Shown here: piece after piece, positions 1 to 64,000 of the stretch
Layout of the letters: the number at the start of each line of letters is the position of its first letter
How positions within the stretch are numbered: the stretch's first letter is position 1
DNA from: Eutreptiella sp. 'Long Island Sound 2002'
Taxonomy: Eukaryota; Euglenozoa; Euglenophyceae; Eutreptiales; Eutreptiaceae
NCBI GenBank assembly: GCA_964036045.1
Contig: OZ038383.1
Location: forward strand, 60,579,725-60,643,724
Direction of reading: 5' to 3'
Length of the DNA stretch: 64,000 nucleotides
Notes under the pieces: model-generated
The model's database searches: none
What the model was told of the DNA's origin: nothing
The model's input: only the letters and a program-made list of their open reading frames with translations
Position numbers and translations under genes: made by a program

Positions 1-239
1 ATCCGAGATTCACAGTACCGTGAATTTCACCCAATTTTGCTGTGTTTTGCTCGTAACTTGGTGCTATCGTGTGCTTTTGTCGTGCTACCTTCGCCCAAAG
101 TAAGATGCAACAAATAGGTGCAGTTTAGAGGTTTAAAGTCCCCGCATGGTTTAACAGATTTGGTGAGATTCACGTGAATGTGAGATTCACGCACCTAAAT
201 TCACGCAGAAATTCACGCTATGTTCACAGATTCATAGTA

Positions 240-294
240 TGTGAAATTCGTACGAAATTCGTACGAATTTCGTACGAATTTCGTACGAATTTAC
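240..294. repeat. A-family palindrome cluster 1
   Basis: Four overlapping TTCGTACGAA palindromes. The cluster ends about 30 bp before the acceptor CCCACAG (AG at 323-324) and 49 bp before the dioxygenase ATG, so it would lie in a 5'UTR intron or promoter. Confidence 0.85.
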
Positions 295-342
295 CCTCAT
301 TTCCACCGTTTCGCTTTCCCACAGCTCTCAAACTCTTTGACA

Positions 343-2263
343 ATGTCGCAGCAGACTATGTCGCAGCTCGCCAGCCTGGCCTCGCGCCCCGACCCCGCAG
401 CCGACACCCTCGCCCACTACCAAGCCCTCCCCGTTGCCCACCATCAATTGGAGGAGGCAACGTACGAGTCGGAGGCACTGGGGGTGGATGCCATCGTGGG
501 CTGGGCAGCCTCCCTCGACCCCTCCCCCGATGTCATCCACATCGACATGCGCAGCCCCACCCGCAACAGCTACCTCGGGGGGAGGGGATGGGCCACAACC
601 CTGTGGAGGGAACTGCGCCACCAACTCCCCACCCTCAAATTTCTCCATCTGACCCCTCTCCCCTCCAGTGTTGACCAGCTCCTCAACTCGATGAGGAATA
701 ACCCTGTGGGGAAGCCTAAGGACGCCCACGTCCAGGTGTACCCCACCACTAACCTCGTCCACACCCCCCCCCACTGCGATATGGTGTGCCTGCAGGATCT
801 TGCTGCAGGTGCACCAGCAGGCCACTCTTTTTTCCCCTTTTCTTGGCATCTTGCCAACCCCCGGTGGTGGGATGATTTGGGCGTCGCCCCTTTCCATCCC
901 ACCATCCCCCCCCCAGGTGCACGTCCCCGACGTCACCCACCCCACCTTCTACAGCACAACTTCTTTGCAATGGTACCGTGGTGCCTCATGCGCCCCCCCC
1001 TTCATTTCGAGTGAACCCCCCCTCCGCACCGAACCCCTTCCCGACCCCCCTCATGGGGTGACGGGCAGCCCTGACCCCGCCCCCGACAGGGTTGGCCCCT
1101 CTTAGCCGCCCCTCAACTTTGTTGATGGGAACGGCTACATTGTGCTTCGGGGGCTTGTGGAGGAACGGGATTGTGAGGTGGGGTGGAACAAGGTGATGAA
1201 GGCGTGGGGCAGCGGCGACGAAAAAGTCGTCGCAAAAAATTTTGAGCCCCTTTTCAACGCCGCGCGGAGTGAGGAGCAGGCCAAGGATCCCGAGCTCCCC
1301 CGCCGGTGGCAAAGCAAGAGCACCTTGGGGTCGGGGGTGGGGGGGCCTCTCTTCAAGAAGTTCCACCCCCACCTCACCGAAAGTGTCCCTGGGGTTGAGG
1401 ACCTCCACCCAATGACGCCGGGCAGCGTCATTGTGGCCAGTGTGGGGAGTGGGCCGCAGCTCCCCCACACCGACGTGACCACCCACCCCGAAGTCCTCCC
1501 CCCCAGCGACAAGGCGGTGGGGGACTGCCACCTGAGTAGCTTCCTCTGCTTGTCAGAGGACTACCAGGTGGCGGTGCAGGCGGGGACGGCCCTGGGGGAG
1601 GCGGCGGAGGCGCGCTGGGACACCGTTCAGCTGCATCGGGGGGACATGCTGCTGATGGTGGCCACCAGCCGCCATCATGGATTGCCTGCCCACCCCGACT
1701 CCAAGGATGGGCTGCAGGGGGCTCTTTTTAACTTGTGGACCCCCGACCCCCGACACAAACACCACCAGGCCAACACCACACACTTGGACGCCATCCCCCC
1801 CAAGGAGGCCCTGGACGTTGCTGGGGATTTGTCCAGCTGGGACCTCCCCAGCGTGGACCAGGTGTTGTGGGTGGGGAAGGGGGCGGTTGCGAGGGTGGGG
1901 TTGTGGGAGGGGGAGGCTGCCCAGGCCCTGTTCGCCGACCCCCCGCAGACGCTCCCGGCAGGCCCCCCCACCTGCCCCTTCCACCCCACCTTCATCTCCC
2001 GGTCGGCCCCGGCCGCCGACCTCGCCGTCATCGAGGTCGGCCCCCAGTGCATGCTGTTCTTCCTGGGCAGCGTGCACCAGCTGGAGGTCGTGAAGGGGGG
2101 CGATGTCGACGCGGAGTCGGAGATCCACTTCGCCTTGTCCGGCATTGCCCCCCCGGGTCGGCCGACCACGCTGTGGCACCTGGTGAACACGGTCCCAGCG
2201 TGGCGGTCGCCCAAGTGCGCGAGGACCGGGGCATGGAGCATCACCTGCCCATGCGACTGCAAG
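343..2263 (+). pseudogene. 2OG-Fe(II) dioxygenase-like protein of element A (frameshifted)
   Basis: The start at 343 follows an acceptor AG at 323-324 and matches the layout of the B gene (CTCTCAAA directly after the AG in both). The N-terminal half is in one frame to about 905. The frame then shifts at a C run, and a TAG at 1103-1105 may instead be a 3' splice site of a short intron. The second half (about 1106-2263) looks like a jelly-roll dioxygenase: DGNGYIVLRGL at the start, a candidate metal motif HTD in QLPHTDV (about 1466), then RGDMLLMVATSRHHG (distal His) followed by LFNLWTPD. Fe(II)/2-oxoglutarate chemistry, perhaps on modified bases as in TET/JBP enzymes, is inferred from fold-like motifs only. 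The exon ends CPCDCK at donor AAG|GTGTGC in phase with the coiled-coil exon, so both may form one polypeptide. Confidence 0.55.
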
Positions 2264-2559
2264 GTGTGCCTGCTTGTGTGTTTGCTTTGTGTATTTGCAA
2301 CAATTGGACGAAATTCACGTGAAATTCGTACGAAATTCGTACGAATTTCGTACGAATTTCGTACGAATTTCACGTGAATAAATTTGTGTGAATTTTCTCG
2401 AGATGTGAAATTCGTACGAAATTCGTACGAATCTCGTACGAATTTCGTACGAATTTCTGTGAATTTCGTCCAAATTGCTCCTTTTGCTCTTCCATTGCCC
2501 CGTGTCCACTCCCCCTTTCTCAATTTTTGCCTTGCGCACCTCCCCACATCTGCATGCAG
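2264..2559 (+). other. Intron with A-family palindrome cluster 2
   Basis: Donor GTGTGC after CPCDCK and acceptor TGCATGCAG; the joined exons stay in phase (codon AAG then GTC). About 2309-2470 holds two blocks of TTCGTACGAA palindromes with CACGTG steps between. The same arrangement occurs in elements B, C and J. Confidence 0.65.
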
Positions 2560-4050
2560 GTCCCGTTCACCGCTTGGTCGCCGGATATTCGGCACCACAC
2601 CAGGCGCCAGTACAAGCCCCGGCCCCGATTGCCTGAGGAGCACGCCGAGCCCGCCGAAGGCCCCGGTGGCGCCCAGCCCGCAGGCACCGGCGGTGGACGG
2701 GCACCAAGCGAGGCCGGCAGCGTGCGCAGTGTGGGGTCGCAGCGCTCTCGGCGTTCGGGAGGCAGCGAGGCCAGCACCGCCAGGGGGCATATGGCGCGCG
2801 AGGTGGTGGTGCCCCAGCCGTCCCGCGACGAGCTGGGCGAGGCCCACACCGACCCCCCCCTGGACCGGGTCACCCTGGCCGCCAGGCAGCCGGATCCGGC
2901 CTGGACCCAGCAGGTGCCGCCCGGGCCGGATGGGCGGCAGCGGCACCTCAGTGCCGTGTGGGACATGGAGTTGGAGTCGCGGGGGGTGCAGGGCACCCTC
3001 CGCATCTCCTTCCCCTGCCCCATTGTGCTCCGGGGGGGGTCCAACCTGCCTGCGGGGCAGGAGCTGGTGGGCATGTTTGCCTACCGGCTTGTGAGTGGGC
3101 ACTGGCGGGTGCAGACGGGGGTGTCGGGGATCGGGGAGGGGGGGATGGTGACGACGGCAGGGATTTGTGGGCTGAATGTGCTCACGGGTTGGGAGCAGCG
3201 GAGGCCGGAGTGGGTGGACGTGGCATGGGTTGCCATGCGCGTCCATGTGGGGAGGCAGCGGAAGGGGGTGGTGGCTGACGTCATTGACGTCGAGGAGGAC
3301 GAACCCCCCCCCACGCGCAAGCGGAAAGGGCGCCCCGAAGGGGACACGGGCCCCACCCCCCCCCCCAAAGCCCCGCGTACGGCCACCCCGGGGGAGCGGG
3401 CAGGGCGGGCGGAGCAGGCGGAGCCGTCGGGGGGGCGGGGGCAGAGGGGGGTGGTGCAGGAGTGGGTGGACCAGCAGCGGGCGGGGGCGTGGGAGGCACG
3501 CGCCATCAGCGCGGAGGCCGCCAACCGCGACCTCGAGGCCCGTCTGCGGAACTGCGAGTCGCGGTTGGCGGACGTCACCAGGGAGCGTGACCGGCTGGCC
3601 ACCAAGGTGAAGACCCTGGAGCGTGACGTGGCGACGTTGCGCAAGGCAAAGCCAGCGGCACAGCCAGCAGAGGCAGTGGAGAGGGCTGAGGGTGCCGAGG
3701 CCCCCGCCCCCCCGGGTGACAGGGGAGGGGCCAGTGCTGCCGGTGTCCGGTACCTCCTGGCCGGCGCACAGGCCTGGCATGCCCAGGCCGAGGCATGCGC
3801 CGGCCAGATGTCCGCAGTGTCCACCGGCCTGCGGATGGCCATGATGGCCAGTGGCCAGCAGGTCAATGTGGACAGCGTGGCCCCGGACGCCCCCAAGGTG
3901 ACTGCCGCAATGGAGGAAGTGCGCCGGCAGTACCCCCCCCACCGCCTCACGTCGGCGGCCATGGACCCCTCCTTTGTGGAGGCGGTGGCGAAGCAGAGCT
4001 CCCAGGGCTCCGCTAGCCGGAGCTCTGCTCCCGTGGGGGGGGGTGCGTAG
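2560..4050 (+). CDS. Basic/coiled-coil transposon protein of element A
   Basis: This open frame follows the acceptor at 2558-2559. An Arg/Pro/Gly-rich N-terminus leads into a compact domain (about 2930-3250) containing RISFPCPIVLRGG, GMFAYRLVSGHWRV and WVDVAWVAMRVHVG. The analogous exons of B, C and J also carry a beta-rich block here. Next come a basic Pro-rich linker (KRKGRPEG) and a coiled coil (about 3480-3650, heptads such as RDLEARLRNCESRLADVTRERDR cut short here). The C-terminal region RYLLAGAQAWHAQAEACAG resembles the protein encoded at 63375-64000. No catalytic motif is seen; a DNA-binding or oligomerising accessory role is inferred. Unlike B and J, no second jelly-roll domain follows. 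Confidence 0.65.
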   Translation, partial: VPFTAWSPDIRHHTRRQYKPRPRLPEEHAEPAEGPGGAQPAGTGGGRAPSEAGSVRSVGSQRSRRSGGSEASTARGHMAREVVVPQPSRDELGEAHTDPPLDRVTLAARQPDPAWTQQVPPGPDGRQRHLSAVWDMELESRGVQGTLRISFPCPIVLRGGSNLPAGQELVGMFAYRLVSGHWRVQTGVSGIGEGGMVTTAGICGLNVLTGWEQRRPEWVDVAWVAMRVHVGRQRKGVVADVIDVEEDEPPPTRKRKGRPEGDTGPTPPPKAPRTATPGERAGRAEQAEPSGGRGQRGVVQEWVDQQRAGAWEARAISAEAANRDLEARLRNCESRLADVTRERDRLATKVKTLERDVATLRKAKPAAQPAEAVERAEGAEAPAPPGDRGGASAAGVRYLLAGAQAWHAQAEACAGQMSAVSTGLRMAMMASGQQVNVDSVAPDAPKVTAAMEEVRRQYPPHRLTSAAMDPSFVEAVAKQSSQGSASRSSAPVGGGA

Positions 4051-4423
4051 GTACCTTCCGGAGCACCTGTCCTTTCTAACCACGACGAATGTTATCCTGC
4101 CCCCCCCCCCCCCAAGCATGGGCAGTTTGACCGATATGTGGGGTACTCCCCCCCCACTGTGCGAAATTTTCTGCAGCACTGTTTGTACATTACCCCCTAG
4201 CTGACCTGATGTGCCCCCTGACCTGTTAACCTGTTAACCTGTTAATTTGCGATTCCTTTCTGCGGAACTGTTTGTATATTACACTGCTGGCTGAGTGACA
4301 GCCGGAATGAGAGCATGAGACAATGACAATGACAATGACAGCATGAGCACCATCCTGAGCTTGCTTTGTGAGGGTCAACGAGGGCACAAGGATGAGGGTT
4401 TGGCAGAAATTCTGTGACAGTCA
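4051..4423. other. Spacer with short direct repeats, element A
   Basis: No gene is seen. It holds a C run, two copies of a TTTCTGC..ACTGTTTGTA.ATTAC motif (about 4168 and 4257), three CTGTTAAC-type repeats (4221-4250) and a short ACAATG tandem (4319-4340). It is probably the 3'UTR of the coiled-coil gene plus the start of the next module. Confidence 0.5.
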
Positions 4424-4600
4424 TGTGAAATTCGCACGAAATTCGTACGAAATTCGTACGAAATTCGTACGAATTTCGTACGAATTTCACATTTTCAGAA
4501 TATTCACACATTTCTATTCATGTGAAATTCGTACGAAATTCGTACGAAATTCGTACGAATTTCGTACGAATTTCGTGCGAATCTATGTGAATTTCTTTTA
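4424..4600. repeat. A-family palindrome cluster 3
   Basis: Two blocks of TTCGTACGAA palindromes upstream of the transposase. An acceptor CAACAG at 4678-4683 and the ATG at 4701 follow, so the cluster probably lies in a 5'UTR intron. Confidence 0.85.
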
Positions 4601-4700
4601 ATTGCATGCGAATCACAGTAGAGATAGTGGTCTGCGGCAGGGGATGGTAGAAACTTTGCGATGACTGCCTGCCCATTCAACAGGTCCTGTTTCTCACATC

Positions 4701-6464
4701 ATGCCACGGCCCAAGGAGCCATTCCATCTGGTAGCGGATCGTACACGACGGCGGCGCCTACAAGAGCTCCAGGAGGTTGTTACCAAGGAGCTTGCAGCAC
4801 CCTACACCGTCAAGTACCTGCCCGACACGGGGCAAATAGTGCTTACCCCCGAAACAAGAATTGTAGCCACCGTCCAGCCCGAGCCCACCCAGGAGGAGAG
4901 GTTGATTATGGCCGTGTGGAGGATCCGGTCATTGCACCTCTCTAGGACAGAGTCCCGGTACCTAGTGGGGAGCATGACGTACGGTGTGGTATGGGACCAG
5001 GTGTACGGCATGCTCCGGCAGCTAGCGTTGCCGGAGTCCCGGGCGTTCACTGCCTATACGGGTGACGACACGGCCATCAATGGTGCGGCCTGCTACCTAC
5101 CTGACCGCATCGCCCACCTATTCAAGTGTCGACCACCACCACCCTCGGCCATCATGCAGCCCGGGGACCGACGGCTGCATTGGTTGCCTATTGCGGTGGA
5201 CGGTACATCGAGGCATGAGGCCTCGTACGTCCATTGCACGCTTGGTGGCACCGCCAGCCCCAACCAACTATCTAGTTGGTGGCTACTAGGGGGCAGTGAA
5301 AAGTGGGAGACCCTCTACGCGGCCTCCCAGGAAATTGATTTTGATGATGAGTTGCGCAAGGCCGCAACCGTAAGGTTTAAGGATACGGCAGGGAACGATA
5401 GGCAGTCCCTTTTTTTTCTGTGTGCAGATGGTAAGGCACAGGTGCTCATGGCGAGCTGCCAAAACTGGAAGGCAGAATCCCCTGGTGCCACTGTGTGTTG
5501 GGTCTGCATGCGTAACCGTGCTCTGTGCCTTGCTACCTTTGGCACAGCAAGTGCGATAGACGGCAACTGGGAACCAGCCGTTGCGATAAGTGCTATATAT
5601 AGGACCATTATGAGTGATAGGCGAGTGCCTGATTATGGCCTCCATGGGGTCCTTCGTGTCCTGTTGTGTGCAGTCAACGGGACACGGGACCTAGTTGTAC
5701 AATTGACAGGGAAGGCACCGGCCACTGTGGCACGCACCATGCTGCAACCGGTTTTAGATGAGGCACGGCTTGCTGCACGAACTTGCACCCGTGCCTCATT
5801 AAATAATGACAAGGCAAACAGCAAGGGGAAGGTGAGGATGGAGTGTGCTGCTGCCATCCATTTCATGCGCAATAAGGGTTGGGAGAAGATAATAGATGCT
5901 TGCCTAGAGCAGCCTAGTGTCAGGCAGCATCAAGTAGGGGGAAAAAGTTGGGAGTCGGTGTGCAAAACGTGGTGGGAGAATTTTGCAAGCATGAGTGTAT
6001 ACGCGTGGCGTTCCGCATGGTTCTCCGGGGCCGACTTGGGGCGGCTCCGGAACCATAGCATAGCCATGGGCGCTGCCCACAATGAGCTCCAGTGGGGCAA
6101 ACTTCTGTGGACGCATCTTTGGATCGACCACATGTATTATTTTGCAAAGAAGTGGAGAATCTTGTCAAAGTTCTCCTGCTTTGCCATGGAGGGAAGTCAC
6201 CGGAGGCTGAAGCGCATGTTGCGCAACAGCGGGGGCCTAAGCCTCCTCCGGGGAAGACTAGGGGTGCAAGTGGTTGTGGACAACCACACCATTGACGATA
6301 GCCTTTGGTTGCATGGGTGGGATGCGACCAAAAGGGCTCAACATGGGCAAGGGCCCATAAGTGTACGAACGTATGCAAGCCGCACAAGAAGACGGCTTCT
6401 AACCGACATGCAGCACCTTCAGACTCTACAGCGGCGGTTCCGGTGCCGCAAGAGACGGACATGA
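4701..6464 (+). CDS. DDE-type transposase with CWxC insertion, element A (intact)
   Basis: An uninterrupted 587-codon frame, the best reference copy of this family in the window. Candidate catalytic residues are D167 in IAVDGTSRH, D243 in CADGKAQV and E497 in AMEGSHRRLK, with a CWVC knuckle at 266-269, PDYGLHGV near residue 312 and HLWIDHMYYFAKKW shortly before the Glu. The N-terminus is basic (RTRRRRLQEL) and helical. Homologues here are C (17927-23248) and I (60345-62082), and more remotely B, E1, E2 and J, where D1 reads DAT rather than DGT. The D2-to-E spacing is long, as in transposases with helical insertions. Cut-and-paste activity and a nuclear site are inferred. The start follows a splice acceptor by 17 bp, as in B, I and E2. 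I cannot assign it to a named superfamily. Confidence 0.75.
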   Translation: MPRPKEPFHLVADRTRRRRLQELQEVVTKELAAPYTVKYLPDTGQIVLTPETRIVATVQPEPTQEERLIMAVWRIRSLHLSRTESRYLVGSMTYGVVWDQVYGMLRQLALPESRAFTAYTGDDTAINGAACYLPDRIAHLFKCRPPPPSAIMQPGDRRLHWLPIAVDGTSRHEASYVHCTLGGTASPNQLSSWWLLGGSEKWETLYAASQEIDFDDELRKAATVRFKDTAGNDRQSLFFLCADGKAQVLMASCQNWKAESPGATVCWVCMRNRALCLATFGTASAIDGNWEPAVAISAIYRTIMSDRRVPDYGLHGVLRVLLCAVNGTRDLVVQLTGKAPATVARTMLQPVLDEARLAARTCTRASLNNDKANSKGKVRMECAAAIHFMRNKGWEKIIDACLEQPSVRQHQVGGKSWESVCKTWWENFASMSVYAWRSAWFSGADLGRLRNHSIAMGAAHNELQWGKLLWTHLWIDHMYYFAKKWRILSKFSCFAMEGSHRRLKRMLRNSGGLSLLRGRLGVQVVVDNHTIDDSLWLHGWDATKRAQHGQGPISVRTYASRTRRRLLTDMQHLQTLQRRFRCRKRRT

Positions 6465-6574
6465 GATGATCTTACGAACCCAGACCATTGTTGCCTGTGA
6501 CCGGGGTGCATGCTGGGGGGCTTACTAGGGGTGTGAGGACAAATCTGGGGGTGCACACGGGTAACATTTGTGTA

Positions 6575-6672
6575 AATTCACGTGAATTCACGTGAATTCA
6601 CGTGAAATTCGTACGAAATTCGTACGAAATTCGTACGAATTTCACGTGAATTCACGTGAATTCACGCCTGTG
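6575..6672. repeat. A-family palindrome cluster 4 (3' terminal)
   Basis: CACGTGAATT repeats flank three TTCGTACGAA palindromes, about 110 bp after the transposase stop. This terminal cluster is not followed by a gene of element A. Confidence 0.8.
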
Positions 6673-6925
6673 AATCGGCTACAGGCTTGCCGGGTTCCGG
6701 CACCTCTCGTTTTGGGCACGGTGCGGTCATGATGCATGCTTTTGGGGCGGGCTTTTCATTGGATGATGCGTATCAAAGCTAGGGGAGGAATTTTGGCCCC
6801 TCAAAGCCCTTGAAATGAACCAAGAATATGGCATTTTCCCCCAAAAACCTCAATTTTTGGGTAAATTCACGTGAAATTCACGCAATTATTCAAACGGCCA
6901 CTTAACGGCCGTTCACGAAGGGTAC
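6673..6925 (+). repeat. Right terminal region of element A
   Basis: No gene. The last 56 bp (6870-6925) match, inverted, the left end of the short element at 31590: GTGAAATTCACGCAATTATT and AAACGGCCACTTAAC, then GTTCACGAAGGGTAC. This fixes the right boundary and shows the short element belongs to the same family. Confidence 0.8.
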
Positions 6926-7524
6926 ATAGGTCCCCCCCCTCCGCCAACCCCTGGAGGCCGCCCTCTTCGGCAAGTGGGACCAGCCGGGCAATCCCTACTT
7001 GGTCTGGCGAATTGACGCCACCCGCGTCAACTTCGCCCTGACCAGGGGGGTTCTTAGCAGGTTCTGCTGTGCCGTGATAGGGCGGTACCCCACGACGCTC
7101 GCGGTCGAGTTGCAGCTGTCGCAAGTCACCCTTGCGGGCCTCAACAAGACCTTGAAGCTGTGCACTGCTGCAGCGTCAAAAGAGTTCGTCAACGCTCTCG
7201 CGCTGCAGGAGATGCGGCCTCAGGGTCTTGACCCCGAGGAGCAGTGGCTGTGGGTGGATCCAGTCAAAAAAAGGGGCTGGAAGCACCCCACGGCCACTGA
7301 CACCGTCGTGGGGTACCAGACGGTGAAGGTGCAGGCGTGGGATGCAGTAGCTCCCACGGAGTTCCCCACCAACCGTCGCCTGCGCACCCACATCCCTGAC
7401 ATCACCCACCCCACCCTCTACACCACCAACGCCCCCTTCACCATGCTTGGCTTGGGTTGCCCCCACCCCTCCTTCCACAACTCCTACCCCGTCGCCTCCC
7501 ACGACATCCCCAACCCCTCCATTG
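6926..7524 (+). pseudogene. Element C dioxygenase gene, part 1 (between elements A and B)
   Basis: This segment encodes a continuous frame with KWDQPGNPYLVWRID, GRYPTTLAVEL and RTHIPDITHPTLYTTNAPF. The last motif matches HVPDVTHPTFYSTT at about 915-960 in the element A dioxygenase, which identifies the piece. Its 5' part lies beyond element A, outside the window. The frame is cut at 7524 by the left inverted repeat of element B and resumes at 14559. No metal-binding residues fall in this piece. Confidence 0.55.
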
Positions 7525-7698
7525 GGATGCAGCGTTCTAGGGCGTGGTGCGGAACCCCCCCAATTTTGGGTGTTGTTAATATGGTTGGAACCCGGAATTT
7601 CACATGTTACATGGGTGCACTATGATGCAACAATGTGCCTTCCATGTTTCATTTGCTCGATATTGCCCGTTTTGCACTTTTTGCGATTTGATGTTTGT

Positions 7699-7852
7699 GT
7701 GCTCTAACTAGTTAGAACGGGGTTAGAACGGGGTTAGAGCACTAGTTATCGCGTGGGTTATCGCGCGATAACCTAGTTATCGCGGGGGTTATCGCGGGGG
7801 TTATCGCGCGATAACTAGTTATCGCGCGAGTTATCGCGTAGGTTATCGCGCT
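7699..7852. repeat. B-family palindrome cluster 1
   Basis: Alternating CTAGTTAGAAC and GTTATCGCG units that pair as GTTATCGCGCGATAAC. It ends about 28 bp before the acceptor CGCTTTAG (AG at 7880-7881) and 55 bp before the dioxygenase ATG at 7908. Confidence 0.9.
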
Positions 7853-7907
7853 TCATTTTATGTTTCCCCTTTTCGCTTTAGCTCTCAAAGCTTTCATATT
7901 CTTCGTA

Positions 7908-10035
7908 ATGGCCCTTGCTGCTGCCCACGCTTGGTGCGAGCACCATCAAAAGCTCCTTGGGGTCCGTCGCCTTGGCGGTTCCGAGGGGTTTACGATGGGT
8001 GATGCCAATGTGAGGCGCCCTGTGGCGACCCGCTTTGAACATGGTGTGGACTTTGGACTCCTTGTCCATAAGTCCCCCTTTATGGCGGACAAGCGGGACC
8101 CCCTGGTTCTCAGCAACTACATCTTCGAGTTGCTAGAGGTAAATCCAGGGGTTGCTGGATTTTTGATCCAGCTTCATACCGAGGATGTGGACGCGGTGGT
8201 GGAGTCCGTCACCGCTCATGCCGAGAAGGGTGCGGGGACGAAGACGACCCTCTATGTGGGTCAGGAGGAGGAGGAGGAGGAAGTGGAGGAGGAGGAGGAG
8301 GATGCGGGGGGGGTGGGGGCTGGGGGGAGGAAGGAGAAGCCCCACAACCCCCTCATGATTAGTGTCTAGAAGGTAAGGCTGAGACCTGGTAAGGGGAAGG
8401 GGAAGTCGGATGGTTGGTTCCCCCAACCCCTCACCCACAACACCCGCCGGGTCTGCACTGACGACCCCGAAAACAAGCTCCCCATGCACTCCCTTTGCCC
8501 CACAAGGGAGTGGGAGCGTGAGTGGTATGGGGTCACCACTCCCAACATTATTTCGGGGCAGGGGGTGATTCTTTTTCCATTTGGGGCAACACCCCCCCTT
8601 ATTGGGGAGGCGGAGGAGGTGGTTGCCGCCGAGCCCTTGGGGGCCTTTAATAGGGACCCCAATGACCTTGTGCTCACGGTGGGGGGAAAGCTGGTGGTCA
8701 ACCACCTCCTCGAACACGATTTTTTGAGTGACATTCAGCTGCAAAGTCTTTTGGATGATTTGGATAGGGTGCCTCTCTCAGAGAAGGCGCCCATTTTCAA
8801 TGAGAACCCCCCCATTGTCGGCAGTTTCCAAGATTCTGGGACCCGCCGCACATTGTATGGCAACTATGGGGGTGCCAACCACTACAAGCACAACCCCCAC
8901 AAGCTCCATGATCTGCCAGTCCTCGAAAGGGTGGCAAATCGTGTGCTTGAGACCGCGAAGAAGACTGTGGTGGGGGGGGGTCGGATGGAGCTGCACCATC
9001 CTTGACATGGCCGAAATTTTGAGCTATGACCACACCCCCCAGCACCTCCATCGCGACGCCCCCCCCTACACTATTCCTGAAGGCACATTGATTGTCAATT
9101 GCCTTATTATGCTAACCCATAATCATGAGGAGGAGAATGGGTCACATTTTCTTTTTGTGCCCTCCAGCAGTTCGGGGTTCCCTGACCCTTGGGTGGAGAG
9201 GGCTGTGCCATTCAAGAGGGGCACTGCCTTTTTTTTTAATGCCCTTGATGTCCACAGGGGGTCGGGGATTCCCAAGGCCTCCCCCATGGGGATAAGGGAC
9301 CCCCGCCTCATGGCATTTTTTGCCATTGAGCTTACCCAGGGGGGGAATCTTCGATTCCCCAACCTGCACGTGACGCAGTCCATTAAAAGGCCCCAGCTGG
9401 GGGCACCTGGTGGCCGGGTGGCCAGGACATTCCAGTGTGATGGGGCGGTTAGGTGTAGGGGGAAGGTGGTAGCCGATTGCTACGGATGCAATCGGCTGAT
9501 TTTGTGCACCGCCCACAAAGATGGCCTTTGTGTGCCATGCCAGGAGGGGGAGGAGGTGGAGGGGGGGGAGGAGGAGGAGGTGGTGGTGGACCCCAATGGG
9601 GTCAGCATTGAGCTATCTGCTCAGTGCTTGCTCCCGGTGGGAACAACCACAGGGCATTTTTTGTTGTCGGGGTGGGGGATTGGGAGGGAGGTGATTGCCC
9701 CCCTCACTAATGAGGAGGCGGGGGCGGTCGCAGGCCACCCCGATCAGTGCCCCTTGGCCAAGGTGTGCCAAGGTGTGTGGGGAGGCACTGCCCTGGCCCA
9801 CCTTGCAAGGGCATGTTGGGATTAAGGTGCCGGCGGGCACCATTTTGGTGGTGAGGAGGGGTTGTATGGGGGAGTGGCAAGGGTGGCCCCTGAGGTGGAG
9901 GGGGTGGCCCAGGTGGTGGAGTGGCGGCAGGTGGGGGAGTATGCGGCCGTCACGGACTTCGTGCGGCTGCGGAGGCTGGGCCTGGTGCTGGACGACGCCA
10001 AGAAGGAGGGCCAAGGCATGTGTCCATGTCACCAG
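7908..10035 (+). pseudogene. 2OG-Fe(II) dioxygenase-like protein of element B with Cys-rich domain
   Basis: The frame from ATG 7908 runs to 8977 with one in-frame TAG (8367-8369). It shifts at a G run near 8975, runs to about 9820 and shifts once more before donor CACCAG|GTGTG at 10036. The N-terminal domain (NPGVAGFLIQLHTEDVDAVV) matches NPNLQAIVLQLHDTDARAVV in J. An acidic Glu run follows. The jelly roll has the full facial triad: H-x-D in HLHRDAPP (9049-9057), distal His in DVHRGSG (9253-9255) and Arg in RDPRLMAFFAIE (9304-9306). A cysteine-rich module follows at 9436-9543, spaced C-x2-C-x5-C-x2-H-x4-C-x2-C and shared with J, probably binding zinc. A nucleic-acid oxygenase role is inferred. 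The exon ends CPCHQ, like CPCDCK in A. Confidence 0.65.
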
Positions 10036-10232
10036 GTGTGAAAACTTCCCACAACACCCTGCTCTAACCCCTGCTCTAACTAGTTATCGCGCTAGGTTAT
10101 CGCGTTCTAACTAGTTATCGCGGGGTTATCGCGGGGGGTTATCGCGGGGGTTATCGCGCGATAACCTAGTTATCGCAGGGGTTATCGCGCGGGTTATCGC
10201 GTGTTTTTTTTTGTTTCTTTTGTTTTTTTCAG
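10036..10232 (+). other. Intron with B-family palindrome cluster 2
   Basis: Donor GTGTGAAAAC, acceptor TTTTTTTCAG. GTTATCGCG palindromes occupy 10076-10202. The position matches the palindrome introns of A, C and J. Confidence 0.65.
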
Positions 10233-11409
10233 GCTACCATCTTGCAGCTGCCCCGTATCTTCGTCAAGGACGACGCCCAGGCAGCCGAGGCAGCGGGCGG
10301 AGCAGCAGAAGCAGCAGGGGCACGGCCCGGTTGGAGCTGGAGGGGGAGAAGAGGCTGCCGGAGGGGGCGTCGTGGCGGTGGGGGGAGCCTGGGGATGAGG
10401 CCTGCAGGATGGGGGGGACGGGATGGTACCGGCAGGTCACCATCACCGAGAAGGAGGGGGGGGTGGAGAGGAAGACCAACCTCACCCTCCCCTCCTATGT
10501 GTGGGTTGGGGGGGAAATGGCCAAGTGGCCGAATGCCGCAGAGGGGGAAACGGTTGCGGCTTTTTTGTGTTTGTTTGGGATGAGCGACCCCCCCCAAAGG
10601 AAATCTTATTTCCTTTTGAGGGTGTGTTTTTTGTGGGAGGGGGAGTATACGGGGAGGGAAGTGTGGCAGAAGCTGCACAGGGGGGGGGACATCCACCAGG
10701 TTGGTGGGTATGACCCCCCCCCTTCTGTGGTGGACGCCACTGCCGATGGGGTTCGGCAGTATGCACCCAAGGGGGGAAGGCCGGGAAAAGGCCAGACGAA
10801 GCGGGGACCAGACGTGGTGGTGGTTGAGCCGGATGCCCCCCCCCCCTTAGGGGTAAGGGCCAAACCCCCGCCCCCAAGCCCTCCCCCAAGCCATCGAAGG
10901 TGGCAAAGGTGGCGGCGGCCCAGCCCCCCCATGAGGCCCTGAACGTGGAGGCCTTGGGGGCCAGTGTGGCCACCCACGTGACGGACGCTTGCCAGGTTTT
11001 GGTGGAGCAGGCGGCCGCCACGGGGGTCGAGGCCGCACTGGCCAAGGGTCGGTCGGCCGACCACAAGTCGGCCTTGGCGAAGGCCGAAAAGGCCCAGGGC
11101 AACACCCAGCGTGCCCTGGACCAGGCCCTCAACCTGGCCGCGAAGAGGGGGGAGGAGGTGGAGGCGATGAGGGAGGCCCTGAGGGAGGCCCAGGAGGGGA
11201 GGCGGAAGGCGGAGGTGGAGGCGGCCCAGCTTAGGGTGGAGGTGGAGGGGCAGCGGAGGAGGGGGGATGACCTCCGGCAGCGCTTGGGGGTGGCCGAGGC
11301 GCAGGTGCGCAGCCTCACCTCCACCCTCAGTGCCTCCTTCACCGCCCAGCAGGGGCTGGCGCCGCAAGGGTTGCAGAGTCAGGGTAGCGGGAGTAGGAGT
11401 GGGAGCCAA
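10233..11409 (+). pseudogene. Basic/coiled-coil transposon protein of element B
   Basis: The exon begins ILQLPRIFVKDDAQAAEAAG after the acceptor. The frame shifts near 10318 into LELEGEKRLPEGASWRWGEPG and a beta-rich domain (GWYRQVTITEKEGG, TLPSYVWVGGEMAKWP, VAAFLCLFGM), the counterpart of the A and C exons. A second shift at a C run (about 10845) leads to a long heptad coiled coil (about 10930-11330, with KAEVEAAQLRVEVEGQRRR) and a Gly/Ser/Gln tail GLQSQGSGSRSGSQ, like the GSGSQGSQ tail of J. An in-frame TGA at 11410-11412 separates it from the second jelly-roll module, which continues in the same frame as in J. No enzymatic motif is seen in this part. Confidence 0.6.
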
Positions 11410-11412
11410 TGA

Positions 11413-12048
11413 CTCGTGGGTTTGCTAAGGGGGTTGCCCAAGGGCATTTTTCGTGGGGAGGAGCGATATGGGGCCCAAGTGGACATGTGCCACTTCGGCC
11501 TCGTGGGAAGTGGAAACCCCAACCCCTCTAATTTTAGGGCGACCCACATGGCCGCTGCTACCCTGAGGCCTGCCCTCACCCCCTTGGTTGCAGACCTCAA
11601 TGGGTATTGCACCTCCAATGCTCCACCATGGTTCACATGGTGTAGCATCCAAATTGTTCGCCCCCAAGGGACGGACACCATGGGCCTCCACTCCCATTTG
11701 CGGGATGGGGCGCCCATGGCGCTTATTGTGTGTGTGGGGTCTTTCACGGGGGGTGAGTTTTGGGTGGAGAGTGGTGGCCTGCTGAATCCCTCCATGAGGG
11801 AAAAAAAGCGGCACACCCGTGTGTGCAAGGGTAGGGCGGTGGAGGGTTGGGCATGCACCGCCACCCCCCAAGCCCCGGTGTTGTTCAACACCAGGGCACT
11901 ACACGCTCCATTGCCATGGGAGGGCGAGCGATGGAGCGTGATTTTTTATAGTGCGGGGTGGGTTCTGCACTGCACGCCTGTGTGGCGGCAGCAGCTGGTG
12001 TCCATGGGTTTTAGGGTGCCCAATGTTTCTTCTAACCCCTCCAGCTAG
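11413..12048 (+). CDS. Second jelly-roll (2OG dioxygenase-like) module of element B
   Basis: It continues the coiled-coil frame after a single TGA. Visible blocks are GLHSHLRDGAPMALIV, GSFTGGEFWVESGG, RAVEGW, APVLFNTRALHAPLPWEGER and WSVIFYSAGW. The order His/Asp strand, GG-E-W strand, then His plus WEGER Arg strand resembles a cupin/2OG oxygenase core. J carries the same module (GHRHMKDPSPLSVICVVG, HSGGEVCVETDG). Whether a complete Fe(II) triad exists is uncertain: the first His/Asp pair reads H-S-H-L-R-D rather than H-x-D. It could be catalytic or a degenerate binding domain. Confidence 0.5.
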   Translation, partial: LVGLLRGLPKGIFRGEERYGAQVDMCHFGLVGSGNPNPSNFRATHMAAATLRPALTPLVADLNGYCTSNAPPWFTWCSIQIVRPQGTDTMGLHSHLRDGAPMALIVCVGSFTGGEFWVESGGLLNPSMREKKRHTRVCKGRAVEGWACTATPQAPVLFNTRALHAPLPWEGERWSVIFYSAGWVLHCTPVWRQQLVSMGFRVPNVSSNPSS

Positions 12049-12309
12049 TGTAATTTGTGATTCGATTATTGTTCACTATTTCTATTTTTTCTGCTTTGGT
12101 GGGATGCCCACCATGGTTTGTCATTGTGTACTCGGAGGAGGGGCAACTAGCCCGGAACATGTCCATTTGACTGATTTGAATTTGTGATTGTGGCGCCATA
12201 TACCCCGTGCCTGCACATTGTTGACATCTCCAAGGTTTCCTGGGTGCAAAATCAACGTTTGTGAAGGTTTTAGGGTGCCCAACGCTTGCTCTAACCCCTC
12301 CAGTTAGTG
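12049..12309. other. Spacer of element B with a repeated C-terminal segment
   Basis: No gene. A partial repeat of the preceding gene's end (GGTTTTAGGGTGCCCAA..CTTCTAACCCCTCCAG at about 12007-12045) recurs near 12263-12304, suggesting a small duplication in the 3'UTR. Confidence 0.5.
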
Positions 12310-12482
12310 CGCAGTAACCCCTGCTCTAACTAGTTATCGCGGGGGTTATCGCGCGATAACTGGGTGCTCTAACTAGTTATCGCGGGGGTTATCGCGCTCT
12401 AACTAGTTATCGCGGGGGGTTATCGCGGGGGTTATCGCGCGATAACCTAGTTATCGCGGGGGTTATCGCGTGGGTTATCGCG
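12310..12482. repeat. B-family palindrome cluster 3
   Basis: CTAACTAGTTATCGCG and GGTTATCGCGCGATAAC units. They end about 45 bp before the acceptor GTGCCCAG (12523-12530) and 65 bp before the transposase ATG. Confidence 0.9.
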
Positions 12483-12546
12483 TGTGTTTTTTGGGCCCTT
12501 GCTTGAAAACCCTCCCTCATTTCGTGCCCAGGTCCTCTTATTCTTC

Positions 12547-14180
12547 ATGGATAGTGCTGTCAATGAGGCCCTGCGGGCTCTCAACACAGCTAACCTCCGG
12601 TTGTACACCGATCTGCAGAAGGCGGTTCAGCGGCTGGTGCGAGTTCTATTGGGTGACCCAAACGTTGTGTGTGGCACCAACACCAAAGGCGAAGTTTGTT
12701 TAAGTGGTGGGGCGTGCACTGCCCTGTTTGGCCCACTTGGCGGCCATCTTGCATTAACAGCTCAGGAGCATGAGGCCCTGAGCATGCTACGCATGGCATG
12801 CAGCATGCATCTCTCCCAACGGGCCCTTTTGCAAATGCCCCGCCGTTGCACACAACGGGACCTAAGGACCGTTCGGCAACGGATCATGCCCTACTTTCCC
12901 CAAACAACCATTGTAAAGTCTACCACAGGCCGCAATAGGGCAGCTGCCCATGTGCCTTTGCAATCAATTGTGCAAAGTGCAACATCTATGGCCCGAGTTA
13001 TCGGGAAACCCCCCCCTAGTGGCGTTGCCATTGTTGTTATTTCAGTTGATGCGACTTCCTTGTGGAAGGCATCCTCTACCCGTGCGGATGTATGGGTTAA
13101 TGTATGGGGGGGGGGGGGGCAAAATATGCTTCGAAGGTGAAGCTATGGGCCTTATGGTTTTGCATGGATGGCGGGGATGAACAGGCTTTTTTGAGAAGCC
13201 TGGACATCTCCGCCAACCTCAACCAAGAGGTGAGGGATGTGGAAGAGGACGTTGTCCTCTTTCAAAACCAATTTTTGACTTGCACTGTCATTTTGATAGG
13301 GGATGGGAAGGGGATGCAAGCAATGGGGGGGGCTGGGTCTAAGTGTTGGTTGTGCAAAGACCCCAATGGGATTGTTGAGCAAAGGGGGGTGGAGTCCACC
13401 TCAAGATGGGGGGCATTCTTGAGAAGTGTGACCCCTGATAGGCGGCCGGGGGACTACCAACATGCAGCATGCCGCATCCTAAACGGCATTGCAAAGCGCA
13501 TTGAGACCACCCTTCAGGCCCTCCCCCCTGGTACCCCTGGTAAGGCCCAAGCTCTTGCAGCTTTGCAGGCCTTCAAACAAGCCCTCAAGGATGAGACCTC
13601 AGGCATCCCTCTCAGGGAACGCCTCCCTTCGGCCTCGAGGGCCACAGAAAAAGATTTCGATCTAACAAGCACCAAAGTTTTCCTAACCTCCCCCCCCTTC
13701 CAAAGGCAATTTGTGGATTGCCTCAAAGAGAATGTCCCCACAGTGAGGACCCCTGGGGGACCTATGTTATGGGTTGTTGTGCATGTCATGGTGAAATGCA
13801 TTGAGGGTTTGTATGAGCTTTGCACGGTGAGGGAGTTGTACACTCTAACCCAAGTGGAACGCCACCGTGCGTTGACACCAAATTTTCAAAAGCGTGGGGA
13901 GACTCAGGTTGGTCCCCCACCAGGTGGATCCATTGGTGCTTGGCACATTCCACCTTTTTTGCCCAGAAATGGAGGAACATTTTTCAGTTTTCCTCCATCC
14001 CAACGGAGTATCGGCATGGGCCTTACAAAAGTAGGCTCAAAAATTGTTTTAAGGGTTGGTCCTTGGTGAGGCCAAGTGTCCCTCCGCCACATGCACCATT
14101 GCATGTCCATGAACGCCCTGGAGCAAGGGCTTTTGGGACTGGAGGCAGCCAAGGCCTCAGATATTGATGACTTTGTATGA
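12547..14180 (+). pseudogene. DDE-type transposase with CWxC insertion, element B (frameshifted)
   Basis: ATG 12547 follows an acceptor by 16 bp. D1 is residue 168 (GTT-GAT in VISVDATSLWKASS, 13048-13050), the same place as D167 in A. A shift at a G run (13108-13118) leads to the next frame, with D2 in IGDGKGMQA (13302-13304), CWLC, GDYQHAACRIL and FDLTSTKVFL. Another shift near 13880 gives RWIHWCLAHSTFFAQKW and the candidate Glu in SIPTEYRHGPYKSR. A final shift gives the C-terminus MNALEQGLLGLEAAKA, ending TGA 14178-14180, parallel to E2. The gene is inactive as it reads unless the homopolymer shifts are sequencing errors. Confidence 0.65.
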
Positions 14181-14252
14181 AAAACGACCACACATGCTTT
14201 GTGCCAAGTGTTTTGTGTTGTTTGTCCTAGGGAGAGAGGGAGGAGGGGTGCG

Positions 14253-14362
14253 CGATAACTACACGCGATAACTACGCGATAACTGAGTTATCGCGCGATA
14301 ACTAGCGCGATAACTAGTTAGAGCAGGGTGCTCTAACTGCGTTCTAACTCTGTTCTAACTGT
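14253..14362. repeat. B-family palindrome cluster 4 (3' terminal)
   Basis: GCGATAACTACGCGATAAC units followed by GTTCTAACT units, after the transposase and before the right inverted repeat. The stretch 14363-14524 holds no gene. Confidence 0.85.
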
Positions 14363-14558
14363 GCTCTAACTCTTCGACCCCCCCCCAAAAACCACCCCTA
14401 CAATGAGGGTTATGTGGGGAAAGAAAGGGGATGGGGGGTTTTTGAGGGTGCTGAATCCATTCTTTTAGGTGGTTTGCCCCAAAATTGAGGGTAGGTGGGT
14501 GTTCCAGAAATTGCGTTCTAACTAGGGGTTCCGCACCACGCCCTAGAACGCTGCATCC

Positions 14559-16019
14559 GAATCGTCACGGAGGAGGGTTTTACCGCGGCGGGCTACCGCC
14601 AGTATGACCACATCATCCCTGAGGATCCGTGGGCCCGACTGGCGGAGCTCGCCACGGTGAAACTCGACCCGTCGATGCTCGAGGAGGTGGACCTCCAGGC
14701 CCCCGGGGAAGGTGGGGGGCACTATCAGACAACGGTCTCCAGAGTCCCCCACTGGCTCCCGGACGACCTTTGGCAGGCAAATCTGGCCCTGCTGGGGTTC
14801 TGCCTCCCACCGCTGGAGGGACTTGAGGCCTTGTGCCCCAAGATCATCGAGCGGTGGGAGGCAGAACCCTGGAAGGGCTTCCAGGTCCCCCAACGCGATT
14901 TTGCACTGTCAGTGAAACAGTCACTGCAGCGCATGGTCGTGTTCATCACCCTCACCCTGCACCTCCCCCCCGTCCAAGTCCCTCCAGGTGTGCCCGGGCA
15001 CACAGGGGGGCTATCACGCTGCGAATCGGTGGGATATTGTTATCCAACCGATTCGCAGCGTGACGCTCCTCCGCGGGACGGTGCTCCACCGCGGTGCGGG
15101 CGGGCCTGGCCGGGCACTGTTCATCCCGTTTGCACGCGCCGGCTACCAGTCGCGCATGCTGACCGTGGAGCCGGAGAGTGTAACGGAGCTGATGAACAGC
15201 GTTCCGGTGATGCCCTCCGAGCTTCTGGCCGAAGGGGGCTGCAGTTGGGTCTCCTCTGGGCACAGAGGGGTCTCCTTTGGGCACAGAGGACATTTTGAAC
15301 TTCAGCCCCCCTGACCAGGGGTCTGAGGAGTCAGCCCCGGCGGAGGCAGTCCCCGCGACCGACCCCGTGCCTGCCCCCCAAGAGGAGGACATGGCGGACG
15401 CGCCGGCGGATGGGGAGCCTGCCCCTCCCCCACAGAGTGCGGCACACGAGGCCGACCCCGTGCCTGCTCCCCAAGAGGAGGACATGCCGGAGGCCGCCGG
15501 ATGCGGAGGAGAAGCCGGCCGCGCCGGCTGATGCGGATGCCGCCCCCCCCCCACAGAGTGCGGCAGAGGAGGACGTCCTCACTCCCGACGCGTTCCCCCA
15601 GCCAGTCTGCTTCGTGTCGCAGGCTGCGCAGCCGTTGGACCCCCCGGTGCCCTACATGGGGGACATCCTCCTCCTGCAGGAGGGGATGTGTGCGGGGCTG
15701 TTCCTGACCCCCACCGACCACGCGCACGCGGGGCCCAGTGTTCGGACAGCGGCTGCCTGCCTCACTCCGCACATCCACCGGTGGTGGCTTCCCCCCCCCC
15801 GAGGCGACCGACCGGTGCCGCGTGCGCTGCACAGCCGGCACGGTGGTGTACTCGTTCGCTTCGGTGGGCGCCGCGTTCGTGCGGGAGCCAGGGGCCGCCC
15901 GCATGGCCTGGATGCACATGGCCCACTTCACGCAGCCCCTGAGCTCCCAGGACGCTGAGATGTTGGGCCTCGTTCGCGTGGACAAGGCACGCCGTGCCAT
16001 CTGCTCCTGCGGCGAGAAG
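14559..16019 (+). pseudogene. Element C dioxygenase gene, part 2
   Basis: It resumes after element B with EEGFTAAGYRQYDHI and WLPDDLWQANLALLGFCLPP. After a +1 shift at a G run (about 15005) it reads GYHAANRWDIVIQP and TLLRGTVLHRGAGGPGRALFI, a jelly-roll signature with distal His and Arg; the first metal motif is not clear. A Pro/Ala/Glu-rich linker (PVPAPQEEDM repeated three times) and more shifts follow. The last frame (15738-16019) ends RRAICSCGEK at donor AAG|GTGTGC. The exon end is Cys-rich, as in A, B and J. At 15015-15062 a perfect 16-bp inverted repeat sits in the coding sequence. Confidence 0.55.
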
Positions 16020-16410
16020 GTGTGCTCGCGCGGTGCTTTGCATGCACACGATTTTGTCACACGTCACACGTCACACGTTGCATTTGGCGCGCGCGAAATA
16101 CCAGATTGGCGCGCCAACTTCGCAGTTGGCGCGCGCCAATTTCCAACTCATCGGTTGGAGCGCGCCGAGTGACAAGTTGGCGCGCCAAGTATCCAGTTGG
16201 CGCGCGCCAAGTCCAGTTTTGGCGCGCGCCAAATCCAGTTTTGGCACGCCAAGCAACTAGTTGGCGCGCGCCAAGTCCAGTTTTGGCGCTTGGTTTGGTT
16301 TTATCGGAAAGGTTGTTGTGTGGCTGGTTTTTGTGTTGTCTTGGTTGTCGCATTGGTGTCGTTGTGTGCATTATTCAATGCTTGTTCAATGTGATGTTGT
16401 GTATTTGCAG
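16020..16410 (+). other. Intron with C-family palindrome cluster 1
   Basis: Donor GTGTGCTCGC, acceptor TATTTGCAG; phase 0 on both sides (CSCGEK then AAIHYANFQLEV). About ten TTGGCGCGCCAA-type palindromes lie at 16083-16290. Confidence 0.75.
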
Positions 16411-17652
16411 GCCGCAATCCACTACGCCAATTTTCAACTGGAAGTGGACCCGCGTCCAGTGCCCGTGCCGGCCGCAGCGGAGCAGCGGCAGGAGCAGTGG
16501 CAAGAGGAGCGGCAAGAGCAGCGGCAAAAGCAGCAGGAGGGGTTGGAGGTGGATGTGGAGGTGGAGGTGCATTGGAAAGTTCCGGAGGTCCCGGAACCGG
16601 CAGACTTCGGGGAAGAGTTGCACCTCCCCGATAAGTTCGTGAAGGTGACGTCTGCCGAGGCGACGGCGGGGGACGTCATCGATGGGGGGGGGACGAGGAT
16701 CAGCCGCCTGTTCCGGGCGGAGGTGATTCAGCGGGGGTCCGGACCGAATAGGGTGGTGGAGTGCCGGTTCTGGGCAGTGGTGCAGGGGAAGGGGGGGGTG
16801 CAACCATGGGTTGTCTCAGTTGTGCCATTTGTGCAGGTGGCCCCCCCCTCCACGCACAACCGGCTCCTCCTCTGCAGCATTGACGCTCTGGGACAGTTGC
16901 AGAGGTGGAAGCAGTGCAAGTGGAGCGACGTGCGGGCCATTGCCTCTGCCCCCCACTTGAAGGAGGCAGCGCAGGTGTTTCTCCTCCGCTTCCAGAAGCA
17001 GCTCCTGGGGAAAGGGCCGAAGGGGGAGAAGGGGGGCAAGGCCGGATCCGACGCGTCTGGGGACCCATCCCTGCCGAGCAAGGGCCGCACGGAGCAGCAG
17101 GCCAGGGGCTCCAGGCGCCCTCGACCCACGACTACCCCCAAGGAGGCAGCAGAGGCAGCGCAAGCAGCGCGCGACGGGGGGGGGGGGTGGCAGGGGAGAA
17201 GGCGGAGATTCTCCAGCTGGAGGCGGAGAACAAGCTGCTGCGCGAGCAACTGAAGGCGGCGGAGGCCGCCCGCAAGACGGCGCAAGAGGCGCTCACCGGC
17301 GAGCGCGCCGCGTGGGAGCGGCGGGAGAAAGGGTGGGAAAAGCAGAGGGCGGAGTTGCAGCAGCAGCTGTCCGCCACGGCGCAGGTGCGTGCAGTTTGGG
17401 GGGGGGGGGGGGGGGGCAGAGGGTGGCGGCGACCCCGACCATGTGCTGTACCTGCAGCCCCCGGCGGTTGAGTTGCACTCCGCACTCAGCGCCCAACGCC
17501 ATGTGGCCCTCAACATGGGGGTCAAAGAGACCACCCTCACGGAGCAGAAGGGCCTGCTGGACAAGCACACGGTTGCGCACCTACTGGACCCCAAGCGCAA
17601 GCGGGCGGAAGAGGGCGAGGGGAGTCAGGGCAGCAAGCGGTCGAGGAAATGA
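16411..17652 (+). pseudogene. Basic/coiled-coil transposon protein of element C
   Basis: The exon starts AAIHYANFQLEV after the acceptor. A Gln/Glu-rich N-terminal stretch precedes a beta-rich domain (RLFRAEVIQRGSGPNRV, FWAVVQGKGGVQPW, WKQCKWSDVRAIASAP) and a Lys/Gly linker. After a shift at a G run (17176-17186) comes a coiled coil (EILQLEAENKLLREQLKAAE, RREKGWEKQRAELQQQL). A 73-bp intron (17385-17457, GTGCGT to CTGCAG) containing a 20-G run joins ATAQ to PPAVELHS in phase. The protein ends with a nuclear-localisation-like KRKRAEEGEGS and SKRSRK. No second jelly roll follows. Role inferred as a DNA-binding or assembly partner of the transposase. Confidence 0.6.
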
Positions 17653-17675
17653 GGAGGCACTGCGCGTCAATGGCT

Positions 17676-17822
17676 TTGGCGCGCGCCAAGTGGTAAGTTG
17701 GCGCGCCAACTCCTGATTTGGCGTTCGCCAACAGGGGAGTTGGCGCCCGCCAAATGAGAAGTTGGCGCGCCAACTCAGGACTTGGCGCGCGCCAACTAAC
17801 GAGCTGGCGCGCGCGAACTGCG
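17676..17822. repeat. C-family palindrome cluster 2
   Basis: TTGGCGCGCGCCAA and TTGGCGCGCCAA variants between the coiled-coil stop and the transposase ATG at 17927. A pyrimidine-rich CTTCCCTTGTATG stretch follows, but no single acceptor is obvious. Confidence 0.85.
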
Positions 17823-17926
17823 TTCTACCTGCGTGCCAGCTGTGTGCCAACGTGCGCCAACCTTCCCTTGTATGATCCCACCCGCCTGCCACGTCCTCAC
17901 GTGCCGCACGACTTTGTTTGTGCACC

Positions 17927-18910
17927 ATGCAGCGGGCCTTTGAGCAGCTGGCGCCATCGAACTACCGCGACAGGCGCGCGCGGCTGGCGCGCCTTCGCGA
18001 AGCCGTGGGGGAGATCTTGGGGCCACAATGGCAAGTACACGTCAAACCCGGCCGCCGCCGCATCCACCTCATTTGCGGGGAGGGCAAACCCCCCTCCCCC
18101 GATTTGGAGCTCTTGGCCGCGGCCATTCTGTGGGAGAGCCGCGAAAATGGCGACGGCTTCCGCAAACTGCAGTATAGCCGGGCCCACAGCCAATGGAAGT
18201 GCCCATGGGGAACCGTGATGCAGGTGCGAAAGGCATTGTCCGCCCCCCGCGTCACGGAGGTCCATTTTCAGACGGACGAGGACAATGACATTTTTGGGGC
18301 CGCATGCAATCTGTGGCAGAAACTGCGGGTATTTTCACCCTGTCACCATGCACCAAAGCGTTTCCCGGCGACCGTTCACGGTGACCCGTTACACACGCCC
18401 TGTTTTCTGGCACAGGTGATGTGGCACCGTGACGGCCCCACGTTCCTCACGGACAACGTGTGGGTCGGCATCTCCTTCGCCGGGACAAAGCTCTGGCAGG
18501 CCTCCTTCGTGCATTTTGCCGTTGGAGACCTGCGGAGTCAAATGCCCTTGGGGTCTTGGATCTTGCTGCGCGGATCGGAGAAGAAGGCCATCATTTCCCA
18601 ATTGGCCGAGGTCTATGACCTGAACGCGGACCTCATCGAGGTGGCGCAGCAGCAAATCCCTAATAAAGGGGGCTACCTGCGTAAGATGATTCCTTTTTTT
18701 ATAGCAGACACCAAAGCGCAGGTCATTTTTGGGGGGTTGCTCCTCGTTCACAGCCAAAAACCCCGCAGCCACTGTTTGTTGGCTGTGTGGGAAAAATCGG
18801 GCAACCATCTTGCACGAATTTGGTTGCGGGATGGGGGTGATTGTCGAGGAGTGGCTCTGGGCAGGGTTGATATGCCCGATCGTGCGCCCCCCCCAGCGTC
18901 CCCCCGATTA
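17927..18910 (+). pseudogene. DDE-type transposase with CWxC insertion, element C, part 1
   Basis: The basic N-terminus RDRRARLARLREAVGEI matches the A and I copies. An 87-bp intron is likely at 18329-18415 (GTATTT to GGCACAG; phase 0), joining LWQKLR to VMWHRD. The D1 strand reads VGISFAGTKLW: the Asp of VDGT in A and I is Ala here (GCC at 18479-18481), so this copy may lack a catalytic residue. D2 is present (IADTKAQV). A shift at the G run near 18733 leads to AATVCWLCGKN (the CWxC knuckle), and the gene stops at RPPDY where element D enters. Codon content and GC are like the A copy. Confidence 0.65.
18906..18910 (+). repeat. Left target-site duplication of element D (GATTA)
   Basis: GATTA here and at 22502-22506 flank element D. 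Removing D and one copy gives CCCGATTATGGG, encoding PDYG, the motif at that point in the intact A transposase. Confidence 0.9.
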
Positions 18911-19104
18911 CTTAGGCGTCACAAGTTGCCCGCCCTCTAGGACCCCATATACGTACGATGTGAGAATTTTCTACATTTCTAGTTTGAGTATGCTATTTGA
19001 CATATGTGAGCAATGTTGGTACCAGCGTTGTGTGACATCCATTGAAATAGGTGGTGATGTGTTAGCCTTAGGTATCTGCTTCATCTAGTGTATCATGTTT
19101 GAGG

Positions 19105-19650
19105 TTTTTTTGAAGCTGGCCGAAATTGAGGCCAGCTTTTGGGCTCCATTGGTAACATCCATGTGTATATACACCTTTGAACGCTTCTGGCCAAAATTTC
19201 GGCGAGCTTTTTGGTTTAATGTTGAATGACTATACTCATTTTCATTTTTTTAAGGGCTGGCCGAAATTTTTCCCAGCTCTCTGGTCTAATCACCATTCAT
19301 ACACTTATACTGGGCTTTTTTTTGCCGGTGTGGCCGAAATTGCGGCCAGTATTTCCTCTTTCTGCGCATATCAGCAATTGTTTTCCCATCCAACACATTC
19401 TTCTTGGTTCCAGGGGTTCCACAAAACCGACCTATACACCACAAGTGAAAGAACAGCAAAGATACGGTTCGTTGAACAGCAAACAAAACTACCCGCAAAG
19501 GATATACGTGTATTTCCTATTTTTATGAACCTGGCCGAACTTTCGGCCAGCTTTTCCAAGAACATCAAAACACATGGTCTCATTCACCAGACCGGCCCAA
19601 GCTGGCCGAAATTTCGGCCACGTCCTTCAAAACTTGAAATAACGTCACAG
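19105..19650 (+). repeat. Left inverted arm of element D
   Basis: About 545 bp that read inverted at 21391-21936 with scattered mismatches. It contains five GGCCGAAATT-type palindromes. Partial tandem copies follow at about 19670-19870 and 20010-20210. Confidence 0.85.
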
Positions 19651-20773
19651 AAATGGATACCTTTGAGGTTTTTTGGAAGTTGGCCGAAATTGAGGCCAGC
19701 TTTTCCATTGGTTCCATTGGAAACATGCATGTGTATATCCACCTTTTAACGCTTCTGGCCGAAATTTCGGTCTGCTTTTTGGTTTAACGTTGAATGACTA
19801 TACTCATTTTCATTGTTTTAAGGGCTAGCCGAAATTTCTCCCAGCTCTCTGGTCTAATCACCATTCATACACTCATATTCAGCTTTTTTTGCCAGCGTGT
19901 GCCAACAAAATCAAAACACATGGTAGTATTCACCAGACAGGCCCAAGCTGGCCGACACTTCGGCCAGGTCCTTCAAAACTTGAAATAACGTCACGGAAAT
20001 GGATACCTTGGAGTTTTTTTGGAGTTGGCCGAAATTGAGGCCAGCTTTTCCATCGGTTCCATTGGAAACATGCATGTGTATATACACCTTTTAACGCTTC
20101 TGGCCGAAATTTCGGCCAGCTTTTTGGTTTAGTGTTGAATGACTATACTCATTTTCATTTTTTTAAGGGCTGGCCGAAATTTCTCCCAGCTCTCTGGTCT
20201 AATCACCTTTCATACACTCGTATCCCGCTTTTTTGCCGGTGTGGCCGAAATTTCGGCCAGTGTGTCCCATTTCTGCGCATATTGCATATTAGCAATTGTT
20301 TTCCCATCCAAAACATATGGCCGAAATTTCTGCCAACTTGCAATTCTTGTTGTGCATAAATATTACACCGTACACTCCTATAAAGCTGCTTTCTTCTCAC
20401 AGCGTTAATGTCCTCTGGTATTACTATAACTGTCATGCTCGTATGGGGTGTGCCACGCATTGCCACTGCTTTGTGTGTACATTCTCTGTTTTGCATTTTG
20501 CTGGCCGAAATTTCGGCCAAAGTTGCCTTATGTTGACCCCTGATTCCAAATGACACACATTTCTGGCTGAAATTTCGGCCAGCTTCTCGGCAACCCGGTT
20601 TTGAACAGTGGTTTCACATCCAGTGCAGGGCTGGCCGAAATTTCGGCTATGGTATTCCATCATTCGTGTCAAGACGTCGATTTTGGGCCATTTTGGGTTG
20701 AATTGCGCTTGCTATTGCCACTTTTGTGATTTCTCTTTCCATGAAATCCCCTGCTGTAGCATCCTTTTTCATG

Positions 20774-21229
20774 ACCGAGCGTGCAATGGATTCACAGGAG
20801 GTGCTTATTTCCCCTCCAGCTGAAGCTGCGTCCGAAAATGGGCAATCCCAACCTGCCCATCAACCGGACGGGGATAAGGCAAGCACAGAGGGGCTTCAAG
20901 GGAAGCCTAAGGCACCACCAACGAAAAATTCATCAACCACCATCACGTTATCCCACTGGGTCACGTCAACAACCAAAATAAAAGTTTTCTTTGACCAAAT
21001 TGTAATAGACCACAACCGAAGCTTTGGCCACGTCCGTAAATTTTCCGAGGATCGTGTGCAGCGGCGCTATGACGATCTCAAGGCCGCACCGCCTGTGGAT
21101 TACATCCAAGATCTTCTTTTTTATAAAGTCATTCGTATGTCTCCTGCTGCCTACTGCCATTTCCAACGGGTTATATTGTTTGCCGGTACGAAGATGAGCC
21201 GAAATTTTGCCCAGCATCTGCGTCCCTAA
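20774..21229 (+). CDS. Unrecognised small protein in element D
   Basis: Open frame from ATG 20774 (MTERAMDSQE; an upstream in-frame ATG exists at 20726). The N-terminal third is Ser/Pro/Gln-rich and probably disordered. The C-terminal part (HWVTSTTKIKVFFDQIVIDH, RVQRRYDDLKAAPPVDY, FYKVIRMSPAAYCHFQRV) is mixed helix/strand and looks like a truncated domain. I do not recognise it. It lies between the inverted arms, where a transposase gene or captured host fragment might be expected. No catalytic motif seen. Confidence 0.35.
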   Translation, partial: TERAMDSQEVLISPPAEAASENGQSQPAHQPDGDKASTEGLQGKPKAPPTKNSSTTITLSHWVTSTTKIKVFFDQIVIDHNRSFGHVRKFSEDRVQRRYDDLKAAPPVDYIQDLLFYKVIRMSPAAYCHFQRVILFAGTKMSRNFAQHLRP

Positions 21230-21390
21230 GTGTTTTTGGTGTACTGCTAATGTTTTTTCCGATAGCCTGTGTGGATTTGTCAGTTGGCAAGTATTTGCTT
21301 GTCATTGAGTGTGGTACATTGTACACCATCTTCAAATGTCAGTGCACCTATGCTCTTTGCGCATGTCTACCGTCATAGGTATCCATTTCG

Positions 21391-21936
21391 GTGACTTTAT
21401 TTGAAGTTTTGAAGGACCTGGCCGAAATTTCGGCCAGCTTGGGCCTGTCCGGTGAATAAGACCATGTGTTTTGATGTTCTTGGAAAAGCTGGCCGAAATT
21501 TCGGCCAAGTTCATAAAAATAGGAAATACACGTATATCCTTTGGTGGTAGTTTTGTTTGCTGTTCAACGAACCGTATCTTTGCTACTCTTTCACTTGTGG
21601 TGCATAGGTGGGTTTTGTGGAAACCCTGGAACCAAGAAAAATGTGTTGGATGGGAAAACAATTGCTGATATGCGGAGAAACAAGAAATGCTGGCCGAAAT
21701 TTCGGCCACACCGGCAAAAAAAGCTGAATATGAGTGTATGAATGGTGATTAGAGCAGAGAGCTGGGAGAAATTTCGGCCAGCCCTTGAAAAAATGAAAAT
21801 GAGCATAGTCATTCAACGTTAAACCAAAAAGCTGGCCGAAATTTCGGCCAGAAGCGTTAAAAGGTGTATCTACACATGCATGTTTCCAATGGAACCAATG
21901 GAAAAGCTGGCCTCAATTTCGGCCAGCTTCCAAAAA
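21391..21936 (-). repeat. Right inverted arm of element D
   Basis: Inverted partner of 19105-19650. The stretch 21937-22475 continues with two more palindromes and then AT-rich sequence with no gene. Confidence 0.85.
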
Positions 21937-22506
21937 AGCTCAAAGGTATCCATTTCTGTGACGTTATTTCAAGTTTTGAAGGACCTGGCCGAAATTTCGG
22001 CCAGCTTGGGCCTGTCTGGTGAATAACACCATGTGTTTTGATTGTTTTGGCACAAACTGGCCGAAATTTCGGCCAAGTTCATAAAAAAAGGAAATACACG
22101 TATATGCTTTGGGGGTAGTTTTGTTTGTTTTTCAATGACCCATATTTTTCCTGTTCTTTTACTTGTGCTGTATACGTGGGTTTTGTGGTAACCCCCAACC
22201 AAGGGGTAAAAGTAATAATAGATAGACCCCCCCCCCCTACTAAAGCAATGCAATGGTCTAAATGTAAAATACCACCATATTTTTGTGATTTGGTATCTTT
22301 ATTTCGAAAATTTGTGTGTAGCTAGAAATAGAAATAACGGCATATATTTCACATACATACCTTCATTTTGCCTATTGCCACCGGGGGGGGATAGATACCC
22401 CCAAAATAACACCCCTTTTCACATACTTTTCTCCTCACTACAACATGGACTTCCGTGGGCCATAGCGCCAGGTGGGGGGCGGGCAACTTGTGACGCCTAG
22501 GGATTA

Positions 22507-23248
22507 TGGGCTGCATGGTGTGCACCGGCAAGTGCACAATGGGCTTTCAGCCCTCGTGAACAGCCTCCACACGGTGCATCGGTGGAAGAAGGGAAAGGCC
22601 GTGAGGTGGCTGCAATGGTTCTTGGATCCCAGTCGGATCCAGGCACGGACCGCCACCGGTGTGGCGTTGGAAGACGAGAGGAAGGATAAGAAGAATGTGC
22701 CCCTGAAAATCGAGCAGACGGCGGCTGCAGAGTGGGTGAAGAGTGAGGGATGAGACACCATGTGTGGCCATCTGGAGGGGGAGGGCCTCCTGCAGCATGT
22801 CGATGACATGGGGGGGGTTCAGGTGTCCTGGACGGACGCCTTCCGGCAATGGGGAAAATCCCTGTTGGCAACAAGGGATGTCGTCTGGAGATCGGGACCA
22901 TTGCAGTTGCCCGACATGAAAATTCTGCGAACAGAATTGAAAAAAATGGGGGTGGCCCATAAGGCCTGTGAAATGAACGTCACCCTGTGCGCCCATCTGT
23001 GGATTGACCACCTGTTGGGATGGGCCCGCAGGTGGGGGCACATTGGCATTTTTGCCGCCATCAAAGGAGAGGGGCGCCACAAAGCCCTGAAATGTGAAAT
23101 TTCCAAGCGCAGCTTTCGAGGTGGAAGTAAAGGCGGCAGGGTGTCCAGATTGCGGGGGGCCAAAGTGTGTGTGAAGGGGGGCAAGGGGGATCGCACGCGG
23201 AAGGGCTGGGGGGAAGTGATCCGCTCAGATAATCTGGACTGGGGGTAA
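22507..23248 (+). pseudogene. DDE-type transposase with CWxC insertion, element C, part 2
   Basis: It continues part 1 after element D: DYGLHGVHRQVHNGLSALVN matches PDYGLHGVLRVLLCAVN of A. An in-frame TGA at 22751-22753 stands where A has Trp (KGWEKI against EG-stop-DTM). Further on are CEMNVTLCAHLWIDHLLGWA and the candidate catalytic Glu in KGEGRHKALK. The C-terminal tail is basic (KGGKGDRTRKGWG) and ends at TAA 23246-23248. The gene is dead through this stop, the frameshift and insertion in part 1, and possibly the D1 change. Confidence 0.7.
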
Positions 23249-23679
23249 TATAATAATAAATTTTCTGTTGGGGAGTCGTCGTGGACGAAGCAAAGGAGGT
23301 ACATAGAGAATAAGGGGGTCTTCGTCCAGGCCGAACAGGGGTCCTAACCTAATGATCCATTCAGTGCCGCCCGGCAGTCTCCCGGCAACCCACCCGCCAG
23401 ATGACCCTGGGACCACAGCAAGGCATCTTACCTCTAAATATGATTGCTATGCCTCCATGGCCCCCAGCAAGGCAATTTTGAGCTACGGCTCCACAATGTA
23501 TACTACTTTCATCATCGGGAAGCACATCTCTTGCACATTGTTTTACACATTCTTTTGCACATTCCAAAAAAAAAATGGAACAATGCTTTCTTCGTGCCAA
23601 GTGTGCAAGGGCAGGTGAGGGACGGAATTTTGAGTGACAACAATAGTGTGCAAGTCGGTGGTTGGATCGGTGGGGGGAC
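23249..23679. other. 3' flank of element C transposase
   Basis: No gene recognised. An inverted repeat (GTCGTGGACGAAG near 23276 and CTTCGTCCAGG near 23321) could form a hairpin. The rest is anonymous. Confidence 0.4.
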
Positions 23680-23742
23680 ACTTGGCGCGCGCCAAGTCCG
23701 GATTTGGCGCGCGCCAACTTGCGACTTGGCGCGCCAACATGT
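23680..23742. repeat. C-family palindrome cluster 3 (3' terminal)
   Basis: Three palindromes (CTTGGCGCGCGCCAAG, TTTGGCGCGCGCCAA, CTTGGCGCGCCAA). This is the last C-family signature in the window and marks the right end zone of element C. Confidence 0.8.
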
Positions 23743-24190
23743 GAATTTGCAGGAGCCAAGGCCCGAGAAGCCAACTTTGGGACTTTTTTACCGTGTAGGA
23801 GTGTTTTCAGCACGAGAGGGGCATGAAACCCAGGGTTTTTCAGGGTAAAAAGCTTCCATTTACACCAAAAAGGAGGAGAAAGTCCCTAGGTAGCCAGTGT
23901 AACAACATAATAGACACCCGCCATGATTTGGCTGCATTGCGAAGCAATTCGGCGAATGTCTCTTGGCTTCGTAGTTACAAACGCACCGAATTCGAGCTCG
24001 TAACGGTATGGAGCACCTAACGGCCGTTTGTGGTAATGTGCGCAACTCGCTGCCCCCTATGCCGTGCCACTTTCAGGTCCGTTGGGGTACCCTTCCTACC
24101 AGTGATTGGCATGAACCACACGCCGAAACCAAGACGTTGGGTGAGCAGATTCTATTACAAAAAATGTGTTCATGCCACACAGAGGCCAAA
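23743..24190. other. Anonymous spacer between elements C and F
   Basis: No gene or family palindrome. The right terminus of element C should lie here, but I could not locate it, because its left terminus is outside the window. AACGGCCGTT at 24020-24029 resembles part of the element A terminus. Confidence 0.4.
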
Positions 24191-24300
24191 AAACCGTGCA
24201 CGTACACGGGTTTCCAAGAGAAAACCCGTGCATGAACACATTTTTTCTGAAACCGGGTACTTGGAGGGAAATTTTTATAGAAAAAACCGTATACAGGGAA
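24190..24300. repeat. F-family palindromes, left block
   Basis: AACCGTGCACGTACACGGGTT-type motifs (cut here) and an inverted AAAACCCGTGCATG...ATTTTTT copy, then ATAGAAAAAACCGTATACAGG. A matching block is at 27060-27175, with CT repeats and element E1 in between. Confidence 0.6.
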
Positions 24301-24360
24301 CATGGCCCCCTTGCCCTTTCCTACTCTTGGGGTGGGCCTTTGGACAATGTGTTTGTCTTC

Positions 24361-24451
24361 CTCTCTCACTCTCTGAATCTCTTTCTCTCTCCGTGTGTGT
24401 TTGTCTCTCTCTTTTTCTCTGTCGGTTTGTCTTTCTCTTTTCTCTCTCCTC

Positions 24452-24488
<37 letters not shown>

Positions 24489-24600
24489 CCCTCCCGCCCG
24501 CCCCCCTATCTCTCTCTTTGTTTCTTTCCTTGTCTGTCTCTCTCTCTCTCTCTGTCTCTCTCTTTGTTTCTGGCTCTCTCTCTCTCTCTCTCTCTCTTTT
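24361..24600 (+). repeat. CT-rich microsatellite, left tract
   Basis: (CT)n broken by TGTTTGT and CCCC units. It apparently continues at 26400-27002 on the far side of element E1, so E1 inserted into a CT tract. Confidence 0.9.
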
Positions 24601-24774
24601 GTGGTGTCGCGCGACAAGCGCTGATGGAAAAGGGTCGTGAATTCGAAAGCGCATTTGGCGCCAGACCAGAATTTAATTTCTGCTAAATCTGGTGAATCTG
24701 TTATTTTAAATGTTGCTTTTGATAAGAAATCCAAGTGCCAGCAGCAGCAACCTATAATTCGCCTGTGCTGAACT

Positions 24775-24905
24775 ACCCTTGTCGCACCCTTGTCGCGCCC
24801 TTGTTGCGCCCTTGTCGCGCCCCTTGTCGCGCCCCTTGTCGCGCGATAACACCCCTTATCGCGCCCTTATCGCGCACCCTTGTCGCGCGATAACCCCCTT
24901 ATCAC
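24775..24905. repeat. E-family palindrome cluster, E1 left
   Basis: CCCTTGTCGCGCC repeats with TTGTCGCGCGATAA and TTATCGCGC variants, upstream of the truncated transposase. Confidence 0.75.
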
Positions 24906-24913
24906 ACCCATCA

Positions 24914-26038
24914 GCAACTCGGTGTGACATTTCTGTCCACTGTTGGTAACAACCAAGTAATGCAGGGGCCCCTAACCTATAGCCAATTTGGTGGGCCATG
25001 TGGGGGGGTGATGACACACATTTCATGCTAGCCATGGACAAGGCACATGACCTCACTGGTCAGGTGCAAGATTTGTGTCACAATTGTGACATTGTGTGGG
25101 AAGGGAAAACACTAGGGTTCAAGTGTGTCATCACGGGGGATGGGAAAAATATGCATGCCGGGAACACCTCCGTCAAATCCCAATGTTGGATTTGTGAGGA
25201 AGATAATGGCCTAGCACTTTTTGTAGGAGACATGAAGGGGGGGGTGAGGTGGGGTGCTTACCTCAGGTGCATCCCAACCGGGGGGAGAGTAGGTGACTCC
25301 GTGCATGCAACATGTAGAATCCTGTGCATCCTCGTGAAAAGGCTTAGGGGGGAGTTCCACCAAAGAGGGATCCATGTTGGGGTGCGTCAGCTAGACGGGG
25401 AGATGCACGAGATCAAAGAAGTTTGCAAGGGGACCCCAGAGGCAAAGAGGATTGCACCAAGGCGGGCCAAAGAGGGAAGTTTTGACCTTACAAGTGCCAA
25501 TGCCTTCATGACCAACCCCCAATGGGCAGACAACATTGTCACCATTGCCAAGGCACGTATGGGGAATGTGGAGACCCCTACTGGGCCTTTGGTATGGGTG
25601 GTCCTTCGTACCCTCTTGCATCAGTTTGCACATATCCATAGTTTTTGGACGCAAAAAGAATTTTTTACAGATAGTGATGTTGCCATGTACACTAATGCGG
25701 TGGACCGCTTCCGCGAGGCATGGGGGGGCTTAGGGTGGAAGGTGAGCACATGGGTCCATTGGACATGTGCTCACTCACCTTGTTTTGCACAGGCGTATAG
25801 GACTATATATATTTTTTTTCAAGCATTCCCAGTGAAAAAAGGAATAGCCCTTTCAAGAGGGACCTACACAACAGCTGTAAGGGACGGGCTCTCTTAAAGC
25901 CAAGGTTATCTAGGCTTTCCATGGGCCATGTTGTAAATATGAATAACCTGGACATGGGGTTGCTTGCACGGAAGGTACAAGAGGCAGAGGAGAGAGACAA
26001 AGCAGAAATCCTACTAGGACGCCGCAGGTTGCGGTAGA
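24914..26038 (+). pseudogene. DDE-type transposase fragment, element E1
   Basis: It begins at ATRCDISVHCW, just after the point where D1 (DAT) lies in E2, so D1 and the N-terminus are deleted. A TAA follows within 12 codons. The rest is well preserved: D2 in ITGDGKNMHAG, CWIC, GDSVHATCRILCILVKRL, FDLTSANAFM and VSTWVHWTCAHSPCFAQ. A one-base shift near 25825 precedes the Glu segment SIPSEKRNSPFKRDLHNSCKG and the C-terminus LLARKVQEAEERDKAE. Closest relative in the window is E2. Not functional as it stands. Confidence 0.7.
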
Positions 26039-26081
26039 CAAGACATGTCACAAAGTGGTTGTCTTGTGCATACTTCATAGG

Positions 26082-26205
26082 GTGCAACAAGGGGTGCAAC
26101 AAGGGGTGCAACGGGTGCAACAAGGGGTGCAACAAGGGGGGGTTGTTGCGCAACAAGGGGGGGTTGTTGCGCAACAAGGGGTGCAACAAGGGTGCAACAA
26201 GGGGT
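26082..26205. repeat. E-family repeat array, E1 right
   Basis: About ten GGGGTGCAACAAG units, two containing GTTGCGCAAC palindromes. Counterpart of 31290-31435 in E2. Confidence 0.8.
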
Positions 26206-26398
26206 CTTACCCATTTTTGAAAAAGGTTAACAACGGAGTACACGGTTGAGAAGCACAGTCCCTATAGGTCATTTGGGCCGCCTCACGACACATGACCCCT
26301 TAAAACCCCCCATGAGTACTACAAGACACCTTTTAGGTGTTTACAAGTTTGGGTGCAACAAGGTACCCTTTTCCATCAGGTCCCAGTGCACCACACCA

Positions 26399-27002
<604 letters not shown>

Positions 27003-27059
27003 AGATGTGCACAATACTTAAGGAATATACCTCCCAAGTTCTGCCCCAAAAAAATTCCC

Positions 27060-27175
27060 TATGTCGAAAACCGTGTACGTACACGTTTTTCTCAGAAAAG
27101 ACCCGTGTACGTACACGGTTTTTTGGGCCAGAAAACCGGTGCACGTACACGGTTTTTTTCTATAGAAATTTCCCT
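27060..27175. repeat. F-family palindromes, right block
   Basis: Three AACCGTGTACGTACACG-type palindromes separated by about 40 bp, with TCTATAGAAATTTCCCTCC, the near match of 24270-24285. They lie just upstream of the small frame at 27195. Confidence 0.7.
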
Positions 27176-27194
27176 CCGTACAGGGTTTTAAGAG

Positions 27195-27377
27195 ATGCGG
27201 ATAGTCGGTTGGTTCCGTGAACAATCGGAGAAGCTGAGGTTGGCCGAGGAAGAAGAGGCGCGCGAGGACTTTGAACGAGAAGAGGAGGCCGCACAACAGG
27301 CGCGACTCGCGCTGCAACTGGAGGCCCGCAACAACAAGAAGCTCGGGGAAGAGAAGAACGATAACGAGAGTGAGTAA
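27195..27377 (+). CDS. Small charged coiled-coil frame upstream of piggyBac F
   Basis: A 60-codon frame, MRIVGWFREQSEKLRLAEEE onward, strongly helical and Glu/Arg/Ala-rich. A strong donor AGA|GTGAGTAA occurs at its end (27369), so it may be the first exon of an accessory protein like those upstream of the G and H transposases. No family recognised. Confidence 0.35.
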   Translation: MRIVGWFREQSEKLRLAEEEEAREDFEREEEAAQQARLALQLEARNNKKLGEEKNDNESE

Positions 27378-27601
27378 CTCGTTTTCCTCGGTTTTGCGTA
27401 TTTGATTTTCTGGACGAACTTTATTGGTTGGTCTTGTCGGTGTGGCCCGTGGGCCGTATGTTCTTGCAATGCTTGATGGGACACCAAAAACACGCGCAAC
27501 ATTTTGTTCCATAATCGTCTGCTGCGTGTTTGGTTTGGGGTGCACTTACTTCAATTTGGAATCCAAAAGGAGTAGAGAACTCAAAGAAAGTCTAAAGTGT
27601 G
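27378..27601. other. Non-coding stretch, element F
   Basis: Possible intron after the donor at 27369; no gene recognised. Confidence 0.3.
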
Positions 27602-27820
27602 CTAAAGTGAAGCGGTCCGAATGGTTTAGAGTAGTTTGCAAAGACCGGTCCGGCCGGTTTGTAGATGAAGTGTTCTAAAGTGAAGCGGTCCGAACGGTTT
27701 AGAATAGTTTGCTAAGACCGGTCCGACCGGTTTCTGGATAAAGTGATCTAAAGTGAAGCGGTCTGAACGGTTTAGGGTAGTTTGCCGAGACTGGCGCGGA
27801 AAGGCTTGTATTTGTCTTTT
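27602..27820 (+). repeat. 73-bp tandem repeat with ACCGGTCCGACCGGT palindromes
   Basis: Three copies beginning CTAAAGTGAAGCGGTC at about 27602, 27675 and 27748, ending at the transposase start. Related sequence recurs at 32345-32525, at the other end of the element. Confidence 0.85.
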
Positions 27821-27827
27821 TTAAGGC

Positions 27828-29188
27828 ATGCCTGCTGCTCAACCATGGGAACCAAAACCCGTGGTCCCCCTAGAGGCCCAATGGGATTTTGGAGACGAAC
27901 TCCGCAAATCGCGCAGCCTCCTCGAGGGCACCGAGGACGGTAGGACCCCCGTTGCGGTCTGGAACTTCATGTTCCAGCCAAGTTTGGAAGCCATGACGCT
28001 GTGTTTGGAAGTGGCCAACCGGGTTGACCTAGTGGACCTTCTTCCCCGCTACGTGCTGTTTCGAATTGGCTTGGGCATGCTGCAGCCGCGCAGAATAGAT
28101 GACGTGTGGGACAAACAGAGTATGCACTACAATGCATACATGGCGGAACTGTTTCCAAGCAGGAGAAACTTTTATGTGCTGCAGCGACTTGCGGACCCGG
28201 ATGCGGATGCGTTGATTGAGTTGTGCACGGTGCATTGGCAAGGCGGATGGGAACTAGGTGACGTGGTGTGCGGGGATGAGACCGTGGTCCCCCACAAGGG
28301 GTTGTCTATTATCCGCCAGTTCATACCGCGCCAGCCTCACAGCACCGGTGTGAAACTGTATGCATTGTGTGACGCACAAAGCTATTACATTTGGCACGTG
28401 TATTTGTACCGTGGTGCAGCCCCTCGTGTGGGTCCGGAGTCCCGGAGCCGGTTTGCAGGCCACTATAATGCCTTTCAAATCGTGCAACTTTGGAATGATG
28501 TAACTCCACCCGGAAAGGTGCTTGTGGCGGACTCATTCTTCGGATCTCATGATGTGGCGGCGATGCCAAGTGCACAAAAACGTCCGTTCTTGATGCTCAC
28601 TTCCACAAGTGCTTTGGTGCAAGATGGCAACGTTGGATTAGGCCCGGGAAGTGTGCACACGGTGGTACATGAGGAACATAGGTATGCACTCTCGGTATAC
28701 AAAAACCCCAAAGTGGGGCGCAAGCCGGCAAAGGTGGTACCACTACTAACCAATTGCTTGACCGGAGGTCCGCTCCCACACCAAAGTGGACGATACCACC
28801 TACCGGGGATAATTGCCAACTACCGTAGGTTTGCCCCGGGGGTGGATACGTTTAACCAAATGTGCTTACAACACCGGGAAGAGCAACAATTTCAATCATG
28901 GTGAAAGGCACTGGGGGGGATGGTGTTAAGGATAGCGGCAACGAATGCATTTACGTCACTCCAAGCGTTGCACCTTAGTCCGGGAGGTGAAACAATGTTT
29001 GACTGGCAATGCAGGTTGATGAGATACATTTTTCCGGCAAGGCAAATAAGGTGGCGGACAAGCATGTGCCAATAGTGGTTGGGAAGCGCGGCTCTTGTGT
29101 ACATTGTGGCGTGGGCACCACTCGATACATGTGCAAAGCATGTGGGTGCTATCTACACATCGAATGCTCTGCGGACCATCACGAATGA
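27828..29188 (+). pseudogene. piggyBac-type transposase, element F
   Basis: The candidate catalytic Asp triad is complete: D150 in VVCGDETVVPHKG, D235 in VLVADSFFGSHDVA and D340 in PGVDTFNQM. The frame is open to a TGA at 28902-28904, continues in frame through LRIAATNAFTSLQAL, and shifts near 29045 into the C-terminal cysteine-rich domain C-x2-C-x7-C-x2-C-x4-H-x2-C (SCVHCGVGTTRYMCKACG). Length, order and the terminal zinc domain fit the piggyBac (DDE_Tnp_1_7) family. It is the best conserved of three copies (others 38393 and 46510). E2 and a short A-family element are inserted downstream. Confidence 0.85.
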
Positions 29189-29439
29189 ACCATGAATAGA
29201 TATCTTGTGAGGGTTGACTCCCATGCATTGCAATGCCTGTGCAAAGATGTGAACACGCACAACAAAACACACGCACACATTGGGTGTCGCGCGACAGGCG
29301 CACCTGGAAAAGGGTAGTGATTTTGACCTGTCGATTTCTCACAGGCGCATTGACAAATCGTGTTGAAATCAATGAATGTGTTGATAGTTTAATATAATTT
29401 CAAGGGATTTCCAATTATTCATTGCAGAACTTTTTTTGT

Positions 29440-29536
29440 TCGAATGTCTATTTTGGCGCGATGACCCCCTTAGTGCGCCACCTTATCGTGCGACAAGGGG
29501 GCGCGAGAACCCCCTTGGCGCGCCCTTGTTATTTTG
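29440..29536. repeat. E-family palindrome cluster, E2 left
   Basis: TTGGCGCGATGACCCCCTTA, TTATCGTGCGACAAGG and GGCGCGAGAACCCCCTTGG (each cut). It is followed by the acceptor TTTCCAG and ATG at 29552. Confidence 0.65.
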
Positions 29537-29551
29537 TTTCCAGCTACCACC

Positions 29552-31234
29552 ATGAGTCTAGAAGCCATCATCGACAAGTGCCGCACCTCCCTAGAGACCC
29601 TTCGGCAACAACCCTTCTCCACAATCAAGGGGAAGACCAAGCATAGAAGACTAAGGGCTGCTCAAAAGATTCTCAGAAGTCTATTGCAAGATGGGGATGT
29701 GGAGGTGAATATGACCCACAAGGGGGTGGTTTTCCTACGTGGGGGCTGTGCAGCATGGCATCAGGACGAGGAAGAGAAGGACCCCAGAAGTCTAGAAGCC
29801 TTACGTGTGGTAAGGATGGCACGCACAATGAAGCTATGTGTGAGGGCAATGCTGAAGGTTCCTCGGGCATGCAGGAGAAGCGATCCAATGAGAATAAGGG
29901 AAAATGAATTAATACACCCTACAAGGCCAGCCGTAGGGCTGTACACACAGAGACAGGTCTAAGCAGAGCCTCTGCAGCCAATAAACTTCACGAGGTTGTG
30001 ACATATCAGGTAAATTTGGCCCAAAGGGCTAATGCATTCAATTGTGTGGGCAATGCATTGTTGGTAGTGACATCTGCAGATGCAACACCACTTTGGAAGT
30101 CCAGTGCAACTAGGTGTGACATCAGTGTCCACTTTTGGTTGGAGGTGAGGGATGCAGGAGCTCCAAACTTGTGGCCCACATAGTGGGCAATGTGGGGGGG
30201 GGGGGGGGGCGATGTAGCTTTTTTGCTTGCCATGGATGCCACCCATGGCCTCAATCAACAAGTTGCTGACCTAGAGGCAAATGAGGATGTGGTTTGGCAA
30301 GGCAACGTGTTAGGTTTTCTATGCATCATCACTGGGGATGGTAAGAATCTGCTTGCAGGGAATCCGTCACGAGTCTCAAAATGCTGGGTTTGTGATAATG
30401 ACCAAAGCCTCCTGTTGTTCTCGGGGACCACGGATGGTGTGAGGTGGGTGGCCTATTTCCGTTGCATCCGTGTAAGTAGAAGGGTGGGGGACTATGTGCA
30501 TGCCACAAGCCGGGTTCTTTGCATTTTGGTGAAAAGACTTAGAAAGGAGCTCCACGGTAGGGCAGTCCATGCATGCAGTTGTGCGAGCATTGGATGCAGT
30601 AGTGAACGATGTCAAGGAAGCTTGCAAAGGCATCCCCGAAAGCGAGCGCATAGCCCCTAGAAGGGCAAAGGAGCATACTTTCGATCTAACCATGGCACTT
30701 GCTTTTATGGCAAACCCCCTGTGGCATGATCAAATGATTGAGGTGGCCAAGCATTATATGCCCGATGTTGTTAGCCCTCTGAGGCTGTATGTTTGGGTGG
30801 TGGTGCACACATTACTTCGGCAATTTGCAACAATTCACAACCTCTGGCGGCAAAAAACCTTCTTCCGTGACCGTGAGGTCTTTTGCTATTGCCAGGCAGT
30901 TAAACGATTTTCATCACCGTGGGGTGACCTTCAGTGGAAAGTGAGCACATGGGTCCATTGGACTTGTGCACACTCACCCTTTTATGCAAAGAAGTATAGG
31001 AACTTTTATATTTTCGCTAGCATCCCCAGTGAAAAGAAGAACAGCCCATTTAAAAGGGATTTGCACAATAGTTGCAAAGGTTGGGCATTGCTCAACCCTC
31101 GCCTATCCATCTTCTCCATGGGCCATGTCGTCAATATGTCTAACCTTGATTTGGGCCTCGTGGCAAGGAAGGTCATGCAAGCCAAAGAGGAGGAGAGGCC
31201 GAAACTCCTATTGGGGAAGAAGTACTTGCAATAA
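29552..31234 (+). pseudogene. DDE-type transposase with CWxC insertion, element E2
   Basis: The acceptor TTGTTTCCAG|CTACCACC directly precedes the ATG (MSLEAIIDKCRTSLETL). After a shift near 29895 the frame holds LVVTSADATPLWKSS with D1 at 30079-30081, then a TAG (30181-30183) and a G-run shift (30195-30210). D2 is in ITGDGKNLLAG (30337-30339), followed by CWVC, GDYVHATSRVLCILVKRL and, after a third shift near 30565, FDLTMALAFMANP, STWVHWTCAHSPFYAKKY and the candidate Glu in SIPSEKKNSPFKRDLHNS. It ends LLLGKKYLQ at TAA 31232-31234. Same subfamily as B, E1 and J. Confidence 0.7.
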
Positions 31235-31289
31235 GTAAGCCCATTGTGTTAACTGTCATGTTTGCCTGTGCAAGGGTTGTTCAAAAGCA

Positions 31290-31435
31290 CCTTCGAGGGG
31301 GTGCACTACGGGGTGCACTAAGGGGTGCAACAAGGGGGGTTAGTGCGCGATAAGGGGGTGCACTAAGGGTGCAACAAGGGGGGGTTATTGCGCAACAAGC
31401 GGTGCACTAAGGGTGCACAAAGGGGTGATGTGCAA
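31290..31435. repeat. E-family repeat array, E2 right
   Basis: GGGGTGCACTAAGG and GGGTGCAACAAGG units with GTGCGCGATAAG and TTGCGCAACAAG palindromic cores. Confidence 0.8.
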
Positions 31436-31589
31436 ACCTATGAGGTTCCTCCAACCCCCCCCCACGGACTAATATAGTAGTTTAGGAGGCTTTGGGAAAA
31501 GGGTGCACTAAGGTACCCTGTTCCAGGTCTGCATGGTGCGGGTCACCCAACACACAACACACACATGCGGACACACACACTACACACAT

Positions 31590-32322
31590 GTACCCTTCGT
31601 GAACGGGGGTTAAGTGGCCGTTTGAATAATTGCGTGAATTTCACGCATGATTGACCTATTTTTGGTGTTTTTTTGAACAAAAAAAAACAACATTTTAGCT
31701 TCAATATGACGCATTAGAGGGGGCAAAAGTGAAGTTCCATTTTCAGTTGCCATGAGTCAATGAAGGTCCCATACCAAACGGACCCATCAGGCCCAAACGG
31801 CGCCCAAAAAAAATCCCGGAATTATGTCCCGAGCCCTTTGGGCCCGAATTTCAGAAATTCGTACGAATTTTGTACCAATTTCGTACAAATTTGTAGGAAA
31901 TTCGTACGAAATTTGTACGAAATTCGTGCAAATTTGGCAGATTCGTACGAAATTCGTGTGAATGTCGCGCGCGCTGCCTGCGAATTTCACCACAATCTCC
32001 AGATTCGCGCGAATTTCGTACGAATTTCCGAAATTTCCAAGTTTCAGCAAAAAATCACCCAAATTCACGTGAAGTTCGCAAATTCACGCATGCGTGAATT
32101 TGGTAAATTCGTGTTGCGTTCATGGTGATTGAGCCCAACATTATCAAGCTACCAACAAGGTTAAACATCCAATTTCAAGACATTTCCGTGGACAACGTTT
32201 TGGCGAAAAAGACACAAGAAACGCAAACGATGGCGCCAAGTTACGAGCAAAACTAACCAAAAATTGGTGAAATTCACGGTACCGTGAATCTCGGATTCAA
32301 ACGGCCGGTTCACGAAGGGTAC
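31590..32322 (+). mobile_element. Short non-autonomous relative of element A (MITE-like)
   Basis: 733 bp with inverted ends GTACCCTTCGTGAAC and a 6-bp duplication ACACAT (31584-31589 and 32323-32328). The left end matches the inverted right end of element A (6870-6925) and the right end matches the inverted window start (1-100). Internal TTCGTACGAA palindromes at about 31855-32030. No coding capacity, so it would need a transposase supplied in trans. Confidence 0.85.
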
Positions 32323-32558
32323 ACACATCACCAAGTGCTCCAACCTGTTGTAAAGTGGGGCGGTCCGTTCGGTTTGCAAAGACCGGTCGGACCGGTCCGA
32401 CCGGTCTCCCCGAACTAACCGGTTGGTTACAAAAAGCTAAAGTGGTGCGAAACGGTCTCAACTGAACAGTTGGTGATTTTGCCTAGCCGAAAAGGTGCGT
32501 CAACAAAGACCGGTGGACCGGTTGTGAAAATATTCGCATATGGTAGCCAAAGGAATAT
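32323..32558 (+). repeat. Right end of piggyBac-type element F
   Basis: ACCGGTCGGACCGGTCCGAC-type palindromes like those at 27602-27820, ending CCAAAGGA then ATAT. The same terminus occurs at 40321-40331 (G) and 54526-54535 (H). Confidence 0.7.
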
Positions 32559-32908
32559 CATATCACATGATATATTCCTTTGTGTACGACGCAGATGACG
32601 AATTGGGCGCTTCTAAGGGACGGCAGCAACACCCTTGCTTTTACAAGGCTTCCGAGGGTTTTTGAGGTGGCCCGACGCACTCGCGCATGAGTTTTCAGGC
32701 GGGTCATCCATTTTCAAGGAGAGAAGCACTTTGCATGTTGCCTCTGCCTCTGCTTCCATCGTTCTCAGCGTTGTACAGGTGCCGCTTCTCGGCCGCGTTT
32801 TCCGCGTTCTGCTTTGGTGCTTCTGCACGTGCTTCTGGAGGTACGTTTGCTGCGTTTGCCGCGTTCTATTCGTCTTCCCCGTTGCCCCTGAGGCCCTCTT
32901 CTCACAAA

Positions 32909-35900
32909 ATGACCACTCCACTGTACCCCAACAACTGCAAGCAGTGGCTGAAGGCTGATGGTTCGTTGGAGAAGTGGAAGCCGAAGGACGCCGGCCAGAT
33001 GAGCTTCGTTGTTTTCTAGCTGAAAGCGCAAACATGTATGTGCCCGCAGCATGCAACCTTCGTTGTCCTCGTTCGTTTTGTCCGTCACATGCTGACTCGA
33101 CATTGCCTCTTGATTCCGTTGCCCATGCTTCTCTTCTCTTGATTGCATTCTTTCCTGCACAGCGGGGTACTGGTGCGGGTGGGTCGAGCAGAGGGCCAAG
33201 AAGCAGAAGAAGGTGCCGGATGGTTGGGACGCGGCCAAGAGCTTCTACTTGACCACGGTGCAGCTGTACCACGTCAAGGTGTCGAAGGCCGCGAAGAAGG
33301 GGGTCCTGCCCCAAGTCTGCGACTGCCGCAGCAAGGCAGATCAGTGGTTCAAGTACAAGAGGGTATGTCAATGCGTTGCAAGTGTGCCTCTAGTGTCAAG
33401 GGGGGCTATGCTGTGTTTTCCTCGTTCATGACGTGCTCCATCATTGCCTCCGAACGCGCTTCTGGGATCGTTTCGCGCGTTATCCACGTTCCGCGCGTTC
33501 CGGTTTTCTGCCTCCACCCCTGCTTCTGGATGCACGTCTTGCGTTATCCGTGTTCTGTACGTTCTTTTCAGTTGCAGAGGGACCGGTTTTGGGCCTGGGC
33601 GGAGGACACGCCGCAAGAAGAAGAGGACGAGGACGAGGAAGACTAGTCCTCCAGCAGCAGCAGCAGCAGCAACAGTGCCAGCGCTAGCGCCAGCGCCCGC
33701 GCCAGTGGCAGGGTGCGCGCACCCACTCCGGAGAAGAAGGCCGCAAGGAGTACCGTTTTGGAGAAGGAAGGAGAAGCACAAGGAGAAGGAAAAGGAGAAG
33801 GAGAAGGAGAAGTAGAAGGACAAGGAGAAGGAGCCAGAGGCAGAAGGAGAGGCGGTTGGGCAGCAGAAGCAGGAGTTTGCAGCAACGGCACACGACGTTG
33901 TGGTGGTGGAGGGTGCGAAGGGGAAGGAAGGGAAAGCCAAGAAGGGGAAGCCGAAGGGCAAAGCCAAGGGCAAAGAGAAGGGGAAAGAGAAGGCGGGTGG
34001 TGTGGGCAACGTGGGCTTCAAGATTGAAGGAGCGGTGGGTCCCCAGAAGCCCATGCCGGCGAAGACGACTCGCTTCGAGCACTACAAAGAGAGCACGCAA
34101 TTCATGAACGACATGGAGGTGTTATTTGCGTCCCATGCATTGTGTTTTGCGTGCCTCCGACAATGCTTTCAAAGGCGTCTGCCGCGTTATGCGTGTGATC
34201 CGCGTGCCGGTTCCCTGCTTGCGGACATGCTTCTGGAGGACATTTGTGTGTTTTTCGCGTCCTTCAGGTTCTGGAGTCCGGATTCGCGGAGTATGGGGTG
34301 ACGCTGGGACGGCTGTAGAAGCACTACCGAGTGTGCTTGAGCGCGGACACCAGTGGTCGGAAGGATGTTGCCGCTGCCACCCTGCTGCAATACAGGTGCG
34401 CCCGACCGCGGTGCAGGGTCTGCTGGCCTACAGCGTTCAGAGCGTTATCCACGTTCTGCGCGTTACGGTTTTCTGCCTCCACCCTTGCTTCTTCTTGCAG
34501 GTATTGCGTTCTGTACGTTCTTTTCAGCTACAGAGGGACCGTTTTTGGGCCTGGGCGGAGGACACGCCGCAAGGAGAAGAGGACGAGGACGAGGAAGACG
34601 AGTCCTCCGGCAGCAGCAGCAGCAGCAGCACCAGCAGTGCCAGCGCCAGCGCCCGCGCCAGTGGCAGTGTGCGCGCACCCACTCCGGAGAAGAAGGCCGC
34701 AAGGAGTACCGTTTTGGAGAAAGAGAAGAAGAGGCACACGGAGAAGGAGAAGGACAAGGAGAAGGAGAAGGACAAGGAGAAGGAGCCACCGGTCAGAAGG
34801 AGAGGCGGTTGGGCAGCAGAAGCAGGAGCTTGTAGCAGCAGCACACGACGTTGCGGTTGTAGAGGGTGCGAAAGGGAAGGAAGGGAAAGCCAAGGAGGGG
34901 AAGCCGAAGGGCAAAGAGAAGGGCAAAGAGAAGGGGAAAGAGAAGGCGGGTGGTGTGGGCAACGTGGGCTTCAAGATCGAAGGAGCGGTTGGTCCCCTGA
35001 AGCCCATGCCGGCGAAGACGACTCACTTCGAGCACTACAAAGAGAGTACGCAATTCATAAACCACATGCAGGTGTTATTTACGTCCCATGCGTTGTGTTT
35101 TGCGTGCCTCCGACAATGCCCCCAGAGGCGTCGCCGCGTTATGCGCGTGATCCGCGTGCCGGTTCCCTGCTTGCGGACATGCTTCTGGAGGACATTTGTG
35201 TGTTTTTCGCGTCCTTCAGGTTCTGCAGTGCGAATTGGCGGAGTATGGGGTGACGCTGGGACGGCTGGAGAAGCACTACCGAGTGTGCTTGAGCGCGGAC
35301 ACCAGTGGTCGGAAGGATGTTGCCGCTGCCACCCTGCTGCAATACATGTGCGCCCGACCGCGGTGCAGGGTCTGCTGGCCTGCGGCGTTAAGAACGCGCT
35401 TCTGGGATCGTTTCCCGCGCTATCCACGTTCCGCGCGTTCGGGTTTGTGCCTCCACCCCTACTTCTGGATGCACCTCTTGCGTTATCCGTGTTCCGTACG
35501 TTCTTTTCAGCTGCAGAGGGACCGGTTTTGGGCTTGGGCGGAGGACACGCCGCAAGAAGAAAAGGACGAGGACGAGGAGGACGAGTCTCCCAACAGCAGC
35601 ATCAGCAGCAACAGTGCCACGGCCAGCGCCAGCGCCCGCGCCAGTGGCAGTGTGCGCGCACCCACTCCGGAGAAGAAGGCCGCAAGGAGTACCGTTTTGG
35701 AAAAACAGAAGGAGAAGCACAAGGAGAAGGAGAAGGACAAGGAGAAGGAGCCAGAGGCAGAAGGAGAGGCGGTTGGGCAGCAGAAGCAGGAGCTTGCAGC
35801 AGCGGCACACGACGTTGTGGTGGTAGACGGTGCGAAGGCCAAGGAAGGGAAAGCCAAGGAGGGGAAGCCGAAGGGCAAAGAGAAGGGGAAAGAGAAGGCG

Positions 35901-38080
35901 GGTGGTGTGGGCAACGTGGGCTTCAAGATTGAAGGAGCGGTGGGTCCCCAGAAGTCCATGCCGGCGAAGACGACTCGCTTCGAGCACTTCAAAGAGAGCA
36001 CACAATTCATGAACGACATGGAGGTGTTATTTCCGTCCCATGCGTTGTGTTTTGCGTGCCTCCGACAATGCTTTCAAAGGCGTCCGCCGCGTTATGCGCG
36101 TGATCCGCGTGCCGGTTCCCAGCTTCCGGCCATGCTTTTGGAGGACATTTGTGTGGTTTTCGCGACCTTCAGGTTCTGGAGTCCGGATTGGCGGAGTATG
36201 GGGTGACGCTGGGACGGCTGTAGAAGCACCACCGAGTGTGCTTGAGCGCGTACACCAGTGGTCGGAAGGATGCTGCCGCTGCCACCCTGCTGCACAGCCA
36301 GGTGCGCCCGACCGCGGTGCAGGATCTGCTGGCCTGCGGCGTTAAGAACGCGCAACCCGCCTCCGCCGACCGTGAACACTTGGACCGCGTCTACCGGAAA
36401 TCGGGGCATCGGCAGGCCACGGATGGGATCCTGAAAGGGATCTTCCTTTGTACTGGCTGTGTGGAGGCCCTGGAGAGGCCGCCCAGCGCGCTCGCGGGGT
36501 CAGAGCCAGGGGGCCCGGAGCTGCACGGGGTCCCCTTGGCAGCGCCGAAGGGGCAGCACCCCTTGGGGGAGATAGGCGTCCGCCGCCGTCCCTTGCGAGC
36601 CTGGCCGCCGAAGATCTCGTTGACATGAGTACCGACGACCTCAAAGAGAGATACAAGAGAACGGTCACAATGGCCGGGATGATGGCGTACTCTCACCGAA
36701 GACCGCGAGGAGGAGCTGCCGGTGACGGGCGCGTGGACAATGATCAAAAAGAGGGAGTTGGCGTCGCTGCGGGTACGCTGCGTTATGTACGTTATGTACG
36801 TTCTGGGTTTTTGCCTCCCAACGCGCCCCGAGAGCTGCTTTCGGTTGTTTTGCACGTTCGCCGCTTGATCCACGTTCCCGCAGTCGTGCTTCCAGACGTG
36901 CCTCCAGGGGTAATAATCATCGTTCCGTGTGTTTTCTTTGCAGATGGCAGCAGATCACGGGGAAGCTCGGAGCACAACCCAGTCGCATCCGCCACCCCTG
37001 TTTGGGTACCCCCATCTCCCCGTCCAGCACCACCACCACCACCATCACCTCCACCACCAGCACCACCCCTACGAACACCACATCAACTCCAACCCCAACC
37101 CCAAGGGCGGATGTTGGAGCCGGAGCCGGAGCCGTGCGTGAAGATGGAGCAGGAGTGGGAGCAGGAGTGGGAGTTGCGGGGCAAGGAAGAGTACGTGGAG
37201 CCGGGAGAAGCGGAAGCGCCGGAATGGTGGGAGCAGTACGAGCGGCCACAGGCGCAGCAGCAAGCAATGCAAGCCGAACCGATGCAAGCCGAACCGATGC
37301 TAGCCGAAGGTAGGGCCACTGTGTGTTTCATGTTTTGCATGTCCCCCCATTGTGATTTCGGTCATGTTTCCAGAGGCGTCGGCCGCGTTTTCAACGATAT
37401 CCGCGTCCCGTTGTTGTGGTTCCGGTCACGCCTCTGGGAGCAGTTGCACTGTCATGCACGCTTTTGGCGTCCCCTCTAGAGGGCCCCGCGCCGACAGGGA
37501 CCGCAGCATCACGCCGGTGGAGCAGAGGAGGTCGCCGATCCACGTGAAGGTCGAAGACGTTGAGGAGGAATCCGCCGACGAGAATGTTATGCTGGAGGTA
37601 GGTCTGAGTTCGTGTTCTGTCGCCGTTCACGTTCCGCGTGTTGCGTTCTTGTGCCTCCCACCATGCTTCTAGGGACGTTCGCCTCGTGATGCGCGTGATC
37701 CTTGTCATTGTCGGGTTGCTTCCGCCATGCTTCTGGAATCATTAACCGCGTTATCGACGTTATGGGCGTTCTTTTTGCCATTCAAATTGTGCGGTAACGC
37801 CCCAGAAGAAGATGCCGCCCGTCGGATCCGACTTCGAGAGCCCGGTGACCTGGCCAACGCCGGGTTCAACACAGTACACAGCCTCCTGGCCGGATGCCGA
37901 CGAGGCCGTCGGCCGTAAGGCGTCCCAGCCCCACCCGGTGGTGCCCGCATGGGGCAGCCCAATGCCAGCACCCGCTACCCAACAGCCCCCCCACTGGTGG
38001 CAACGCGGGGTGGGCGCTTCGTGGCCTATCCCTTGGACCGGCCACCAACGACCCCACAGCGCTGTGAGTTCATTCTTACA
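32909..38080 (+). pseudogene. Multi-exon accessory protein of piggyBac element G
   Basis: Exon 1 (32909-33035) MTTPLYPNNCKQWL carries a TAG at 33017-33019 where the H paralogue has Gln. A 127-bp intron (33036-33162) leads to SGYWCGWVEQRAKKQKK and the exon to 33362. Lys/Glu/Ala-rich exons follow in a threefold tandem duplication (33447-36345), each copy with GGVGNVGFKIEGAVGP and EYGVTLGRL. Then come LAAEDLVDMSTDDLKERYKR (about 36597-36656; H has CGEDLIDMSFEKMADKYERT), a His/Pro-rich exon near 36945 and acidic/Gln-rich exons to about 38080. Several in-frame stops. Low-complexity and charged, so probably a chromatin or transposase partner (inferred). Exon borders past 36,600 are approximate. Confidence 0.5.
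33447..36345 (+). repeat. Threefold tandem duplication of a ~953-bp exon-intron block
   Basis: The anchor AGGTTCTG.AGT.CG.ATT occurs at 34265, 35217 and 36171, a period of 952-954 bp. Each unit carries an intron with CGCGTTATCC-type motifs, a Lys/Glu-rich exon starting LQRDRFWAWAEDTPQ, a second intron and the EYGVTLGRL exon. Confidence 0.9.
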
Positions 38081-38392
38081 CCACTAGAGGTCCCAGCCGA
38101 CCCGCATGGCGGGAAGGGGGAGAGAAAACATTAACGGATACATAGTTTGATTGGAAAAAGAATATGACCCACCGTTTTCCGTGTTGCCTACGTTCTGTGT
38201 GCTCTGTTTTGTGCGCCCACCCCATGCTTCTGGAAGCTGTTGCGTGTGTTGTACGTGTTTTCCGCGCTCCGTGCGTTCCGGTTAGCGTGCCTCCGAACGT
38301 GCCTCCAGAAGCTGTGCAGCCTGGGTTCCGCGTATTTCGCGTGTACTGTGTGTCTCATCATTGTTACCAACATCATTTTAAAGCACTTTGAA

Positions 38393-39852
38393 ATGCCTCT
38401 TAATCTCTCGGCCCGTCGCCTCCGCAAGGAGCACTGTGCCACTTCAATTGAGTACGGTTTGCGACCCGGGGAGTCCAAACTCGGTGAGCTAGACACGGAT
38501 GGTATATGGGACTACATGATGAAGCCCATTGTGGATGCCCAAGAGGCCATCCTCCGAGCTCGGGAAAGGGAGGACCTCATCCCCTTAGTACCACGGTACA
38601 GCACCTTCGTGCTATTGCTGGGCATGGTGCGGCCCATGTAGGTGGATGGTGTCTGGGACCGTGATGGATTGCTGTACAATGCCTATCCAGCACGGTTGCT
38701 ATCCCGGGGGCAATACTACGATCTACACAAACATTGTCGCCCGGATGTGGTGGACCTTATTGAGGTGGTTAGTGCCCATTGGGCTGCAGCATGGACCATG
38801 GTAGGCGTGGCCACGGGGGATGAAACGCTAGTGCCGCATACGGGCCTTAGGGCAGGCCCCCTCAAGATGTACATTGTGCGGAAACCGCACAACACCGGCA
38901 TCAAGCTGTATTGCTTGGCTGATGCCGGTACGGGGTACATTGTGGACGTCTACCTCTACACTGGCCGCCGCGGTGTCCTTGCCGACACGGTTGTGGTGCG
39001 GGCAACCTCAATGCCCGACAGCTGATGGCCATGTGGTCCAAACAGTTGCCGGCGTACACGGTCCTTGTAGGGAACTCGCTCTTCGGGTCACACGCCACCG
39101 CACAACGGCTTGCGCGTGAGGGACGCCCCTTCATCACCATGGTGCGAAAGGATACGGCCGGTGTCCAGCAAGCCGGAGACACCATCCAGGCCGGGCAGAC
39201 GGTTGTGGCCACGGTTGAAGGCCACAAGTACGCCCTGGAGGTGTACAAGCAGCCGAAAACCGGAGGCAAGCCTCCCAAATTGGTGCCGATGTTGCCCAAC
39301 GTGTGGTACGCTGCGCGGGGCCCCTTGCACCAGAGGGGCCGGGAAATCCACCCCGCCGTTGGTGCGTACCGCCAAGGGGCACGAGGGGTGGACTCTGCCA
39401 ACCAGATGGCGTTGCAGATGCGCCTCTTGGGAAGGCAGATGTCGTGATCGCAAGCCGTGCGAGGCTTCTTGCTGCGATACGCCGCGGCGAGCGCGTTTGC
39501 AACCTGCCGCGCCCTAGGAAGGTGCCGTGGCACGGATAGCATGTGGGAGTGGCAGTGGGCCCTCCTTTGCCGCCGGTACTGTGCCGATGCGCAGCCGCGA
39601 CGCAACATCCACGTCCCTGTTGCCGGCGCCCAACGGCGCACTTGTGCACATTGCGGCAAAGGCCGCACACAATACGTTTGTAGCGGATGCCTGGACACCC
39701 CGTTGCATGTGCAATGCTTTGCACCCGCGCACGGGATCACTACAACGGGCACGGAGGACGCCGAGGAAAGCAAGCCGCCCCTTAGCCAGGAGACTCATGA
39801 GGGGGACGCCGGGGAGGACGACTCGGAAGCGGACGGCGAGGACGGGGAGTAG
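38393..39852 (+). pseudogene. piggyBac-type transposase, element G (inactivated)
   Basis: ATG 38393 (MPLNLSARRLRKEH) opens a gene with TAG at 38639-38641 (Gln in H), a shift near 38985 and TGA at 39445-39447 (Trp in H). D1 is intact (ATGDETLVPHTG). The second catalytic Asp of the ADSFFGSH motif reads GNSLFGSH, an Asp-to-Asn change that is a single G-to-A step. D3 is intact (GVDSANQM). The C-terminal cysteine-rich domain TCAHCGKGRTQYVCSGCL is followed by an acidic tail. Dead by several independent changes. Confidence 0.85.
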
Positions 39853-40184
39853 CCGAATAGCCATGAGGAGGAAGAAGAGGAGGAAGCGGAGGACGCTAGA
39901 GGGAACGTAGAGGATGACATGTTGGAGAACTTCTCCTTCAGCGTGCAATAGACCAGGTGGCGGAGGCGGCCGTGGTGGGATCGAGAAGGGCATGGCCGCC
40001 AAGCCTTTGCCATCCCCACCCATGGGGACCAGTGCGGCACCTGGGGGGGACCACCCCCGTAGGCTGGATATCCAACTGTGAGGACGCGCCCCCCCCCCAA
40101 CATAGGTGTGCTGCGTTTTACGCGTTTTCCGCTTTCTGCGCGTTCCGGTCTAGTGCTTTCGCTTGTGTTTTTGGAAGCGTTCTC
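39853..40184. other. 3' flank of piggyBac G transposase
   Basis: No gene. It includes an intron-like block (GTGCTGCGTTTTACGCGTTTTCC) of the type seen within the G accessory gene. Confidence 0.4.
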
Positions 40185-40230
40185 CGCGTTCTCCGCGTTC
40201 CGGAGCGCGCTCCGGAACGCGGAGAACGCG
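40185..40230. repeat. Perfect 46-bp palindrome near the right end of element G
   Basis: CGCGTTCTCCGCGTTCCGGA, then GCG, then the exact complement, centre between 40207 and 40208. It could act as a transcription end or terminal recognition hairpin. Confidence 0.9.
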
Positions 40231-40467
40231 TTATCCTCGTTCTGCGCGTTCTCCTAGCTTACGGGGATAACGTACTAGCAGGTATGGTGAGTGGAAGCCC
40301 AAAAATGGCGCTTCTGTAGACAAAGGAATATACTTACATGTGCTTTGGTGCACAATGCTTCTTCCGCATGCGTTGCATGCCAAACCTGCTCCCCTCTCTA
40401 CCCAAGCCCTTTTCCCCAAACCACAACCGGATGCCCCAATCAAGGGCATCCAGGTGCAGAGCATGCC

Positions 40468-41890
40468 TTAGTCCCCATCGGGTGACATAAGGCTGCTCAG
40501 CTTCCACCCTTGAAAACAATGGCGGATGTTCATTTTAAAACATTCGGTGTAAATGGAGGAAAACTGAATAAAATTACCCCACCTTTGGAGGTGTGCCCCA
40601 TCGTGGCACACCACCCAATGCACCCAAACCGGAACACTCCACCCCAGTGCCCCCCATGCCTTGGTGAATTTTGTAACCATGCATGCATAACGTTGGTGTT
40701 GATCCAGGGGAACAGGACCCACATGGCGCCAAATCTTTTGCATATAGTAACAGGCCTGCAACATGAGGTGCACGACGGCACTGGTTTTGAGCCACCTGTT
40801 GCCCTCCAACCTCACAACATGGGTACAATACATTGCAACAATGCGCACCAACTCGGCATGCAACTCGGGTGTTTCAAAAAAAAGGCGGGAAGCATTAATG
40901 TCGAGAGCGTGTTCCTTCTCTTTCGAGGGAGCACGCATCACTCTCTCAGCCACAGGGATGTGCTTCGCCTCTTGTCAGAGGTTAGAAATGAAATGGGACA
41001 TGGCCCTTAGGGCTCTTGGTGAGCCCCATGTGCGGGCACTGTCCTTGAGATGTTTCCCAATGCCTGTCCCCACCCTTGCACAAGAATGTGCCACATCTCC
41101 AACATTGCGGATGGGAGGGATGCAAGACATAAGCGACCCAATGCGAGGAAGCGCTGGAAAATCTGCAATTGCAAATAAATGGGCTTGGAATTGGTCATAC
41201 TTGAGATTGCAATTCCAACATTTCCCACACGAACCCTACATCATGACTTTCCCATCCCCACTTTTAAAACACAATAATTTGTTGGGAGTTCCCCCAATTT
41301 CTATGCCGCCCTCGGCTTCAAGTTTTTTGACTTGGTCATTTAATTTCTCCACGGCATCTATCCTTTGCATATGGGCCATATCATCCCCCCCTTGGACAGA
41401 TAAGGTGTGATGGTCTTACGCTTGCCATCACGGGGTCCCAATTGCCTGTTGTCCTCATGCAACCCTTCAATGCCCGGATGGAAAGATGGTGCCGCCGCAT
41501 CCATCGGAGTAGGTTAATTGCCTCCTTGTCGGCCACATCCACCTCACCATCTTTTAAAATAATCATGAGGCCTTGGGCATGGGGTCGTAAAAGTGCATCA
41601 TCACCAAGCAATGGTGATGCTGCCGATTGCATCCACAAACGTCTTTGCCGTTGCCCTCTTTCCCCGCAATCCTAATGTAAAAAAAAACAGGGTGGGCCAT
41701 ATGATGTGAAACAAAATAATGTGATGGCGTTGACGTTTGTGGATGCAGATCACATATTGCATAGGGAGTCAATTGCCGGCGATTGATTCCCTCACAAAAT
41801 TCTCTCCAAACAAAGCCCCTTCTCCTTCGGATGGGCATTCGCAAACATAGTGGTTAGAATAATTGCTGCAAAAACATGTTCGAGGCATAT
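40468..41890 (-). pseudogene. DDE-type transposase with CWxC insertion, element J (main part)
   Basis: Minus strand. The first codons are at 54532-54553, on the far side of element H. Reading down from 41890: LEHVFAAIILTTMFANAH, then (after stops and shifts) INLLRWMRRHHLSIRALKG, matching LSMLRMACSMHLSQRALLQ in B. The D1 segment (DAT) appears deleted. D2 is present (SGDGKVMM, followed by TAG), then GKCWNC, GDVAHSCARVGTGIG, FTKAWGALGWSVPVWVHWV and SIYTECFKMNIRHCFQGWK with a candidate Glu. Stop TAA at 40468-40470. Subfamily of B and E. Not functional. Confidence 0.65.
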
Positions 41891-42691
41891 TCGTTTGTCT
41901 ACCGCTCTTGGGGCCGTCGCGCGTCCCCCGTGTCCCCCGTGGGGAAATGTTGGCTCTGGGGGTTTTTGGGGTTGCCGAATCCATTTCCGGGGTTGTTTTT
42001 GTGCCGTTTTGGGGTTTTTAGGGTCAGAGCCACTGTTGGAACTTGGCTCTCGCGTTCTGCGTGTCCCCGGTGTCCCCCTTTCCCGCCCCATGGTGCCTTG
42101 CACGCGTCGCGCCCGTCGCGCGCGTCGTGCACGTCTTTTTTTTTTGCTCTCGGGTTGTTCCTGGGGACGATTGCTCGTCGGGCGCGTTCTGTGTGTTTTG
42201 CAGGGTTTTCTTTTAGGGACAGGGTCCGGCAACACGGAGGGGCGTTGGCTCTCGCGAGACCTGAGGGTTACTGGTAAGCCCTGCAGGGAACGGTAGCCAC
42301 CGGCAAGTATGTTTCCTGTTTAAAAGCGACACCCAAGTGCCAGTGACGTTGTGTAGGCCGCAGTCCCGTAGCACACAAGTAGTCCACAAGGCAAGCCCAG
42401 GGCCACGAAGGCCACGCGGTCTCCCATAGGCCACAAGTTGCACCCACGGCCACGCAGGCCACACCACCAGGCGCCTAAACAGTGCATCGTTGTCATCACC
42501 TTCCGTGGCCTTTTTTTAGATAAAAAAAAGTGATTGGCGGTTGGATTTTGAAAAAGAAGAGAAATACGAGTATCGGTGTGTCCTGTGTGTCTCGCGTGTC
42601 CTGTGTGCTGCCTTTGCACGTGTTCGTGCAATCCATTATTCGTTCCGCATGTCGTGCATGTTCTCCATCGCACTGTTCCTTGTGTCCAGGC
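41891..42691 (+). other. Left non-coding region of element H
   Basis: No gene recognised. GTCCCCCGTG and GCGTTCTGCGTGTCCCCGGTG-type motifs resemble the introns farther on. An acceptor TGTGTCCAG|GC directly precedes the ATG at 42692. It probably contains promoter and 5'UTR intron. Confidence 0.45.
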
Positions 42692-45655
42692 ATGGCGCTG
42701 CCGCTCTACCCGTCATCATACCAAGTCGCTGGGTCACACTTGGAGCAATGCGACCCAATGTCGGCGGCCGACGTCGAGCCTGGCACCGCCGCGGTGATAT
42801 TTCAAATTAAGCAGCAGACAAGTGGGTACCACGTGGGCTGGGTGCAAGCGGTCAAGGACATCAAAGACAAAGGAAGTCGAGGACGGCCTCTACCCGTCGC
42901 AGGCGATCAGCTACGAAATACACACCTGCGAGAACAAGAAGACCGGTGCCAAAGAAAGGCGTATCGAAAACCAAAGGAGCCAAGGAAATTTCGCCATGGC
43001 AATCAACAAGATCAAGAGCGGTTGTTTTTGGGGATTCATCCTAGATGAGGTGTGGGCGCGTTTTGCGCGTCATGTGCGTTGGCTCTGTCTGTGTCCCTGG
43101 GGCCTGTCTGAATGTCGTGCCTGCTATGCGCGCCCCGAGTCCCAGGCTCCCCCACTGTCCCTAGGGACAGGGAAGCGTCGGGCGCGTCGTGCGCCTTCTC
43201 CACCTCCTGTACCCGTGTCCATAGCCGGAGAAGAAGTCGAAGAAAGGGAAAGAGAAGTCAAAGAAGCAAAAGGACAAGCAGAAGGAGAAGGAGCAGACAA
43301 AGAAGAAGAAGAAGGAGGGAAAGGAAAAGAAGACGAGGGGCCAAACTCCAAAGAAGAAGAAGGAGGAAGCGGCGGAGGAAGGGGACGAAGATGATGAAGA
43401 AGAAGAGGATGAGGAGGATGATGAGATTGTACTCCTCAGCAAAAAGGAGGCCAGGGTGGCGTCGGCGAAGGCACAGATGGCCAAGATGACAACGGTGGGG
43501 ACCGGGATGGGGAGGCAGGTGAGGTCAACGTTGTTGGAGAGGGATGACCCCATGTCCCCGGACAGTGGCAAGGGAAGGTCCAAGGTAGGGTCTGACAGCG
43601 AGTCCAGCAGCAGCGGCAGCAGCAGCACCAGCACCAGCGTCAGCAGCAGCAGCAACAGCGGTGACACCGAGCAGGACGAGCCAAGCAAGTTGGCAAAGAC
43701 CAAAAGTGCACTTCGCACTGTCAAATCAGAGGAAGTGGTCGCGCGGCCGAAAAAGCCGCACTTTTACGTGGAGACCTCAGGGCGGCCCCCGCGTGTGTTC
43801 CCTACCAGGGCAACTCGCCAAGAGAAGCATAAGAGCAGCGATGCCCACCAGCGAAGTATCCAAATCCTCGAGGAGTTCTTGCAGGATTACGACAGCAATT
43901 TGGGGCAACTGGTACACCATTACAAGGAGTGTTGTAAGAAGAAGGACCACCATGCAGAAGGTGTGTACGCTCTTCATGTCATTCGTGCTTTCTCTCGACA
44001 TGTACCTGGCCGCCCTGATGTTCGTCGCGCGTGTTTTGCGCGTTTTGTGTGTTGTCTCCCACCTTGTCCCTGGCGCCTTGGCAACGTTCCACGCGTCGCG
44101 CGTGTTCTGCAGCTGACCCTCTTTTTTGTAGAGCGGCAAGATTTAGCGATGGCGGTCACCTTGACGTCGACCGCGGCTCCACATACCATCCAGGCCGTGC
44201 TGGGGTGCGGAACAAAGAATTGTTCCAGTGCAAGCCAGGCCCACGAGTACTTCAAGCAGCAGTTTCCCACCAGTCAACCGGCAAAGGCGGCCGCCTCGTT
44301 GTTGCGGGCCCCGACGCGGTGCACAATAGGTTGTGACATGGCGAGGCCGTACACGGAAGGGCAAGATGTTGGCGGCGTCAAGACGGAAGGCGTGTCGTTG
44401 CGTGCCCCGAGTGCTTCGGCGGCGCGGGAGGCGTTGGGCACAAGGGGCGACAAAAGGAGGCGTGGGGATATGGATACGTGGAGTGGGTTCTGCGGGGAAG
44501 ACCTTATCGACATGTCGTTCGAGAAGATGGCCGACAAATATGAGCGGACCCTGAAGGCGGCCGGGTTGCTCCGCTACATGTTGACGCAGGATGGGGCCGG
44601 CGATGAGACCCTTACAAATCTGGGCAAGACCTGGAGGCTGATGAGTAGCAGCGACTATGACGACTACATGACTTTGAAGCGTCAGAGGGTATGTCACCGC
44701 TGAACGCGCTCTGCATGTCGTACGTGTGGGCTCTCTAGCCGTCCCGGGCGCCCCGCGTCACTGCTACACGCGCTCTGCGCGTCATACGTGTTGTCTCTGC
44801 TCCTGTCCTTGGCGCCCCTCATCAGTGCTGCAGGCGTTCTGCGTGTCATACGTGTCGACTCCTGTTCTACAGACCGCGCAGACGGCGTACTACCCGCAGC
44901 CCTAGCCGTACGACTACTACGGCCAGCCATATGAGTACTACGGTCATCCACCGGTGTATGCCATGTACCCAGCGCAACCCATGTACCACGGGTACGGGTC
45001 TCACCAAGAGGAGCAGCACCCACCCCCCCATGGCATCCCTCCCGCACCGGAGGTTGACGAGGGAGGGAAGTAGACTTCCCGCTCAAGAAGGACGAGGACG
45101 AGGCGGAGCCGTACGGGGGCGCGCCAGAGCCGGAGGCCAAACCGGAGGAAAAGCCGGAGGCGGAAAAGGAGGCGGTGCTGCACGGGGGTGCACCGGAGCC
45201 GGAGGCTAAGCCGGAGGACCAGCAGCAGCCCGCAGATCCCCGCGAACCGCCCCCAGCCCGTGGACAACCGTTGTTGACGCAAAAGGGTCCGGAAGACGAT
45301 GTGGCCACTGGTGGTGGAACGGGGTGCGGGTGTGTTCCGTCCCATGCGTTATAGCCGTCCCGCATGTCCGGCTCTGATGTGGCTCTGGGGAAAGGCGGCA
45401 GTGCCCTGCGCGTTCTGCGCGTTTCGCGCGTCGGCTTTATGCGTGTCCCTGGGGACCTCCGGCGCGGCCTGCATGTTTCACGTGTACTGCAGAATAGGCG
45501 TCTGAGGTTCCGTATGAAGATGACGAAGAATGGGACGCGGATGCGGTGCTCGGGAGACAGACAACGCAGCCAGCAAGGGCGTTTACTCCGTGGGACGCAC
45601 TAGGCATCAAACCACACTCACAACCGGTACAACAGCACTGACAGGGATAAGGTCA
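42692..45655 (+). pseudogene. Multi-exon accessory protein of piggyBac element H
   Basis: Exon 1 encodes MALPLYPSSYQVAG and VIFQIKQQTSGYHVGWVQ, aligning with G but without its intron; a shift near 42875 is needed to reach NKIKSGCFWGFILDE. Introns are 43050-43224, 43961-44131 (phase 1) and 44689-44872. Exon 2 (43225-43960) is Lys/Glu-rich, then a Ser run (43600-43660), RPKKPHFYVETSGRPPRVFP and IQILEEFLQDYDSNLGQLVHHY (cut). Exon 3 has CGEDLIDMSFEKMADKYERT, then a Tyr/Pro-rich exon (YDYYGQPYEYYGHPP) with a TAG at 44902-44904. Acidic PEPEAKPEEKPE repeats follow. The last exon EVPYEDDEEWDADAVLG ends near 45655. Function unknown; counterpart of the G gene. Confidence 0.5.
44689..44872 (+). other. 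Intron built of about three ~64-bp tandem units
   Basis: GTATGTCACC to TTCTACAG. Each unit starts GC.CTCTGC.TGTC.TACGTGT; two complete units and one partial. Confidence 0.7.
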
Positions 45656-46509
45656 TTGACAAGGAATGGGAGTGGGAGGACGTGCGGAACGCGGCCGACA
45701 CGCGCATCGTCCCCGGGGACAAGTTCGGAGACAGCGTGCAGAACGCGCCTAGCGTTAGTGCGGACCAGGGACCAGCCTAGGGACAGCGTGGAGGGGGAGG
45801 GAGCAAAACGGGGACAGTGGACAATGGTCACTGGGCAGTGGGCAGCGCACACCAGCGGTGTGCTGGTACCCGCTGCAGTGTGCATTTTGGAGCGGGTGGC
45901 TGCCGCGCTGTGAGGCCCTGCCTGGTTGGGGGCCCAGGCCGCACAACAACCCATCTCCTCCATCAACAACCCCCTGTTGTGGGCATCCCCCAGCGAGGAA
46001 GGCCGGCCCTCGCGGGCGGGGTGGGGCTGAGTGGTGCGGTGGTTACCTGGGAAGCGGTGCATGCTGTGGCGGGGAAGGCCGGCGTTGGGGCAGCGGGCCC
46101 AAGAGGGGGACAGCGGGCGGCAGCGGCAGCGGGGGAGGAGGAATGGAAGGAGAGAAGGAAAGTTAAAGGGAGGTAAGGAGGTAAGGGAAACCAGCGCTCC
46201 GTGAGTCAGTCCTGGACGCGTGGACTTGTGATTGGTCTCGCGAGGCCTTGGTAGCTGGGGTAGCTTCCCCTTGGGGAGTGGCGGAGCAATGTACCTACAC
46301 ACATATATATTTGCGGTACTTTTTTGTCACAGTTAGTGTGCAGAAAGGCACACGACGCGCCCGACGCCCGCGACGCTCTGTGCGGCCCCAGGGACAGCAT
46401 GGGGGGCATCATGTAGAACGGGCAGAACGTTGTTGTGGCACCAGGGACAAGTCTGGAGACAACGTGCACGACATGCAGAACGCATGCATCCTTTGTTAAA
46501 AGCTCACAC
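45656..46509. other. Spacer of element H with inverted intron-like sequence
   Basis: No gene. 46345-46500, read on the minus strand, has the same features as the introns of this element (GCGTTCTGCATGTCGTGCACG, cut, and TGTCCCTGGTGCC, TGTCCCTGGGGCC), so an intron-type sequence lies here in reverse. Confidence 0.5.
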
Positions 46510-46674
46510 ATGCCCTCATTGGACCATCTTTCTGAGGGGCCGCTCCCACGTTCCCGGTGCAAAAGTGATCTTTTGCAGCCCATACTACCCGGGGTCTCAA
46601 GACTGGATGGATTCAACATCGATGAGGTTTGAGACTACTTGCTGAAGCCAATCACCGGGCTGCAATGCGCCATC
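46510..46674 (+). pseudogene. piggyBac-type transposase, element H, part 1
   Basis: ATG 46510 (MPSLDHLSEGPLPRSRC) leads to LDGFNIDEV-stop-DYLLKPITGLQCAI, aligning with LDTDGIWDYMMKPIVDAQEAI in G (cut here). The TGA at 46630-46632 replaces Trp. The coding sequence is cut after GCCATC by the retrotransposon and resumes CTCGTTGCAGAACAC at 52821; the join encodes AILVAEHQQQLIP against AILRAREREDLIP in G. Confidence 0.85.
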
Positions 46675-46743
46675 TCACGGAGCTTGTCACCGTTGGTTTA
46701 CCTCCCCCTCTTCCCCTCTCAGGCAGTGTGTTTTTACTTTCTG
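46675..46743 (+). repeat. Split direct repeat A1
   Basis: Starts TCACGGAGCTTGTCACCG, ends TTTTTACTTTCTG; 68 of 69 bases identical to A2. Confidence 0.9.
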
Positions 46744-47063
46744 TTTTTTGTACCATGAACCTTTTCACCCTCAACAAGTCGGCCAACCCCCGAAGGATTG
46801 GGACAATCGCGTCGTGGAGCCGTCGGTTGGACCGTCCCCTTCTTCGCAGAAGAATCCCGACCTGGAGGCCTTGGTGCGGTAACAGGCACCATAATTGGAG
46901 GGCCTTCGCAGGAGGCTCGAGAAGGCGGAGCGCCTCACCCAAGACGCCACGGCTCACGACGGAGGCCTTGGCGGAGTTCCGTGGCCGTGAGCGCCTGGCC
47001 GGGTGGATGAAGCAAACCGTGGAGTCCCTGGAGCAGCACGTGCAGCACGTGCCTTGAGCAGAC

Positions 47064-47399
47064 ATGGAGGGCACCGAGGACCTGACTCCCGGGGAGGTTC
47101 TGGCGAACCGTGTCTTGGACACCCTATGGGACAGCCACAAGGCGTATGAAGGACGACAACGAGCCCGCGAAGATGCTGAATCAGCCGAGGGCAAGCAGCT
47201 GGATGCCCTCGAGTGGTCTCAGGCCTCCGCCCACCCAACGGATTCGTTTCGGTGGCGCGGGGTTCGGTTCGTGCGTGAGGGAGGCGTCCTCAAATGGGTT
47301 CATGCCTCGGGACGGAAAGTCCCTGTGTCCGCCCCTGCGCCGGGGGAATGCCGCCGCTGCAAGGCCCACAGCCCCGAGACCACTACCCCCAAGCACTAG
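47064..47399 (+). CDS. Gag-like small protein of the YR retrotransposon
   Basis: A 111-codon frame: MEGTEDLTPGEVLANRVLD, a helical region with DNA-binding-like charge (YEGRQRARED), FRWRGVRFVREGGVLKW and ECRRCKAHSPE at the end. The region 46755-47057 upstream has further open frames in two phases, none convincing. Position 5' of the recombinase suggests a gag-type or accessory role; family not recognised. Confidence 0.4.
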   Translation: MEGTEDLTPGEVLANRVLDTLWDSHKAYEGRQRAREDAESAEGKQLDALEWSQASAHPTDSFRWRGVRFVREGGVLKWVHASGRKVPVSAPAPGECRRCKAHSPETTTPKH

Positions 47400-47486
47400 C
47401 ACTTTCAGTACCCACACTAGGCCTGACTGGACGACCCTGCTGGGGGTGGGTGGGGCAGTCGGTGGGCGGCCCTATGCTCGCGGGCA

Positions 47487-48410
47487 GTGCCCGCGGCGAT
47501 TGCCCCGGGAGTTGCGTCCGGGTTTGTTGCCAGCTTTGCAGGCTTGGCATCCGCTTGGGGGCGACGGGCGAAATCGGACGAGCGGGCCTACCCTCGAGTG
47601 GCGGCCATGCATTCGTGGAAGCAGCACACAAGGCAGCGGTATGGGTCGGCTATCCACCAGCTGGCGGAGTTCGAAGCATGCATCCCGGCCAGGCCCCTGC
47701 CAGAAATCCTCTCCCTCTGCATGGCGGAGCGTGCAGCCGATGGCCACTCTGCATCCGGGTTGCGCGGACTGGCGTCTGCCGTCCGCGCGGCGGAGGATTT
47801 CGCATTGGTCCCCCGGGTTGTGGCGGCCCTCCACTGGCGCATTGCAAAGGCGGGAAGAGGCCCCGGCCAGCAGGCGTACGTGTCGCCTCGAGCCCTTGTG
47901 CACATCTGGAATGCGGCCACCGCGCCGGACGATCGGGCGGTCGCGGCGCTGGCGGCCCCGTCGCGGACGATGTGGCTCCGGGTTGGAGAGGCCGCCTCCA
48001 TCCGGTGCTGTGACGTTGACCGCAATGAGGGCCTCAGGTTCTACAGCACCAAGGTGGGAGAGCCCGGATGGGTCCGTCGAACGGCCGCAGCTTACGCAAG
48101 ATCCTGGATGGAATTCCTCCGAATCTACTGCCAAGCTAAGGGGAAGCAGCCTGAAGAGCCCGTTTTCGAGGGAGGGGTCCCCTTCCTCGAGGACGCCATC
48201 GGCCGCCTGCTCCGCGACACCAAGTGGGTTGATGCTCGCTGGCATGCCCTCAGAAGGGGAGGTTCCGCGGCATGCTGGGTACACAATTCCGCCGCCTAGT
48301 ACTTCCTCTTCTGGGGGCGGTGGGCTGGCTTGCGTACCGCCATGGGTTACGCCCCGGGCTTTCGAGATCCGGAGGTGGTGGGCGATCTCCTGCTGCCGTC
48401 ATGTTAAGGA
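47487..48410 (+). pseudogene. Tyrosine recombinase of the YR retrotransposon
   Basis: The N-terminal SAM-like helical domain has WKQHTRQRYGSAIHQLAEFE. The catalytic core has Arg I in TMWLRVGEAASIRCCDVD, a candidate Lys in FYSTKVGE, and HALRRGGSAACW (His and Arg II). An in-frame TAG at 48297-48299 interrupts before YFLFWGRWAGLRTAMGY, where the Tyr nucleophile is expected. The stop stands where a Gln would fit. It would integrate the circular cDNA without target duplication, as the boundaries show. Confidence 0.75.
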
Positions 48411-48423
48411 GGCTGTGGGTCTG

Positions 48424-49155
48424 GGCCCACGCGGTACGCTGCTACCTGCGGCTCTGTGGGGTATGGCTATGTACGACCTCTCACGGTTTGCGGAGCCTCC
48501 AATGGACCCGCCGCACCCGGGCCCACAGCCTCTTCTTGGGCCTACCGGAAGTACTCTGGTGGAGGACGTTTGGGAAGAGCATAGCGTCCGTGCCGCTGCC
48601 GTCGACTGCCCCCAGCCGTGCCCATCCCTAGCCGTCCCAGGACCTCCATCGGAGCCACGACCAACTTCCCCTTCCCCGGCCTGCGCCCAGTCCGCCCCCC
48701 CCGGGCTGCCCCGTGACGTCATCGTCCTGTCCGACTCTGACTCGGATGCGGATGTTGGAGATGGATCGGGAGTTCGTAGAGTTAAGGAGTGTGTGTCGAA
48801 CATGGGGAGCGTCGCTGCTTCGGCGGATGCCTTCAGGGTTGGCGCGCCCGGTGCTGGGGGGGTGGGGTCACGCAAACGACCGCGGGATCCGGGATCACGG
48901 CGACAGCAGTACGCCCCCCCCCCTCCCCCTATCCAGCAGTACCGTGTGCCTTCCCCGTCCCGGGTGGGTGGCTCCGATGCGGTTGCCCCGACCGTTAGGC
49001 CGCAGCGCCTTGTACCCAGGAGGCGGGGTCGCGAGGTTACGGAGTGTCCGCCCCGTAAGCGGCCCGCAGTGGGTCAGGGTCTTGCCCCCAGTCGTGGGAT
49101 TTCCGCCACCTCCGGTGGGAGCCGGGGGGGGGGCGTTGGCGCCCGATCTTCATAG
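48424..49155 (+). CDS. Pro-rich region with SUMO-interacting-like motif, YR retrotransposon
   Basis: In a different frame from the recombinase and the reverse transcriptase: MYDLSRFAEPPMDPPHPGP, then DVIVLSDSDSDADVGDG (hydrophobic core followed by Ser/Asp, the usual SUMO-interacting layout), and a basic SRKRPRDPGSRRQ tail. The frame overlaps the 5' part of the reverse-transcriptase frame (open from 48713), so which is translated is uncertain. Confidence 0.35.
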   Translation, partial: GPRGTLLPAALWGMAMYDLSRFAEPPMDPPHPGPQPLLGPTGSTLVEDVWEEHSVRAAAVDCPQPCPSLAVPGPPSEPRPTSPSPACAQSAPPGLPRDVIVLSDSDSDADVGDGSGVRRVKECVSNMGSVAASADAFRVGAPGAGGVGSRKRPRDPGSRRQQYAPPPPPIQQYRVPSPSRVGGSDAVAPTVRPQRLVPRRRGREVTECPPRKRPAVGQGLAPSRGISATSGGSRGGGVGARSS

Positions 49156-51412
49156 TGTGCCCGTGCCACCCGCGAGGTCCGTGGAGGGGGCGGGGTCGTC
49201 TGCGCGTGGGCGGTTGGGCGCCGTGGCTGTCGGCTGCGACGCGTCTAACGCCGCGCCCTCCGCCCCCGCCCGGGCCGCACGTGATGGCAGGGCGAGATTA
49301 TGGGCGGTGCGCAAGTTGGTTGAGGGTGGCGGACGGTGGGCATGGCGGTGGCGGTTGGCAGTCGCAGGGGATCAGCCGTCGGAGCAGGCGGTGGATGTGG
49401 GGCACCCCCCGCGGGGGTTGGGTAACTCATATGCCTGGCGGCCGCCTGGGGAGACGTCCACGACAGTGGAGGAGTTGCGGACGCATGGGACGGTGGTTTT
49501 GGCAGGAGTAGAGGGCCCGGGTGTGTGGGGGGGGGATGGGTTGGTCGGTGGCTCCCCCCCCGGCCTACCGGGCCCGGAGTTCCCTAGGGACGGCGGCGAT
49601 CCGCCGGTTGTCCCGCGGTTCCTAATGGTACTGCCCCTGTATGCCCGGGTGCTCGCCCTGTTGTCGGGGTCGGCGTGCTGGCTGCAGCGCAAGTTGTCAG
49701 CGCCAGGGCCTTTACCTTTGCAGCGGATTGAGTTGTTTGTGGATAGGGTTTTCCGGGTGGCTGAGGACTTCGCCCTGGGTTCTGCACTGGATGTGATTTG
49801 TCTGGCACTGTGCGAGTTTGCCGAACCGGCATGGGAGGCGTTGCTTCACTTGAATACGTTGCCCAAGCCGTCGCTGGCGGCGGTGGTCCCGGAGGTGGTC
49901 CAGCGCGGGCTGGGGGCCGTGGGGTTGTACCGGATCCCCGATGGTTTGTGGAGGGAGGTCGTGCCGGCCGACTTTTTGGAGTCCGCGGCGGGTTATGACG
50001 TGGAGCGAGATCCGCAGGGCGGGGCGGGTCGGGTGTCGGGGTTGGTCGGTCAGTTTTTTGCCGCTGTTGAGCATCTGGGCATTTTCAGGGAGCTCCCTGA
50101 CGGTACTACACCGTCGGTTTTTCCTTTCATTATCCCTAAGTCGTCCCGCAAGGTCAGCCTTATACTGTCTTGCGTGGGGTTGAATGAGGAGTCCCCGGAT
50201 CCCCCCCATTTTGCCTTACCCTCCTGGGAGGGTATTTGCCGACTGTTAAACCAGACACCGCCCGGGCAGCGACTATATGCCACACATATAGACCTGACCA
50301 ACGCCTTTTGGAGTTTTGTCCTGCCGGAGGGCGTAGACACGGCTTTCCGGGCTAGGATACGGCCGGGAGGACCGGTAGTGGGGGCGACACGATTGCCTTT
50401 TGGCTGGAAGTTTTCGCCATACCTCTGCCAGCGCATCCTGGGGGACTTGTTGCGACTACACATCCCACGGAGTGTGGAGTTACTGCATTACTTGGACGAC
50501 TTCGTCCTAGTTTCGGCCGATCTTCCCTTGCTACACGGCGCCACCCAAGAGTGTGTGCGTTTGATGGTTGAGAATGAATTTATCGTCTCTGATAAGTCCA
50601 CTTTGGAACCGGTGCAACATCTGTTTGTTCTGGGAAAGTTTTTGGACTTACAGCGCCGTATGGTTTATAGCCACAGACGCGCGTGGTTGCAGATTTTGGC
50701 TGCGTGGTGAAGGTTGGCGGTATCCCCCATGCCCAGCCCCAAGCTGATGGAGAAATCGCTGGGCATCCTCCAGTGGCACATCCGGCCGCGGTTGACCTCC
50801 GCGCCCTTGCTGGCGGGCGCGTATTGTTGGGTCCGGTGGGGGGACCGTGACAGGACCGTGCCTGTAAAGATCCTGCATGCGTTGGCCTCTACTTTGTGCT
50901 TGTGTGCTGAACCTTATAGGGCTTTGCCTTGGGAGAGGGCGCGGCAGTTTGTTTCGCTTTCCCGACCCCCTGTACCTGAACTTTTTCAACGCCTCAGGCC
51001 ATGGTGCTAGTGCGTGGACGCGGCGTGGGACCTGTTTTCGTACAGGGTGGGGGGGTTTTCGCCGCAGCTGGGAGCCCGATCATGGGTGGTACCCGTAGCG
51101 CGTCACACACAACAGACGGCGGAGTTGGCGGGGTTATGCTGGGCGGTGCGGCTCGCCTTACGTTTGCGGTGGGATTGTTTGCTGTTAGTGACAGACAGTG
51201 AGGTGGCGTCTGCCCAGCTTGTTCAGCTGAAGGCATCCACTTGGTTGAAGATCCAGCATGCACTGTTGCGTTCGGTGTCGCGCCGGTTATGTGTTTCCAA
51301 ACTGCAGGTTTATGTCGTGTGGTGCCCATCCCATTTGCAACCCGGTGATCCTTTGAGTAGGATGCAGTCAAATTTCCACGGTCGTCTTGCTCGGGCGGAG
51401 GTAGCGTCCTAG
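49156..51412 (+). pseudogene. Reverse transcriptase-RNase H of the YR retrotransposon
   Basis: One frame with two stops (TGA 50708-50710, TAG 51008-51010). RT blocks: VFPFIIPKSSRKVSLILS, ATHIDLTNAFWSFVLPEG (first catalytic Asp), TRLPFGWKFSPYLCQRIL, LLHYLDDFVLVSADLP (YxDD) and KSTLEPVQHLFVLGKFLD. A connection region LMEKSLGILQWHIRP follows. RNase H has CVDAAWDLF (Asp), QQTAELAGLCWAV (Glu), LLVTDSEVASAQ (Asp) and VVWCPSHLQPGDPLSR. The block order fits DIRS/Ngaro-type RT-RH. Upstream sequence (48713-49155) is open in the same frame, so the true start is not fixed. Confidence 0.8.
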
Positions 51413-51659
51413 AGTCGGTGGGGAGAGCTGCTGCGTTTGTTGCACAAGTGCCGGTTTGTGGGCGGCGTGGTGCTGTAGTGTGGTTTACGGCGGGTGAGCT
51501 TTGCTCCTGTGCTATGCACTGCAGTGTTTTTATACGAGGTATGCCTCGGCATAACCGACACCACCGGCGCCCGCGCCAGCATCGGGGAGGCGTGCTACAT
51601 CGCCGCTTAGTTGAGGCGGTGGGGCGGCGGCGGCTGCGGGCACAGCGGCAGGCGGGTAC

Positions 51660-52031
51660 GTGTTGGCCCGCCATCTGGCGTGTCGGTCGGTTCGCAGGGT
51701 GTGGCTGGGGACCCAGGTACGCCTCATCTTCGACCGGCCGTGCGCACCCGCGGAGGTGACGGGCTTTCTGCGCGACGCCGTGACGGACTTAGCGTCGCGT
51801 CTTGGTGGGACTGCGCGCCAGATGTTCACCTTCGCGGGCAGTCCCAATGTCAAGCACGAGAGGGGCCGACACTTGTGCCGCCACAGATGGCGGTTGCGGC
51901 TGGGAGTGCGCGAACTGACCCTGTCCCCGTCTGCGCATAAACAAGTGGGCGGTGACCGCCCGTATTTGTGGATCCAAGGGGGCCTGTTGTTGGTGCGCCG
52001 GGTGGCATATACGTTTTCGGCCTTAGCATGA
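51660..52031 (+). CDS. Unknown 3' frame of the YR retrotransposon
   Basis: ARHLACRSVRRVWLGTQVRL, FDRPCAPAEVTGFLRDAV and LGVRELTLSPSAHKQVGG. Some DIRS-group elements carry a further 3' frame. I see no recognisable motif. The 250 bp before it contain open but unconvincing sequence. Confidence 0.35.
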   Translation: MLARHLACRSVRRVWLGTQVRLIFDRPCAPAEVTGFLRDAVTDLASRLGGTARQMFTFAGSPNVKHERGRHLCRHRWRLRLGVRELTLSPSAHKQVGGDRPYLWIQGGLLLVRRVAYTFSALA

Positions 52032-52380
52032 GGGAGGTGCACCGGTGGCGCTGGGGTGCCGTGGCTGTCCGCTGCGTAGCGCCTTGCGCCACGTGAGTGC
52101 GCTCTGGGGCTGTGCAGTACGCCGGTGAGGGTACGGCGCGGTGTACCTGCGCCGGTCTTCGGTGAGGGCCGCATTTGGCCTGTGCGATTGTCGGGGGGTG
52201 CGGTATTGTTATGATGATCAAGGTATCACCCGCCCCACGACAGCCTGAACCCTGACAGCGGTGTGTTTTCACGTGTATCCCCTCGCGCGGATCCTGTCCC
52301 CCCCCGCCCCTCCCACCCCGGGAGCATTTCTGCGTGAGGCAACGTGGTGCTCGCGCTTTTACTGAGAAAAAAGATAACCC

Positions 52381-52431
52381 ACGAGATGTATGTCTGCCAG
52401 ATTTGCTTTTTGCTTCTTGCCTGTGGTAAAC
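52381..52431 (+). repeat. Split direct repeat B1
   Basis: ACGAGATGTATGTCTGCCAG to GGTAAAC; directly followed by A2. Confidence 0.9.
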
Positions 52432-52500
52432 TCACGGTGCTTGTCACCGTTGGTTTACCTCCCCCTCTTCCCCTCTCAGGCAGTGTGTTTTTACTTTCTG
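52432..52500 (+). repeat. Split direct repeat A2
   Basis: TCACGGTGCTTGTCACCG to TTTTTACTTTCTG; partner of A1. Confidence 0.9.
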
Positions 52501-52769
52501 CCCGCCCACCCGCCCACTTGCGTTGGAGGGCGGGCCGGTCGTGTACCAACCTTGGTGGTGCCCCCGTGCCAGTGTTGGAGGGTTGTCGCCCGGCAGCCGT
52601 GTGCCGAGATTATGAATGACTATGGTAGCCGCTGGCCTGCCTTACTCGTGGCGGCGACCGTGCGCTACGCGGCCGTGTGCAGCATCGACGGGAGGGAAAG
52701 GTCCAAGCCTGACCGCGGGTTTGGTGGGTCGTGCTCCGGACATGGCGAGCGTTGTATGTCACATGAGTT

Positions 52770-52820
52770 ACGAGATGTCTGTCTGCCACATTTGCTTTTT
52801 GCTTCTTGCCTTTGGTAAAC
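52770..52820 (+). repeat. Split direct repeat B2
   Basis: ACGAGATGTCTGTCTGCCAC to GGTAAAC; the right boundary of the retrotransposon. The interval 52501-52769 has no gene. Confidence 0.9.
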
Positions 52821-54143
52821 CTCGTTGCAGAACACCAACAGCAACTCATTCCAAAGGTGGACAAGTACGTCGTGCGCGTCATGTGATGCGGCTCCGAACG
52901 TCGTGCGCGCTCTGCAGGGTGGCTTCGTTTGTCGTTCCTCATCTTGGCACCGTGTTCCCACGCGTGTGTCTTAACCATTTGTAGGTACAATTCGTTCCTG
53001 ATTTTTCTCGGCATGGTCCGGCCGGTACAAGTGGACGGCATTTGGGATAAAAAGCATCTAGCGTACAACAAGTACATGGCTTCCCTCTTACCCCGGTCTA
53101 TGTACTACCATTTACAAAAACTTCTACGCACCGATGTTACCGACCTGCTTGAGGAGTGCAACTCCGTGTGGAGTGCAGCGTGAGATATCGGTGGGGCGGT
53201 GTGTGGGGATGAGGCCATTGTCCCCCACACGGCTGGCCGGTGCATGGGGCTACGGCAATACATCGCCCGCAAGCCCCGTGCCACCGGTATAAAGTTATAC
53301 GTCCTTGCCGACACCACGGGGGGGTACGTTGTGGACGTCTACCTCTACACCGGCCGTCGGGGGAGAGTCCGGCGGTTTAGGTTGTGTGCGGGGAACTTCC
53401 ATGCCAAGCGCATAGTGGGTCTCTGGTCACGACTCATCCCACCTGGGACCGTGTTCGTGGCCGATAGCTTCTTCGGAAGCCATGCCCTGGCACAAGACCT
53501 CTCGGCCCGTGGGACCCCTTACTTGATGCTCATCAAGAAGGACAAGCGGGATGCCGGCGTAACAAAGGCCAAGCAGCCGACCCAAGAGGGCGATTGTGCA
53601 CGGGCAATTGTGGACGGCACCTACGAGCTGTGCGTCTACAAGAACCCGAAGGTTGGGCACAAGCCCCCGAAAATCGTCCCTTTCCTTATCAATTGTTGGT
53701 ATGGAGTCGACAATCCCGCGCGGGATCGGACAGGCAACAACCTCCCCGCCGTGGTGGCCAAGTACCGCGAGGTCTCCCGTGCCGTGGACGGGGCAAAGCA
53801 AATGGCGCTGCAAATGCGCCCAATGGGGCGCCAAATGACATGGCACCACGCCGTGCGTGCCTTCATGTTGCGGTACGCGGGCGGGAAATTCTTTGCAACA
53901 TGCAAGGCGTTGGGGTTAGTGGACGAGAAGACAACCATGTGGGAGTTCTAGTGGGACATCCTCAAGCGGCGGTACTTTGCGCAGCCCGCGGCCCGCCCGG
54001 AAAGCGTGGTACACGCACTGGTCCGGCACACGCAGCGGAAGCTCTGCACCCATTGTGGTGCGCGCCGAACGCATTGGGCGTGCGCGGCATGTGGCACGGC
54101 CATGCACATCAGGTGCTTTGGGCCCGCCCATGATGTGGAGTAG
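52821..54143 (+). pseudogene. piggyBac-type transposase, element H, part 2
   Basis: It resumes EHQQQLIPKVDK, then a 120-bp intron (52865-52984, GTACGTCG to TTTGTAG) and YNSFLIFLGMVRPVQVDG. D1 in AVCGDEAIVPHT, D2 in VFVADSFFGSHALA and D3 in RAVDGAKQM are all present. The only lesions are TGA 53181-53183 (Trp in G) and TAG 53949-53951 (Gln in G); there are no frameshifts. It ends with the cysteine-rich domain LCTHCGARRTHWACAACG and TAG 54141-54143. A young copy, damaged only by transition-type stops besides the retrotransposon. Confidence 0.9.
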
Positions 54144-54531
54144 GTCATGGGCTATGACGAGACGGACGTGGGGACGGAGCCTCTGCTATGCCTACCCATG
54201 GGACCAGTGCGAACCCTGTTGGGACAACCGCGTAGGCTGGATACCCAACTGTGAGGACGCGGCCCCATCCACCCACCCACCCCACACACACAAACACACA
54301 CACGAACACCATGGTGCATCTGCACATCAGTGTCGGGCGCGTCTTGCGCGTCCTGCATGTCCCGGATTGGTGGCTCTCAACATGTCCCCGGAGCCACACC
54401 GCATTTGGCCCCTAACGTCGTGCGCGTCATGTGCGTCCTACGTGTCCTAGAAAGTCTAGGCTTGTTTGCCGGGGACACGCAAGCCATTTTCCGTTGCTCT
54501 GGTCGTGAATGGCGGCTCTATAGCCAAAGGA
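54144..54531 (+). other. Right non-coding end of element H
   Basis: No gene. It includes an intron-like block (CGGGCGCGTCTTGCGCGTCC and TGTCCCGG) and a CA repeat, ending TAGCCAAAGGA. Confidence 0.5.
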
Positions 54532-54553
54532 ATATGTGGGCCAGTTGCCCCAT
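54532..54553 (-). pseudogene. First codons of the element J transposase
   Basis: Minus strand from ATG (54551-54553): MGQLAHI up to the ATAT where H entered. Continues at 41890. Confidence 0.65.
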
Positions 54554-54611
54554 GGAACCGTGCGCACAGGCACATGCAACAGGGGCACAGCATTCAAGAT
54601 TTAGCGCAAAC

Positions 54612-54665
54612 CGTTCGCCGTATACTTCGAGTATATACGGCGGTATACTCATAGTAGTAGTATAC
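54612..54665. repeat. J-family palindrome cluster 3
   Basis: CGCCGTATACTTCGAGTATA and CGGCGGTATAC units upstream (minus strand) of the J transposase start. Confidence 0.75.
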
Positions 54666-54674
54666 GGTGCTCAC

Positions 54675-56385
54675 TAGTGGCCCCAAGGACGAAAGCCATA
54701 GGCCAATAACTCTTCAACATATTCATCAGGGAGGTAATCTGTGTTGCACCCATTGTAGAAAACATTGGCATAGCGCTCTCCCCTCCCCCCTCCCCCCTCC
54801 CCCCGTGGCGGGCTTTGCAGTTGAAAACCAGTCCCGGCCAGCCCTTGTAGGCCTTTGCATCCACAACACCACCTCCATGTACATCCAACCGCATCGGGGT
54901 CCCTTGCGTGGGACTATGGAGCACTCCATCTGTTTCAACACAGACCTCCCCACCACTATGCACCCCGACAACGCAAATGACGGAAAGCGGAGAAGGATCC
55001 TTCATATGGCGATGGCCCGGCATTCTTTGTGAAGTATTGCATTGTACCACTTGAATGGTGGTCCAATGGAACCACCTCGGAAAATTTGCATACGCATGTG
55101 CATTTGAAAGGCAAATTAGCTCCCTTTGCCTTTCATTCCCGCTGCACAAGCGCACACAACGCCAATCCTTCCCTTGCCTGTGTGTCCGTGTAGCCCCTAA
55201 CTGCACGTTGTGCACTTGTACACCCAAGATGTGCACCTTGCGGTAAAACCAATTCTCGGCACAAAGCTGCAAGGGTGGGGTTGGATGGGGTAAGTCATAT
55301 TGCGGCTTTGGGGGCAAGCCACGTAGTGGGGAGGCGGACTGACTGCCCTGACTCCCACTGCCCTCACTCCCAGACCCTTGGGGTGGGGGTGCAGTCCGTG
55401 TGACACTATGGGCCACAATGGACCTCGCCCACTCCTCATTGGCCTTGGCCGCTTGCAGTTGCGTCTCCAACTCCTTGGCCTTGATGTGCTAGTTATGGGC
55501 ACTTGTCGTGGCCTCGGCCAACTTGGCATCCAGGTCCACAATCCTCCTCTCCTTGGCGTCACCTCAGCATGGGCAGCCTTCAACTCCTCCTTGAGGGAGA
55601 CATTGGCCTCCCTCAGGGAGGTCAGGGAAGTCCGGCTTAACTCCCCAATCTCCTTGGAGATGTTGAGCCGGGACTTCCCCAAGCCCGCCACAACACCACC
55701 GACAATGTCAGTGGTGCTGGGCACAGCGAGGTCCCCCAGGGCCTCGCATGCGCCACGGCGGGTAGCCGCTTCAATCCCCCCCACCCCCCCAAACCCCTCA
55801 AGCCCCTGAGCTCATAGCAACAACAGCAGCAGCAGACCCGGAAGCCTTGGGGGCCTTCCGGGTGGGGGGGGACTGTAGGGGTGGCGCTCAGCTCAGCTCA
55901 TCATGAGCCCGCTTCAGCCCCCTCCCCCCAAGCTGTTTTCCCGCCCTCGCGGCCAACGCAGCCTGGACGGCTAGGGATTGCTCCAGGGGGACAGGCTTCC
56001 CCCCAAAACTTTGGAGCACCATGATGGCGTCCGGAATGCTCCATTTCCCCCCCGTGGTGCTCAAAAAAACCCGCACCTTCCTATAGCTCTTGCTCCACAC
56101 TGCAGCCCCCCAAATGGCCTCCATTACCCCCTCCTTCAAATTTGCAATGACCTTTATGGGCAGGCGAATATCATACAGTGCACCGCTGGCACGGACATTG
56201 AGTCGGGAATAGTACCCAGTGTCTTTGCCACTGGTGCATGCCAGGTCGGAGGGCGCACTGGCAACATCCCCCCGACCCACCGGAATGGGTTCCACGTGCT
56301 CCCATCCGGGGACCACTTGGCCCGCGGCAGCCTTTGGCGCCATCATCTCCGCCTCGGGCTCGGCCATTTCGTAATCAGTGATGCT
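54675..56385 (-). pseudogene. Coiled-coil plus second jelly-roll protein of element J
   Basis: Minus strand, from the acceptor CACTGCAG (56386-56387). First exon: SITDYEMAEPEAEMM, then a beta-rich domain (GYYSRLNVRASGALYDIRL, AIWGAAVWSKSYRKVRVF), ending KRAHDELS with a stop near 55888. After shifts comes a coiled coil (SKEIGELSRTSLTSLREANV, ELETQLQAAKANEEWARS), a GSGSEGSGSQGSQ linker and the jelly-roll module: GHRHMKDPSPLSVICVVG, HSGGEVCVETDG, GWPGLVFNCKARH. A last shift leads to DEYVEELLAYGFRPWGH and TAG at 54675-54677. Here linker and jelly roll are continuous, showing that B's TGA at 11410 is a lesion. Confidence 0.6.
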
Positions 56386-56959
56386 CTGCAGTGGCCAGTG
56401 ATCATATAGGACCTTCATGGGAAGAAAGGGTGGAATTCTAACAAAGAAGTAGTCAAAATTGATTGAAATTGCCAACAAATACCACTGCTACGGCCGCATA
56501 CCACGGAGTATACGGCCGTATGCCCCTGAGTATACGGCCGTACACCCGGAATGGGTGGGCAGGTATACGGCCGTATACTCGCAGTGGCCGTACACGGGGA
56601 GTATACGGCCGTATACCGTGGGTATACAGCCGTATACCCAAGGTATACGGCCGTATTGCCAGATCATGGCGCCGGGTGGGTGAGAGGTATGCATGCTACA
56701 CTTGCGGCGTAACGTCCGTGGTTCAAACCCCAATGCCCTCAAACATGCAAAAACGTGTGTAGGCCATTGAAGAATCCTCCGAAGAAGTTGAAAAGGTTGA
56801 TGATCAAAGAAAAATTCAACCTGAAGAGCCGCAACCAAGGCGCCGACGATAGGCAAAAAAAATAATAGACCCACCGGTGACCGTGCCTTTTGACATGCAT
56901 GACACTTACTGAATAACAACAACACACTTCCCCCGATGCCCAGAACCCACAACAAATAC
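56386..56959 (-). other. Intron with J-family palindrome cluster 2
   Basis: Minus-strand donor CAG|GTATTT after ELWCICNQ, acceptor CACTGCAG. Seven GTATACGGCCGTATAC-type palindromes lie at 56495-56660. An alternative acceptor TTTGTTAG lies near 56439. Confidence 0.65.
56665..56740 (+). other. tRNA-like pol III box pair (weak)
   Basis: TGGGTGAGAGG (56677-56687) is one base from an A box and GGTTCAAACCC (56720-56730) is a perfect B box, 33 bp apart. No acceptor stem folds, so not a tRNA gene. Possibly a SINE remnant or chance. Confidence 0.2.
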
Positions 56960-59017
56960 CTGATTGCAGATGCACCACAACTCATTCTTCTCCTCTTCCT
57001 CCTCCTCCACGTCCTCAACTTCTTCCCCGGCCTTCTCCTTGCCCTTCCTTGACTTTGGCTTGGGCTTCGGCTTGGACTTCTTCTTCCTTGAGGCGGTCTT
57101 GAATGGCCACCACTTCACCCAACCGTAGCTCTCCGCCGGTGCAACACCCATGAGGTGGTGCTTGTGCCCAAGTGCAAAACAATGCAAAACCCCACTGATT
57201 GTGGCAGTGGTGGAACCCAAGCAACACCACCAATGAACCCCCGCGAAACCACCAATGAACCGGGGGACAAGCAAGGAAAGTGCCATCCGAGCCCATAGAA
57301 GGCGAGGGGTTAGCATGCATTTGCCGCAATGGGCACTCCTCGTATGAAGGGTGACCCTCAACCCCAACTCGAAGGGGGCGGGGGGACAAATTTTCATGAA
57401 TTGCAAAAAAAGTAGCCCCATCAACAGGCATGTAGAACTCCAGTGGGGCAGGATAGCGACCCCATACAACGCCATTGTGATGCGTCATTGTCTCACCCTG
57501 ATTCCAAGCGCCCTCTTGACAGGCACCACACTGCCCCTTCACGCCGTGGGTGGCACACAATGGCACATTACCACATGTAACACAAAAAAGTGTGGTATCA
57601 TCACTCACATCCAGCAACACCTCACAACCAACTGCACCACAACTAGCATGAGGGCCTTGAGTCCCTTGGGGGGATGCAGCCGCTTTGCTGGCCCAAGGGG
57701 GAACAACAACAAGGCAAGTGTTGTTGTAGTCGAACTTTGAGGTACCAACCGAAATGAAACCAAAAACACGGGGCCAATTGGGGTTAGTGGTAGGGCAAAT
57801 ACCTCCGCGATGCACAGTAAGTGCCTTGCCCGGCCACACATGCCCCAATGTCCAATGGGGCCAATGGGGCCTCCACCCAAGGGTCCGGGAGGCCCGTGTG
57901 TGATGCAACCACAAAATCCCCAGCACAACCATCATCGGGTGTGGGGCAGAACATCGGGAACAAGCAAATTCCATGGTGTTGGTCCGAACCGGTAACATAG
58001 CTGACGTTAATGTCCCGGTGCCTACACTGCTTTTTTTCCACATCCACCGTTAGGTCTTCACCACAATAAAGGTGGTACCATTCACGACCGGACAGTTTCA
58101 ACCCAAATGAGTCTCCAAGTGGAGTATAAGGACCTCCTTTGCAAAACTGTACATTGCACCCCCGTCCGGTGGAGTCAATGTGCGGCGGCTGTCACTGTCC
58201 CCTGCACGAGTCTCGGCGGGCCAATCCTCATTAAAAATATTGACCCCCGCATCCCCCTAAGTTCCCCATACTCATCCTGAAGTTTGTCCACCCAGTCGAC
58301 AGAAATGAAGCCAGTTTGGAAAGCATGGCCCAATCGCTTGAAATCCTTGAGGTCGTCGACATGACGATGATCGACAACCTCATCGGGGATGGAGACACGA
58401 TGGTGTTCAACACCAAAAAGGGGGGTGGTGGTGAGGCGAAAGAAAAGGGATGGGTGCATCCCAGTACCCTTGTACCAGGTGGGGAGGGTGTGGCCCTCCA
58501 ATCGGCATGCCAGGACCATGGCAATTGGGAGTGGAGGGAGTAGACGGGGGCGGTGTCCTCCCAATGCCCCCTCTGCACTTGTTGGGCCTTGCACTCCTTT
58601 GCGCCAGCTAGCAGCCAGGTCACCTGAAACTTGAATCCCCGGAGAGCCATCCGGCATCTCCCATTCCCTCAAATACAAACTCATCCCCCTATTTGGTCCC
58701 CCACGGCTTTTTTTAATGTGCTCCACGACAGCGCGGGCATCCGTGTCATGGAGTTGCAGCACAATAGCTTGCAGATTAGGGTTGTTGTCAAACAACGACA
58801 ACAAAGGGTCAGTGAGGCTGTGGGGTTGGGCAACACCGGGTTGCGTTACCTTCACCAGGGCCATAGGTGTGTCCAAGGTGGACCAAGCACAATTCTCAAG
58901 AGAAGCCCAAGACACAGTGCATGTGCTGTCGGGGCTGTAAACACCTCTGTGCACTGTGCGGAGAGCTGCGTGGTCGGCCCGCTTCTTCAGGAAGGCATGA
59001 GTGCCCACATCAGTCAT
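56960..59017 (-). pseudogene. 2OG-Fe(II) dioxygenase-like protein of element J with Cys-rich domain
   Basis: Minus strand, ATG 59015-59017 after the acceptor CTCTCCTAG. N-terminal domain NPNLQAIVLQLHDTDARAVV matches B. It continues to VSWADKL-type sequence (FISVDWVDKLQDEYGELRG), then shifts into GREWYHLYCGEDLTVDV and KQCRHRDINVSYV (metal motif H-x-D). Another shift leads to LTVHRGGICPTTNPNWPRVFG with distal His and Arg. The cysteine-rich module CVTCGNVPLCATHGVKGQCG has the C-x2-C-x5-C-x2-H-x5-C-x2-C spacing of B. A second domain and a Lys/Glu-rich tail end ELWCICNQ at the palindrome intron. Function inferred as in B. Confidence 0.6.
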
Positions 59018-59239
59018 GGTGCAAAGAAAAGAGGGCCTAGGAGAGCAAGAAGCAACATAATATGGATTGAAACGGACACATATGAAGACATACATTGCAA
59101 ACATGAGTGAAGTATGAGCCTAGATTGGTTTCAAGTGGTGTGCAATTGTTTGGCAAAAGCAAAGCATGCAACAAGATGGGCACAAAAGGCACAACAATGG
59201 AATTTTTCAAGTTCAAACAATCACGTGGTGCAAACAAAT

Positions 59240-59345
59240 ACCCCCAGTATACCGCCGTATACTCTAAGTATACGGCCGTATACTCCAGAGTATACGGCCG
59301 TATACTGAGGTATTGGAGCCTTGAGTATACGGCCGTGTACCCCAA
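59240..59345. repeat. J-family palindrome cluster 1
   Basis: Four or five AGTATACGGCCGTATACT units upstream (minus strand) of the dioxygenase acceptor. Confidence 0.85.
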
Positions 59346-59549
59346 GAGCCCCAAATGGGGTACTTTCAAACACAACATTGATCATCACAATTGGCAAACT
59401 AGAGGTATTCCCCACTCACCTATGCATGCATTGTGCATTGTACATTAGTAGCCACCTGGACATGCCACATACCCCTTTCTCCCAAAACCCCCTCTTTTAC
59501 CCGTATACTACCAAGTATTCCTGGTATGCCAGGTTATGCTCACCATATC
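59346..59549. other. Right end zone of element J
   Basis: No gene; the terminus of J should lie here or shortly beyond but could not be fixed. Confidence 0.35.
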
Positions 59550-59945
59550 CTACTCCTTGGGGGTCCTAGAGGGCGGATCTAGCAACGGATGCCGAGACAT
59601 AGGGTATTTCACTGCGATGTGTGGCAACGGACAACTCATGCCAAGCGCAAAAAGTGTATCCTGTGTTACAAAAATTGTGGGCTGCGTCGAATCAAGGATG
59701 GCCAGTCCTTTCAAGGTCTCGCGTCCACCCACGGACGAAATCGCTTTGTAGGCCGACGAGTCTGAAAATTTGGACTCCCGGGAAAAATTGTGCGTGTACG
59801 TATCGAGGAGCTCTTCCCAATGTTTCAGCTTGAGGTGATCTGACCACATCCGCCGGTTACCATCCTCCTTTTCTCGATTCGCATTCAGCACATGGTACAC
59901 ATATTGCTGTTGGGGGCCTTGGGCACGTTGCATAATGGCAAACAA
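59550..59945 (-). CDS. Unrecognised 131-codon frame between elements J and I
   Basis: Minus strand: MFAIMQRAQGPQQQYVYHVL, MWSDHLKLKHWEELLDTYTH and SVGGRETLKGLAILDSTQPT. Composition is ordinary for a folded protein and unlike the low-complexity shadows around it. No motif recognised. It may be a fragment of a gene into which J or I inserted. Confidence 0.35.
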   Translation of the reverse strand: MFAIMQRAQGPQQQYVYHVLNANREKEDGNRRMWSDHLKLKHWEELLDTYTHNFSRESKFSDSSAYKAISSVGGRETLKGLAILDSTQPTIFVTQDTLFALGMSCPLPHIAVKYPMSRHPLLDPPSRTPKE

Positions 59946-60159
59946 AGCCGTTAACGTCTTTACCTGCGGCTCACTTGGAAATGTGAAGTTGGGGCTCAGT
60001 TGGGGCTAAAACGGCTCATTTGGGGCTAAGTGGTGTTTTTCAAGGGGTTTAATGTGAACACTTGTGGCTTTTGGGGGTGGGTTGGGGTTTTGGAATGTCC
60101 CCGAAGGGATACCAATCCCTAGGCCAAGAGGATTTCACCGGGGGGGGTTTCTTTTTTTC

Positions 60160-60300
60160 GACGGCTCAGTTGACTGAGCCGTCACTGAGCCGTCACTGAG
60201 CCGTCACTGAGCCGGCTCACTGAGCGCTCAGAGAGCGCGCCAAATGGCTCAGTGAGCGCCCAGTGAGCGCTAAGTGAGAGCTAATTGGGGGCTCACTCAG
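60160..60300. repeat. I-family palindrome cluster, 3' terminal
   Basis: CGGCTCAGTTGACTGAGCCG, repeated GTCACTGAGCC and CTGAGCGCTCAG, CAGTGAGCGC units, downstream of the transposase on the minus strand. Confidence 0.85.
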
Positions 60301-60344
60301 GGCTCTCTTAACATGCACGGGCACAAATCATCCATCATAAGCAC

Positions 60345-62082
60345 TTACTTGGTCCTTTGTCGCAATGCAGGTTCCACAATCCTCCTCACCACGTTCTTTC
60401 TCCTCTTCCTCTCCCGCCGGGCACGTGACCAAGTCATGCACCGTCGTTGGAACGCCCTTTGCTTGGTCACAGCCCTACTCTCCACCTCGCAACCTTCTTT
60501 GTGGAGGTTATCATCTAGTGTGTGGTTATCCACCACACACTGCAAGCCGACCTATCGTTCAGCAAGCTGACCCCCCCACTATTCCTAAACAGCCGTTTCA
60601 GTCGCACATGGCTGCCCTCCAATGCAAAGCAACTAAACCTTGCAATGGTCCCCCACCGTGCAACATACGCATACATGTGGTCAACCCACATGTGCGGTCA
60701 CAAGGTTTTCCCCCATCCCAGGTCAAGGTGCCTTGCCCCCATGGTCAGTTGGCGCTGCAGCAAGGCACGTTGCTCAGCACCACTCAGAACGTCGTCCTTT
60801 CAGGCCACCTCGGCTATGGCCGCAAACTCCTCCCACCACTCCGTGCACACATCAACTCATGGCCTGCCCCCCACTTGATGGTTGCCGATCACCGGTGCAA
60901 CCAGCTGCAATAGTGGGCCCAACAGCCGGGCATTGACAAAGTACGCAGCAGCCCCCAACTCCATGCGCACTTGTCCTTTGGCATTTGCCTTGTCCGCCCC
61001 CCACTTTCCAGGCCGCACCGTGCGGGCCACTTTCGGTGCCCCGTTTACAACCCATTGCACCATGGTGGCCGCACTCTTCCTCGATACTCCTCCATGGGTC
61101 ACCAGCCCCCGCACAATTCCATTGACCCCCGCAATGGCAACACACATGACTCCATGCGCACCGAAGTCAGGAATGCGGCGGTCCACCGGGATGTCACAAA
61201 ACACCCCGTTCAGCCGTACATGGCCCTTGTTTCCTTCCAGGGCAACCTCTTGTCCCCCGAATTTGCGAAAAACCGTTTCGCGGTTTGCGCCGCAGCATTG
61301 GCACACCATGGGCCCCGGGGCTCTTCTTGGTGAAGCCGTCCCCGCCGGCCAGCATGATGTGGGCCTTGCCATTGGCCCGGACGAAGAATAGGGGGTCGTG
61401 CCACCCCATCCGCATGCCGGGCCGTAGCAGCGCGGAGCTGCGTATCGAAGTCACACTCCGATTGCATGCTGTACACCGTGGCCCACATCTCGCTACCCTC
61501 GAACAGCCACCAGCTAGCAAGCTGTGTGGGCCCCAAACCCAGTGCAGCCACTGCACTGTGCACGTAGGCCCGATTCCATCGGTTGGTGCCGTCAACGCCG
61601 ATGGTCACCCAAGTGTTGCGCTGCGCGCCCGGTTGCAAGGATTCCGGTGTGCGTACGGCACGCGCTTCATAAAGCACGGCTAGACGCTCAGCAATATTGC
61701 AGTACGCCCCTTGCATCTCATACTCCCCCTCAACGGTACTAAACCGCCGGCTAGCAGGTTGGCTGAGGTGCTTTTGCCACGGGGCCCTGTCGGCCCAGCT
61801 AACGGTGCTGTCCAGGTCGGGCAGCAGGTAGGCCATGTCGCGGCGCAACATCTGTGAACTACGCATCCGCCACAGCACGCGCAAGGCCTCTGACTTGATG
61901 TCGGGATTGGTGTCCGTGGGCCGGCTATAGTCCTCAGGGACTAGCAGAATGCTACCATCGGGTTGGAGCTCGGCCCCATATTCCTCACATAGGGAGGCCG
62001 CCACCGCGGCCTCCAGATGCTCAATCCGAGTTGCGCGCTGGCGCTGTGTTCGCAAAAAGGAAAAGGGACGTTTAGGTGGCAT
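60345..62082 (-). pseudogene. DDE-type transposase with CxxC insertion, element I
   Basis: ATG 62080-62082 follows acceptor ACCACAG by 12 bp. MPPKRPFSFLRTQRQRATRI matches the A start. D1 is in VTIGVDGTNRWNRAYVHSAV, followed by LASWWLFEGSEMW. Shifts near 61400 give FVRANGKAHIMLAGG, where the D2 Asp of ADGK reads ANGK (Asp to Asn). Another shift gives MVCQCCGANRE (knuckle C-Q-C-C rather than CWxC) and PDFGAHGVMCVAIAGVNG. After stops come WVDHMYAYVARWGTIARFSC and the Glu in ALEGSHVRLKRLFRNSGG, then VVDNHTLDDNLH. Inactive. Confidence 0.7.
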
Positions 62083-62219
62083 TTTGTGTAGCACCTGTGG
62101 TATAGGTGTAGTGCCACATGCAGTCCCCGTGCTTGCGGCACACTTATCTCTGTTCACATCTCTTTGCTATCCCCCCCACATGTTTCCCCTTGATTGTTGT
62201 CCCTAGCCTTCCCCCCCTT

Positions 62220-62579
62220 GGCCCTGCACGATTCACACTCTTCGTCGGGGTGGGGTAGTGGGGTTGCACCAGGGTGTTTGTCCCATCCCCCACCCTCCCC
62301 GGGGATGCCGCCAGGGTGTTTGTCCCGTCATACCCTCCTCCCGGGGATGCCGCCAGGGTGTTTGTCCTAGCATGCCCCCTTGCTCCCATTGCCCCCTTTG
62401 ATGCCCCCCTCCCCCCCGTTGATGCCGTAATATGCGCTGCAGCCCCCCCCCCCCCCACAGCCCCGGCACACACCCTGTTTCCAGTCCCTCGTGGTAGGTG
62501 CCACATCCACCTCGCACCCCCTACCCACAACCACCAGTTTGTGGCGGCCAACAATTGGAGGGCCCAGCCATCCACCCAC
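62220..62579. other. Spacer of element I with GGTGTTTGTCC repeats
   Basis: Three copies of CCAGGGTGTTTGTCC, two preceded by CCGGGGATGCCG (about 62269, 62311, 62352), and several C runs. No gene seen on either strand. Confidence 0.5.
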
Positions 62580-62725
62580 TGAAAGCTCACTAAGCTTAAG
62601 CCGTTTGGCGCGCTCATTGAGCGCTCACTGCGCCGTTTTGCGCGCTCAGTGAGCGCCCAGTGAGCGCTCACTGAGCGCGCCAAACGGCGCAGTGAGCGCT
62701 CAGTGAGCTGAGTGAGGTCTCAGTT
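62580..62725. repeat. I-family palindrome cluster upstream of the transposase
   Basis: TTGGCGCGCTCATTGAGCGC, CAGTGAGCGCTCACTGAGCG and CGCCAAACGGCGCAGTGAGC (each cut), between the coiled-coil and transposase genes. Confidence 0.85.
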
Positions 62726-62869
62726 ACCTCTCAATCACTGCACACCTAAAGACAGGCACTACAGAGGCACCACACAAGAGGCCAATACGTTTTTCAAAAA
62801 GATTGTTTGTAGTCTGAACATACCGCAAGGGCCAAATCGGGCCCTGCTCCTGTACGTGTTGTTGAAAGA

Positions 62870-63240
62870 GGCCCATAACAGGGCTGAAAGAGGTGGCCTC
62901 TGGCCTGCTTGAAAAAAAAAGGGCGCAACATACCACAGGGGCTAGACTTGGCCCTGGTCTTAAACACAGGCCCACAACACGGCTGAAAGTGGTGGCCCCT
63001 GGCCTGTGTGAAAAAAAGCTGCATATCAGAGCTGAAAGTGGTGGCCCCTGGCCCACTTGAAAATTTTTTAGCTCCATGAATATTTTCAAAGTAACATACA
63101 ACCGCAATTGGTATACGGCCAGAATCACGGCACGTTTACTTGTGAAAGAAAGGCACACAGCAGGGCAGAAAGTGGTGGCCCAGGAAGTGCACAGCACGCT
63201 GCAATCTGTGGCCCCAGCCCCCCTAGAAGAAATTTCAGCA
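62870..63240 (+). repeat. Degenerate repeats around GGCTGAAAGTGGTGGCCCC
   Basis: Four copies near 62880, 62976, 63030 and 63156, several followed by TGGCCTG and an A run. No gene in 62726-63374. Confidence 0.6.
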
Positions 63241-63374
63241 CCATGAAGTGCTAAACAACAATACATACCATTCATATATACCAACCACGTAGTGGGGGTC
63301 CAACGGCTACCACAGAGCCGCGGTTCCATGGAGAGAACGCGGACTGCCAACACGGGTTTGGGCTCCCCGCCAAG

Positions 63375-64000
63375 CTACTGAGCAGCCGCCACCACATCCG
63401 ACCGATACCGGCGGTCGGCGTTCTGCAGGCGGGTTGACACTTCCGCCTCAACCTTCGGTAGGCTGTCCACGCTCAGGTCCGGCATCGTGGTTGTTCGAGG
63501 TAGCACCGCAATGGTCTGCAGCTGATGGCACAACGACTTGGCGTCGGCCATGAGCCGCGTGGCCAAGTGGGCGTACTCCAACAGTCCCGATGCCAGGAAT
63601 TGCATGGACTGCGCGCTGCGGGCTGGCGGCGGGTGCAGCCGGAACCCCTGACTGGGAGGGGGATGCAGCCCCCGGCCCAGATTCAATGTGCTTCAAGCCC
63701 TTGGACCGCTGCAGCACCTCCAGGCGTGCCTGACTGCCAGCCCGTTGGAGCTCAGAGTCCACGAGCTGGGCCTGCAGGTCGTCCCGCTGCCGCTTGATCG
63801 TGTCCAGCTCCTCCTTGAGACGGGAGGCTGCTTCCGCTGCCAGACGGGCAGCATCCCGCTCCTGGCGGAACAGGTCACAGTCACGGCATGCCTCCCGGTA
63901 CACGGTCATGGGCACGGTGCCCGGTGACCCAGGCTCACGAAGGGGGCTCCCCAGAGCCGCCTTTTGTGTTACGGCTGCATTTCCCTTGCCCGCCAGCTTT
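63375..64000 (-). pseudogene. Coiled-coil transposon protein of element I (partial)
   Basis: Minus strand, running off the window. A coiled coil (AEAASRLKEELDTIKRQRDD, LVDSELQRAGSQARLEVLQR) is followed, after a shift near 63665, by ARSAQSMQFLASGLLEYAHL and VLPRTTTMPDLSVDSLPKVE, ending VVAAAQ at TGA 63375-63377. The C-terminal part resembles the A protein (RYLLAGAQAWHAQAEACAG, MEEVRRQYPPHR). Same place in the element as the coiled-coil modules of A, B, C and J. Confidence 0.6.

Follow-up and report, generated by a model that had tools for sequence, protein, structure and literature searches.

Nested multi-gene transposons in the window

We analysed a 64,000-nucleotide stretch of the Eutreptiella sp. 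'Long Island Sound 2002' genome (the window; C6:60.58-60.64 Mb of a 2.28-Gb host genome). The window contains nested DNA transposons, and one divergent transposase, probably of the DDE type, is common to most of them (Table 1). An earlier note had called them composite transposons, which is the wrong term: they are multi-gene DNA transposons, of which A and B both sit within the first gene of C, and D within the transposase gene of C. The gene order can be read directly in A and B. Judged from sequence, these related elements probably share a layout in which a first gene and a coiled-coil protein, joined via a probable intron, accompany the transposase. The first array of C and the third of I were located outside the window, at the sites predicted from this layout.

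The target-site duplication (TSD) of A is 2 bp in all five copies having both ends (from the window copy and six fetched copies, two of which lack the left end in the part fetched) and that of B is AT. CACTA/EnSpm elements likewise have a short TSD, of 2-3 bp. D (CGAAATTTCG) was ruled out as a member of the group, since its TSD has 5 bp (GATTA), it lacks a transposase of the group, and its palindromes lie inside long inverted repeats. No transposase was found in J, and searches for Rfam families and tRNAs gave none. Relatives at E ≤ 0.01 were absent from two random 50-kb blocks and from 50 kb of extra neighbourhood; in viral contigs none of 37 pattern stretches was confirmed, and searches for palindrome pairs gave single sites only, in 7 and 1 contigs. 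A has at least 74 copies at 98-100% transposase identity. In six of eight segments of chromosome C1 with A arrays, the surrounding 3-5.3 kb contained no coding sequence of A, so many arrays reside in non-autonomous or broken copies.

Table 1. Positions of elements, genes and palindrome arrays, numbered from the first nucleotide of the window
Feature	Position	Strand	Description
Element A	1..6926; left end 27 bp left of window	+	TIR TGTACCCTTCGTGAAC..., TSD TA (2 bp)
A array 1	240..295		TTCGTACGAA, 5' of first gene
A first gene	343..2263	+	oxygenase-like by HTD...HH pattern only; broken here; full-length relative P0047; ends CPCDCK|gtgtgc
A array 2	2310..2470		between donor-like site 2264 and acceptor-like site 2559; probable intron
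A middle protein	2560..4050	+	predicted coiled coil
A array 3	4420..4590		precedes transposase gene
A transposase	4701..6464	+	587 aa, no Pfam match
A array 4	6570..6670		3' subterminal; TTCGTACGAA and TTCACGTGAA
Element B	7529..14554	+	TIR GCAGCGTTCTAGGGCGTGGTGCGGAACC, TSD AT; inserted in C first gene, whose flanks, once joined, stay in frame
B array 1	7700..7852		GTTATCGCG/CGCGATAAC
B first gene	7908..10035	+	frameshifted copy, 2OG-oxygenase-like; matches to PhyH and 2OG-FeII_Oxy_3 fall below cut-off; ends CPCHQ|gtgtga
B array 2	10070..10203		probable intron
B middle region	10233..11412	+	
B array 3	12320..12485		
B transposase	12547..14167	+	distant homologue of that of A (E 1e-4)
B array 4	14245..14375		3' subterminal
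C array 1	-425 to -335		left of window
C first gene, right part	14557..16019 (left part about 6929-7526)	+	ends CSCGEK|gtgtgc
C array 2	16080..16290		TTGGCGCG(CG)CCAA; probable intron
C middle region	16411..17652	+	
C array 3	17670..17825		
C transposase	17928..23249	+	broken by insert D at 18911-22501
C array 4	23675..23740		3' subterminal
Element E1	24770..26210	+	mixed 5' array, transposase fragment, 3' array TTGTTGCGCAACAA
Element E2	29440..31430	+	transposase flanked on both sides by degenerate arrays
Small non-autonomous A derivative	31589..32323		TIRs of A and 4 A palindromes
Element J	54615..59340	-	arrays 54615-54675, 56485-56660, 59240-59340; B-related first gene, middle region
Element I	60160..64000	-	arrays 60160-60305, 62595-62715, third 65040-65195 outside window; transposase 60365-62084; middle protein extends into flank

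Palindrome arrays within elements and across transposase clades

One motif recurs at three to four sites in each of A, B, C, I and J, as the earlier note had it. The motifs it gave were verified for A (TTCGTACGAA, with TTCACGTGAA as a second form of A's own motif), C (TTGGCGCG(CG)CCAA), I (TGAGCGCTCA) and J (TATACGGCCGTATA). The B motif is also present, but its true form is TTATCGCGCGATAA rather than TTATCGCGATAA, since the full sites are GTTATCGCGCGATAAC, with half-sites GTTATCGCG. The A palindrome has 26 sites in the window, four of them in the small A derivative at 31.6-32.3 kb. The J motif occupies three of four clusters (J2, J3 and J0, a neighbouring copy outside the window), whereas the fourth, J1, has GTATAC arms only. 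A table of 23 clusters by 8 half-sites was used to assess the further claim that motifs are never mixed. This holds for A (4 clusters), B (4), C (4, one left of the window) and J, in which the motifs of the others are absent, but a strict rule of one palindrome per element was rejected for I and E. The three arrays of I combine 21 I-type half-sites with six of the C type (TTGGCGCG), and in E1 the 5' array is a mixture of TTGTCGCG and TTATCGCG and the 3' array is TTGTTGCGCAACAA. Array similarity between E1 and E2 reaches 0.37, against only 0.17 and 0.25 for their own partners.

All 18 arrays of A, B, C, I and J match best an array of their own element (permutation p = 1e-4). Mean array similarity is 0.38-0.71 within an element, 0.02-0.03 with flanks and 0.00-0.03 with other elements, the top cross-element value among these five being 0.22. 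A de novo search for clusters of at least three identical 8-bp palindromes returned 16 in the window, of which three belong to D, an element of another kind, and one is GACCGGTC; the C arrays were missed by this rule because C palindromes have two sizes. Nineteen of 20 Markov shuffles gave no cluster and the other gave one, which rejects a chance origin; two 50-kb blocks (C3 and C8) gave 0 and 2. The arrays are CpG-rich and the elements CpG-poor, with observed/expected ratios of 3.87 versus 0.67 (A), 1.87 versus 0.46 (B), 1.37 versus 0.77 (C), 1.35 versus 0.51 (J) and 0.95 versus 0.69 (I). Among 46 single-mismatch variants in A arrays, 11 fall at the four CpG positions and 34 at the central TA. 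Although spacing fits about 10.6 bp for A (R 0.94) and for C (R 0.87), helical phasing was rejected as a general rule, B having 12-bp units and I and J being weak.

We extended the comparison to 25 transposase 3' ends on chromosome C1; sites with the transposase signature number 2,068 in all. Arrays were alike in 23 of 25 pairs at 70% transposase identity or above and in 8 of 251 pairs below it. Median array similarity was 0.72 at or above 85% identity (13 pairs), 0.57 at 70-85% (12) and 0.003 at 55-70% (18), on a shuffled background with a median of 0.015, a 95% point of 0.086 and a maximum of 0.15. Motif labels closely follow the transposase tree, with nine changes (minimum 8; shuffled mean 17.7). 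The palindrome behaves as a family trait, in line with the earlier note. When position alone was compared, five of ten A-type transposases had an exact A tandem pair no more than 2.5 kb away, against none of 20 others (Fisher p = 0.0018). Two loci seemed at first sight to contradict this pattern. In one (L089) a B array follows another transposase, but belongs to an inserted B element with B's TIR; in the other (L082) a truncated transposase is followed by an array of the I type, probably also a separate element, although no TIR was identified there.

Four of the 25 loci showed no array of their own within the DNA fetched, and at eight others all arrays are decayed. The wider sample also contained the motifs TGCGTACGCA, TTCGCGCGAA, TTTACGCACGCAAAA and TTTTAGCGCG. 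Tandem pairs of TTCGCGCGAA occur in 267 places (reversed-pattern control, 0), and six TTCGCGCGAA clusters on C1 fall in the region that the transposase list covers. Two of these, 441-470 bp from a listed transposase, represent one haplotype of the sister clade of A, and none is near an A-type transposase. Label M, assigned by eye to decayed arrays at three loci (L071, L084 and L085), may represent decayed TTCGCGCGAA. The read-through tail of protein P0116 also hints at TTCGCGCGAA.

Because noncoding DNA diverges between clades anyway, a difference between clades alone is not telling, and motifs private to clades are expected from neutral divergence. Function is argued instead by the identity of three to four distant arrays inside one element.

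Encoded proteins and the proposed reading of the arrays

A transposase profile matches A, I, C, E1, E2 and B. The A transposase matches no Pfam family at E ≤ 0.1, the relative P0036 has no Pfam match, and the C, E1, E2 and I fragments have none of the tnp2/Transposase_21 kind at E ≤ 1. Among the proteins scanned, which represent part of the exons, Pfam gave no match to a MULE transposase or a VANC homologue. Conservation is lower in the middle protein than in the transposase: similarity between A and I is detectable (E 2.8e-10), and that of A to B, C and J is not significant. It contains no known DNA-binding domain. AlphaFold models are too poor for a fold search for both the A middle protein (mean pLDDT 44; coiled coil predicted) and the A first-gene product (pLDDT 40).

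Since the first gene, too, is poorly conserved, low conservation is not peculiar to the middle protein. BLASTP found no significant match between the A and B first-gene products, and A and C match over 67 residues (E 4.5e-5) in a comparison independent of the oxygenase profile. Assignment of this gene as an oxygenase is weak; it appears oxygenase-like in B and possibly in A. The B product has an HxD...H pattern seen by eye, PhyH/2OG matches below cut-off and a weak PDB match to the dioxygenase TlxJ (E 0.24). In P0047, the relative of the A product, HTD at 375 and HH at 444 were likewise spotted by eye, and Pfam gave no match. The J first gene is related to that of B, and no HxD of the A/B kind is present at the end of its open frame. 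The oxygenase profile was built with B and J frames included, so the matches of B and J to it prove nothing.

We consider it probable that the palindrome arrays are binding sites of an element-encoded protein, comparable to TnpA of CACTA/Spm or VANC of VANDAL. The best candidate is the coiled-coil middle protein, which would read the symmetric sites as a dimer or oligomer. End-proximal arrays would guide the transposase to its own copies, and at the promoter, intron and intergenic arrays the same protein, alone or with the first-gene product, would keep the CpG-rich control regions of the element active. The arrays of a family would change together because one protein reads them all, yielding a private code for each family.

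It is possible, though a good deal less likely, that the transposase itself reads the arrays, the internal ones being by-products or sites of transposase self-regulation. Motifs do follow the transposase tree, and at either end of A an array is found some 260-360 bp in from the terminus. However, end recognition does not require internal arrays, the TIR of A (TGTACCCTTCGTGAAC) differs from its palindrome, and two loci (L086 and L091) with transposase fragments 76-77% identical already have other, partly decayed arrays. We regard as unlikely the idea that host proteins read the arrays as promoter or splicing signals and that family differences are drift. Arrays do sit immediately 5' of start codons and acceptor-like sites, and TTCACGTGAA includes CACGTG, the core of host bHLH/bZIP sites. 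Host factors would nevertheless tend to hold one site in all families, whereas five motifs occupy corresponding positions and at least four more the 3' position, and the last array sits 3' of the transposase gene. Neutral tandem repeats homogenised by gene conversion or unequal exchange would suit the stepwise motif change and the tandem units, which measure roughly 11, 12 or 21-22 bp and vary in copy number, but are very improbable given that three to four arrays are identical though mostly about 2 kb or more apart with unrelated flanks, that CpGs are kept in CpG-poor elements, and that A, B and C use corresponding positions.

The oxygenase-like gene may add anti-silencing. A fuller version of this proposal, which we find doubtful, is a self-contained, addressable anti-silencing system in this Pfam-less transposase group, with at least nine private motifs in one genome. 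An oxygenase, joined to a DNA-reading coiled-coil protein, would be steered to the CpG palindromes that mark its family in the promoter, the intron, the intergenic gap and the ends, rewriting or protecting CpG methylation there, and the address would evolve via CpG change at the palindrome centre (as between TTCGCGCGAA and TTCGTACGAA) that spreads to all arrays. Were the first gene an active oxygenase on methylated CpG, the element would be a self-targeting epigenetic editor.

Relation to known transposon systems

The earlier note knew of no described transposon group with such private motifs, which is wrong: in the available excerpts of the sources cited here, family-specific motif arrays are published for VANDAL/VANC (PMC5735166, PMC10398659) and CACTA (PMC2613891). 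Like the present elements, Arabidopsis VANDALs carry arrays of short motifs, specific to each family, in the introns and upstream noncoding parts of their own genes, although the intron position is only probable here; VANC21 repeats are found upstream of VANA21 as well as in the VANC21 and VANB21 introns (PMC5735166). Related families also differ in motif, and motifs turn over by tandem repeats (PMC5735166, PMC10398659). In contrast, the VANC motifs given in those excerpts are not palindromic, and VANDALs are MULEs with VANA, VANB and VANC genes, whereas the elements here have another transposase group and a possible oxygenase as first gene. Anti-silencing is demonstrated for VANC and is a proposal here; Spm demethylation has been linked to TnpA (PMC10398659).

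According to the excerpt, CACTA/EnSpm elements have varied subterminal motif arrays that differ between families even in one species, a conserved transposase and poorly conserved binding proteins (PMC2613891), to which the middle protein would be a putative counterpart. Their 3-bp TSD (PMC2613891) compares with 2 bp here, both short. The present elements differ in having arrays that are also internal, at gene boundaries. CACTA/EnSpm TIRs start with CACTA, whereas those here start with TGTACCC (A) or GCAGCGTT (B), and CACTA/EnSpm transposases have a recognised domain, whereas the transposase here has no Pfam match. In fungal DNA transposons encoding TET/JBP, a dioxygenase is thought to counter silencing, and the first gene here would be a possible analogue; they belong to named superfamilies, whereas no dioxygenase family matched above threshold here, and the excerpt does not mention private arrays (PMC12730594).

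The present elements would allow the joint change of a DNA-binding protein and its target to be studied, with many natural experiments in one nucleus, one of them being a two-transition step that separates sister clades. The private motif arrays found in the available print sources come from plants and cover only a few families each time, whereas here at least nine motifs, symmetric and CpG-rich, occur on related elements in one genome, at corresponding positions in whole elements.

Palindrome arrays within and beyond the window

The window, which spans C6:60,579,725–60,643,724, is in large part occupied by nested DNA transposons, and the related elements A, B, C, E1, E2, I and J carry arrays, clusters of short CpG palindromes that in A, B, C, I and J recur at three or four sites in an element. 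At a cut-off of three or more identical 8-bp palindromes the window has 16 clusters, compared with none in 19 of 20 shuffled sequences and one in the other. The earlier note proposed that the same palindrome recurs throughout an element, and this is borne out: all 18 arrays of A, B, C, I and J have their best match within their own element (p = 1e-4), and the flanks of these arrays show no within-element likeness. This contrast, between distant arrays that resemble each other within an element and adjacent DNA that does not, is the strongest evidence for private palindromes. The companion proposal that palindrome types are unmixed holds for A, B, C and J, which are clean when 23 clusters are tabulated against 8 half-sites, although one J array consists of arms only. 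It fails for I, whose arrays have 6 C-type half-sites against 21 of their own, and for E1, in which types are mixed within one array and the type also changes between the element ends; the E2 arrays are degenerate.

Palindrome centres in the A and C arrays are spaced with a period of approximately 10.6 bp (R 0.94 and 0.87, respectively), as if on one helix face. The sequence AACTAGTT joins half-sites both in B arrays and at L088, a sampled transposase locus, though the half-sites differ.

Genome-wide searches (2.28 Gb in 2,205 contigs) returned 3,244 + 3,285 tandem A sites, 5,868 + 5,769 tandem B sites and TTCGCGCGAA pairs at 267 places, each with a reversed-pattern control of 0. A transposase search found at least 74 copies of A at 98–100% identity. 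Eight segments of chromosome C1 around A sites, two of them with A coding sequence, had no palindrome cluster besides A's own forms, and none of the 25 A places that fall in the shared range had a listed B place within 300 bp. Array 1 of C lies 335–425 bp left of the window and array 3 of I to its right, both where the layout predicts. Further left, from 24.6 to 11.6 kb outside the window, is a satellite-like field of regular GTACGGGA/ATATCCCG repeats (L058, L059).

Palindrome type and transposase clade

The transposase signature H-[LMIF]-W-[IVM]-D-H-[MLV], converted to a DNA pattern, gave 2,068 matches and 1 in the control. From 100 listed matches we picked 25 loci on chromosome C1 spanning the different spellings; their own arrays were clear at 13, decayed at 8 and absent from 4 (see table). 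The B array at L089 is part of a B element inserted behind the transposase gene. Array similarity was compared for the 21 sampled loci with clear or decayed arrays and for A, C and I of the window, with values over 0.1 taken as similar. The expectation of one palindrome type per transposase clade was largely upheld among close relatives: of the 25 pairs whose transposases are at least 70% identical, 23 had similar arrays, the exceptions being A against L086 (77%) and L091 (76%). Below 70% identity, 8 of 251 pairs exceeded 0.1, all in the same or neighbouring clades. On the transposase tree (29 rows, excluding L082 and L083), motif labels require 9 changes, against a minimum of 8 and a shuffled mean of 17.7 (0 of 200 shuffles as low). 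For both comparisons, near-copies inflate the clustering, fragments are short, noncoding DNA would diverge in any case, and array borders and labels were assigned with the sequence already in view. The TTCGCGCGAA group is split on the tree and the C group is weakly supported.

The A palindrome TTCGTACGAA differs from its sister's TTCGCGCGAA only in the central CG versus TA, with the 11-bp repeat kept, and the commonest single variants in A arrays are the two half-way forms (T5>C, 18/46; A6>G, 16/46). The E1 arrays TTGTCGCG and TTGTTGCG are one transition apart, at a CpG. Together these comparisons suggest that motifs change by CpG transition, in whichever direction, followed by spread through the arrays.

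Features of the window and sampled loci (window positions unless a locus is named)
Feature	Position or locus	Detail
AACTAGTT in B arrays	7706, 7813, 10078, 10109, 12328, 12371, 12401, 14312
AACTAGTT in a C array	16255	once
AACTAGTT at L088	about 781-897
D, nested element	18911-22501	long inverted repeats packed with TGGCCGAAATTTCGGCCA; a single short ORF
GTACGTAC and ACCGGTC arrays	27072-27118, 27640-27731
piggyBac-like transposase	27828-28904	Pfam DDE_Tnp_1_7, E 2e-13
Three tandem copies	33501-36349	unit ~0.95 kb; Lys/Glu-coding repeats
Perfect 46-bp palindrome	40185-40230
Reverse transcriptase domain	48713-50710	RVT_1, E 9e-13
Clear A-type array	L070
Clear C-type arrays	L073, L074, L094
Clear I-type arrays	L075, L076, L078, L093
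Clear TGCGTACGCA arrays	L079, L080	L080 cut off at stretch end
Clear TTTTAGCGCG array	L088
Clear TTTACGCACGCAAAA arrays	L081, L072	two sites; one site
Decayed I-type arrays	L077, L090
Decayed remains of TTCGCGCGAA or ATTTTCGC	L071, L084, L085, L086, L091, L092
Without own array	L082, L083, L087, L089

Element structure and coding content

The C first gene is interrupted by A and B, and its transposase gene by D, which is a different kind of element from the others. Excision of B at its 2-bp duplication AT leaves C flanks that continue in frame; excision of D at its 5-bp duplication GATTA restores ...PPDYGLHGV... in the C transposase, a motif shared with A. D sits in the conserved DYGLHG motif of this transposase. 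A is bounded by TGTACCCTTCGTGAAC, and all five copies for which both ends were found are flanked by a 2-bp target duplication; two more lack a left end within the fetched stretch and are outside this count. A and B share the order first gene, middle protein or region, and transposase, with arrays before, between and after, and C matches them once inserts are discounted. J has the first two modules and I the last two; no first module of I turned up in the 7 kb adjoining the window.

A profile made from the A transposase and five relatives matches A, I (2e-56), C (3e-21), E2 (4e-7), E1 (5e-5) and B (1e-4). The A transposase has no Pfam family at E ≤ 0.1, nor does its relative P0036 at E ≤ 1. The enzyme is likely to be of the DDE type because D167, D243 and E497 are invariant in an alignment of six sequences, some partial. 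Clustered palindromes may also occur on another transposon superfamily here, since a piggyBac-like transposase adjoins repeated palindromic GTACGTAC and ACCGGTC sites.

A GT comes directly after the short cysteine motif that closes the first exon (A, CPCDCK; B, CPCHQ; C, CSCGEK; J, CICNQ). Beyond the second array, A, B and C have an AG preceded by T- or pyrimidine-rich sequence, and this array therefore probably lies within an intron. Seven start codons, those of the first genes of A, B and J and of the transposases of A, B, I and E2, also have an AG 8–26 bases upstream; that of the C transposase does not. The spliced appearance of the genes suggests a eukaryotic host.

Possible role of the arrays

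One region of the B first gene has sub-threshold matches, two of them to the Pfam families PhyH and 2OG-FeII_Oxy_3 and another to a solved dioxygenase (E 0.24), making an oxygenase plausible. The assignment is weaker for A, which has an HTD...HH pattern spotted by eye and no significant match to the B first gene in direct comparison. We make no such assignment for the C first gene, which A matches across 67 residues, or for that of J, which is related to B (E 3e-6 and 0.001, single comparisons). The arrays are CpG-enriched inside otherwise CpG-poor elements, which, together with the oxygenase-like first gene, may point to methylation. Fungal DNA transposons that carry a TET/JBP dioxygenase gene have been described (PMC12730594). 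Searches of open-licence papers gave no account of such palindrome arrays alongside an oxygenase.

With its predicted coiled coil and lower conservation than the transposase, the middle protein would be the likeliest reader of the arrays, but the first gene is also poorly conserved. By analogy with TnpA/Spm and VANC/VANDAL (PMC5735166, PMC10398659, PMC2613891), we favour the reading that the arrays serve as binding sites for an element-encoded protein.
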